This document shows, piece by piece, positions 1 to 64,000 of a stretch of 64,000 nucleotides of DNA. The stretch lies in assembly GCA_947184155.2 (NCBI GenBank), contig CAMXCT020001491.1, positions 417,501 through 481,500 on the forward strand, written 5' to 3'. The notes under the pieces are model-generated. The model was not told the DNA's origin. It did no database searches and saw only the letters and a list, made by a program, of their open reading frames with translations. How positions within the stretch are numbered: the first letter of the stretch is position 1; every line of letters starts with the position of its first letter. The position numbers and the translations under genes were made by a program. This DNA comes from Cladocopium goreaui (taxonomy: Eukaryota; Sar; Dinophyceae; Suessiales; Symbiodiniaceae).

Positions 1-53
1 TATTGAAGTTATATAACCTTATCTCAACTTGTATTTTTAGAAGTCTCATCCAC

Positions 54-5227
<5,174 letters not shown>

Positions 5228-5781
5228 CTCAGTGGCGGATTTGAAACCAGAGTTTTCACCAGGTCATCCGTTCTACTCAAAAGGGCTCCACAAGTTCAGC
5301 ACGTGTTGTTTTCCCCTGACATCTGTGACTGGGAAGGAGAAGCCCAAAACTAATTAAGGCATGTCCAAAACAATTTTAAAACGAGATGTTCCACGGGCAT
5401 GTTCAAGGGCTCCTGGCTGACCAATCCTAAATCCCTGGAGGCAAAACCAAAGATCGCCTTCAACCGGGCGTACCTGGTCGGTGATTAACCGAAGAAATCT
5501 GAATCATTTAAGGAAAATCATCCCAAATACGGCCAAATACGGGTGAATAGTCAAAAATCCTGAACCATGTTGAAACTCACCAGATCAATGATTGCACTGT
5601 TATATACTTATATAGCTAGTGCCCTATTCATGTTTCCTTGTTTGAATGAGCCACTTCCCATACAAAGTGGAGCCCCCGTTTACGACTAGCTGGTGAGTTT
5701 ATATATAACCCCAATTTTGCTATGGTTTATGATAAGTAGTCGATACTAGTAGATCATAGTAGATATTAGTAGTATTACCAA

Positions 5782-5875
5782 ATGTCCATGTATGGAATAT
5801 TTACCAACATTTACCCTAAAAATCACCCAAATGTAGGTAAATATACCAGCACCATGGAGCATATGGGATTCATAG
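5782..5875. mobile_element. Inverted-repeat element with TTTACC core
   Basis: Contains ATTTACCAACATTTACCC then GGTAAATATACCAGCACCAT. A second copy, with its core expanded, is at 11030-11200. Confidence 0.5.
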
Positions 5876-5882
5876 GGGTTAT

Positions 5883-5987
5883 CTGGTTGGTGGTTTTTTT
5901 CACCATCTTGAAAAATATGAAAGTCAATTGGAAGGATTATCCCATATATTATGGAAAATCAAATTCATGTTCCAATCCAAAAACCAG
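5883..5987. mobile_element. CTGGTTGGTGG-family element, worn right end
   Basis: Starts CTGGTTGGTGGTTTTTTTCA and includes ATCTTGAAAAATATGAAAGT; the right end is degenerate (CCAAAAACCAG). Confidence 0.55.
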
Positions 5988-6468
5988 TTATAAAATGTGA
6001 TAAACCAACCAACATGTCACTGGGAGGCCCCCAGTTTAATCACCCCAGTTCTCATGGAACCATATGGAACGCCAAGAGGCCGATCCTTCAAGAAGCACCT
6101 GCCCCACTGTGGGCCTTGGTTCCCCATGGTTCCCCCGAAAAAATCGCTGAAGTCCCTGGGAATTTCAATGGGGTTTTCTTGTAAAATTTCCCTTAAACCA
6201 ATCCATTGATTCAACTCAAGTCATGGGAAATCAGCAAGCCTCTCAGCAATTTCCGGAAGAGTGACTGGGGAGGGGATTTCTTTAGCAAACATCCCACCCG
6301 GTGATCAAGGAAACAAGGGAAAAGACTGCGGAATTCCAAAAGAACACATTCAAAGTTCATATGATTCATGGTTTTAAAGATATTCAACCCGACGAATCTT
6401 CCATAAATCCTATAGTTGAATGGTGAACAAAAAAAAATGACCGAACGGATGAGTGACTGATCAGTAGT

Positions 6469-6574
6469 TACCCTCTGGTAAATTAACAGTTTGCTTTGGA
6501 AAATCACAATGTTTAATGGGTAAATCAACTATAAATGGCCATTTCCAATAGCTATGTTAAATTACCAGAGGGTG
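6469..6574. mobile_element. TACCCTCTGG-family MITE
   Basis: Full copy; left end TACCCTCTGGTAAATTAACA, right end TTACCAGAGGGTGA. This is the subtype with AGTTTGCT in the arm. Confidence 0.8.
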
Positions 6575-6965
6575 AACCCCTTCATAGTTGCAAATTATGC
6601 ATTATCGTTCTATTCCGAATCGTGACCTGCGCTTTCCGGAAGTATCGCACCAACAAGTCATGATTCATGACTCGTTTCGTTGTACGCAACATGATCTTTC
6701 TTTGGGAAGGACACTTAACACGTTTTATACGAAAGAAACCTCTGCTGCATTGCCTTGAACCTGTGGAACTTGGTTTTCCAGCGATATCGCGGTGCAAATG
6801 CCAAAACCAACACAGCCTGAATCCTCAAAGGGCGGCCCACTGGAGCAATTCGTGGAGGCCATCTAAAAAAAGGTGCTTCCCAAGGAAAAGCAACATGAAA
6901 AGCCCTTAGAATCTACACCTCAATGTTTCATCTCAGCCATAAATTCCCAACAAGGCTGCGACGGA

Positions 6966-7089
6966 TACCCTCTGGTAAACTGTCCCATAACTATGGAAAA
7001 TCACCATTTTTCAAGGGTACCATTTTTCATGGGTAAATCCACTATAAATGGCCATTTTCAATAGCTATGTTAGTCATTACCAGAGGGTA
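6966..7089. mobile_element. TACCCTCTGG-family MITE with internal duplication
   Basis: Full-length ends; the CACCATTTTTCA..GGGTA segment is repeated twice in the core. Confidence 0.8.
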
Positions 7090-7109
7090 AATCCCATTAG
7101 ATCACTATT

Positions 7110-7194
7110 AAACCACCATAAAATCACCATTTATAGTGGGTAAATCACCATTTTCCTATGGTTTTCCACGTTTGACATAACCAGAGGGGTATAC
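7110..7194. mobile_element. Degenerate TACCCTCTGG-family MITE abutting a splice donor
   Basis: One clear arm (CATAACCAGAGGGGTATAC) ends exactly at the 5' end of the intron that follows exon 7195-7289. The other arm is worn. Confidence 0.6.
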
Positions 7195-10100
7195 CCGTCT
7201 CCACCAAGCTGCATCGCGCGAAGGATCTGCATCCTTCACGTTGCTCACAGGCTTCCTGACACTTCTCCAACTCCGTGGTCAACACCATCCTGGTGAAATC
7301 CAACAGAAATCCAGGGAGAAATCCCATCATTTGAAGATACGAAAAAAACACCATTTTATATTATTTTTATATGGTTATCCTGGTGAATAACATAAGAAAT
7401 ACCATATTATAATATAAGAATAATCATTTGATGGTTATGGATGTACTTATACTTATATATATATATGTTTATATCATATTACTATATATCATATTTTTGG
7501 ATGGTTATGGTTATGGATACTTTGGCATTTGCAAATGAAATATAACTATTATATAGTATTATAATTATAACTGATTTAACTTTGAGCATGTGAAAACCAT
7601 CAGCAAATTGGAATCTTCCTACGAGTTCTGGATGGTAGTCCGATGGAATGGAATGTTTCGTCCTGGTTTCTACATCACCCATTCCATACATTTCCCTGCC
7701 CGGAAAACTCTGCAAAAACCGTTTTTCAATGGTGTTGTGCAAACGGCGGAATAAATTTTGGCAATGGCCATGCCAGTTTTTTTGCAATATGGAGTTATTT
7801 TCACGTGTTGTGAAACCGCTGTGTCTGAACATCTGATGCTATGCTGGGCGCATATGGATTTCCTGGTGGTGTTTTGTGTGTTTCAAAACGTCCACAAACG
7901 TCCAGAATCTCCCCACCGAAACCCAGCTGAACTCACCTGAAATGGCCCTGCAACAAGAATAGATGTACCAAACATGGCGGTTGAGCCGCCTGAAAGATAT
8001 ACCCTCTGGCAATTTAACATAACTATGGAAAATCACCATTTTTCATGGGAAAATTCACTATAAATGGTGATTTTCCATAGTTATGTTAAATTACCAGAGG
8101 GTATGTTAGATTATGTTAGAATCATTGATATTAATTTATAACAATCACCCAAAAATAGGAAAAACTACGGATGGTGGCCATCAAGCAAATTCTAAAACCA
8201 CCAACCATAGACACATTGACTGGTTAAATCCGCGTTCTATTCCGAGGCCCTGGCAGACAGGTTTTTTTTTGTCCAGTTTCCACTAAAACTTGCTTGTTTT
8301 CAGGGTCAAACTCAGGATGGTGCCCACTTATGAGTTGGTTTATAAACCCCATGAACTAGTTCGTTATATCTACCATAAACCATAGAATTCAGCCACAGCC
8401 ATATCTCAACTGAACGCTGAAGGGGGGCCCATCGCCAAGTAACCCTAGGCCCTGGCCCTCAACACTGGCCACACCATCCAAACTGGCGTAGCAAAGACCT
8501 GGAGCGCGAAGGATCGGGATTTGAACCGATCTGCTGATGTATACAGATCTTTTGCTGGGATGGTTTGCTACCTAATTACACATCTATTATACGTAGTATA
8601 CATACACACACATACATATATATATAATTAATTAACTAATTAATTATATATACATATATATATGTGTGTGTGTGTGCAGCATTATATACCTATATAGCTA
8701 CAAGACTTTGAGCTGTACTATATATATAGACACCAAATGAAACAAACACATATGAAGCTGTTCATTCCACCAAACATCGGGTTGGTGGTTCCGGCGGATC
8801 TGCGAACAAATCGTCAACTTGAAAATTGTCTGAACAAAGGATGCATAGCCATGAGTTGGTAGGACTACCTCTCTCCATAACCTCTGGAGTGATGGCTGTG
8901 GTTCAATGGTGATGGCATGTGTTCAATTTGATTTTTTTTTTAAGGCAAAACCAAGTGATGGACAACCCAAGCGGAAGGTAGACAGAACGCCTCCAGCTAT
9001 TGTGGTTGTTGCCACTGTTGTCGTTGTCGTCGTTGTTGTCGTTGTCGTCGTTGTTGTCGTTGTCGTCGTTGTGGTGGTACTTGTTGTTCCACAGGCAGTC
9101 TTGAAGTAGGTCTTGCAGTTGCCTAGGTACCATCTGGTTATTTAACATATATAGCCATGGAAACCCCCTTATAAACGGAGGTTTTAATGGGAAAATCATC
9201 TATAAATGGGCCATTTTCCATGGCTATGTTAAATAACCAGAGGGTAACACCGGTAACACCTTGTAGACCCAGAATGCATACGGCACCCGTGGACTGAACG
9301 AAATCTGTCTTTGCGCCCCAGTTTTGAGTTTTGACCCACACATGACCCACAACTGGTGAGTCGTAACAGCCTACAACACCAAGGGGAACACCATGGCTTG
9401 GCTCCCCAAATCTTGAGCCCACTATCCCTCGGCTGAGGCCTGGAAGGAAACAAAAACAAATGGCTTTGCCTATGACTAGGGCACCCTGAAATTTGATCAT
9501 TTGATTTGATGATGTTTGACTTGGCAATTTTATGTGGTATACACCACATTTTCAGACACACCCAAACAATCTTAAATAGTTGGTTATAGCATGATCATGC
9601 ATTATCATGCGTTACAGGTTGGTGGTTTCAACCCCTCTGAAAAATGATGGAGTTCGTCAGTTGGGATGATGAAATTCCCAACATATGGAAAGTCATAAAA
9701 TTCCATGGTTCCAAACCACCAAACAGATTATAATGCATGATCCAACTATAATAACTATATCTTCATGATAAAAATATCCCCCGAAATTCTCCCCATTTTT
9801 CGGGGGGACAGGTGCCCAAGGCGCCGTTCACGCGGACGGCCTCGTTGCCTGTGAGGCTCCGATCCTTCAGGAAGCATCGGTTCCATTGAGGGCCTCAGAA
9901 CGGGATGACTGCTCCAGTCGTCAGGTCGTCAGAACGGGGGATAAAACAATTCTACAATGTGAGGCCCCCCAGTTATAAGTTGGTTTAGATTCGCCCCAGT
10001 AACTAGTTCGTTATAAGTACCATAAACCATAGTTATTGGAGTTATAAACCAACTTAGCTATCTTGGGGGCCTCACATTGTATGAATCTTTATTAATGGGT

Positions 10101-13100
10101 ATATATATATATATATATGTGTGTGTGCGTGTGTGCACATATCATGTGTGTGTGATCTGTTATATATGATATTATGATTCTGATAGTTTATTAAGTGGTT
10201 TTATATCAACAAGGGTACGGCTGTGGAGTGTGGACATGAGTCAAAAGACTTGTGACTTGATTTGTTGATTCAAGGGACTCTACATGTGCTGCATTTTGTT
10301 TTTGCAACGCAAATACGGTAAGTCTTGTCTTACGCCTGGGACGTGGGAACCCTGCATATTCCGAGACGAGGTCAACGGCATCTTCGGTCCTTTCGTTGAG
10401 ATGCCACGAGGGTCACATGCCAACAAGCAAACATCACCAAACATCATCACCAAGTGCTGTTCTTTTTGTGGGGCCATTGTCACAAAAATCACCAGAAAAA
10501 AAGTTCACAAAGTTCACAGCTGTCTAAGTCATATTTTTCTGCTTCCATCCATGGTCGATCCAAGAATTTTACGACTGCCAAGTAGCAAAGCGCAAAGGAT
10601 TTGCAATTGGCCTTACCTCAGGAAGTCTTGGATCTATGATTGGCTGTGCCAACTTGCTATTCAGGTGCTTGGAAATCAGTGTGCCCTGATCATTCCTGAT
10701 TTACCATCTGGTTATTTGACATAGCCACGGAAAGTCACCATTTTTAATAGGTAAACCATCTATAAATGGGCCATGGCTTCCATGGCTATGTTAGTCATAA
10801 CCGGAGGGTAAATTGGTTCCAAGGGACTAGTTGAACCCATGGAATGATTACCTGAATATACCCATCATGGTAAATCCATCGTTTTCTGCATCCGATGATT
10901 TACCAGGTACTTATCATATCATCATATTCATGCCAAGTCATACCATATCATATCACATCATCAACATCATACCATACAACGTTATGGCATATCATTATAT
11001 CATATATCACATATCGCAGAGATATCACATCCCAAATGCTCCATGGTGCTGGACAATTTACCAACATTTACCAACATTTACCAACATTTACCAACATTTA
11101 CCAACATTTACCAACATTTACCATCATTTACCATCATTTACCCTAAAAATCACCAAGTTTTGTAGGTAAATATATCATACATGAAGCATATGGGTATCAC
11201 ATCATGTGTTCCCTGAACTCCCAATCCTTCATCACAACCTTAGGCCAACCGGTGCCTTACGAGATGATCCAGAATTGAAAATGGTCCCAAAATAGCGAGC
11301 AAACTTCCATCTCCAAAACATGTGATGCAGTTATATTAAAATTATCCACTTCTATCCCCATCATTCTTAGTAAATAATTACATATAATCAATTATATGGT
11401 AATTATATGTAATGATGGGGATAGAAGTGGTAACCATCAAATTGTCTCCATCACTCTTCAACTTCGACGTCGCGTCACCGCTGCAAGCTGTCCGACACTT
11501 CTCCAGCGATGCAGTGTACTCAACCCCGACGGAAGCGCCTTCGATGCTCGCGACGCCGTTCAGGGAGCCGTAGCAATCCTGGCGAAGCGCCGAAAACTGG
11601 GTCAAAAACTGGAGATTTCATCAGGAAATCTTGGAGTTTCAAGGAACAAAACATAGAGACATAGAGGTTCCAAGAAATTCCCGGAAACATGTGGCCTTGC
11701 CGACTAGGTGGATTCCAGGGTAAAATGGGGAGTTGACCTACATGGGAGGATTCATGAGGATTCAACAGGAATGTCAGTCTTACCATTGAAGAACTGGGAA
11801 GGACAAACTCCCATACCTTGCTGTTGAACATTTGAACAGGTGCTAAAAATGACTGGGCTGGGCTGCAGTTTTTCCACTGAAGTTCACTAAAAAAATCACA
11901 GGAAATGCGGGTGCGTTCGTAACTTTGGTAACTTTTAATAGTATTTCTATGGGATTTCCATTGGTATTTAAATCCCATCTGTTAATTTCTGAAATCCACT
12001 GGTTACTTTTTTTAAACTTAAATCCCATAGAAATCCCATGGAAATCCCATTAAACTCTGGTAAACTTAAGAAATTCTATGATTTCTATGGGAATTTAATG
12101 ATTTCATGGTAAACTTAAGGATTTCTATGGGATTTCTTCGGAAAGCCGGATTCTGTCCGGTCATCCCCGGAACATCGTTCTCGCCTCTCCAGTGGTCTGG
12201 CAGGTGCACAGCATATCGCTGGTTCCAGTGATGGCCTGCCACAAGAATCCCAAAGATTTATAATTATACTTAGATATTATCCTATCAATAGTTTAGTTAT
12301 AGATATAATGGGATATAATGGGATATAACGGGATATAATTATAGGTATATAACATATAATTACCATATAATATAATTACCATATAATATAATGGGTAATC
12401 CCATATATATAATCATATAGTTATAGTTATTTAATAGCTATGGATATCAATACCCTCTGGTAAACATACAAATTATATGGGATATAATTTTTTTATATGG
12501 GTATATAATTAAACTATGTGGGATATAATGGGATATATGTGGGTATATAATAGTTAGATATTAATGTTTGGGATATAATGGGATATAATTATAAATGTTG
12601 TAGATATAGTTAGATATCCCATTTTTCGATTGTTTAGTTATAGTTATAATGGGATAGAATGGGATAAAATTGGATATAATTATAGGTATATAACATTTAA
12701 TATATGGGTACATAATTATATACTATATTATACCTCATAATCCCATAATCAATACTTATAGTTATAAAACTGATAGTTATAGTTATTTATATAGATATAA
12801 AACTAATAGTTGTTTGATAGTTATGGATATCAATACCCCCTGGTAAACGTTTACATAACTATGGAAAATCAACATGCTATTAATGGGTAAATCAACTATT
12901 TTTATGGCCATTTCCAATAGCTATGTTAAATTACCAGAGGGTATAAATACTATACTATACATCATAATCCCATAATCCATAATATATCATATAAAATGCC
13001 ACAAACATCCTGTAAGAGATGGGATAACATGGGGGTTTCCGGAAATGGAGGTACCCCCATAGCTGGATGGTTTATTTCATGGAAAATCAATCTATAAATG

Positions 13101-16100
13101 GATGATTTGGAGGTACATCAGACATCAGGAAACCTCCACTTGGAAGTTTTTGGGGCAAGGGACGTGGATCAAATACAGGGTAAGGCATCGTGGCAATGTG
13201 AACATCATCGGCGAAAAAAACTAGTTCAATAGGTGAAGGATGACAAGGAGTGTGAAGAATCGTAGTCCTACTATCCATTCATACCAATTTTTCTGGAAAT
13301 TCCGAGGTGAATCAACTGTGGTAATGTTGTTTCCATGTTGAATTGCCAAAAGGGCAGAGGGATCGGGAGGGCCGACTGCTTGATTTTCCATTCCAGCCCA
13401 TATCAAACAACCCTTTCCCATCCTTTCCCCAAGAGTCAGTAACTTGAATCAAACAAATTGTGAAGAAAATCCAAAGAATCTCAATTGGCTCCTGGTCTGC
13501 CCTGTGCCTCATCACAGGCTTTCTCCTCTTCTACTTTGCATGACCTTGGGAGATATCGACATGTGCAACCTGGCGTAGTTATAGTAAGACTATGGCACTA
13601 TGGTTGAAGCAACGTGTAAAGCCAATGGAAAATGAATCACAACTACCCTTGATGGGAAATTTCCCCCCAACTTACCCTTTGGTAACTTCCCATAGAAATG
13701 GAAATCAGCATGTGTGATAAGGTAAAACATCCATAAATCTGGCTGAATCATAAATGTGTGTGGTCTAAATCCCACATAATACATAAATACCATAACAATC
13801 CCATAACTAACTGGTTAATTTCGGAGTGTATGGGATCATCATGACACCCCTTTGCAACCATCATTCCAGTGACGTCAGAGTGAAGTCATTATAATTCATC
13901 CAAATTATATTGAACATCATTAGGGGTTATATACATAGAGGCTTACATGGGATTATTATACCATGATATACACTCACATTGAACATCATGAGGGACTATA
14001 TGTCGAGGTTTATATGGGATTATACCATGATATACCATATATTGAACACCATTAGGGATTATACGTAGATTATTACACTATAAGATACCATGTGTAATAC
14101 TGTGAATGGAAGAATTCCTGCACCAGTTGATGGTTTATCCATTATTTATAGGGTTTCAATCATCCTTTTGGTGGCGCAGGATTTCGCAACCATCCACAGT
14201 ATTAGTCGTGTTTTCATATCATATGATATAATACCATATGTTGATATTTATCATATTTCATAAATACAATCACATGGTATTATGTCGAAATATATTTGCC
14301 ATATGTTGATACACTCATGCTTCTAAACAATGTCATAAACCATCCCCCAGTCGTCACCATAAATAAATGGGTGGTAATATCACCACCATAAATAAATGAG
14401 TATGTAGTACCCTCTAGTAACATAGCTATAGAAAATCACCATTTGGAATCTTGAAATAGGTAAATCCAATAATTATAACTGTAGTATTTTCAATAGCCAT
14501 GTCAAATTACCATATGTTCATTTCTTCCTTAAACCAATCCATTCAGTCCCTTTTCTCCTTCGCTAAAGCACAGCACTCGTCACCGCCCAGGCACTCGTCT
14601 TTCTCCTCTGCCGCCGCTACGCAGCGATGTCCGAAGCTTTCGCCTCGGGACCAAAACAACAAATGCTATGGGTATAGCATGGGTAAACTAACATAACTAT
14701 GGAACATCACCATTTTTCATGTGGGTAAAGCAGCGAACTAAATGGGCCATGGCTTCAATAGCAAACTGATAGTTTACCAGAGCATGGGCAAACCAGCCAT
14801 CATAATCCATCATAATCATAATCCATAATCCATCATAATTTGAATCATAATCCATCAAATTCCATCAAAATCCATCATAATCCATCATAATAGCATCTTT
14901 AGATTATGATGGACCAGTAATAAACCTATTATCCAGCTATCATAACAATGTTCCATCATAATCTATCATATTTCCATATTCTGGATATAGGCCATACTGG
15001 AAGGATAAACAAATGCTTCCCCTGTAGGACATTAAGAACAAGGATTTCAACATGTAAAAAAAACACATGTGAACAAATTGGTGAAATGAACCATCATTTC
15101 ATGGTGTTTATTTGACAGAAATTGAAGCCATTCCAAAATCCCCGTGTGTGGTGCCTACGGGGGGTTGTACCCAAATTTATCCCGGATAAGTTTCTTGGGG
15201 CCAAGCTGTTTTTTCGGAATAAATTTCCATTCCCAAAAAAGGGCACGACCTCCAGGCGTACAACTTTGGGACCATGGGGGCAAACATCTCTGGATAAAGT
15301 TCCAGTGGCCAAGGTCCTGTTTATCCCTTCGCAAGTCTCCAACAAACTCCGCTTCGAGAAACTCCACACTTTTCTTTGGTTGCAACCCCAGTGTCTCTGA
15401 ATATTTTTCCATGGGACAACCCCCCTGAACTTTGAAAATACCAAAGTTGGGGCTGAATAAATTTCCCAGAGGGATATTTTTTTCCGGCACAGGGTCAGGA
15501 AAAGAATCCGGCCAGGGCCAGGACGAACCCGGGTTTCCAAATGTGGAATAGTCATATTATGTTTGCCATTTAATTTCACCCTTTTCGAATAGCTGGAGTC
15601 ATCAGAGTTGGAAATTTCGGAGCATACGACTGGCGACTCCCAGCGAATCCCAGCGACTGCGACACTTTTTTGTTGGACCATCATCCTGGTCACCAGCACC
15701 AGTTGATACCCTCTGGTAATTTAACGTAGCTATTGAAAATGGCCATTTATAGTGGATTTTCCCATTGAAAATTGTGATTTTCCATAGCTATGTTAGTTTA
15801 CCAGAGGGTATCCCATACCCATCTCAATGGTCATTCCAGGAACCGATTCATTGGAGGTACCTACCATATATAAGGCCTATGTAAGGGGATATACACCCAA
15901 AATATGGCCAAACATATGGTACTAACGTACCTCAATTTTAGGAACCTGAAATGGCCAAACATCATCCTGGTCGATATCCCATACCCATCCTTCTAAATCA
16001 AACCATGATGACCAACGTCCCTTGCCATCCAAAGCCAATAAGCCGCGATGTTGCCAAGTCATCCAAGTCACAATAGCGATCACAGCGATTGAAATTTTTC

Positions 16101-17336
16101 GTCAACACCTTGCTACACAATCGGTGATGCCAAATCCCAGCCGCTTTCCGGTAAAGGGTACTTCCCAGAAATGGATGGTTTTTGTTAGGGAAAATCCATC
16201 CATAAATGGATGATGACTGGGGGTACCCCTATGACTTAAGAAACCCCCAATTCTTCAACTGAGCGAAAAACTGAGACTTCTCCCGGCACTTCACTGAAGT
16301 TCCAAAGCTGAAATCAAGTCATGGAACAAAAACACGTGGATCCTGGACCCATCGTCCCGTTTCTTTTTCGGGGGCCACTCATGCGTCGCAAGCCGTATAC
16401 CGAAAAATACCCCTGGGTGAGGATGATTTGTCCCAATAAACCAATTCTACTCTATAACCCCTTCACCCAAACAAAACTCTCATGTGTCAATGATATTCCG
16501 TATTCTAACTTTGGCGAAATCATGGCAAAAAATAATGGCAAAAATCATGGCAAAAAAAAACACGGTGACATCCCCAAAATAATCTTTGTCTGCTAGTATC
16601 ATTTTGCCCTAGTGTTGCCCTTTACCCTCTGCTAAACTAACATAACTATGGAAAATCACCATTTTTAATGGGTAAAACAGCTAGTTATATATAAATTGCC
16701 GTTTTCAATTGCTATGTTAGTTTACCATATGAATTGCCATTATCAATAGCTATGTTAGTTTACCAGCGGGTATTTGGGGGATGATTAGCACCAAGGCGCC
16801 AGTGCTTGACAGTTGCCGCAAGTCTTTCCGTCCACATCGGGCCAGGCATCGAAGTTCGCGCAGCTCAAGGTGTCTGAGTCTACGCGGACTCCTTTGGCGA
16901 TGTCGGCCCAAGTTTTTAAGTTGGTAAACATGTTAGATGGAAAATTAAGCTATATGTAAAATCCAATCCAAAAATATTGTGATGAAATGAAGTTGTTCTA
17001 CATATTTTTGGAGATTCCTATACAGAAGTGGGGTTCAATATATAGATAAATGGGTAAATTAAAACCCTGATTGTAGTTTCGGATCTTGTTGGATCTAGTC
17101 AATCTAGCCATTTTTAAGGGGCCTTTCCTTAAGCCCCAAGCAACCTCTCCCATCTCCAAAAACCGCCAGCAAGTTGCTCGAAGTGAACTGCCTTGCAGCG
17201 AGATTTTCCGAGAGAAACTTGGGGGAAGCCCAAAATCATTACCTGTCAAGTTAAGCATTGCCGTAGTAATCTGAATGAAATTCATCATCGATAATTAAGG
17301 CTTATACTCAGTGGTTTCTAACTAAATTCCACTATA

Positions 17337-17367
<31 letters not shown>

Positions 17368-17368
17368 C

Positions 17369-17406
<38 letters not shown>

Positions 17407-17407
17407 T

Positions 17408-17453
<46 letters not shown>

Positions 17454-17454
17454 G

Positions 17455-17491
<37 letters not shown>

Positions 17492-20400
17492 CTCAATTCA
17501 AGGGGGTGTTCACTGATCCAGTACGCTGTGCAACACAGACTTTTTTAGCCTTCGGAAGCAAAATCTGATGATTCGGAGCTCGAATTCTCAGAAGTTGAAG
17601 ATTCTGAGGAGCTCTACCTACAGAGGAAATTTGATTCCCAAAACGGCCATTTCGAGCCAGAAAGCAGCTTTACGGGAATCAAATTTCAAGAGGTATGGTA
17701 GAAGGAGAATGTATACACATAGGAAATTTGATTCCCAAACGGCGCTTTTGAGCCAGAAAGCAGCTTTACGGGAATCAAATTTCAAGAGGTATTGTAGAAG
17801 GCAAATATATACACATAGGAAATTTGATTCCCAAAACGGCCATTTCGAGCCAGAAAGCAGCTTTACGGGAATCAAATTTCAAGAGGTATGGTAGAAGGAG
17901 AGTGTATACACAGAGGAATTTGATTCCCAAAACGGCCATTTCGAGCCAGAAAGAGCTTTACGGGAATCAAATTTCAATAGGTGTGTAGAAGGAAATATAT
18001 ACACATAGGAATTTGATTCCCAAAACGGCCCTTTTGAGCCAGAAAGAAGCTTTACGGGAATCAAATTTCAAGAGGTATGGTAGAAGGAGAATGTATACAC
18101 ATAGGAAATGTTGATTCCCAAAACGGCCCTTTTGAGCCAGAAAGAAGCTTTACGGGAATCAAATTTCAAGAGGTATGGTAGAAGGAGAATGTATACACAT
18201 AGGAAATTTGATTCCCAAAACGGCCCTTTTGAGCCAGACAGAAGCTTTACGGGAATCAAATTTCAAGAGGTATGGTAGAAGGAGAATGTATACACATAGG
18301 AAATTTGATTCCCAAAACGGCCATTTCGAGCCAGAAAGCAGCTTTACGGGAATCAAATTTCAAGAGGTATGGTAGAAGGAGAATGTATCACATAGGAAAT
18401 TTGATTCCCAAAACGGCCCTTTTGAGCCAGAAAGAAGCTTTACGGGAATCAAATTTCAAGAGGTATGGTAGAAGGAGAATGTATACACATAGGAAATGTG
18501 ATTCCCAAAACGGCCCTTCTGAGCCAGAAAGCGGCTTTACGGGAATCAAATTTCAATAGGTGTTGTAGAAGGCAAATATATACACATAGGAAATTTGATT
18601 CCCAAAACGGCCATTTCGAGCCAGAAAGCAGCTTTACGGGAATCAAATTACAAGAGGTACGGTAGAAGGAGAATGTATACACATAGGAAATTTGATTCCC
18701 AAAACGGCCATTTCGAGCCAGAAAGCAGCTTTACGGGAATCAAATTTCAAGAGGTATGGTAGAAGGAGAGTGTATACACAGAGAAGGTTTGATTCCCAAA
18801 ACGGCTCTTTTGAGCCAGAAAGAAGCTTTACGGGAATCAAATTTCAAAAAGATACCAAAAGCTACGGAGCTGTTAAAATGTTTTTTCCGGAGCCTTGTAG
18901 CGATGCCTGTCCAACTTGGCAAAACAACCTAAAGAGAAACTTGCGCTTACCTTGCGCCAGACTTGGGTTCAAAACAGGCATTGCAAAGGCAAAAAACTTC
19001 ACTAAATCCAACCAAACCTTCTATGTGTGTATACATTCTCCTTCTACCATACCTCTGGAAATTTGATTCCCGTAAAGCTGCTTTTCGGCTCGAAAGGGCC
19101 GTTTTGGGAATCAAATTTTATAAGTGTATAATTGTGTATACACTCTGCTTCTACCATACCTCTTGGAATTTGATTCCGTTTTGGTAGGTATGGTTCCGTC
19201 TGTCCTGCCTATCAGCTCTGAGCCGCTACAGCAGCAGATGTTCACTGATACAGAAAAGAACAACGATATTAATATATCTTGCGCCCGCCCTTGCGCTTTC
19301 TTGCGCCTCCCAGGCAAAACGGACTACAAATTTACAACAGCATACTCCATTCATACGTTTGTATAAAACTCCTCTGCGGGGGTTTTGATCGTCACTCATA
19401 TATATATATATGTCTATAGCACATTATAGCACATTATACTATATATATGTCTATAGCACATTATACTATATATATATATGTATATATAATGCACATTATA
19501 TCATATCTACCCTACATATCCCCATAGATATCCCCATATGATCCACTGTACCCTCCAGTAATCAAACATCATTCGCGAAATCATCGAACTGGGGGGTGTT
19601 CCAGCAAGCTATGGAGCTGATTACCGGAAGGTAATCAAACATAAATCAATATTCATCATATCCATTCATATCCCACAATATCCCATTATATCCTCATGAT
19701 ATATACATGTATATACATATATATATATATATCAGTAATTAATGTTAACGGTACCCATTCATATCCAACAATATCCCTCCATATCCCATTATATCCTCAA
19801 TATAACATATACAATTATATATATAACCCGGATTACATCCCTATAAATCCTCATTGTTGTTGGTTAAACCCCTGCATCATCTCCTGCTAGCCCGGTGGTT
19901 GGTTTTCAACCTCTGTTTCTTCGGACCTCTGAAGCTGCGCCAGGTCACAGAAAGGTGGATCCAGCCGCGCCCACTGTGCGGCAGCCAGATCTGTCAGCTG
20001 GACAGGAATCTCCTGAGCAATGCTTGGAAGATACTTGGAAGATCTTGGAAGCCCAATCATTAATCATTAATCATTAACACAGCTCATTTTATCTATATAT
20101 ATATAGATACTGTGGATTAATCATTAAGATGAGCCGTGTTTTATCTAATTTATCTACTCCACAGCGCAAGTTGAGATCCCTGACGGTACGATTCGAGTCA
20201 GTTGGGATCATCCGGAGGAGCCAACCCAGAACAACCCAGGTAACTATAACAATTGGTTAATGTTAAGTAAAAACCCTTGAGTCTCTGAGTGTCTCAGAGT
20301 TGCTCCATGTTGCAACTACATTTAAATCATTTACCCTCTGGTTATGACATTCACAGTTCGCCATGTTTTTTCGATGGCCCTAATCGAAATAGATGGTTTA

Positions 20401-20628
20401 CCTAGTAATAGCATGGTGGATCTTTCCATGGCTATGTTAGTCATAACCAGATGGTATAGGTTACTAAATGGTTTCTATGTTAAATAACCAGATGGTTAAC
20501 CAGATGGTAAAGAAAACATCTTCAAACGCAAGACATGGACGCCACGTGAAACAAACGGCGTCCAAGGCTCCAGCCACGGACACCACGAGGCAAAGCGCGC
20601 CCAGGCTCCGCATGCTCTGCGCCCACAT
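7195..20628 (-). CDS. Secreted cysteine-rich protein with PAN/apple-like segments (5' part)
   Basis: Exons in order are 20628-20571, 16891-16800, 11578-11479, 9293-9260 and 7289-7195, with matching phases. The ATG at 20628 opens a clear signal peptide: a short charged start, then LGALCLVVSVAG. Exon 2 carries CANFDAWPDVDGKTCGNC, a Trp/Cys motif that recurs in secreted dinoflagellate proteins. Exons 3 to 5 give SLEKCRTACSVHGC and then ELEKCQEACEQREGCRSFAR, two copies of an E.C...C....GC.SF pattern like a PAN/apple module. Exon 4 is only 34 nt. Donors are GA, GC, GT, GT and GT. The product is probably secretory or cell-surface; its ligand is unknown. Intron 1 holds the large palindromic array. 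The gene appears to continue in the exons at 54-5227. Confidence 0.6.
8000..8103. mobile_element. TACCCTCTGG-family MITE
   Basis: Near-perfect palindrome, TACCCTCTGGCAATTTAACA to TTACCAGAGGGTA. Confidence 0.85.
8600..8675. repeat. Long palindromic TA/CA microsatellite
   Basis: CACACACATACATATATATA on the left is mirrored by TATATATATGTGTGTG on the right around an AATTAATTAACTAATTAATT centre. Confidence 0.75.
9015..9075. repeat. Tandem TTGTCGTCGTTG repeat
   Basis: About five 12-bp units of GTTGTCGTTGTCGTCGTT type, within intron 3 of the cysteine-rich gene. Confidence 0.75.
9128..9246. mobile_element. TACCCTCTGG-family MITE, GGTTATTTAACATA subtype
   Basis: Left TACCATCTGGTTATTTAACA, right TAAATAACCAGAGGGTA. 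It ends 14 nt from exon 9260-9293, on the donor side. Confidence 0.85.
9615..9726. mobile_element. CTGGTTGGTGG-family element
   Basis: CAGGTTGGTGGTTTCAACCC to CCAAACCACCAAACAG, with the typical GGAGTTCGTCAGTTGGGATG core. Confidence 0.75.
9953..10081. mobile_element. Inverted-repeat element with ACAATGTGAGGCCCCC ends
   Basis: The left end ACAATGTGAGGCCCCCCAG is mirrored at the right (GGGGGCCTCACATTGT), with inner inverted pairs AGTTGGTTTA and TAAACCAACT. Confidence 0.75.
10702..10810. mobile_element. TACCCTCTGG-family MITE
   Basis: Left TACCATCTGGTTATTTGACA, right TAACCGGAGGGTA. Confidence 0.8.
11030..11200. repeat. 10-bp tandem ACCAACATTT array inside an inverted-repeat element
   Basis: About eight units of TTTACCAACA / TTTACCATCA lie between a left end GCTCCATGGTGCTGG and a right end GGTAAATATATCAT. 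The copy at 5782-5875 has only one to two units. Confidence 0.75.
12300..12830. repeat. AT-rich GGGATATAAT tandem-like region
   Basis: Many copies of ATGGGATATAAT and TATAGTTAT, plus a solitary MITE left end at 12450. No coding sequence is visible. Confidence 0.65.
12834..12943. mobile_element. TACCCTCTGG-family MITE, CATGCTATTAATGG subtype
   Basis: Left TACCCCCTGGTAAACGTTTA, right AAATTACCAGAGGGTA. Confidence 0.8.
14098..14201. mobile_element. TACTGTGGATGG-family element
   Basis: TACTGTGAATGGAAGAATTC to CGCAACCATCCACAGTA, with a TTATAGGGTTTCAATCATCC core. Confidence 0.7.
14408..14513. mobile_element. Degenerate TACCCTCTGG-family MITE
   Basis: The left end TACCCTCTAGTAACATAGCT is clear; the right end is reduced to AAATTACCATATG. 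Confidence 0.55.
14681..14787. mobile_element. Degenerate TACCCTCTGG-family MITE
   Basis: The arms GGTAAACTAACATAACTATG and AGTTTACCAGAGCA lack the outermost bases. Confidence 0.55.
15094..15699 (-). CDS. Hypothetical 201-codon open frame inside an intron
   Basis: This is the longest non-repetitive open frame in the window, on the minus strand within intron 2 of the cysteine-rich gene. A second minus frame (15155-15490) and two plus frames are also open over the same stretch, so it may be low in stop codons by composition. It is bordered on the right by a TACCCTCTGG MITE at 15707. No family is recognised; a decayed retroelement piece is one possibility. Confidence 0.2.
   Translation of the reverse strand: MLVTRMMVQQKSVAVAGIRWESPVVCSEISNSDDSSYSKRVKLNGKHNMTIPHLETRVRPGPGRILFLTLCRKKISLWEIYSAPTLVFSKFRGVVPWKNIQRHWGCNQRKVWSFSKRSLLETCEGINRTLATGTLSRDVCPHGPKVVRLEVVPFFGNGNLFRKNSLAPRNLSGINLGTTPRRHHTRGFWNGFNFCQINTMK
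15707..15810. mobile_element. TACCCTCTGG-family MITE
   Basis: Near-perfect palindrome, TACCCTCTGGTAATTTAACG to TAGTTTACCAGAGGGTA. Confidence 0.85.
15845..15950. mobile_element. GGAGGTACCTACC-family element
   Basis: GGAGGTACCTACCATATATA at the left, GTACCTCAATTTTAGGAACC at the right. Relatives lie at 38884, 39127 and 60897. Confidence 0.65.
16623..16772. mobile_element. TACCCTCTGG-family MITE with duplicated right arm
   Basis: The left end is single (TACCCTCTGCTAAACTAACA). The right arm CAATAGCTATGTTAGTTTACC occurs twice in slightly different form. It lies 28 nt past the donor of exon 16891-16800. Confidence 0.75.
17390..19313. repeat. Repeat complex flanked by TTGCGCCCGCCCTTGCG direct repeats
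   Basis: The 17-base string TTGCGCCCGCCCTTGCG occurs at about 17391 and 19279, in the same orientation and each followed by TTGCGC. The palindromic tandem array lies between them, and a weaker TTGCGC pair is at 18938. This may be one composite element in intron 1 of the cysteine-rich gene. Confidence 0.5.
17620..18850. repeat. Tandem array of ~95-bp palindrome-bearing units, about 13 copies
   Basis: Each unit contains TTTGATTCCCAAAACGGC, a variable C(A/C)TTT(C/T)GAGCCAGA part, GCTTTACGGGAATCAAATTT and GGTATGGTAGAAGGAGA. TTTGATTCCC and GGGAATCAAA form an inverted pair in every unit. One inverted partial copy follows at 19040-19110. Short frames in it are repeat artefacts. Confidence 0.92.
20332..20456. 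mobile_element. TACCCTCTGG-family MITE, GGTTATGACATT subtype
   Basis: TACCCTCTGGTTATGACATT to TAGTCATAACCAGATGGTA, followed by a duplicated right-end fragment at 20470-20510. Confidence 0.75.
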
Positions 20629-20811
20629 GGCAGCGTCAGTCGGATCGGGTGCCGAACAAATGTGACACTGCTTCGAAGCAAAAAAAAAGCTGCAAGCGGA
20701 TGCTGAAATTTTTAGGTCATTGAGGTTGGTGAATCATCCGGAATTCAGGTTTATTGCTGTTTATTGGGTATACTGCTATTTGGGAATGTTACAAAAATGA
20801 AATTTATGATG

Positions 20812-20925
20812 TACCTTCCGGTAATCAAAGGTGGCAGTTGAAAATCATCTGTGAATGAAGGTTTATAGCTGGGAAAGTCCTACACATGAGGATTTTCCAT
20901 TGCCATGTTTGATTGCTGGAGGGTA
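20812..20925. mobile_element. TACCNTCCGGTAATCAAA-family MITE
   Basis: Left TACCTTCCGGTAATCAAAGG, right TTGATTGCTGGAGGGTA. It is a sister family of the TACCCTCTGG MITE with a GCAATGG / CCATTGCCATG arm; a relative is at 26334-26458. Confidence 0.65.
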
Positions 20926-21025
20926 GTGATTTCCCATTGCTGGATAAAAAACTTAAGGATCATCTAAGCATTCTTCCTTTCTGAATGCAGGTCATTGATG
21001 ACTATGATATTCCCATCAATCTTGA

Positions 21026-21131
21026 TACCCTCTGGTAAACTAACATAACTAAGGAAAATCACCATCATTATTGGGAAAACTCACTATAAATGGTCATTTT
21101 CAATAGCCTTTTGTATGTTTACCGGAGGGTA
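21026..21131. mobile_element. TACCCTCTGG-family MITE
   Basis: TACCCTCTGGTAAACTAACA to ATGTTTACCGGAGGGTA. Confidence 0.8.
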
Positions 21132-21264
21132 TATGTTGATTCACAAGGAACGTGAATTTCCAACCCTTGGATCCATCGCGCAATCGACTGTCAATGATGG
21201 ATATTCTCAATGATTAAAAAAAGGAGCATTTTAAGCAGGAATCATAGGAGACCATTAATATAAT

Positions 21265-21368
21265 TACCCTCTGGTAATTTAACATAGCTATTGAAAATGG
21301 CCATTTATAGTCGATTTTCCCATTAAAAATGGTGATTTTCCATAGTTATGTTAAATTACCAGAGGGTA
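21265..21368. mobile_element. TACCCTCTGG-family MITE
   Basis: Near-perfect palindrome, TACCCTCTGGTAATTTAACA to AAATTACCAGAGGGTA. Confidence 0.85.
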
Positions 21369-21867
21369 AGTTTTTTTTCAAGCCAAGTTTGCAGGGAGGC
21401 TTCCTGCCATTCAATTCTGGGACCCCAAACATCAACTATGACCTGGCCTGACTAAGATGAGGTTCTGCAGATGTTCTTTTTAGGAGGAAAAAAGTGTCCT
21501 CTTTTTTGTGCTTCGATCAATCACCATTTTTTTCACCCATTGGTTGTTCCATGACTGCAATTTGACAGACCTGGATTTGGCCATGTGCGGTGTCAATTTC
21601 AAGATATGTCAACTGTTCCTACGGGAAGAATGGATCAGAATGGCTGGAAAATCAACTTTTGACAGACCTAGGTCAAGGATTGATGGTGTCCTCATCTTTA
21701 ATCCATTTCAATCTTAATTCAGCAGGGTGCCAAAACAAAAAAAATCTCCCCTCAACAACAAAGGGACCACAAGCCAATGGGATGCTTCACATCAACATGC
21801 GGCTGTAACATCAACAAGGTGACATCACCAACGACTTGATAAGTATCATCTTGATATGAGTATGTAG

Positions 21868-21969
21868 TACCCTCCGGTAACATAGCGAATTGGAAAATCA
21901 CCATTTTGAATAGGTAAATCAAATATAACTGTGATATGTTCAATAGCTATGTTAAATTACCAGAGGGTA
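21868..21969. mobile_element. TACCCTCTGG-family MITE
   Basis: TACCCTCCGGTAACATAGCG to AAATTACCAGAGGGTA. Confidence 0.75.
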
Positions 21970-22454
21970 TGATGTATGTGTACCCCTAGATTCTAGGCAG
22001 AAACCAAGGTGAACTTCATCGGTTCCTGACCATCCAAACCAGCAGCTGCCAGGCTCAAATCTTTCCAGCAAAACAACGAGGCGGGCGAGCATGTTCTAGT
22101 GCCTCAAGAGTCGAGAAAGGATGCTGACACATGTAGCACCCTCAGGGGATCCTCTGGGTAGAGATGGTATTTGTTTCCCTATGTTTTCCAGAGCCCAGAG
22201 CCCTGAACCTTTCCGGGTCTGAACTTCCACAACAAATCTGGAGGTCATTGGGGAAAGTCCCCGCGAGAAAACCTGGCAATAGAAAGTTTCCCTGGAAAAA
22301 GAACAACAAACACATTGTTGAAAGGTCGGTGCGTATATTATCAGTATCAATCCAATCAGAACACAGTAAGCATCCACTTCGAACATCTTCTCTCTCGGAA
22401 CTGAAAATAACTTCCCTTCAACGGCATTTTCAAACCATGCCGCCACGCCGCGGT

Positions 22455-25400
22455 TTATTGGCTTGGCGCTTCCGGTGCTGCTTCCGAATATCCCTCGGCG
22501 GCAGCGCTGCCCGCGGCGGCTCCTTGCATGGCCTGTGATGCGACAGTCAACCAGGACCAGGACCACACTGCAACTGGCGAGGATTGGTTGCAAAATGTTG
22601 TAAAGATCCGCTGGGTTTTCTTGAAGTTCCACGAAACTTACTTTCCAATCACGGCTTATGTCATTTGAATCCATGTTTAAACACAGCAAATTACCCTCTG
22701 GTTATTTAACATAGCCATGGAAAATGACCCATTTGTAGATGATTTTCCCATTAAAACCTCCATTTATAAGGGATTTTCCATGGCTATGTTAAATAACCAG
22801 AGGGTATATCAAAAAAACCTCCCAAATCGCCAAATCCCAGGCGAAAATCGGCCATCGCCGCCTGCGCCTTGGCGCGTTCGGCCAGCGCCACCAGCTGCGC
22901 CAACTCGCCACGCGTCTGCTGCAGCAGCTGCTGCAGCCGATCCACGCTGGGCAGCTCTGGCAGCTCTGCTAGGGACTCCTGCGGTGGTGAGACACCCATA
23001 GCACATGTTGTTCGAAGATTCACCATTTTTAATGGGAAAACCATAGGAAAACCATGGGAAAACCCATAGGAAAAACCATAGGAAAACCGGAAAACCATGG
23101 GATAACCATGGGAAAATGAGGATTTACCCTCTGGTAAACATACAAAAAACTGATGGGAAAATCGCCATGCTATTAATGGGAAAATCAACTATTTCTATCA
23201 TTTTCAATAGCTATGTTACATTACCAGGGGGTAAAACTGGTAACTGTCCAGTTCGCACACAGTTCTAGTTTACCAGAGCTTAAATCCCGTACAGTAAACT
23301 CTCCCATCTCAAAAATCCTCATCAAAAATCCGCATGCTTGATAACCATTTACTTGATAATCATTGTTCCAATGATTGGTATCAATGATCATGTTCCAATG
23401 AATTGTCAAAATCGTTTTGGGATACTTTTGCTAATTCCCATCTTTTTGATAATTTCCAATGAATTATCTATCAATAATCTATTTTCCCATTGATCATCAT
23501 CATATTTCCCTCCATTTTCCTATGATTTTCTGCAGGCCTCGCTGGTCTTCTCGCTGAAGATGTCCAAACTTTTGGCGTAGCTGGCGATGGCGTTCCGCAG
23601 ATCGCCTCTCCCGCGTTGCGTCACTTTTCGTTGGGAGAAAACGAAGGATCGCCAAGTTGGGATATGGGATATGGGCATATGATTATTGTTGTTATTATTA
23701 TTATTATTCATATGATTGTTGTATATTTGTGAAAATGGGATATTTATAAGTGATAATATGGGATGTAAATATAGATAGATGAACACCATGGAGAAATAGA
23801 TGGGACATATGATGATGATCAATGGGATTATATGGAAAATAAAGCAAACCATGGATTTGGAGATTTCCTAACATGGGACATCCCTACCACTATAGAGGGG
23901 GAGGGCGGGGGGGACAAAACCAACCTGTCGAATTCCACTTTTTTTTGCTTGGAAACCCTGGGATAGTGATCCACCCCCTCAAATGGAATTGTAAAGTAAC
24001 ATTTCTTAACAAGCCTTGGGCACTGGTTAGCAAATACTTGCTCTTAGCTCCTCCGGAGCTAAGCGCAAGTATGATGACGGCAGCGCAATTTTTGGAGGGA
24101 TGCCATCCCTACACATGTGCTGCTTCAGTCTGACATGTGCTTAGCTCATCCGGAGCTAAGCGCAAGTATTTAATTTTCATCTGCTTGCCAATGACATGGA
24201 ATGATGAGGAATATTGATCATGCAGAAAACATGATTGCAAAAATGGAATTTTAAAATGAAATTTCAGTACGACTCCCCCCCCCCTCAAATTCCATTTTTA
24301 AGAGGGTAGGGATCATGGGACTACCTCCAAATCATCCAAGGCATCCCAAAAAAAACGTTGAGATCACCAAAAAAATACATATCTACGGCCAATGTCAGTA
24401 CAGCAATAATAAACCATCCCCAAATTTACCGTCTGTATGGCTGGTATAAGCCTTCAATCCATAGGCGTGGTTTATGACTTATGCTTTGCTAACATGAAAA
24501 TTCTCATATACTCTATATTCCCCAGATATTCCTATATGTATCATACACCACCGTTGCTGGTTCTGAATGGTCAATACTTAAATGGTTCCTGTCCAAAATA
24601 TTTTGGAACTATCATTTCATCCATTTATATCTCCCATAAACCATAGAATTTACCAGGTTAACGCCATAAACCATGGATATATGGCTTATAGGGATATAAC
24701 ACCATAAAATCACCATTTTTAATAGGTAAATCAACTCTCAAAATGGACCATTTCCAATAGCAAACTGTCAGTTTACCAGAGGCTATTCCCCCAATCAACC
24801 ATAGAATTGGTTATTAACACCATAAACCATAGATATTCTATGGCTAGTTATAGGGAACACATGAAATAACCATGGAGATTCCCCCTTAAAACCATAGAAT
24901 TCACCAAGTTAACACCATAAACACCGTAAATCATGGATCTTCGCCATGGCTTCTAGGGTTCTATCGGATTCTTTCACCATAAACCATGGAGATTCCCCAA
25001 GAAACCACCGGCTGTGGCCTTCCGCCCGAAAGCAGCGCGCCAGGGCCAGGCCACCCAGGGCCAGCGTGCCATGGCGATCGCCGAAGAGACGCTGGCAGAT
25101 CTCCTGTGAACCTCGTCTCCGAACACGCTGGGATGGTGAACTGGATATCAGATGGAAAATCCCTTATAAATAGAGGTTTTAATGGGAAAATCATCTATAA
25201 ATGGGCCATTTTCCACAAATCCATAGTGATTAATGATGGTTAATGATGGTTAATAATAATCTGGTTGGTGGTTTTTCGCCACCCCTCTGAAAAATGATGG
25301 AGTTAAAGTCAGTTGGGATGATGAAATTTCTAATACCCTCTGGTAAATTAACATAGACCCTGGCAGTTGTCGGGGTTGGAAGACTAGTTTCCACTATTTT

Positions 25401-28400
25401 TATTGGTGATTTTCAGGGTCCAACTGTTAATTTACCAGAGGGTAACTAAAACTGAATACTAGATATTTGCATATATATATATATGGATATACTGATATAC
25501 TGGATATATTGAAATACTAGATATTTGAAAACTGAATACTGGATATACATATATATAAATAATATGTGTGTGGTTGATTCAGATGACTGGATCTACAATT
25601 GTATATATATATCACCATGTGTGGTTGATTTGATAGTCCTCTGATGTATTGATTTTTGTTGACGTATGGTTGATTGTGTATCTTGATGTTTGCGTCAATA
25701 TTTGAATAGGGTCCTCCAATATTCGATCGTTGTATTTTCAACTGATAATCACAAATAACATCAAAGAAGAACAAACTGCTTCAAAACCCACAAATCAGTC
25801 ACAATCTGTACAAATAGATTGTTTCATCACAATAAGAACCTACAAGAACAAATGATACTGGTACTGATGAAATAAACCTCCAGTTACTCTAGCAAAAACA
25901 ACAAGAACAATCGTTATCATAGCTAGAGTAACAACGGTTGATGGATTGGGGAAGCCAACCCCCCCTTTTTGGAAAGTGAGAAAATTCTGGGCGACCAATC
26001 CAAGGTTGACATTGCTTCCTAGTCCTACGAGGTACCCTCTGGTAAACTAAGAGTTTGCTATTGAAAATTGCCATAGAAATAGTTGATTTACCCAAAAAAT
26101 GGTGGATCTTTCCAGGTAAACTAACAGTTTGCGAACTGGAAAATCACCATCTTTAATAGGTAAACCAACTATAAATGGGCCACTTTCAACAGCTATGTTA
26201 AATTACCAGAGGGATAAATCTCTTGACACTTTGAGTCCAAATGTACTTGGGTTAGAACTTAAGACATCTTCAAAGCCTGCTGAGAACTTACCGGAAATGC
26301 TCACCTATATTCAAGCTCCCTTCTGTTTGAGAATACCCTTCGGTAATCAAACATGGCAATGGAAAATATATAAATATACTATAAATGAAAGTTTTAATGG
26401 GAAACTCATCCATAAAATGGTGGATATACTTACCAAATGTAATGTTTGATGGAGGGTAACCAGTGCTACTTCAACAATCGTCTCAGTTGGCGACCAAGGG
26501 ACGCTCGCACAACGCTCGGGCCTCCGCAGCCTTCCCTTGCACCAGCAAACACTGCGCTGCGTTTTGCAAGATCTGAGAGGCCTCGTGGGGGAACAAAGAG
26601 GCACTGCACCCAATGAGTGGATTGGTTTAAGGGAAAAATTTAACCGGAAAACCCCATATTTCATGGGAAAATCTATGGTTTCCTGTAGATTTTCCCTTAA
26701 ACCAATCCGTTGACTTAAATGTTGATGAATGTTGTGCTCCATAACATCCAGATCTGGAAGGGATTTCGCCCATGGCCAAATATGGAATTCCCCACGGGCC
26801 AAAAACACGAAAGTTCTTCTCATTCATGGATTTATGAATTACATTTCTCTATATTCCCATTGTAGTCCCAGTCTATGCCCATTGCATTCCTATGATATTC
26901 CCATAATATTCTGATTTATAAGCTACTTGGGGGTGCAGGTCAGGGCTTGGCACAATGGGTATCTGCCAATTGGATTTGAACCTCCATAAGTTGGGATATA
27001 ATTTCTACAACTATGGCTCTATATATATATATATACACATCTACATATACATATGCATATACATACACATCTACATCTACATATATATACATATACATAT
27101 ACATATACATCCCGACGGATCTTTCACCGTCCCATGATTTCTCAAAAACGTCGTTCTCGTGCTAGCCAAACGCACATTCTGGGTCCAAAAAAGTTTCTTA
27201 AAAAAAGTTCATCGCAAGATGCTTTCATCAACCCTTCCAGCATTTTGTGGTCAAAAACGTGCCGAGTTCGGTTTTCCTTTTTTCAGCTCACAGCTTTGCC
27301 AGGTAGAGGCCCGTTTTGGCCAGCAGGTATCATATCTATATATTTACAAATGTATCATATCTATATATGTGTCCATATGTATGATCGCAATATCGGTGTA
27401 TGTATACATATGAAGATGCGAATACTCTACAGGTAAGAATCTATATATGCCTCTACGTATCTGTAGTGCAAGCGAACGTTAACATGGCCCACCCCACCCC
27501 ACCCAACCCCAACCCCATGCGTGACGTAGCATCAACTTCATGACGCAAGTGCAAGCGAACGTTAACATGCCCCACCCCACCCAACCCCAACCCAATGCGT
27601 GACGTAGCATCAACTTCATGACGGAAGTGCAAGCGAACGTTAACATGCCCCACCCCACCCCACCCCACCCAACCCCAACCCCATGCCTGACATAGCATCA
27701 ACTTCATGACGCAAGTGCAAACGAACGTTGACATGCCCCACCCCACACCACCCAACCCCATGCGTGACGCAGCATCAACTTCAAGTGCAAGCGAACGTTG
27801 ACATGCCCCACCCCACCCCGCCTAACCCCCACCCCAAGAGGTTTAAGATGACATGTAACAAAAATGTCGAATTTGTGGGCCGGTAAAAGATCCGACTGCA
27901 TATACATATACATATATAAAATTATATCACATATATATATAATTATACCACATATATATATATATAATTATATTACGTATATATATATATATACATATCA
28001 TATACACACTTAAATACATATTATATATAAACACCAAAATCATGGCTCCACTGCACCATAAGTAGGCCGCTTTCATTACCTTTCCAACATGAAACACCCA
28101 GGCCCCGCCTGATGAGTCGCGACCTTATCATCTCCGTTGGTCGCTAAGCGGTACGCCTCCTGGACGAGTCTCACTGCGGAAAAAACAGGGTGGAATCAAG
28201 TTATAAGTACCCTACAGTTACCCTCTTGTTATTTAACATAGCCATGGAAAATGGCCCATTTATAGATGATTTTCCCATTAAACCTCCATTTATAAGGGAT
28301 TTTCCATGGCTATGTTAAATAACCAGATGGTATGGCCCTTTACCAGTTATAAGTACTAACAAAACCCCATTTATAGAGTGTATAACTCCATTTATAACAT

Positions 28401-31166
28401 TTTATAACCAGTTATAACTCATAAACGGCCATAACTGTATGCAGTGGTGGAATTCTAGTGAGTTGTGTTTTTCTGTATCCCATTGGGACTGGAATATCAA
28501 TAGCTTTCATGATGATAGTTGATGATAGTTATGATAGTTGATGTATCCATCCTCTTTGCAGGTAAGCTAGGGAACTGCTGGAACCACTGACTAAGCCTGT
28601 AAGCATCGTTCACAAATGCCCTCAAGTTCTTGCAAGGGACACTCTGGGCCAGTTCACATGTTGACATGTTGAGGAACCAGTTTTGTCAAAGATTTGCGGC
28701 TTCAAGTAACCACAATAGCAGCTACCATCAAGTGCCCGAGAGAACTTTAGGAAGGGATACAAATAGAATAAATAGAATCAAATCAGGCTTAATTACAAAT
28801 GTTTACAACATCATTTGCATGAATCTGCCATGTTTTTTTTTTGGGGATGTGTTTCAAAATTTATCTATTCCGAATCTGCATGATTCCTCTTCAGGACCTT
28901 TACCACTGTCACGTGCTTCAGCGTCCTGAAAAGACGAGGATGCTTCACCTAACCTGGCTTCGGATGGCTGTCATGGGAAATGCTGGTGGGATCTGCTGGC
29001 TAAATCCCATGTCTTTATATCTACCCTTTGGTAAAGGAACATAACTATGGGACCCGGGAAATCACCATTTTTATGGGAAAATCAGCTATAAATGGCAGTA
29101 AACTTTTACATAACTATGGGAAATCACCATGCTATTTTTATGGGAAAATCAACTATTTCTATGGCAATCTTCAATAGCTATGTTTACCAGAGGGCACACT
29201 AGACTGTACACCCTTTCAAAAACTCCATGCCATCTATGCCCGCACAAACTGTCATTTGGCAAATCACCTGAGTTTACGGGACTTTTTCCCATCATGCTGA
29301 TGCCTTACAAGGACGTGCCCAGGGTGCCCGGGCCGGCCTGCCAGCATTCTTTTGCGCGATGCCAAGGTTGTTGTGGGCATTGGACAGTGCGGATCTTTCC
29401 TGGGCAGCTGGACATAGCTGGACAGCTCCGGCAATCAACAATATTCAATGATGGCCAGCTGGGAGATCCCCTATAAATGGAGGTTTTGATGAGAAAACCA
29501 ACTTTACATGCGAGACTTTCTAGCCAGATGGTAATTCATGCAGCCAAATCATGCCCCCTCTTTGCCACCAGCCAAAAGCGCGACAGAATGTGGAAAATCT
29601 TCCGTGTTCACAATTTGACCGTACTACCCGGCTGCTTCGCTGTGTGGATCTTGTTGCAGATCACAGCGAAGCTCTCAGAGATCTGTTTGACATCCATCCC
29701 CCGCACTGCCGCGATCAGCGTCCTCCAAAATGTCCACGCTAAACTCCTGCAGTTCTAGCTGTACCACTGCCTGTAACAGCAACGATGGGAGCCAAGCATC
29801 AGAGTTGATTCCTGACACTGAACTCAATCATTTGAAAATAAATGGAAGTTCCCAAACAATGAATTCTTTGGTTCAATAGTTCCACAATGTTCCGTAGCAT
29901 CCGAGAAGATGTGTCGGAAAATTATCATCGCTCCGTCAACAGCAGGGGATGCACCAAAACCACCGATTGCGCCGGAGAATCCATGCTGGACAAACTGGAA
30001 GAAACCGCAGCCCAGTATGGCTTTACAACAAAATCCTCCATGCTTTCTATCATCCGTTGACAGGATTTCTCCCAACACACAAGATACAACTGGTGGAAAT
30101 TTGGCGAACAAAGAGGGAAAATCACCGATTCCCCCCTCTTATGGCTATCATTTGCTTGGAATACCTTGCAGTGACCATGATTATGGTTAATGAAGTCCCT
30201 AAAAAATCTAAAAACCCAATTGTTGATGGTTAAATTTTGGTTAAATCATGTTGAATCACCATTAATCGTCATGAATCCCATGAATGGTGAATATGGTTCC
30301 CCATGGATCCTGGTTGCCAACCCTGGGATGCCGCGGAAACCACCTCCCAACTGGAAACTGCATCAGCCCACTGCCGTAGTCGCAGGTGCACCTGGGTACG
30401 GTGCCCCAGTTCGGAATCGCTAAGTTGGTGCCAAAAAGTCCAATATCTAGGGTTGATTAGGGGGTTATATCATGTTATATCGAACTAGTTAATGGCGGAT
30501 TATAAACCAACTCATAACTGGGGGAACACCACTTTGTAGCTGTTGAAGAGTATGTTCCTGATCAGTCCCTGATAGTTGGGAGATTCTTAAATTAGATTGA
30601 TTACCCTCTGGTAAACTAACATAACTATGGAAAATCACCCTTTTTAATGGGAAAATCCACTGTAAATGGCCATTTTCAATAGCTATGTTAGTTTACCAGA
30701 GGGTAATCAACCCGTGGGGAATGTCAAAAAAAAAACGACCCATCAGACTCCAGGCGGAACTGCACCCATTTTTTGGCGATAGTAAACCCATCCAACATCA
30801 CTAAAAAATCGATAATCAACAGTCAACCCATCATATCCCCATGTTTCCCACCATTTTCCCATAGGTTTCACCAATTTTTCGGACGAAATTTCCAAGCTTT
30901 CCCCATAGTTTTCATGAGTTTTCATCATTTTTCACTGGATTTCTTCAGATCTCAGCATTTTCCCCATTTTCCCTAGGATTTCCCCTGGTTTTTCCCAGGT
31001 TTCCATAGGTTTCCCCTAGTTTTTCCAGGTTTCCATAGCGCGCCTTGCCCTGCAACGACCGGGCGCCGATCTCCTCGCGCCGCTGCCGGTGACGCTGCGC
31101 CGCCTGGACGGCCTCCGCCAGCAGCGGCAGCGCGGCGCTGGGCGAGGCGTCGGCCAGGGCGCGGGC
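22455..31166 (-). CDS. TPR protein, kinesin-light-chain-like repeats, with C-terminus (exon block B)
   Basis: Exons in order are 31166-31026, 29770-29710, 28173-28080, 26603-26495, 25103-25009, 23607-23538, 22978-22862 and 22532-22455, ending at TAA 22457-22455. Phases match at every junction; donors are GA, GC, GT, GT, GT, GC and GC. The joined protein has TPR-like helices: LPLLAEAVQAAQRHRQRREE, QILQNAAQCLLVQGKAAEAR, then ALCERPLEICQRLFGDRHGT, then NAIASYAKSLDIF, followed by a coiled-coil-like Leu/Gln segment (RLQQLLQQTRGELAQLVALA) and an Ala-rich tail. The ERPLEICQRLFGD string, created only by joining two exons, matches the kinesin-light-chain TPR style. No start codon was found. It may be the 3' part of the same gene as the TPR exons at 33230-38847. 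Confidence 0.65.
22692..22806. mobile_element. TACCCTCTGG-family MITE, GGTTATTTAACATAGCC subtype
   Basis: Perfect ends, TACCCTCTGGTTATTTAACA to TTAAATAACCAGAGGGTA. It begins 55 nt past the proposed donor of TPR exon 22978-22862. Confidence 0.85.
23125..23233. mobile_element. TACCCTCTGG-family MITE, CATGCTATTAATGG subtype
   Basis: TACCCTCTGGTAAACATACA to ACATTACCAGGGGGTA. Confidence 0.75.
24040..24170. repeat. Pair of hairpins with TTAGCTC..CCGGAGCTAA
   Basis: TTAGCTCCTCCGGAGCTAAG near 24042 and TTAGCTCATCCGGAGCTAAG near 24140, each followed by CGCAAGTAT. Each forms a short perfect stem. Confidence 0.6.
24690..24784. mobile_element. One-sided TACCCTCTGG-family MITE
   Basis: The core ATCACCATTTTTAATAGG and the right arm AGTTTACCAGAGGCTA are present; the left end is missing. 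Confidence 0.5.
25261..25333. mobile_element. Truncated CTGGTTGGTGG element
   Basis: The left half CTGGTTGGTGGTTTTTCGCC to GATGATGAAATTTC stops where the MITE at 25334 begins; no right half follows. Confidence 0.6.
25334..25443. mobile_element. TACCCTCTGG-family MITE with a divergent core
   Basis: The ends TACCCTCTGGTAAATTAACA and TAATTTACCAGAGGGTA are standard. The middle instead carries GACCCTGGCAGTTGTCGG and CAGGGTCCAAC. Confidence 0.7.
26033..26215. mobile_element. Two TACCCTCTGG MITEs joined in tandem
   Basis: One copy runs from TACCCTCTGGTAAACTAAGA to a CAGGTAAACTAACAG junction, where a second copy begins and ends at AAATTACCAGAGGGATA. Confidence 0.7.
26334..26458. mobile_element. TACCNTCCGGTAATCAAA-family MITE
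   Basis: TACCCTTCGGTAATCAAACA to AATGTTTGATGGAGGGTA. It ends 37 nt from exon 26495-26603, on the donor side. Confidence 0.65.
26616..26711. mobile_element. GGATTGGTTTAAGG inverted-repeat element
   Basis: TGGATTGGTTTAAGGGAAAA is mirrored by TTTTCCCTTAAACCAATCC, with an inner AACCGG / GGTTTCC pair. Relatives lie at 33362 and 43876, with a half copy at 6180-6212. Confidence 0.75.
27472..27835. repeat. Minisatellite, about five units of 60-80 bp
   Basis: The unit has GTGCAAGCGAACGTTAACAT, a run of CCCCACC, ATGCGTGACGTAGCATCAAC and TTCATGACGCAA. On the minus strand it shares GCTACGTCAC, GGTGGGGTGGGG and TTAACGTTC with the minisatellite at 32222-32610. It lies in an intron of the TPR gene. Confidence 0.9.
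28219..28332. mobile_element. TACCCTCTGG-family MITE, GGTTATTTAACATAGCC subtype
   Basis: TACCCTCTTGTTATTTAACA to TTAAATAACCAGATGGTA; 46 nt upstream of the acceptor of TPR exon 28173-28080. Confidence 0.8.
29023..29195. mobile_element. Compound TACCCTCTGG-family MITE
   Basis: TACCCTTTGGTAAAGGAACA opens one copy. A second left arm (GTAAACTTTTACATAACTAT) begins mid-way, and a single right end GTTTACCAGAGGGCA closes both. Confidence 0.65.
30602..30705. mobile_element. TACCCTCTGG-family MITE, near-consensus
   Basis: TACCCTCTGGTAAACTAACA to TAGTTTACCAGAGGGTA with few internal changes; a good reference copy for the family. Confidence 0.87.
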
Positions 31167-31205
31167 CTAAGGGATGGATAGACATTTTATATAGTGGTTA
31201 TATAA

Positions 31206-31303
31206 CTGGTTGGTGGTTTCAACCCATCTGAAAAATATTAGTCAGTTGGGGTTACTATTCCCAATATATGGAAAAATAAAAAATGTTCCAAACCACCGAC
31301 CAG
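31206..31303. mobile_element. CTGGTTGGTGG-family element
   Basis: CTGGTTGGTGGTTTCAACCC to TCCAAACCACCGACCAG. Confidence 0.7.
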
Positions 31304-31329
31304 ATAAGTTATATATGTGGTATAATATG

Positions 31330-32130
31330 ATACCATTGGATATATATATATATATATATGTATGCATATATATATATATAATGGTTATAAAATGGTTATA
31401 TATATATATATGATGGTTATATATAATTAGACAATTATAATGGATATATATATATATATATGTGATGGTTATAACTATATCCATAGAATAGATATATATA
31501 TATCCAATGGTAAATCCATATGGTATTTGTATGTGGATATTCACATATATAATCATATATATATATATACATATATATATACATATGGATTGATATTGAG
31601 ACATGTTTCCATAATAATGGGTGTTAAAGGCCACAATATTGATGGCCATGATTGATATATGGGAAATGGGTGGTGTATATTATAGTGTTTTATATGATAA
31701 TAGTTTGTTTTGATTAAAGGTTGTTAATGGTTGTATATCATATTTCTCCCAAGCAATTACTAATACATATGTATATATATATATATTTATTTATTTAATG
31801 GCATGATTAATTTACATGAAATACCTCCCAGGTATTATGGTATTATTTAATGATACCTATTAAATGGATATGGAATTCATGGTATATATTTCTATATATC
31901 ATCCTATACTTCCATTGTATATGTATATGTATATATACGGTGTATATATATATATATGGTGTCATTATATGTATAAATAAAACATGATGATGTAAATAAA
32001 TAATGTGTTTACATTAATATATACATGATGGATTATATATATATATAATTGTTGTTGTGATATATGAATATATATATATATATATCTATGTAATAGATAC
32101 CATCTAATATGGATATCTCTATATATCCTA
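31330..32130. repeat. TA-rich microsatellite region
   Basis: Repeated TATATATA blocks separated by ATGGTTATA-type units over about 800 bp. No coding sequence is visible. Confidence 0.75.
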
Positions 32131-32161
32131 TGGTGTATGTATGGTGTATATGGATATAGTT

Positions 32162-32901
32162 GGTACCCGGCGCATAGACGGCCGTGGACCGAAATACATA
32201 TTTTAGCAAAAGGGGGTTGGGTGGGGTGGGCGGGGATATTAACGTTCATGTACCTTGCCTACATACGTGGATGCTACGCTGCTGCTACGTCACTGGGCAT
32301 GGGTGGGGTGGGGGGGATATTAACGTTCATGTACCTTGCCTACATACGTGGATGCTACGCTGCTGCTACGTCACTGGGCATGGGTGGGGTGGGGGGGATA
32401 TTAACGTTCATGTACCTTGCCTACATACGTGGATGCTACGCTGCTGCTACGTCACTGGGCATGGGGGGGGTGGGGGGGATATTAACGTTCATGTACCTTG
32501 CCTACATACGTGGATGCTACGCTGTTGCTACGTCACTGGGCATGGGTGGGGTCGGGGGGATATTAACGTTCATGTACCTTGCCTACATACGTGGATGCTA
32601 CGCTGCTGCGAATTTTTTGGAACACTTGGAAGACCTCCTGTCGCAGGATTGATGCTGTCAGATGAGGAAAAAAAGAAGCAAATCCTGGCATAGACAAAGT
32701 AGTTACGTCATTTCAAAAAAGCATTAAAAGTATCGTTTCGCTGAGGCGAAAACGCCATATAGCTAACTTTCCAATGGAATTCAGCCACAAAAAGTGTATA
32801 CACCTGAAACTTGAGAAATCCCCTTACAAACGCACAGAAAATCAATGCTGGATGATACTCAATCTTCATTTTGAGCCACGGCCGTCTATGCGCCGGGTTC
32901 C
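32162..32901. mobile_element. 740-bp inverted-repeat element carrying an 81-bp minisatellite
   Basis: The left end at 32165-32187 and the right end at 32876-32898 are perfect 23-bp inverted repeats (ACCCGGCGCATAGACGGC..), extended by GGT / TCC. TAGTT occurs just outside both ends (32157-32161 and 32902-32906), a likely 5-bp target duplication. The interior holds five tandem units of about 81 bp and a unique 3' part. No transposase frame is present, so it would be non-autonomous. Confidence 0.8.
32222..32610. repeat. 81-bp tandem repeat, about five units
   Basis: The unit contains GATATTAACGTTCATGTACC, TTGCCTACATACGTGGATGC, TACGCTGCTGCTACGTCACT and GGGCATGGGTGGGGTGGG. Because 81 is divisible by three, two plus frames stay open through the array (171 and 169 codons); both are judged artefacts. 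Confidence 0.92.
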
Positions 32902-33073
32902 TAGTTACATCTACCATAAACCATAGTGAAGCTACTCACTTGTTTCTCATCATTTTCCCTTATGGAGAGGTTGGAGATTGTTTTCCTCGTTGTTGGTGGA
33001 TTTAGGTTCGTGGATTTACTCGATGATGTTACTCTATTATATGCTGGGGAAAAAAAAACTGCCCTTTTGGGAA

Positions 33074-33186
33074 TACCCTCTGGTAAACAAACATAGCTAT
33101 TGAAAATGGCCATAGAAATAGTGGATTTACCCATTAATAGCATGGTGGATCTTTCCCATAGTTATGTAAACCTTTACCAAAGGGTA
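33074..33186. mobile_element. TACCCTCTGG-family MITE
   Basis: TACCCTCTGGTAAACAAACA to ACCTTTACCAAAGGGTA; about 45 nt past the donor of TPR exon 33335-33230. Confidence 0.8.
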
Positions 33187-33229
33187 GATCCGAGTTTTTC
33201 AGGGAAATTGTGCCTGGAATCATCCCTGC

Positions 33230-36200
33230 CAAGAACTTGGCAGCCTGGTTCTGGGTTCTGGTCCTGCCAAGGTGCTTGATCTGTCAAGGCTTTAGCACCA
33301 CTGGGTCCCGCAGACTTTGCTGCGTCCTCCTCCTCCTGACGGGACGCCATGAGATCACAACGGATTGGTGGGAAAATCTTAACCGGAAAATCCCAGGATT
33401 TTCTGGAAAAATAACATGGTTTCCGGTTTTCAGATTTTCCCACCAACCCATTGATGAATTTGATGTCTGCATTACCTGTACTACTCCAAATATAGCCATT
33501 CATAGTTCCTGATAAAGGGCGCCACACCAAATCATACAATACGCAAGCGGTACAAAGGGATCCTCCACGACGTGGGAGCATCCTTCATTTTTGTGAGCTA
33601 AAAGGATCCAACAACCATAGTCACCAACCTCTTGGGTGCAAAAAAACACATCTAAACAAAAATGAATGCCATAAAAATTGAGGACATACCCGCTATCTCC
33701 CAATCATCACCCCGAATCGCTTACGTTAGTATTGGACATTGAGGAAAGATGTGTGTATATATATATACGCATAAAACAAATATCCCAAGATTCTGTAGTA
33801 TATAATTAGCAATCTCAATAGTCAATAGATATCAATAGTATATATACCCAATAACAATATCCCATGGAGTGCCCCACAAAAAAGGTATAAAAGATCAGCT
33901 TCTACACCAGCCAGGTCGGACCAGTCGTCTCCTGTTGCCTCTTGGCCTCCAATTTCGCCACGGCACGGTCGATTTCTTTGCCTTTGGAAGGGAGATCACC
34001 ATGATCATCGACGGGGGGCTGAACAATCTAGATGAACACAATGAACACGTAATAGTTAGAGGATATTCAAGGTGGTGCCCCATAGTTTGCGAAATTCGAT
34101 AAGTTGGTTTATCGTTTATATAACTAGGGGATTTAGAGGGGTTAAACCGGGGTATGGATATGTCAAACTAGTTGTATGGGCTTGCAAACCAACAAACATA
34201 ACCATATCATTGGAGAACAACTGGGCTGCTCTCATAACATCTGGGCGCCTTTGAGTCACCCACTACCAAAGCCTCAAGCCCTCCCTCTGTGAGAACCGGC
34301 CTAGCTGTAGCAATGCTGGCTCCTCTGTGGTGGAAGGCAACCGGCATTTATAGGGGGCCCAATTGATGTAATTGATGTGACCCCCTGTTCTATTGGTCGC
34401 TTCCCACCAAGATTCCATGCAAAAATTACTTTCGGAATCTTTCGGACATTTTCCAGCATCAGCTGCGCCTTTTTTTTACCCCGGCACCCGGTCCTGTGGA
34501 TATCTGTTCAGTCCCAACTTCAACGCCTCTCTCGCTTCCAAACAGCGACCGCGGCGTAGTCGGGCACGAGCCAGTTGGAAGTGACCCCTGGGCTCATGGC
34601 ACGGTGGGGACAGCGGGAACCACCGGAAAACTCAGGAGCTGAACCATCAAAAAACTGATTGGAAGATGCCTCTCCACACAACATATATGGGTTGAGAAAA
34701 AACATTAACATCATATTAACATCATAAAACATCATTAACAATCATTCATCAACCAATTTTTTGGGTGATTTACATATATAAACATATATTAACATATATG
34801 AACAAATATTAACTATCATTAGCATATATTAACATATATCAATATATATATATATATATATATTCAGCATCATTAGTTCACCATGTTTTTTGGGATCTGT
34901 GTATCCCAACCATGGCCCCATGGCCCCATGGCCAAGGCGCTTGGAGGAAGCCGCCGTCGTCGTCGCGGTCGTCGTAGCATCCTGGAGCTCCACGGCCGTG
35001 GTGGCGTCGTGTTCCGCGTCCTTCCAGAGCTCCAGGGCCGAGTTGGCAATGGCGCGGTTCCTGGGCGGCTGGCGCTGGATGGGTTGGAGGATGATGTGTT
35101 GGTCAAAACTGTTATGTCATAACTTAATCATCATTTTACCTGTTGAACATGATTTAGTTTTGACAGTTGATCATTTTTTCCTAGTTTGGTGGGCTCAATC
35201 CTTCTGAAAAATATCCCAGTCTGGTTGGGGAAAATAAAAAATGATCCAAACCACCAACCAGAGAACATATTATGATAATTAATGACGGTACAGATACCGT
35301 CATAACAACCATTATAACCAGATAGATCATGATCTTTGGTATGAATATAACCTGATAGATTATAATGATTGTTATAGGATATATGATCATGATCATTCTA
35401 GCCAGCATCAAACATAGCCAGTTGATCATGATCTTCATATGTATTCAGCAACCAACTTCAGTGTTTTTCGGAGCATCTCCACTGAGTTGGATGACGCTCC
35501 AACCGTAAGTTTGGGGAGGGTTGGGGTTGGGGAATGTTGTTGATAATATGAGCTGTATGATGATTATTGCGCGTTTTTCCCGGAAAAAAAAAAAAAACAT
35601 TGTTGTTACTATCACTTTTCATTATTGTATTTATGATTAGTATTGTTATTATTATCTTGGATTGCTAATACTTCTTATGATTATTAGTATTGTTATTTTT
35701 CATATATTTATTACTATTATTAGTACTATTCAATATATATATATGTGTGTGTTCTATATTTATGTGTATATATATATATTACCATATCACAATTGGATGA
35801 TGATGATGATGACGATGATGATGATCATCATCATGATAATGACTATATTAGTATTATCATCATCATTCTGGTGATCATGATTACGATGATCATCATGATT
35901 ATTATGATTATCATGCAGTATTTGTGTCCCTATCACTATTGGATGATGATTATGACATGTTATCTGATTGTAATGATGCTTGTGGATATGATGATGCTTG
36001 TGGGTATGATGATGATGATGATGATGATGATGATTAAATTAATATATAATAATAACAATAATAGCAATTATTGTTATTGGCAGTGATTTGTATTGGTATG
36101 GTGATGATTGCTATTTGTTATGTTTGATAATATTCGAATTAGAACCATGTGTGTGTGGTTTGAAGATTATTAGTATGGTTGTACATTGTTGCATCTTGTG

Positions 36201-38847
36201 CAAATCTATAATTACACATATAACTTTACTTTTCTACAAATGATGATGATTGCATGCTCCATCCCCCCACATCAACCCGGCAAGTGGCAAATGGTAGGTG
36301 GCGTTGTTGGGGTCAATCTTGATGGCCTTGCTGTAGTACTTGATGGCCTCGCTGTCGCCAAAAACAAGTTCTCGGCATTTCAGGACATTGCGGTACGACC
36401 GTATCATCATTCCAAATTTTCCAAATTTCAAAGCTTCTTCCATTTTTCCATGCGTTGACCACCCTGACCACACCTTGGGGTACTTCTTCTTCCCCATGGC
36501 ACGGTTGCCCTTCTTCTTTTTCATTTCTGCGTCGCTGGTGCTGCCAGAACTCTCCTGCCGAAACCGCTTGAGGGACTGGTTGGTGGGTGTCTTCCAATAT
36601 CTCCCAAGAAAGAAATAGGAAAAACGAGTTCCATGCAGAAATGGGCTAGTGACGGCCAGTGGGATCCCAATGTCCGATCCACAGCTTATGAGAAAATTCT
36701 AGATGGAGTGAGTTCGTTTCAAGCATTGATTGATCCGAATAACTTGAGCCTCTGCAAGGATCAACCCAGCACAGAAACCCGCAAACGAGCGAGCTTTCGA
36801 AAAACCACACGAAAAACAACATGAGTGTAGTACTGAAGCACCCTCCCAAATCAACTTATAAGATGTATAGGTATAATATGTACAATGAACCCCAATAACA
36901 TGCAGTTATGACCCGAAATACCAGTTATAAGTCAGTGACCCCCAAATCATCCATTTATAGATAAAATTCCATTATAAACCATCCAGCTTTTGGGGTAGCT
37001 CCATTTTAGGAAACCTCCATTTAGAAGTTGCCACAAGGTCCCCATACTTAGCTAAATTGGTGCCAGTAACTCCAATTTCACTATGGTTTATGGTCTGGGC
37101 AAATGATAATATTTCACTAAGCTGAATTAAGGCCATTTGGGGATGATTTCCCTTATTAACCATGATTCCTAGATATATTGACATACTTATTATGGCACTA
37201 TGTTTTTTTTCAGCCAACAAACATCACTGGGGGGGGGCATTTATAACTTGCCACCAGTTCAATAGGGTCACCTCATCACTCGTGGTAGGCGGCGTGGGTG
37301 GTGTCTGCTTGCATCCGAAGATGTGCGACATGGCGGCGCAGCGCGCGCAGCGCGTATCGGCCAGGCAGGACTGATGGAATGCTTCAAGAAATGGGGATTC
37401 ATGAATAGCATATCCTGGCAAATAGAGGGATGCATATTATATATAGATAGATAATAGATGGATATGTTTTAATAAACATATACAGTTAAACATATACAGT
37501 TATAATACATATATATATATATAGATACATATTTATATAGAGAGATATACATATTTGAATACACACACATATATATATATATATCATGATATATTTCATA
37601 CCAGTGGTTTGTATTGAAGAAACCACTGATATCAAGGAACATCCTGGGTTTTCGGGTAGGTTGGCTCATAAGGGACCCCAATAGCTGGATGGTTTATTTC
37701 ATGGAAAATCATATTAAAATGGGATATGAAAATGGGAACATGATGGGAATATTATGGGATTTTATAAAATGAATAATTATATCTATAAATGGATGATTTG
37801 GGGGTACCCCTATTTTAGGAAACCATTAAATGGTTATCATGAACCATAAATGGGAGTATCATGACCCATCTATAAATGAATGATTTAGGAGTATCCCCAT
37901 TTTGAGAACCCACCATAAATAAATACCTCGAAAATATAGGGAATGGGGAAAGAACCGTTTCAGTACCTATGGTGAGAGTTTTTGTTTGGCTGTTGTCATC
38001 TCAAAGCTTAACCATCTATGTCACAGCGGTGCTTGGAAAATGTTGGTGTGGTGTTGGGCGCAAACAGCTACATGGATTTGGCTGTTTGGAGTTTTGAGCC
38101 CCAGAGCCATGTGTCTTTTTGCGCATGTGTCCAACCAAATGCCAGCCCTGAAAATCTACCGGGACTAGCTTTGGTAGGGGAAGCAAACCAGGGTTGCTTT
38201 ATTATTGGTTGTGCCAGAAGACCGAGATGGTGTTGCAACAACCCTGCCATACGAGATGACGACAAAATCTGCAAGGCAGCCCACAGCTTTGATCCCAGTC
38301 CTGATAATCTATCCCTATCTTGGGGATAAGTTATGACAAGTTTCCCTACTTCATCAACTAACCTCGCTATTTGACTCGGGGCTATACCTCGCATCCTGTA
38401 ATCGCACCATTTCCTTATGGCGTAACGGGACAGCGAACGGGACACGGGTGATCCACAGGGCGAGGAAGGTTCGAGTGGCGCATTGTTTGCGAGACTTGAA
38501 GAATTCAGCTGATGTCCCACAATTGCAGTCAGCTATCCACTGGCTATCCACCACAAAAAGACCCAATATAGAAGAAATGAGAAACAATTTTTTTTGGATC
38601 CACATGTATCATACATCCACCTCACACCATCACCAAATTCACATCCCCCAACAAAAACACACAGAAAACAATCAGAAAACAATCCACTTCCAGAACCTCC
38701 CAGAGATCTTTGTCGCCCTTAGAGGAAATCCAATCCCGCCGTGCCGGCCGCGTCGGGTCCCAGCGCGGGCTCGGGAGGTGCTCGCGGAGGCGGTTGGCTC
38801 AGGCGCCAGTACTGCTCGCTGGAACCGCTGGAGGGGGTCCAAGAGAC
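33230..38847 (-). CDS. TPR protein, co-chaperone-like repeats (exon block A)
   Basis: Exons in order are 38847-38749 (proline-rich, less certain), 37370-37272 (Cys-rich, then PPTPPTT), 36554-36474, 36347-36289, 35060-34982, 34587-34481, 33981-33908 and 33335-33230. Joined in phase, they encode KKKKGNRAMGKKKYPK, then AIKYYSKAIKIDPNNATYH, then LNRAIANSALELWKDAEHDA, then HFQLARARLRRGRCLEAREA. These are three consecutive tetratricopeptide repeats of the STI1/TTC4 style, followed by a charged helix (EIDRAVAKLEAKRQQE) and an acidic tail. TPR solenoids bind partner proteins, often chaperone C-termini. The 36289 donor is GC and is needed to give TYHLNRA. The 34982 donor is GA or GG with one base of slippage. 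No start codon was found. The last exon can end at 33237 (GT donor, phase 0) or 33230 (GC donor, phase 1); the first choice would let it run on into block B. Confidence 0.65.
33362..33450. mobile_element. GGATTGGTGGGAAAATC inverted-repeat element
   Basis: GGATTGGTGGGAAAATCTTA is mirrored by CAGATTTTCCCACCAACCC; inner AACCGGAAA pairs with TTTCCGGTT. Confidence 0.7.
35181..35271. mobile_element. Short CTGGTTGGTGG-family element
   Basis: CTAGTTTGGTGGGCTCAATC to CCAAACCACCAACCAG. Confidence 0.6.
35780..36045. repeat. (GAT)n / ATGATG-rich region
   Basis: Imperfect GATGATGATG and ATCATCATC runs; the frames over it are low-complexity artefacts. Confidence 0.75.
38068..38520 (-). CDS. Hypothetical 150-codon open frame
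   Basis: An uninterrupted minus-strand frame of 150 codons, longer than any accepted exon. The sequence looks compositionally normal (RYAIRKWCDYRMRGIAPSQ, then LVDEVGKLVITYPQDRDRLS) but I recognise no family. It lies between the exons at 38749-38847 and 37272-37370, so it would be intronic. It could be a remnant of an inserted gene or chance. Confidence 0.2.
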   Translation of the reverse strand: MGHQLNSSSLANNAPLEPSSPCGSPVSRSLSRYAIRKWCDYRMRGIAPSQIARLVDEVGKLVITYPQDRDRLSGLGSKLWAALQILSSSRMAGLLQHHLGLLAQPIIKQPWFASPTKASPGRFSGLAFGWTHAQKDTWLWGSKLQTAKSM

Positions 38848-38883
38848 CTGACCATTGTGTTCCTGAGCTGGTCAATGGCCATT

Positions 38884-38962
38884 TCAGGAACCTAAATTGG
38901 AGGTACCTACCATATATAAGGCCTTATATGGTACTAGCGTACCTCCATTTTAGGATCCTGGA
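38884..38962. mobile_element. Short GGAGGTACCTACC-family element
   Basis: CAGGAACCTAAATTGGAGGT to GTACCTCCATTTTAGGATCC, around ACCATATATAAGGCC. Confidence 0.65.
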
Positions 38963-39126
38963 ATTCCCATTGAGCTGAGCTATGACTATGGCATACTATG
39001 GCTATATAGTGGGATATCCCATATAGTAGATATAGTGGGATATCCCATAATATATCATATATCCGATATCCCTTTTTAAGATGTTTCCCTATAGATATGC
39101 CCACTATATCAATGGCCATGACTCAG

Positions 39127-39252
39127 GAACCGATTGATTGGAGGTACCTACCATATATAAGGCCTATTTTTCAGGGCTATGTAAGGGAATATCCCCACAA
39201 AATATGGCCAAACATATGGTACAGTACCTCCATTTTAGGATCCTGGAATTCC
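39127..39252. mobile_element. GGAGGTACCTACC-family element
   Basis: CAGGAACCGATTGATTGGAG to GTACCTCCATTTTAGGATCC, with GCCAAACATATGGTA inside. Confidence 0.65.
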
Positions 39253-39829
39253 CATTGAGCTGAGCTATGACTATGGCATACTATGGCATACTATGGCTAT
39301 GGCGGTTCGATGTTTTTTTTGATGAATATTCCTATGGGTTATATACATTAATTGCTATGTCATAATTGCTTAATGGCTATGGGTTATAAACCATATAGTA
39401 ATATTCCTACGGGTTATAATTGCTTCATCGCCCAATAAACATCAAACCATTTAGCATGACACAGAGTATCAACAGAGCGACTTTCGGTGCTTGAGTTGAG
39501 CTACCTTGGTGGGATGAAAAATTGTGATTTAATGGAATTTCCAGGGGTTCAATGGGATAAGCTGTGTAAATCAGTGATTTATGGGCGTTTCATGGGATAT
39601 AACTGATATAACCAACTAAATAAGATATAATATAATGGGATATAATGGGAGTACAAAGCCAAGATTTGTTTTTGTCGAAACATGCTTGTTTTCCTCCGGT
39701 TTTGCTCTTACAGTCTTCCTTCTTGTTGGGTAAATCAGTAAATCCACGAACTAAATGGCAATTTTCTATGTCGCAAACTGTTAGTCATTACCAGGCCGGG
39801 TAATTTTAAAACATGTCAAAGCCCATCCA

Positions 39830-39985
39830 TGCCCATTGCCCCCCCTCTCGGCTCTCCAAGTTGCGGTGAGAAATTTGGGGTGCGGACAGGTGGTCCGGAT
39901 GCTGAAGTGATTCACGCTGGGTGAGCAGAACTGCTTTCCTGTGGAACTTGGCGCCGGTTGCCCAGGGCGCCACATTAAAAATCTG
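39830..39985 (-). CDS. Candidate exon of uncertain frame
   Basis: This is a GC-richer island between AT-rich repeats. Two minus frames are open: one reads KFHRKAVLLTQRESLQHPDH and the other FCSPSVNHFSIRTTCPHPKF. A half-copy of the TACCCTCTGG element follows directly on the left. It is probably an exon of the gene leading into the TPR exons, but phase could not fix the frame. Confidence 0.25.
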
Positions 39986-40248
39986 GGAGAATCTGGGAGA
40001 AATCTGGGATTCGAAATCGTCTCTATGGTTCACTTAAAGCTCACATCTGTCAGGGAGGAAGGCTGTTTGAACATGATTGAACAGTGGCCCACCCGCTTTG
40101 TAAAGTGGATAGAATGAGAACCAGCTTTATAGTATAATTACCCACAGACGCCGTGTGTTGCCCAAACATTAACATTGAGAATGTCGTGCTGTCGACTATA
40201 TGACAGGAGAGATTGCAGAAAATACTGCGTATACGCAGTGTTTTCCAG

Positions 40249-40395
40249 TTTAGGGTTCAAAGTTTTCAGAGCCTAGGTTTTAGGGTTTAGGGTTTTAGAA
40301 TTTGAGGTTTTAGGGTTTGGGGTTTTAGGGCTTGGGGTTTTAGGGCTTGGGGTTTTAGGGTTTTGGATGGTTTAGGGGTTTAGGGTTTAGGGTTC
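40249..40395. repeat. Degenerate interstitial TTTAGGG tract
   Basis: About twenty variants of TTTAGGG / TTTTAGGG / TTTGGGG in one direction. TTTAGGG is the telomere unit reported for dinoflagellates and plants (established knowledge). Confidence 0.85.
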
Positions 40396-40555
40396 GTCGT
40401 CTGGGAAATCTCAAAAGACTGGCCCTGCGCAGGTGTTTGAGCATGTTGAAGGATAATGTTTAAAGATGTTTAAACGCCATTTGAACCTTCCGGGCAACAC
40501 AGCGCCTGGCCGTATAAATAGGGTCCCAAACAAAAAGGGCTCCAAAATGGGGGTT

Positions 40556-40676
40556 AAATCCTACACCAGTTGGTGGATGGTTTATCCTGTTATAATCCCA
40601 CTATTCGCAGTGTTTCATAGCTGTCATAGCTCTCAAAAGTCACCAACTGGTGCAGGATTTCTCCCATCCACAGTAT
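40556..40676. mobile_element. TACTGTGGATGG-family element
   Basis: The inner arms ATCCTACACCAGTTGGTG and CACCAACTGGTGCAGGAT are inverted; the right end is CCATCCACAGTA. Confidence 0.65.
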
Positions 40677-40741
40677 GTTCGCAATTTTCATCATTGATAA
40701 TTCAGGGGTGCACGGACCTACAGATACTATAGATTCTATAC

Positions 40742-40857
40742 CCCAGATGCCACTCCCCAACGCCAAGGGGCCACACATGCGCACAGGTTCCAGCTTCAGG
40801 CAGTAGTTGCAGAAGGGCGTCAGCACTCCATCAGTGGAACAGTCCAAATCCTCCAAG
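40742..40857 (-). CDS. Isolated internal exon, Cys/Leu-rich, gene unassigned
   Basis: The segment has an AG acceptor (CCCAG before 40857), an open frame with LEDLDCSTDGVLTPFCNYCL and KLEPVRMCGPLALG, and a GT donor (GTATAG) after 40742. It starts in phase 2 and ends in phase 1. It is probably an upstream exon of the TPR gene to its left, but the linking exon is not clear. The function is unknown. Confidence 0.45.
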
Positions 40858-40902
40858 CTGGGTGAATCAAAAGGGAAATGCTGGGTTATATATGTGGTTA
40901 TA

Positions 40903-41410
40903 ACCTCAATGATGGTTAATGATGGTTAATGATGGTTGATGATATGGTTGATGATATGGTTAATGATAATGTTAATGAAATGGTTAATTATATGGTTAAT
41001 GATATGGTTGATGATTGTTAATGAAATGGTTAATTATATGGTTAATGATATGGTTGATGATTGTTAATGACATGGTTAATGATATGGTTAATGATATGTT
41101 AATGATATGGTTAATGATATGGTTAATGATATGGTTAATGATATGGTTAATGATATGGTTAATGATATGGTTAATGATATGGTTAATGATATGGTTAATG
41201 AAATGGTTAATTATATGGTTAATGATATGGTTGATGATTGTTAATGACATGGTTAATGATATGGTTAATGATATGGTTAATGATATGGTTAATGACATGG
41301 TTAATGATATGGTTAATGATATGGTTAATGATATGGTTAATGATATGGTTAATGATATGGTTAAGGATATGGTTAATGATATGGTTAATGATATGGTTAA
41401 TGATATGGTT
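40903..41410. repeat. 12-bp tandem array ATGGTTAATGAT, about 40 units
   Basis: Units of ATGGTTAATGAT with scattered variants (GTTGATGATTGT, GAAATGGTTAATT). A higher-order block is repeated near 40990 and 41205. The 139-140 codon frames across it are artefacts. Confidence 0.92.
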
Positions 41411-41488
41411 TTCCCCAATGATGATTATGGTTAATGATGGTTATTTAATGTTATTAATACCTCTGAAAAACTGATGATTAATGGTTCA

Positions 41489-41597
41489 CTGGTTGGTGGT
41501 TGAGCCCTACCCCCCTAAAAATGATGGAGTTCGTCAGTTGGGATGATGAAATTCCCAATATATGGTAAAATGAAAAATGTTCAAAACCACCAACCAG
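41489..41597. mobile_element. CTGGTTGGTGG-family element
   Basis: CTGGTTGGTGGTTGAGCCCT to CAAAACCACCAACCAG. Confidence 0.75.
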
Positions 41598-41688
41598 TAT
41601 ATAATGTATATAAACAGTCTATCTTCACTTCACCCTGGCCATAGTTTGAAGTGATTTTCAAGTTCCACCCTTCAAAGTGTTTCACACA

Positions 41689-44600
41689 TCACTCGTTAGG
41701 CGTCGGCTGGAAGATGCGGTTCCGAGCTGTGCCTGCAGGCGGTAATGATCCATCAGCGTCATCAATGGCAAGGCTTCATCTGGTTGGTTGCGATCTGGGT
41801 GTGGCCGGTATAGCAACAGACGTGGAGAGGACTTACCACCTTGGCTGAGGATAGCTGTGATGCTGCGATGTCGGGAATCACCCACCAATATCCCAACTTT
41901 CAGGTGTTTCGAGTCAAGAAGGACAATATATGAACCTACGCCATGGACTATGGATTCCAAAGGCCACTCCTTCTTGGAAAACGATATGTGTGTTTTTGCA
42001 ATCTGTCGCATGCTTTGCGCAAATTCCAACATTCAAATCCATAAAAAAAAACTCCGCAGTGGATTCTGCCCAAAAAGCCTTGCACATTTCGCGTATAGTC
42101 AGGGGAGTACATATAGGCCCCCCCGAGGCAGTCTGAGTCTTCACAATGCAGCTGCCATCGCACCACTGGATTTTGCTCATCCTCATCTTGGCAAAGGACA
42201 TGGGCCAATGGAGGGCTGTGATGGCTTCCAGTCATGGAAATTGGGCCTACCTCTCTTAGTTCCACTTCATTCTTCTGGGTAAATTATAATAATTCACTAA
42301 TCTGAAATAAGGCCATTTTGGGATGATTCCCCTTATTAACCATGATGATTGGTGGAAACCATTGATGGAAACCATTGATGAAAAGTGAGGAGAAATCATC
42401 TCATTCTTACCATCAATGACGATTGAAACCACCATGAAAAAAACGTTGAATAACCACTCATATCACCATTGAATAACCATTAATATATAATATATAACCA
42501 TAATATACCATCAATAATACCATCAATAATACCCATTCTCATCTCATTCTTACATGATTTACTTCCACCAAGTTCCAAACAAACCCGAGCATCGTCGAAG
42601 GGGAGTTCCAAACGATGATCCGAGTCTCAGTTGGTCACCTAGAGGAGCTGGATCCCAGCTCCGAAGTTGGGGTTTCACCCCAGACTTTCCCCACCAAAAT
42701 CAACCAACATGAAAAACATGATGAAGATCCTCACATTCATCATGAAGTCGCATGACAACATGAACAAAAAATGAAGCATTTTGGATTTTTTTTAAAAAAA
42801 AAACATCCAGAAATTCTTCAGGCTCTGTCAATTTTTAGATGCCCTCTGGTTATTTAACATAGCCATGGAAAGATCCACCATTTTATAGCTATGTAAACCA
42901 TCTATTTCTATGGGCCATGGCTTCCATGGCTATGTTAGTCATAACCAGATGGTAATGGTGAAGACACCCTCAACACGTATTCCTCCCAGATTGCACCGGG
43001 CGATGCGCCTCAAAGGGTTCACCATCCAGGCTGGACGTTTTGCGGAAGGACGGTGGAGGTTGTGGTGGTCCATAGCTTCCATCGTTCGGCTCCTGTGGGG
43101 TGCTGAGTTTTCCACCTGTTTTTCCCCAAAGCCATGTATTTTTCCCATAGTTCCATAGTTTATCATAGTTTCATATGCCATAGCTATTGTTAGGCTTATC
43201 ATATCCCATTGTTACTGGTTGGTGCTGGTGCATTTTCACCATCTTGAAAAATGATGGAGTGAAAGTCAATGGGAAGGATGACATCCCATATTATGGGAAG
43301 GATGACATCCCATATATGAAATGGAAAATAATCCATTCATCTTTGAAACCACCAACCAGAGAATAAATACATCATAAACACATCAGATCACATCAGCTAC
43401 TTGAACTTCGATGTTGAACAAACTCTTTCGAGTGTGTCAACTGCCGGCACCGGTGCAACTGCGTTCTGAAAAGCGCTGCTCAATGCATGGAGCAAAGACG
43501 GCATGGCTAGATGGGCGTGCTGAAGATCATTCAAAGGGAGATGGATGATGTCAATGCACCCTCTGCTTGTTACCATTTGTTATACCATAACCATGGAAAA
43601 TATGGGAAAATCATGGAAAATCACATTTTTTTATATTTGTTAATAACTGTTAATAGGTACATTGGTGCAGTAACTCATCAAAAGGATATCTCAAGTGTGA
43701 GCCAACCAACAGGTGAGCCAATCAGCGCTTCAAAAGTTGGTCGCCAAACATGACCAGATCGAGCCGCCGTGTTGGCATCCGACTCACCGAGAGTTGTGCT
43801 ACGAAAATTGTGGATGCCAAATTGGCCAACACCAATCAATATGTTAGTATAGCAGTAGTAAATCTATGGTTAAAGAATTGGATGATGGGAAATTTTCACC
43901 GGAAACCCCTATATTTGATGGTAAAAACCCATGGGTTTCCGGTGAAGATTTTCGCAAGAAAACCAATCCATTGATATGGTTATACCGGCTGAAAGGGGAA
44001 GTTGCGATGAATTTCTCTGGGCTGTTGACCGCACCAGGCTGAAGCCAAAAAGAGCGGCTTTGAACCGGTGTTCTGTGAATGTTCGTCCAAGGAAAAGGTA
44101 TCCAAATGATACCCCTGGAAAATGCAAAAAAAAAAAACGAAATTTAAACTCAAAAACTATGGAAAAAAACGAGTCCATACTTTTGCCAAAGTGATGTGCT
44201 CAAGCGGACTTTTGTCGGAAAAAGGTGCGCAGCATCGCGATTCGAAAGGGCGACGCAGGGCGACGCATGGCGACGCGGTCGGCGACGCATGGCGACGCGG
44301 TCGCCGCATCGCCTGTTGAATTGCCACGAGGTCTTCCAAGATTGTCTCACTGCATGTGGCAAGCTTACAATTTAACAAAGCATTTAATCAATGGTCATTT
44401 CATAGGCCCATAGGCCCTCAAAACTAGGCCTTACATTGTGGCAGGTAGCTCCAATTTAGCTGAAATGGCCCCTGATCTTTTTTTTGCATCAGCCTATGAA
44501 AATCGAAAGGGACAGAGATCTTCACCCATGTTCCGGGCCTAAAGCTGTCCTGTGGAGGATCCTTCTTGGTCAGTGGAATCAGATCGCTTCGCAGCGATCA

Positions 44601-44997
44601 CAGATGCTCCAGAACGTAATTCTGATGGTATCTGTATATGAGCTGATGTTAGTAATAGTAAACCATCAATATGACAAATACTGAAGGGAATTCTGTATAT
44701 GAGCTGATGTTAATAATTGTAAACCATCAATATGACAAATACTGACGGGTTGACTTAAACGAATGCGAGGAAAGCTTCGCATTCGCATTCGCAAGAATAA
44801 ACCAGCCATATGATGGTTTATACCATGGTTTATTCCATCCATTGATATCCATTTATGGTAAAATTGGAGATGGTGGATCCTATTTTCTGTACTACCGTAA
44901 CGTGCAGCATCAGCCGCAGCAACTTCTTCAGCCGGAAAGACCACGAGGAGTCACCGAGAGTTGGGTGAAGAAATTTCTTCCAAGAGGCGAATTCCAT
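41689..44997 (-). CDS. Hypothetical four-exon protein downstream of the acyltransferase gene
   Basis: I do not recognise this gene. A model with Met and stop can be built: 44997-44896 (ATG at 44997, donor GTAGTA), 43092-42997 (acceptor CACAG, donor GTGCAA), 41972-41837 (donor GTAAGT) and 41732-41689 (stop TGA at 41691). All phases match. The first exon is basic and hydrophobic (KKLLRLMLHV). The second is proline-rich (GPPQPPPSF). The third has a hydrophobic core (GSYIVLLDSKHLKVGILVGD) that looks like real coding sequence. It begins about 820 bases after the acyltransferase stop in the same orientation. The third exon overlaps a 95-codon open frame in another register (42201-41914), so its 5' border is uncertain. 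The model rests only on phase and splice-site agreement. Confidence 0.35.
42841..42954. mobile_element. TACCCTCTGG-family MITE, GGTTATTTAACATAGCC subtype
   Basis: GCCCTCTGGTTATTTAACAT to TAGTCATAACCAGATGGTA; about 40 nt past the donor after exon 43092-42997. Confidence 0.75.
43215..43359. mobile_element. CTGGTTGGTG-family element with internal duplication
   Basis: CTGGTTGGTGCTGGTGCATT to TTGAAACCACCAACCAG; GGGAAGGATGACATCCCATA is present twice. Confidence 0.7.
43876..43973. mobile_element. GGATTGGTTTAAGG-related inverted-repeat element
   Basis: The arms GGGAAATTTTCACCGGAAAC and GTTTCCGGTGAAGATTTTC are inverted; AACCAATCCATTG closes the right end. Confidence 0.65.
44250..44315. repeat. GGCGACGC tandem repeat
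   Basis: About six imperfect copies of GGCGACGCATGG / GGCGACGCGGTC. It could be part of an exon, but no frame stands out. Confidence 0.65.
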
Positions 44998-45816
44998 GCA
45001 GGAAAATGGAACTTGGAAAATTCACAGGGGCCCTGTGGAAAATTTTGGGAAAAGATCAAGTTATGCAAAAAGATCACGCAAAAAGCTATCGTCTTCCCAG
45101 AAAAAGATAAAAAAAAGATCAAGTGATGCAAAAATATACTCAAACTGACTCCAGTTTCATCGCCTTGAATCTCTATGGGATCAACTGCTGCCATGGCCCA
45201 TGTCTAGTCGTGGCCGCATTTAAAACGCCGTAAAAAATCCGGCTCCTTGGCGTCATGGCATTAACTCTTCCAGGCTGTCCTGATGGCTGGTTGAACATGA
45301 TACCACCGGCCTATACCATGGACCGTAACTATGTACAAGTTTTAGATAACTTTTACATCCTATCATATATTGTACATTACTATACTCAACTGGAATATAT
45401 ATATATAATGCTTATATAAGTTTATTTACACATACGTATATATATATATATAAATACATACAACTATATATAAACATATTTTTAAAAAAATAGATAAATA
45501 TTATAACTATAGTTTCTTACATATTGCGGGCAATAAAAACAAGCGGTCATGCAGGCAGCCAATATTTGAATCAGTGGAAAGCCGTGGAAATGCCGCAGCC
45601 TACCCTCTTCAACTGGCCCAACTAAAGGGGAGAATAATTCTGGGTGCAGTTCCACTAGTAACTGGATCTTAGAAAAGTCGTTGCAGGATGTTGCAGGGAT
45701 GATATCCCAAAAAATTGCACCCAAGTACACATAATATCACATAATATATTCATAATCAAACTTCAAATATCTGAAAAATCTTCCAATGAGATCCAATCAG
45801 ATGCAACTTTTTCACT
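44998..45816. other. Spacer downstream of the acyltransferase stop
   Basis: AT-rich, with a TATATA-rich stretch at 45390-45470. It would contain the 3' UTR of the acyltransferase transcript and the start of the next transcript. No polyadenylation signal was expected or seen. Confidence 0.4.
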
Positions 45817-48800
45817 TCAAATCTTCCGAAGAATCTTCCGATGCCAAGAGGCATAAAGCTCGTTGACACGTTTCTCGATGGCCTTGGGGTACTTCTTCCG
45901 ACCCCCGTGCTTTGCGACATCGAGCTCCTGGCAGAAAGACGCCCGAACAGCAAAGTCGAACTAACCACCGACAGCGAAGCCCATCAAAAAACGTTTCTCT
46001 TTAAGAACATGGGGAAAATCTGGGGAAACTATGGGAAAAAAACTCTATTTTCATAGGGATGTAAAGGGAGAAATTCTGTAGGTTAGACTTCTGCAGACTT
46101 TGATCATGGATTTTGTTCCAAATCCAACAATTCACCATGCCGGAATGTGGCGCTTCTGCTGCTGCTCAGAATCTTCTGAAAAAAAAACCATTTCCTCGAC
46201 AGACATCATTTTTCTTTGGAGGATTAAGCACTACCCTAGCTATGGAAAATCACCATTTTAACAGGGAAATCATCTAGAAATGGTCCATTTTTCATCGCTA
46301 TGTTAGTTTGCTGGTATTTCGTTGCCACGTTATGCCACCAAAAAGAGGAAAAAACAAAATGCTGGGATGTTCAGAACCAAATCGAAATCTATCCAATGCA
46401 GCGCAAGAGGGCGCCAGACTCGGAAAGCCTGACTGAAAATCCCGATAGAAAAGCAAGAAATCTTTCTGAAATACTTCATATGGAAACCCAAAAGTATGGA
46501 AATCCAGAAAAGTGGGATATTCATAGTGATTTAATAGCCATTATAGTGGGATTATAGTAAAGATATGGAAATCCTGACTGATTTTGTCGATCTTTCTGGG
46601 GTTGACTTCAATTCTTGCCGAAGGCCTCCCATGTCAAACCATGATATCTTAAACCATGTATTAAGTAACCATAAACCATGAGAAAATCCCATTTAAATAT
46701 ATTTAAATTCATTAAGATTCCATTAACTCCCCACATTAACCATCCATAAAATCCCTACTACGCCATAAATCTCTACTAACTGCTCGGTTTTCCCATGAAG
46801 CACCATTACAACTATGTATAAATCCCTTTAAATCCCATATAGATTCCCTTAAATCCCATGAAGATCCATTGAAATCCCATTAAAATCCCATTATGTAATA
46901 CCCCATTAAAATCCCATTAAATTAAAATCCCACTAAACCCCCTTAAATCCCATTAAAATCCCACTAACCCCCCTTAAATTCCCATCTGTTGGTCTTCCTT
47001 CGTGTCAACACCGCCGCCCCTCCCCGCCGCACCTCCCCGAAGTTCAAGGCCACGGCTGCGCGCTGCGCGCTGCGCGACTCGCCCACGGAAGCCTTGGCAT
47101 CCTCGGGGGGTGGCACCAACCTGGCCGAGGATAGTTATCGCCTATGGGATTTTAATAGTCATAGGCGATAACTATCATTAATAGTGGGAGATTTATAGTG
47201 ATATGGCTATGATATGTGGTTTAATAGTGATTATTAATAGTGACTTAATAGCCATTATTAGTGAGATTTAATGGTGGGATTATTAATTTGGGATATTTAT
47301 AGTGATTTAATAGCCATTATTTAATATGGGATATCAATGGATATCAATAGCTATGGGATATTTTAAAACCTATAAATGGAATTGTAGGCATTTGGGAACG
47401 GTAATGGTGGCCAGTCGCAGTTGCAAAGTCAACCCCAAATCAGTCGCACACGATGCCATCATGGTGAAGGTAGGACATCTGACAAGGTCAGTGACAAAAT
47501 CAACCATGATGCCACAACCATTCCGCGGATTTATTGGTGAAATTCCTGTTTTGTGGCTTCTAGGGGCAGCCACTTATGCCATTCTCATCGCGAGCCATAC
47601 CAAATACCACAGTCCAACTGAAGACAGCAGCTGACCTCTGGGGCGCACGCAGTTACTGCCGTTGCTTAACATCAATTACATATGGGTCAAATTGCCTGGA
47701 CAACGTTTTCATCCAAGTTTTTGTCAAAGTTTCGTATCAATGTGTTCACCAGCTCATCCTATCCCATAGGACCATAGGATCCGTTAAACGGTGCTGCTAG
47801 AAAAATGGTAACATTTATCATGGATCCCATCAATATACCCCAGTCATGTTAGCATATATACCATAATTACATGGATCCGTCATGGCTTATGATATGGTTA
47901 TATATATATATATGGGTTTTCATGATAGTATAAGCCATTTTAAAATGGATAGTACTTATAGTACCATGGTATTATACTATATATATAATTATTATATGGT
48001 AGTATATGATAGCACCATGGATCCTATGGCTATTGATACACCAATTTAGCCACGTGCCTGTGGGTCCACATCGCCAAGGGCATAAAATGCGTCTTTGGCC
48101 CATCCCCACGTGCTGCCTCGGCGCCCCTTAACTTGGAGCATCAAATTGCCAAACACCGTAGAAATACCATAGAAATACCATAGAAATACCATAGAAATAC
48201 CATAGAAAGCCACAATTTGTGTGGGGGACTTTGTTGTTGGCCTGATGCTTTGACATGTTTGCATGAGATTGAAAGGGTCAACGCACAAATATCCCAGGTC
48301 CTGGGTGGAAAAATCTGCCAAGATCTCCCAATGTCATGCAATGTTTATCTCTCAATCGGGATGCTTAACATGTATCCCTGTTTCGTCAACATCTTGCGAT
48401 CTAACAAGCATTGCTTTGGTTGTGTGTTTGGCCACAACTCATCACAGGCATCCCATTACATTCACCCCGAATTGATCTCGGATGCCCCGATAACCAAAAG
48501 AACAGGTCCCCCCCCAAAAAAGATAGAAACATATAGAAACCAGATTCCAAATCCCAAAGATGTCGAGATGATGTTTAAGCTTTGCATTCTATCCAAAACT
48601 TCGGGTTGCCCCTCACCCTTCACATCCCTTCACCCATCCCTCCATGTGGCCACGATTGGCCGTGCCCGTGCCATGGCTGCCACGCACCGTGCCTTCTGCG
48701 CCAAGAGCAGGAAGAGACCCACTGAGGATTCATCGAACTTGGCGGGCGCGAAACGTGAAGTCGCTTCCAACCTGAATGGTGATGCCCACGATCTTGGAGA

Positions 48801-51800
48801 ATCCCCGAACTAATCAACCAACAGATGTTTAGCAGCCACTGCTCAAATGGCTGGGGTTTTAAATGGTTTTTAAATGGTTTTAAAAGGTTTTAATGGGACG
48901 TACCCAATAATTACAATAATACTTACTTGACCTTAAACCCAATGATTGATCTTGATCTAACCACACTTTGAAGGATAACCAATGTGGTAAACCCAATGTC
49001 ATAAACCTTCCCCAATACCAAAGAAATGGGATTCGAAACCCTCCAAAGTTGGAGCTTTATTGGAATTACCACGGTTTACCGTCAATTCTCCCGTTCTTTT
49101 GGGCCCATTTTGAGCCGGTCCCCAGCATAGCAGGGCCTGCGATCTCTGCCACCCGAAGGTGCCACCCAGAAAATGTGACCTGACAGGTTCGATGGATCGA
49201 CGGAGCGACTGGCATCTGATCGACTCGCGTCGTAAAGTGAGAGTGAATTGAATTAATGATGGTTAATGATGGTTAATGATGGTTATTAACCCCTCTGAAA
49301 AACTGATGATTAATGGTTAACTGATTGGTGGTTGACCTACCCCTCTGAAAAATGATGGAGTGAAAGTCAGTTGGGATTATGAAATTCCCAATATATGGAA
49401 AATAAATTTCCATGGTTCCAAACCACCAACCATCCACCCTTGTCATTTCTTGAACATACAGAATGAACATGTCGAAATGTAACGTTCATAAACAATCATC
49501 AACACATGTTCATAGCTGTAAAATGTTGTAAAGTTCATGAACACGAGTCCGAGTTTATGTCTGTTTAATTCAATTCACTCCTTGAAAATGCCAAACAGTG
49601 TCTATTCATGTCTACTCCATGTTTGTTTGGCCAGGTATAGCCTGAGTGAATCAGAGCCCCTAACCCATTTCAGCATGCTGAATGGTTATCGAAATCATGC
49701 TTAAATGGCATCTCTTTCTTGCTTCAAAACCGCAAAAATCAACGACACAGATCAGATTCTTGCTGGCCAAACCTGGAAAATTTCATGGCTTCAACCAAGG
49801 CATGAGATCTGGAAAATCTTCCAGCAGTTCCATGACTTTTCCAGCCATTGCCATGGCCATGACACCTCCTTCTTTCATGAGACGTTGCATCTCCGTGACT
49901 GTCCTTGGTTTGCTTCCGACAAAGAGACCCGGAGATATCTGCCCCAACAAAATATGGCAAAAATATGAACCTACTGTGGATGGGCCAGCGAAATCCTGCA
50001 CCACCAAAAGGATGGTTGCAACCCTATAATGGGATAAACCATGAACTGGCGCAGGATTTCGCAACCATCCACAGTATCTCAAGAAATCGTGGGAAAACTA
50101 AGAGCTTGGGATCTTCACTTGTGAATGGCCATGATGAGGATCCAGAACTATCTGGGTTGTTGGCATGGAGATTCCTCAAAAAAATGGATACCTAATGGAT
50201 ACCTAATTGAAAGTAGTGAAACATTTTACGATATTTTGGTGATTCTTTGAAACCAAGTTTTTTATGGTTACTAAAGTCAACTGCATCGTTTCTACCTTCT
50301 GACCTCGGCGCCAACATGTTCCAGCTCCACGGTCCTACCTTGATTGAGGCTTATAAATCTGCCCATCTTCTCCACAGTGCATGTTTGGAAGAAGATGCTT
50401 TGATATACTAGACACATCAAAAATCATCAAAACACATGCCTAAGCAGATCCAAACACAGATTCCTAACCCGCAAGGTCGCATTTTTCAGGATCTGGACAT
50501 CTGGACCCTTGGAATCCCCAAGGGATTTTGCCAAATCCCAGCTTTTTCGCCAGGCGTCTTCTTGTTTCTGTCCGCCTTGGCTTCTTGCTCTTCTTCACTA
50601 CCTGCTCAGCATAGCTCAGCAGATCAGCTCAGACCTCTGGAGGATATGCAGGTAATGGTGGATATCAATGCTCCACTATGCCCCTGGACACATCCCACCT
50701 TCATCCAAGTACTTCTTGGAGTAGATCGATAGCAAGTATCGCCCTTTACCTCGGCGAGCCGAGGCTAAGGCTAAGGCCTGTAAGATATGCAGCAACACAA
50801 CTGATTGTTGACGGCCGAACATGTGGCCTACAGTATTTAAAGCATGTTTTTTGGGATTCCAAGGTGCCTATCTAAGTTAATTATGACATGTCATGACAAT
50901 AAAGATCAGAATCAGCATTCATCATCAACACTTTAGGACTGTTGAAGACTCCCAGAAACGCCGAAAATACCCTCTGGTAAACTAACGTAACTATGGAAAG
51001 ATCCACCATTTTATAGCTGGGTAAATCCACTATTTCTATGGCCATTTTCAATAGCTACGTTAGTCATTACCAGAGGGTAACTGAAATATAGAGGCATAGA
51101 GGATTATAGAGGTATAATTTAAACATATCTATAAATAAATGAACATGATCTTGGCAGCCGGTCGCTGCCTTTTTCCACCAAGAGACTGAAGGGAATGGCT
51201 AAGCGATCAGTGGTGACCTGCTACCAGGCGCTTGGAAGTCATGGAGAGATTGATGACAGATGATGACAGAATACCTACTGTGGGTAAAACAATGTCATAA
51301 ACCTCCCATATATTGGTATGTTTTTAAATATACCACTGGACCACCTATTTTTTCTGGGGGACAGTTTATATGGCATTGTTTTACCCACATTAATATCATT
51401 AATATCCATGTTGCCATTAATATCCATTAATATCCAGTGGTGAATGGGATTTTTCTGGGATTGACTAACCACTCGTAACAATGGCATTGTGTTACCCACA
51501 TGATAGGATTTCTATGGATTTCTGGATTTCTTCATATGAAAGAAACTCACAAAGAAAGTATTGATGATCCCGTCCCATGTGGGCTCAGCCCACTGGTTAT
51601 GATCATTTCACATCTCAACTCTTGTATATGGTGATTCTACTATAAAACCATAGGAAAATGGTGATTTAACTACTATAAATGGTGAATTTATGGTGGTTTA
51701 GTGGTGATCTAATGGGATTTACCCTCTGGTAATGACTAACAGTAATCCATATGGATCCCTATGGTGATTTTCCATAGGTTTAAGAATGGGTTAACAATGG

Positions 51801-54800
51801 TGAATCATGGGATGATATGGGATTTACCCTCTGGTAATGACTAACAGTTTGCGACATAGAAAATGGCCATAGAAACGTCGTGAGTTTTGCCATTAATAGC
51901 ATGGTGATTTTCCATAGTTATGTAATTATATGTTTACCAGAGGGCCAGAGGGTATTTAAAAAGAAACTTGGAGCTCCCATTCCGCAACTGCCTTGTGTCC
52001 TGCCACAAAAATGCATTTCTCTGCAAGCTCTTCGTAGCCTTCCCGCTGCAGCAGCAAACTCAACACCTGTGCTGGGCGCCGTGGGACCTGTGGGAACACC
52101 AGAATAATTATCATAGACATTCTGGTGCCCCCAATAAATTCGGACATTTTCTGGTTGGTGGTTTTTCGCCACCCCGCTGAAAAATGATGGAGTTCGTCAA
52201 TGGGAAGGATGACATCCCATATATGGAAAATAAAAGCCATGTTCCAGTCACCACCAATCAGTTTTATGATGTGCATCCCCCAAAATCTGGTGCAATCCCT
52301 ACCTTTTTTTTCCAACGCTGAACGAGAATAGCGGACTTGAACCACCTGCTAAACCCTGCGCACCAAAAACCTCTGACTGAAATCAGGTTATGTTGATCTG
52401 TTCGGAGGTCGTTATAACCCCTACTAACCATCATTCCAGTGATGTCGCGCCGTGAGGTCGTTATGATATGTTATGATTATTCAGAAATATATTGAACATC
52501 ATTAGGGATTATATACATAGAGGCTTATATGGGATGATTATACCATGATATACACTTACATTACTGAATGGCATGAAAACAAGCGGATGTTTTTTCCCCC
52601 TCCCTGGGTGACTTAGACAGGCCATCCTGTGAGTTGGAACTACCCTACTCAACTCATGCCATTGACAAATCATAAACTGCGCTTGGAACAAATATGAAGA
52701 AAATATGAAGAAAATCCACATAAAGTAAAACCGATATTTTAGCACCACACTTTTCTCACATCTTTTATTCCCCATGATCCATCCCAACCATCCCAAGCAT
52801 CCCAAGCATCCCAACCATCCTCTCCACTCTCCAGTCTGCACCTGTGGATCCGCTTCGGTCTGGTGATTGGCCATCAAGACCACGTTCTCGCCCTTCCCCA
52901 GGATCTCCTTGATGCGTTGCACATTTTCTAAGCCCTGGCGCCAATATGGAGCCGATGGAGGTGGGCCCATGGCTTTTTGGATGGTTGGGAGGGGGAGGGA
53001 AGAGGATGGAAGAGGCAAAGTGACTATATGTTCACTATAGACTATACTATAAATGTTTTTTGGAGTTGTTTAAACACGACATATGTTTGGATGTTTTTGC
53101 AGATTCTTCCCGTCTATTATGCCTGGAATTGAAGCAGTCGTCGCATTTTTTCTGGATTCAGCTGAATCATTTGAGGTGGATGCTGGGAACCGCACCGGTT
53201 TTGGTTTTTGCAGAGTTCGCCTGTGGGGGGCTAGACTGCCGTTCTGTCTAAAGGCAACCAGGCAACCCTTCCAAAATAACGCATCAATTTCCAAACAACG
53301 GAATGGTGTTGGGTCAAAACCCAACCCTGGTGAACCTCAAAGTAGCCGCTAGGTGCGGATGTTCCTCTGCCCAGTCATGATCCATCATGATCCAATATAT
53401 AGCTATTCAATCCACACAATCTTTATACCTTTGCATCCCCCATTACACTCCCTGTTGCAAGGACCCTAGGAGTATGAGGGGATGTTTTATCCAGTTTAAC
53501 CATGTTGATCGTGCACCATATATATATATATAACTATATATCACTCCCTGATCTATCCCAATTTCAACCCCAGAATTAAAATCTAATGATATACGAATTT
53601 CATCCCCATCATACCTCCATTTTTTCCATCAATAAACCACACAAATTCTGGCTCCTCTGGTGATCAACCATGGCCTGTCCGAAAATACGACCATTTCGGG
53701 GATGTCCCAGCTCGTCATGTTTGATTACCCAAAAATACCTCCATGAATGGCAACATCTCCAGTAAACCAATATAACCAGGAAATATCTCCAATAAGCCCC
53801 GTACTCCTGGTGTATCCTGGTAAGTCCTGGTATCCCAGGTTGCTGCACCGCTGCAGCGCTGCACCTCCACTCGAGCATGGCGCCATTTGATCATGGAACG
53901 AAAGAAGTCGTTGCCCCAGGCGTAGAAGTCCAACTCGGGGCCTGGCAGTTGGGGAAAATTCGCCAACCACTTCTGGGTGGGTCCCTATGAAGCATGGCTA
54001 TCCGCGAAAAAAATGGTGGATTTGGATTTCCATATAGAATACCGATGGAAAATGCTGATGTTGAAAGATATTGAACAAACTCTACACTTGAGTCTTGAGT
54101 AGTAATTTTTAGGAGGATTCCACGTATCATCTATGGAATCTATGGTGACTTCGTTGTGAGGTCGCTGAAAAAAAGCCCACCATCCCCAATGCTCCCAGGA
54201 TACACAGCTGGGATGTGTTTCAAGGGAACTTGTAGAATGAGGAAAAAATCAAACTGGTGTCATAATAGGGTGAGGAAAAAAAGGATCATATAACATATAT
54301 ATATATATGCATATATATATGCATATATATATATGTATATATATATATATATGTATTAATATCATTATTGTTATTATATATTCATATATCATACATTTAC
54401 ATTTATCGTATCTACGGAGCCAATGCATTACCAAACATCGCCGAGAAAAGAAAGCACTTCAGCGTTAGAAAGACACCCACTTCGCCGTGAACGGACCTCG
54501 AATGGCTTGATGGTAGGGCTGGAAATCGTAGGGCTTCTCAGTGAAGATGGAATCCAAAAGCAAGGACAAGGTGGTGTTCCTTAGAGCAGTGTGAATGAAA
54601 GAAATCCCAACCTATCATTCCATGGAAAATCCTGGTTTTTAGAACGGGATTCCCCGGACTCTTGGATGATTGTAATCCCCAATATATGAAGCTGGTTGGT
54701 GGTTTTTCGCCACCCCTCTGAAAAATATGACTTCGTCAGTTGGGATTATGACATTCCCAATATATGGAAAGTCATATAAAATTCCATGGTTCCAAACCAC

Positions 54801-56888
54801 CAACCAGATATCCATTAGCTCATTAATATCCATTAATCCATTAATATCCCAATGGATGGAAAAATAAAATTCATGTTCCAAAACCACCAAACAGGAAGGG
54901 GTTGGGGTGGATCGCAGCCACTGCGATGGTGAACTTTATACAGTCCAGGGATCTGGGTGGGTACCTGACCAGTGACGGGAGCTGCCTCCCAGAAAAAGTG
55001 ATGTCCTGCAGAATCAGTTCAAGAATGTGGCATGTATGTGCGTAAATGTATAATATAATTATATATTCATATATCATACAGATAATCACAACCACCCACC
55101 TCTTAGTTGTTTGAAGTTGTGAAAAACCCTCCAACTCCTAAAGATCCACAACTTGGTATGACGGCGCTCTGAACTGCAGGTTAACACACATTGAAAACAT
55201 TTAAAACATGTTGGAACACATTAAAACATATCAGTTATTGAAACATGTAAAGAAGAATTATCAAGACGTATAGACTAGAGACCTCCAAACCATAATAGAT
55301 CTATCAGCTCCAAGGCGCAAGAGGTTTCGGTACTGGTGCACCGGCGTGCGGGCAATGACATGACTCCTGGTCGGGTGGAAGGTCTTCACCAAAAAGAACG
55401 AAGCACTGCCATGTCTGGTGTGAAATAGGCCTTTTGATGATGTTGAGTTTGAGGTTGATGTTGAGGTTGAGGTTGAGGTTGATGATGATGATGATGATGA
55501 TGAAGATGATGAAGATGATGAAGATGATGAAGATGATGATGAATGATGATGGAGGACTTGTCTGGACATATATATTAATCATACATGTTCAGCTCCTCAT
55601 GTAGCCAGGCAGAAAGGATTTCAAGGTCGATGTGGAGCCAGAGCCACTCCTGGGCCCGGCGAATTCATCGTTTTTTTGTGATGGAAATTGGCCAAAGAAA
55701 AGTCCATGGACTTGGAGAAAAACAAAAAAAAACGATGGAGAAACTTAAGGTATTTTAAGGGACTGATTTATTATACCAATACATCTGATGCTAATGAGAA
55801 TCACTTCATACTCAAGAATTACATTCAACATCTCAAAACCAACTAATTATCGTTGACCGCAGAAAAGATCGAAGAACTTCATAAGTTGCCACTATTTAAT
55901 AGTTTGGTTTGGTTTTTACTCACTTCTACTATCTATCAAACTATTGGGCTTGCTCCAACTCAAAAATGACCTACAGGATGGTTCATGTTTGTTCGTTTAT
56001 AAACCCCATGAATTTAATTACTGCAGCTATATACATCTAGCATAAACCATAGTCTACCCTCTGGTAAACGTTTACATAACTATGGAAAATCACCATTTTT
56101 AATGGGAAAACTCACTATAAATCACCATTTTTCCTGGGAAAACTCCATATTGAGGGTAATTCAGTCACAGCCATATCTCGACGCTGAAGCAGGCCCCATC
56201 CGGTAGCCATCCGGCACCTGGAGCTGTGCTTCGAGAGCTCTTTCGCCTTCACCTTGGCATCCTCCGCCAACTCCTTCGGCGGTGACTCAACAGGGGGGTT
56301 GGGAAAACCAACAACGGGGAAAACCATCAGCTGATTGGATCTTATTGAATATGTTTGCTGGTTATTGCTGGTTGGTGGTCTTAACATGTTTTAAGTTTTA
56401 ACCATCTTGGAAAATGATGGAGTTAGTCAATGGGTTTCGGATGACATCCCATATATGAAATGGGAAATAAAAATTCATGTTTGAAACCACCAACCAGGAT
56501 CTTATTGGAGATGTTTGGCAAATTATGATTCATACAAATGAACGATGAACATACTAGTGATATTTTTTGGGGGGTGGTATACAGTATTAGTAGCGTCTTA
56601 TCGTCTTCAATTTACATGAGTATGTCATGATATGACCACCAAAACCTTATTGGGCAAAATCTCAAAATCCCAAGAAGATGTTCAAAAGAGCGACAGCCCT
56701 TGGAGTTTTCTAGGAAAAATAGACCCTCGAAAACAACGACGAAGGCCTCAAGAAAGCTTTTTGAATGTTTCGGATGCGGATCTATCCCCGTGATATCGCC
56801 ATACTTACTAAACCGTCCTTGGTGATGGAGGCAATGCGCACGAAACGGTAAGGTGCCGTGACCAAAGCGCCTAAATTGCCCACCTCAG
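45817..56888 (-). CDS. ATS1: Plastid-type glycerol-3-phosphate 1-O-acyltransferase, 17 exons
   Basis: Predicted soluble acyltransferase that moves an acyl group from acyl-ACP to glycerol-3-phosphate, the first step of plastid glycerolipid synthesis. Exons in coding order are 56888-56809, 56285-56218, 55414-55309, 55005-54965, 54579-54497, 53941-53865, 52934-52842, 52066-51992, 51217-51169, 50743-50699, 50601-50559, 49903-49866, 49179-49137, 48771-48693, 48116-48058, 47120-47033 and 45960-45817. The frame closes across all 16 introns and ends at TGA 45819-45817, giving about 402 residues from the first exon seen. ATS1-family landmarks appear in order: FQPYHQAIRGP, the HX4D box in NHQTEADP (exon 52934-52842), FVAGHK, SIYSKKYLDE, WVAPSGGRDR (exon 49179-49137), KFDESSV, THFMPLAMWTH, LVPPPE and a basic C-terminus. 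By my reading donors are nine GT, six GC and one GA. The N-terminus, including targeting presequence, is not resolved: the first exon begins in phase 1. The two most 5' exons are less like the family than the rest. Exon 51217-51169 could instead end at 51179. Confidence 0.87.
46231..46316. mobile_element. Degenerate TACCCTCTGG-family MITE
   Basis: TACCCTAGCTATGGAAAATC to ATGTTAGTTTGCTGGTA. Confidence 0.5.
47768..47886. mobile_element. GGATCCGTCATGG inverted-repeat element, uninterrupted
   Basis: GGATCCGTTAAACGGTGCTG to CATGGATCCGTCATGG. It serves as the unoccupied counterpart of the nested copy at 1857-2102. Confidence 0.6.
49321..49433. mobile_element. CTGGTTGGTGG-family element
   Basis: CTGATTGGTGGTTGACCTAC to CAAACCACCAACCAT. 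Confidence 0.7.
49972..50076. mobile_element. TACTGTGGATGG-family element, near-perfect palindrome
   Basis: TACTGTGGATGG at the left is inverted as CCATCCACAGTA at the right; CGAAATCCTGCACCA pairs with GGCGCAGGATTTCG. Confidence 0.75.
50968..51079. mobile_element. TACCCTCTGG-family MITE
   Basis: TACCCTCTGGTAAACTAACG to TAGTCATTACCAGAGGGTA; about 90 nt past the donor of acyltransferase exon 51217-51169. Confidence 0.85.
51719..51780. mobile_element. Half TACCCTCTGG-family MITE
   Basis: Only the left arm TACCCTCTGGTAATGACTAA and some core remain, 45 bp before a full copy. Confidence 0.55.
51825..51953. mobile_element. TACCCTCTGG-family MITE
   Basis: TACCCTCTGGTAATGACTAA to GTTTACCAGAGGGCCAGAGG, the right end carrying a short CCAGAGGG duplication. 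It starts 38 nt past the GC donor of exon 52066-51992. Confidence 0.8.
52151..52261. mobile_element. CTGGTTGGTGG-family element
   Basis: CTGGTTGGTGGTTTTTCGCC to CAGTCACCACCAATCAG. Confidence 0.7.
54692..54807. mobile_element. CTGGTTGGTGG-family element
   Basis: CTGGTTGGTGGTTTTTCGCC to CCAAACCACCAACCAG; good full copy. Confidence 0.78.
55438..55552. repeat. (GATGAA/GTTGAG)n repeat beside an acyltransferase exon
   Basis: TTGAGGTTGA units grade into GATGATGAA units, ending about 25 nt upstream of the acceptor for exon 55414-55309. Confidence 0.75.
56055..56158. mobile_element. TACCCTCTGG-family MITE, worn right end
   Basis: TACCCTCTGGTAAACGTTTA is intact; the right end is reduced to TTGAGGGTA. 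It lies 59 nt past the donor of exon 56285-56218. Confidence 0.65.
56368..56497. mobile_element. CTGGTTGGTGG-family element
   Basis: CTGGTTGGTGGTCTTAACAT to TTGAAACCACCAACCAG. Confidence 0.72.
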
Positions 56889-57124
56889 CTGGGTGTGACT
56901 TGGGGATGATGGGCTTGATGATTGGGGTAAAACCCATTACGACACATCAGAAGCTGCCAAGGCACGAAGAAACCTGCAGGTTCTGAACCGAAGATTAAAG
57001 AAAAATAAAGCAAATCTTCCATGACAAATCTTGCTTCATCCAAGTGACTAACTAGATCTAACTAGCAATTTCTTGGCTTCTCCAACTTCTGGGCTCGTTC
57101 AGAACCTGTGTTTTTCAACACAGC

Positions 57125-57245
57125 AAAATCATCCGCTCCAGGCTCAGCAAATCCTGCCAAGCTGCAAAGTTGAATGCATTCTGCGACAAGAGGGCCAAAA
57201 GGAGCACCAGGAACAGCCTATCCCGGGTCCGTTCAGTGCTGAGCA
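57125..57245 (-). CDS. Candidate exon with a hydrophobic, signal-like segment
   Basis: A minus frame encodes RDRLFLVLLLALLSQNAFNF, a charged start followed by a strongly hydrophobic run and small residues, resembling a signal peptide or signal anchor. It lies about 240 bases upstream of the first accepted acyltransferase exon, where a plastid-targeting leader would be expected. The start Met and the donor could not be fixed, so membership of that gene is an inference. Confidence 0.3.
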
Positions 57246-57314
57246 ACTGAGCATGCTCGTATCCCTGATTTAGATGGCAGTTGAAACCACGAGCCCCATT
57301 TCGTGGTTTCAAAT

Positions 57315-57540
57315 ACACGCACACACACACACACACAAACACACACACATATATATATATATATACATGTATATATACGTATATATATATATATTTGTGT
57401 GTGTATGTATATGGATATAGATATATATATATATATATATCCGTGTGTGTATGTTTATATATATATATTATATATATTATATATATATATATCCGTGTGT
57501 GTATGTTTATATATATATATATTATATGCGTGTCTGTGTG
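57315..57540. repeat. CA/TA microsatellite with repeated CCGTGTGTGTATG
   Basis: ACACACAC and TATATATA runs with three copies of a GTGTGTATGTTTATATA unit. The poly-Tyr/Ile frames over it are artefacts. Confidence 0.8.
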
Positions 57541-57569
57541 TTGTATAGCCATTTGTGCTGCTTGATTCA

Positions 57570-57696
57570 ATCGTGGCGACTCATGAACTCGTTTTGCTGC
57601 TGCAATTTCTTGGGGGTTCATGCGGAATCCAATTTTTGCCTTCCTTTCCCCATGGCTGATGCGCAGGCGGAATGTATTGTCAACTGGATATTCCAC
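57570..57696 (-). CDS. Candidate exon, unassigned
   Basis: An open minus frame with coding-like composition (ISHGERKAKIGFRMNPQEIA, then AKRVHESPRLNQ), following a CAG. Neighbouring low-complexity CA/TA repeats make the left border unclear. No family is recognised. Confidence 0.25.
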
Positions 57697-57998
57697 TGGT
57701 TGATGCTCGATATTTCAATGCCAATCATTCACCAATTCATATTGATTCATGTTGATTCAGTAGCAAGCTTACCCCATGCCAGCATTGGAAGGGCATGTCA
57801 TCATTTGGCCACCTTTATTCGGCGTGTTTTTCCTTGGCATTCCTTGCTGGCCATGGGTGCATCGAGATGCATCTTGAGCCGATGGTCAAAGCATGTCAAC
57901 AGCAAGGTGTTTGAAAACATGGAAAGCTCAAACATGTCCGAAGTGTCTGTTCAATGGTTCTAAGGGGATATACATCCAATTTCTATGGCTAACAATAT

Positions 57999-58200
57999 CT
58001 GGTTGGTGGTTTTTCGCCACCCCTCTGTAAAAATCTATAAACATCATGGAGTGAGTTCGTCAGTTGGGATGTTATTCCATTCCCTTCTTCCCAATATGGA
58101 AAATGGCCCATAGAAATAGATGATTTTCCCAGCTATAACCTCCATGTATGCTTGGGATTTTCCAATTCTGGGTGGTTTGGTTGTTAAAGTCACCAACCAG
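57999..58200. mobile_element. Long CTGGTTGGTGG-family element
   Basis: Standard left end; the right end is TTAAAGTCACCAACCAG. The extra interior (GGCCCATAGAAATAGATGAT) resembles a MITE core. Confidence 0.65.
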
Positions 58201-58699
58201 TAACATGGTACCTGGATGTACCTAGGGATGCTTCGGAAGGGAAACCAATAGGAATAGTTGGGATTATTGGAATATAACTAGTTGGGATAAATAACTAATC
58301 CAACTATTTGGAATAAACCTTGGAATACAAAAACATGCTTAAGACTTTGTTGGGATTTTTTTGTTTTTTTGTATAACATCAAAAGATACCAGTTATTCAT
58401 GATTGTACATATATATATATTGGGATAGTAATTGTGGCACTGATCGCCACAAAAAAACACTTCATGCCACCGCAAGTCTCAAGGCACCGGGCCTTGCCTA
58501 AAACATGGGAATGTTGAACATTAGGTGGATGGGATTCTTGATTGCAGCATACTGTGTATATAAATAGATATAGATGTAGATGTAGATCTATACAATTAGC
58601 ATATCTATATACATATATATATATATAATTAGCTATATTAATCATTAAATAGATATAATTAGCTATGTAATGTGATCTCTCTATTTGTCTATCCATCCA

Positions 58700-58785
58700 C
58701 CAACTTTTGTTATCGACGTGTTCGATCTTCACAGCGGTTTCACCCGGGCCTTGCAAGGTGGTGCCCCAGTAATACCAGTGAGAAA
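58700..58785 (-). CDS. Candidate exon, unassigned
   Basis: A minus frame reads WYYWGTTLQGPGETAVKIEH and stands out from AT-rich surroundings by its Trp/Tyr and Gly content. A possible AG acceptor lies within the same stretch (CTTGCAAG). The gene is unknown. Confidence 0.25.
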
Positions 58786-59045
58786 TAAATATGTCTATTG
58801 ACAAAACTACATATGAATAGAAATAAAATGAAATAAACATATTTATTAGACACTACTAAAATATGAATTGATACAAATATCTATATACTACTGTTTGTTG
58901 ACATCTATCGACTAAGAAATATAAGAAATGATAGTAATGTAAATATATATCTAATTACAAAATGAACCCAACAGTTCTTGGAGTTATGTTTACCAACCAG
59001 ATCCAACACGTTCACGTTCCCGGTACTGCAATGACTAGCGACTTT

Positions 59046-59130
59046 TTAGCGATCCAGGTGCAGTACTCCGATTGAAAACATACGCTGCACCGCGAGTAGG
59101 TGCGCCTTTTGCTTGGGATGCGGGTAACCA
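59046..59130 (-). CDS. Candidate exon, all three minus frames open
   Basis: The GC-richer stretch has an acceptor-like AAAAG, but each minus frame stays open, for example RCSVCFQSEYCTWIAKK, or HLLAVQRMFSIGVLHLD. The frame cannot be chosen from sequence alone. Confidence 0.2.
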
Positions 59131-59646
59131 GAAAAAATGGCAGTGAAAAAAACGTTTCCAACTCGGTAAAACAATGGGTAAATCATGGGTAAATCATGGG
59201 TAAATGGGTAAATCTGCCTCATTGGGAAGTTTCCATTGCTATGTTTGATGACCCAGAGAGGGGAAAAAAACATGTTACATCTCATCACGCCAAGGTCTCG
59301 GCCCCATGATGATTTATCAATGTTTCAATCAACGAACCCAAGCGGCTTGGCACCGCAAAAGGTGACTTCAAGGTGACTTCAAAATGTGTTTTTAGCGATC
59401 AAAAGTCGATAGAAGATGATAGAGTCGTAGGACCAGCTCATACTTTGATGCGCTGGAGACCGCAAAAACCACGGGATTCCCTTGGGGATTCCAGCCGGGC
59501 TGCCCGGCAAATCATGAAATCTGCCATGAGTCGATATATGTCGATATTGAATGAGTGTTTCAAGTCATCCCAAGATCAAAAAATGAAGTAATTTGGATCA
59601 AACCTGTCCACCCCCCCCAAAAAAATATTGCAGTTCTGTTTCAACA

Positions 59647-59752
59647 TACCCTCTGGTAAACTAACATAACTATGGACAATCACCATTTTTCATGGGAAAA
59701 TCCACTATAAATGGCCATTTTCAATAGCTATGTTAGTCATTACCAGAGGGTA
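59647..59752. mobile_element. TACCCTCTGG-family MITE, near-consensus
   Basis: TACCCTCTGGTAAACTAACA to TAGTCATTACCAGAGGGTA. Confidence 0.87.
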
Positions 59753-59887
59753 TATGAATCAATAAAAGTGTTGGCTTCTGAGGCGAAAAAGGCCCTGTTT
59801 CCAGCTGGCGTCAGCCCTTCACTACGGCAACCCAGCCGAGGCGTCCAATCACTTTCCTCAATGGATATTACTGTTGTTTTGTTGCAG

Positions 59888-59984
59888 GTGCCTAACATAG
59901 CGAAATGGAAAATCACCATTGTTAATGGGTAAATCCACTATAAATGGCCATTTTCAATAGCAAACTGTTACTTTACCAGAAGGT
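59888..59984. mobile_element. TACCCTCTGG-family MITE lacking its left terminus
   Basis: The core begins at CCTAACATAGCGAAATGG and ends at TACTTTACCAGAAGGTA. Confidence 0.6.
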
Positions 59985-60435
59985 AAGGGCTATGGTTTTT
60001 GCATGATGTTTTTTTCAATGATCAATTTTGGGAAAACCATGGAAATAGGATATCGCCATCTCCAGGAGTCTAGCCAAAAGCTAAAGGCGAGCCAAGCCCA
60101 GTGACAAGAAGGAGCAGGAAATAGGATATCCCCTTGATGGTTTTTGGATGCTGTTGAGCGGTTTTCCCTTTTATATTAGCGTGTACCTACCATATAGAAG
60201 GCCTACGTTATGCCTATTGTTTTTCATGGTTTTCCTACCGGAAAAGCAAAATCATGCGTAAACCCTGCCAGAAACCTACCATTTGGGGATAGTTTATACC
60301 GTATACCACCAATTTAGATTCTGATGACTTGCGGGGTATTTTATTATTGAGTTTACCACATTACTCAAGAAACCTCCCAATCTCCAACCAATTTCAAGCA
60401 GCAATTTTCTTGGCTTCAGATCCTTCAATTCCGAA

Positions 60436-60551
60436 TACCCTCTGAATTTAACACAACTATAGAAATTCACCCTTCTTAATTGGTGAATCATCGAACTACA
60501 TGGACAATGTTCATCAATTTTCCATGGCCAATGTTAAATTGTCAAAGGGTA
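60436..60551. mobile_element. Divergent TACCCTCTGG-family MITE
   Basis: TACCCTCTGAATTTAACACA to GTTAAATTGTCAAAGGGTA. Confidence 0.65.
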
Positions 60552-60578
60552 TTCCCAACGAAATTACTGTTTTTCTGG

Positions 60579-60686
60579 TACCCTCTGGTAATGACTAACA
60601 TAGCTATTGAAAATGGCCATTTATAGTGAGTTTTCCCATTAAAAATTGAGATTTTCCATAGCAAACTGTTAATTCACCAGAGGGTA
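60579..60686. mobile_element. TACCCTCTGG-family MITE
   Basis: TACCCTCTGGTAATGACTAA to TTAATTCACCAGAGGGTA; a stray left end TACCCTCTGGTATTTCATG follows at about 60696. Confidence 0.8.
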
Positions 60687-60896
60687 ATTTAACCATACCC
60701 TCTGGTATTTCATGAATTGAATCCTCAAGGTAGGTCCAATCCCATTAAAAAAAAAACCTGTTATATTCCCAGTGTCTCCCTATAATGATAATTTTATCCA
60801 GTATCCCATATAGATATAGAGGGATATCCCATAATATATCATATATCCGATATCCCTATATGATGTTTCCCTATAGGTATGCCCGCTATATCAATG

Positions 60897-61015
60897 GCCA
60901 TTTCAGGAACCTAAATTGGAGGTACCTACCATATATAAGGCCTATGTAAGGGAATATCACCACAAAATATGGTCTTATATGGTACAGTACCTCCATTTTA
61001 GGATCCTGAAATTCC
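60897..61015. mobile_element. GGAGGTACCTACC-family element
   Basis: ATTTCAGGAACCTAAATTGG is mirrored by CCATTTTAGGATCCTGAAAT, around ACCATATATAAGGCC and TATGGTACAG. Confidence 0.72.
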
Positions 61016-61325
61016 CATTGAGTATATATCCCATGAATAAGAACTTGTCTATAGTCCATATCCTCCTAATCAACCCTCAGTTGAGCAATTTTGAATGGTC
61101 TTTGTGGCCCATTATCATGGTCTAACCCATGAATATCATGAATAGTTTTATCACCTTACATCATCCTAGACGCGCTACATGTTGTTTTTTTAATAAAGTA
61201 GGGTTTGATCCAACTGTGCTTATAACCATATTGATCCATATGATAACCTTTTTGGACAGTTATAACATGTTATAACCCACTTACTGAGTGGGATGAACAT
61301 GGATGAACCACCAAGTTTCATCAAC

Positions 61326-63342
61326 CCGTGGGCCCATGACTTCACTGCGCAGCGGCTTCGCCCCCACTGGGCCCATGACTTCGCAGCCCGCGCGATGCAC
61401 GCTGCACGTGCTAGGGCCGACCTTGGAACCAAGGTCGGCAGGATGATGATGGACCTCTACTATTCAAGTTGTATCATATATAGATAGATCCTATTTATAT
61501 ATGTATATAGATAGATAGATGTGTGTGTGTTAAACGTACATAGTAAAATTTGTATATATATATATATGTATGTATGTATGTATATGTACGTGTATATATA
61601 TAATATGATGTAACTATTCATATTATAAATGATGACAATGGAGGTCTATTGAAATTAAGATAGATTGTGAACATGTGTAGTCTCATTATCTGTTAACATC
61701 TCTGTTAAGGTCTCGGTAAGTTTAATGGTGAATCAATCCGCACTTGTTGGTCCGTTCCCACTTGGTCAGTTCATCAGTTCATCTGCTGGCAACTGAGCTA
61801 TACCCATCCCCAACATATCCCAACTATACCCAACATCCAACATCTGGCACGGAAACATGCTTTTTTTAACCGAGGAGCTTCTGCAAATGGTCAGTTGGAG
61901 ATCTGAATCTTCACGACATTTCTTCGCCATGAGGTCTGCATTGCCCTGATCATCCAGGGGGATGGAAACATCTGGAGAACCTGGAGATCCTGGAGATCCT
62001 AGAAATACAACTGGCCCTGAAAAACATCGAAAAACCATGGGAAAAACACATCGAAATGATCGAAAATGGATGAAAACAGTTGAAAAACACATCGAAAATG
62101 GATGAAAGTCATGAACATCTTCTGGGAGGGTCAATCTTTGACCATCTGTAACCTATGTCCTATGCCATACCAGTAGCAGAAACAACCAAAAAGAGCTCGC
62201 TGTTTGAGGCCTTCTGTCAGTGATGAAAATAGCACTCAAATTTCACCAGCTGAACAACAAAAATAAGCTGCGATATCATTTTGTTTATGAACTACCCCAT
62301 GTTCATGTTTCACCATGGCTAACCACAGGTATCCTCTCAATTTGTTCATCTACTTATTCTGCACTATGTATCTATATGCACGTATCAGTATCTCCATTTA
62401 TTTTCAAAAAGTATGGCAAAAAAATCGAACAAAGTTATACATAGTAGCCATCCGAAGTTGATTCAGACATAATCCCCATCATATCACCATTAATATTAAT
62501 GTGGGCAAAAACAATGCCATAAACCATCCCCCAGTCATCACCATAAATAGATATAAATAGGTTGTATGTTACATTGTATGTTTACCATTCCCAAATGGGT
62601 CTATTATTGTTCTACCACCTTTATATTCCTATCACATCCCAGTCGTCTCCGACGGTATCCGATCGCGGAAACGTTTCCGCGTTTCCGCCTCGACTCCGTT
62701 CACCTTGACGATGCGGTCGTGCTTTTGGACCTGTTGTTGTGGAGTGGTGGATCTCCTAAAAATGCCAACTGGGGAAACGGTAATTGCATGGGGAAATTAA
62801 TGGATTTTGTATGATTTTGTCTATGGGACATTTATGAGAAATTGATGAGATTTAACTCGAATCTATGGTGATTGTCTGGTGGTGTTTATGGTGATTAATG
62901 AGATTTTGTGGGATATTGATGGAAATTTCATGGGATTGGGAATCTATGGGGATACCATGGAGGCTTAAGCGACGAAAATGGTTGGTTGAGTGAACCAGTC
63001 AGGGCCTCGGGGGTAGTGAAATCATAAGTTTCACAGGATTGGAGGTGCCCGCCCAATACCAAAGCAAAGCAAAAAGGAAGAGGGACTTCACCTAGAAGCT
63101 TTTGAGAAGAATAAAGCAGTTGGTTACATTGTTGGTTCAGTTGGCTAGGAATGGAAGGCATTCGGCCAACCCAAACACCATTGGCAGCGAGTGAGATGAA
63201 CTGCTTGGCAAAACATGGAAGCTGAACCCAGGTCTTCCGGGAAATGGATGAGCATCATGGTGGCATTTTCAGTCAGGGTGATGCTGGTAGCAGGTCGTTT
63301 GATGCACAAAACATCCAATCTTGTCGCCATTCTCATCATCAG

Positions 63343-63374
<32 letters not shown>

Positions 63375-63663
63375 CCATCCCCATTTCATGTCGTCTAGGG
63401 CTGGAACATGGGAAAAATATGTGATCAATAGGAATTCCCATCATTAATCCATGATAATCCCATCATTCATCCATGATAAGCCATGATAATCCCCCACATA
63501 TTGGGTAGATTTGGGTAGCAGAATCCCATAGGTTTTTTCCCAAACAAAATCCGGTTTTTTTCAACCATCTCCGGGTCCCCAGCCGCATGGCTGGGATTTC
63601 TCCGGTTCCACTCGGACAACACGCCCGTCTCTTGAACCTCGATGCAACGTGGGCCAAAAATCT
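61326..63663 (-). CDS. PDZ-like domain protein, 4 exons seen (partial)
   Basis: Exons read 63661-63566 (start may be 63663), 62730-62689, 61945-61871 and 61421-61326. All junctions are phase 0, with donors GT, GC and GT, and the last exon also ends at a GT. The first three exons join into a domain of the form TGVLSEWNRRNP, then QKHDRIVKVNGVEGN, then KCREDSDLQLTI. This is the pattern of the short PDZ-like domains common in dinoflagellate proteins: a carboxylate-loop and beta-strand region, the DRIV.VNG strand, and a closing LQLT strand. PDZ domains bind C-terminal peptides of partner proteins; the partner here is unknown. The fourth exon is rich in Val, Gly and Pro, repeats the string EVMGP twice, and is less certain. 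Neither start nor stop codon was identified, so further exons probably lie on either side. Confidence 0.6.
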
Positions 63664-63828
63664 CTGGGAAATGACGTGGTTGGATTCGTTGGGTTCGTTG
63701 GATTCCTGGCCCCAAATAGATCCTAAAATAGATCCTACCATATTCTGGTTCTATTTGGGCCCCTAACATAGATCCTAACTTGGTAAAGCTATCTGAAGTT
63801 CTTGGATCCAAACTAATCCAAACATCTT

Positions 63829-63937
63829 CTGGTGCGTTTTACGCAGGGAATTTTCGGGAATGATCCATTTCATCACTAGTAATTTCATCATCCCAGCAAC
63901 CCCCAGTCCCATCCATTCCCTACGTAAAACGCACCAG
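63829..63937. mobile_element. Inverted-repeat element with CTGGTGCGTTTTACG ends
   Basis: CTGGTGCGTTTTACGCAGGG is mirrored by CCCTACGTAAAACGCACCAG with one mismatch. Only one copy was seen. Confidence 0.72.
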
Positions 63938-64000
63938 TAAGTCAAACATGACTTTTCGATCCGCATCCACCAAAAAAGCCATAGACGTTTCGCCCTGGTG

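Follow-up and report, generated by a model that had tools for sequence, protein, structure and literature searches.

Copies of a hairpin MITE crowd behind predicted 5' splice sites in the dinoflagellate Cladocopium goreaui

A short hairpin element of Cladocopium goreaui, here called F1, occurs in the first 60 nt behind predicted 5' splice sites in a 2.6 to 3.8 fold excess over random placement, this range spanning two null models. The donor-side bias is real and, among nine repeat families, it is clear for F1 only, the others being small. The initial annotation of a 64,000-nt stretch of this genome, hereafter the window (G000:C1491:417501-481500, from a 1.17-Gb assembly with 6202 contigs), had described such donor-side crowding of MITEs, and this observation was partly confirmed by our analysis. 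The explanation that we prefer, at somewhat less than even confidence, is that F1 entered pre-existing introns, landing beside exons on both sides, and that copies on the acceptor side were subsequently lost.

The F1 element and its genomic setting

F1, which is nearly palindromic and about 107 nt long, has no visible coding sequence and is present in high copy number. A well-preserved copy, used as the first genome query (30596..30712, plus strand, ~107 nt), folds as RNA into a near-perfect 107-nt hairpin (-50.9 kcal/mol, z -10.6). Copies were searched by nhmmer (E 1e-3) with a profile built from 30 genome copies. The terminal inverted repeats were visible in 30 copies and both ends were recognised in 90. 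The bases adjoining CCCTCTGG were T in 94% and A in 94% of cases (225 flanks), which is a TA target duplication, and after this TA the element starts with CCCTCTGGTAA. With its TA duplication, inverted termini, length of ~107 nt, hairpin, high copy number and non-coding nature, F1 resembles Stowaway-like and Tc1/mariner MITEs. The terminal motif of Stowaway elements is CTCCCTCC, from which the terminus of F1 differs. Eight DDE_3 matches were found in the genome, and mobilisation of F1 by a Tc1/mariner transposase is putative. The exact 22-base MITE pattern had no match in IMG/VR, where records near the window's own genome are possibly excluded.

The profile identified 41 F1 copies in the 64-kb window and 12 in ~101 kb of kinesin loci and, therefore, the window is F1-rich. 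When 20 kb were added on each side of the window (104 kb altogether), 66 copies were found. Of two duplicated dynein genes (L069 and L066), one contains an F1 copy at a site that is empty in the other; the right flanks match, and between the left flanks there are a single substitution and an additional base. The simplest reading is that F1 was inserted as a unit after the duplication. These similar genes lie on different contigs, have long pieces ~87-98% identical and differ by intronic MITEs, which makes the pair useful for dating insertions. Kilobase-sized introns interrupt the dynein genes in L065 and L066; L068 (G000:C1852:78001-85000), by contrast, is a stop-free dynein heavy-chain stretch, 2332 codons long, and possibly a retrocopy.

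F1 copies directly adjoin each other in eight pairs, three in the window and the rest in other loci:

16620-16775, adjoining F1 pair, window
26030-26213, adjoining F1 pair, window
29020-29200, adjoining F1 pair, window
L032 2045-2272, adjoining F1 pair
L065 7675-7889, adjoining F1 pair
L069 977-1181, adjoining F1 pair
L063 688-942, adjoining F1 pair
L072 300-496, adjoining F1 pair

The paired copies in L065 and L069 share one TA (GGGTACCC), as if one copy was nested at the duplicated TA of the other. At least eight further short repeat families, several of them with inverted ends such as GGTTGGTGGTTT...AAACCACCAACC, were seen in the window and its neighbours, for example:

54692-54807, further short repeat family
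9959-10075, further short repeat family
4885-4988, further short repeat family

Tandem arrays are present as well. About thirteen 97-nt units occupy 17620-18847, with one inverted unit downstream (19026-19177), and long arrays of 9-nt and 12-nt units are found at 4153-4587 and 40875-41476; array 4153-4587 reads as poly-leucine on the minus strand.

The genes recognisable in the window lie on the minus strand:

48651..53941, minus strand, part of a plastid-type glycerol-3-phosphate acyltransferase (GPAT) gene (homology and gene finder)
~22-36.5 kb, minus strand, TPR gene (TPR match from the exon at 36.3 kb)
~20.6 kb to -1.4 kb, minus strand, gene whose endonuclease/exonuclease/phosphatase and PAN-like signals are weak (neither reaches its Pfam cut-off)

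The spliced 161-aa GPAT peptide matches PDB 1k30/1iuq with E ~4e-28. Exon 3 of this gene ends at 51992 with the donor AAG|GCAGTT and exon 4, according to homology, ends near 51170; the model is incomplete, being ~7 residues short of the solved structures at one join without donor-side F1. In the TPR gene, the match of the joined peptide comes from the 36.3-kb exon and not from exon 26495-26581. The PAN-like match (PAN_4, E 0.0013, below cut-off) stems from exon 7195-7289. This gene, with endonuclease/exonuclease/phosphatase-like and Cys-rich PAN-like exons, is tandemly duplicated (window 0-20.6 kb and L031/L034), the relative being situated further left of the window gene. An 'Ntox43' match of one short peptide was taken as chance (E 0.046, below cut-off). 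Of the dinoflagellate spliced leader, 172 exact copies were found genome-wide and none in the 85 loci searched for exact matches, and a 16-base part of it had no match with up to two mismatches in the window. The genome-wide copies and the many non-GT donors of the exon models point to a core dinoflagellate.

Distribution of F1 around predicted exons

Exons were predicted with our own small gene finder, whose codon usage was taken from long open frames of kinesin and dynein loci of the same genome and blended with a generic amino-acid composition. Unsupervised training of the finder was discarded because both strands fitted almost equally well. The 104 kb, together with three dynein loci, served to retrain the splice profiles, and training and test sequence overlap in part. 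The splice sites are predictions, and a predicted donor may deviate by tens of bases from the true one. Donors other than GT (GC, GA) often occur in the predicted models. GPAT exon 4 was missed and therefore the finder has false negatives. A second, simpler exon score was applied to 315 kb of non-duplicate sequence containing 163 F1 copies and 276 exons at score at least 10. Outside the 104 kb the analysis covered a small number of loci, picked by their similarity to an F1 query or by their kinesin or dynein domains. Duplicates (L004, L016, L018, L025, L028, L048, L050 and L069) were dropped in the later counts, and L001 (inside the window) and L068 (training only) were excluded throughout. 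One poly-leucine repeat 'exon' and the exon-MITE pairs that overlap (negative distance) were also dropped; the latter were mostly donor cases, so that the donor count is lowered by their removal.

The initial annotation had listed ten donors with a MITE close downstream, and the profile found an F1 copy at each of the ten. Exons were predicted on the minus strand at nine of these places, and the tenth (51169), missed by the finder, is backed by GPAT homology. The exact donor positions fared less uniformly: 51992 is backed by protein homology, and several others differ by 8-49 nt from the predicted donors. The copies, together with a further donor-side copy at 14404..14514 and the acceptor-side counter-example of the initial annotation, are:

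7116..7188, minus strand, degenerate F1 of low score, 0-5 nt after the donor of exon 7195-7289 (nhmmer; exon predicted)
9125..9249, minus strand, F1, 1-37 nt after donor 9251-9287 (profile; donor 9251 or 9287)
14404..14514, minus strand, F1, ~43 nt downstream of exon 14558-14643 (profile; donor predicted)
16729..16775, minus strand, partial F1 beside donor 16792 or 16817 (profile and predicted exon)
22690..22808, minus strand, F1 (GGTTATTT variant), 22-54 nt downstream of the exon that spans 22831 or 22862 to 22978 (finder donor 22831)
26330..26462, minus strand, degenerate F1 of low score, 32 nt after the donor of exon 26495-26581 (TPR gene by place)
28216..28334, minus strand, F1 upstream of exon 28104-28173, 42 nt from its acceptor (counter-example)
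33069..33188, minus strand, F1, 41 nt after the donor of exon 33230-33335 (profile and predicted exon)
42838..42957, minus strand, F1, 10-40 nt downstream of the exon near 42968/42997-43089 (finder donor 42968 or 42983)
50966..51082, minus strand, F1, ~87 nt downstream of GPAT exon 4, ~51208-51170 (exon placed by eye and homology)
51823..51945, minus strand, F1, 38-46 nt after GPAT exon 3 (donor 51992; finder donors 51968 or 51983)
56051..56135, minus strand, F1, 33-82 nt downstream of an exon with its donor at 56218 or 56169 (profile and predicted exon)

The exon at 9.25-9.37 kb was weakly scored by the gene finder, and the GPAT gene has an F1 copy at most 90 nt from the donor in two introns. 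The scarcity of copies near acceptors that had also been claimed was not sustained, as six minus-strand acceptors with a MITE within 60 nt were obtained at score at least 8, five of them in the window:

Exons ending 14643, 25127, 28173, 28967 and 46213, minus strand, MITE at most 60 nt from the acceptor (score at least 8)

In the 104 kb, 17 of 90 exons with score at least 6 were followed by a MITE no more than 100 nt from the donor (with an overlap in one case), against a mean of 6.6 and a 97.5% point of 11 under random placement, and 5 of the 90 had one within 100 nt before the acceptor. Plus-strand predictions in the same sequence (n=75, mostly false) gave 6 on the donor and 11 on the acceptor side.

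The excess over random placement on our own exon models was confirmed in the 315 kb. At score at least 10 and 0-60 nt, which were chosen after seeing the data for score cuts of 4-15 and widths of 60, 100 and 150 nt, 29 donor-side and 9 acceptor-side exon-MITE pairs were counted. Decoys placed at TA sites (300 runs) yielded 7.7 on the donor side, with a maximum of 15, and 6.5 on the acceptor side (observed 9, P 0.23); length-matched random decoys (1000 runs) yielded 10.9 and 11.2, respectively, the donor maximum being 23. Outside the window the donor:acceptor ratio was 19:6, vs 5.6:4.9 for TA decoys and 7.7:8.1 for length-matched ones (P 0.001). Donor distances in successive 20-nt bins numbered 6, 10, 13, 1, 3, 3 and 3, the excess ending at 60 nt, and with wider limits at the same score the ratio weakened to 33:14 (100 nt) and 40:19 (150 nt). 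The full gene finder gave 20:9 within 150 nt on the other loci, two duplicate loci included. The eight other repeat families, when pooled, showed 11:16 at 0-60 nt (Fisher vs F1, p 0.005). Other repeats, when counted as plain intervals, gave 12:12.

At 60-150 nt the further repeat families were commoner on the acceptor than on the donor side (12:23 donor:acceptor, score at least 10).

The possibility that predicted exons end near MITEs for technical reasons was considered. The donor signals are weak, their exact positions may be tens of nt out, and part of the training of the splice profiles used the 104 kb themselves. However, random and TA decoys were near symmetric when passed through the same exon models, and the bias in the 104 kb lies on the gene strand (12:4 donor:acceptor, vs 2:1 on the other strand). 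In addition, exons supported by homology also show it: those of GPAT at 38 and 87 nt, that of kinesin L063 at 40 nt (its acceptor being also only 43 nt away) and that of dynein L065 at ~80-90 nt. An artefact of the exon models is thus considered improbable.

TA is scarcer in the last 50 nt before acceptors (3.6%) than in the first 50 nt behind donors (5.8%). That the donor excess stems from TA density was rejected on the ground that this density is lower, not higher, just after donors. Motif counts over the whole genome added no support for the donor bias, in what is a weak test. CAGGT pointing towards the MITE was found 2772 times at 5-35 nt before an intact MITE end vs 2802 times in the mirror position, without asymmetry, a comparison of little power because acceptors also match CAGG and donors carry little sequence. 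AGGTRAGT was mildly asymmetric (78 vs 52, p 0.014), about 12 of the 78 cases sharing AGGTGAGTGAA(A/T), apparently another repeat.

Relative age of F1 and the introns

One of the two readings offered by the initial annotation is that the elements created the introns, in the manner of introners; the MITE would then have supplied or recruited the 5' splice site. Introners are reported from dinoflagellates (PMC9860276 and PMC11453091), the predicted donor GT of exon 7195 abuts the MITE, and in the terminal repeats of F1 there are strings that resemble a donor (CTG|GTAAAC) and an acceptor (TTTACCAG|A). In about 9 loci the gene finder called exon ends inside the MITE end, at its own GGTAAAC, and F1 terminal repeats may thus be occasionally used as splice sites.

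Against this origin of the introns, the distances between donor and MITE vary from 0 to ~60 nt and the stubs between them are, by eye, dissimilar; among the 33 donor cases within 100 nt the distances spread over 10-96 nt. The ends of the element do not coincide with splice sites, the introns continue beyond the MITE and F1 brings its own TA duplication. In kinesin L063, an intron of ~205 nt consists of ~40 nt, the MITE and 43 nt, and the peptides of its two exons match the kinesin profile at 245-263 and 263-294, directly next to each other (245-294 when joined); as the peptides are continuous on the profile, the flanks within the intron are not lost exon sequence. Similarly, at the two GPAT joins with donor-side F1, after exons 3 and 4, no residues are lost relative to 1k30/1iuq, and there are 4 extra ones after exon 4. 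Finally, the ESFGH-TSDMLCTC intron is common to both tandem relatives, and the donor-near copy (14404..14514) is found only in the window gene, the relative having another F1 copy deeper in that intron. Judged from these sequence comparisons, which cover few cases, intron creation by F1 appears disfavoured, and we regard it as very unlikely.

F1 shares with the introners of Symbiodinium microadriaticum and other dinoflagellates the condition of inverted-repeat elements in introns. As described in PMC9860276 and PMC11453091, introner insertion makes the intron, with splice sites coming from the element or from the duplication, which is of 4 bp in S. microadriaticum. F1, unlike them, lies inside older introns, at variable distance and with a 2-bp TA duplication. 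The introner elements of Amoebophrya (PMC7789003) also have inverted repeats able to form hairpins in introns; unlike in F1, these repeats pair the intron ends, and direct repeats lie over the exon/intron borders.

Proposed landing, loss and retention beside splice sites

The alternative offered by the initial annotation, that the elements are tolerated or selected near donors, fits better than intron creation, with the reservation that tolerance alone predicts no excess. Plain tolerance would imply random insertion followed by loss near acceptors and in exons, as in mammalian introns. There, according to PMC3088655, a bias of donor over acceptor near exons is known, transposable elements being commoner near donors than near acceptors at short range and under-represented near exons. 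F1 is like the mammalian elements in the first respect and unlike them in being over-represented after donors. Tolerance predicts at most the random level at donors, whereas 29 pairs were observed vs 7.7, and the other repeat families pooled lack donor bias. Tolerance by itself is hence an unlikely explanation, and an excess of this size needs a landing bias or positive retention beyond it.

Copy age was considered next to these data. As young copies we took 40 close matches to a query, a set therefore chosen by similarity. At score at least 8 they gave 6 on the donor side (null 2.6) and 5 on the acceptor side (null 1.7), and the 57 other copies outside the 104 kb gave 12 (null 3.8) and 2 (null 3.2); the difference between 6:5 and 12:2 was not significant (Fisher p 0.18). 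Young and other copies stood at 6:3 vs 9:1 with score at least 10, and at 12:6 vs 15:4 with score at least 6. Near-donor copies scored lower in one test on the 104 kb (52 vs 68, p 0.034), and a stricter test showed no difference there (p 0.14) nor in the other loci (p 0.88). The F1 copy present in only one of the two duplicated dynein genes lies 33 nt before a predicted acceptor, so that landing on the acceptor side most likely occurs. The comparison of young with other copies suggests landing beside exons and then loss at acceptors.

According to the explanation that we prefer, F1 would be a high-copy, non-autonomous, TA-targeting hairpin MITE, Tc1/mariner- or Stowaway-like, of a core dinoflagellate, which was probably inserted into introns that predate it. 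New copies would land preferentially in intron DNA beside exons, on both sides. Those near acceptors would then be lost, as the small numbers above would indicate, presumably because 110 nt is more than the branch-point/acceptor region can accommodate. An insert some 10 nt away would be tolerated by the donor signal, which in this genome is very short (G|G and then T, C or A), and the outcome would be the donor-side zone of F1 copies.

Two further explanations are given a low, although appreciable, probability. Firstly, donor-side copies might be kept as an aid to splicing, the hairpin or its CTG|GTAAAC supporting a weak upstream donor or hiding competitors. The clear donor excess in F1 alone among nine families, the others being small, the sharp 60-nt zone, the hairpin (z -10.6), the GGTAAAC in the terminal repeat and the approximately 9 loci with exon ends called there are consistent with this role. 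However, the bias is already seen in young copies, the orientation of the 33 donor-side copies is mixed (11 sense, 8 antisense, 14 unclear), and in GPAT exon 3 there is a stop codon between the donor and the MITE. Secondly, and with a similarly small likelihood, F1 might be guided to the first 60 nt behind 5' splice sites, or be quickly kept there, for example via the splicing or transcription machinery.

In the titles and abstract openings of a mostly open-access literature, no report of a donor-enriched MITE family in dinoflagellates was found. If true, the donor-side position of F1 would reveal a novel target preference or else selection favouring hairpins where introns begin, and this in a lineage known for its introners and its loose splice sites. 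Dinoflagellate genomes and transcriptomes already in existence allow either possibility to be tested. Targeting of intron starts would, if true, give a transposon with a possible splicing role in a genome of minimal donor signals. The case of F1 also separates elements merely sitting in introns from elements making introns.
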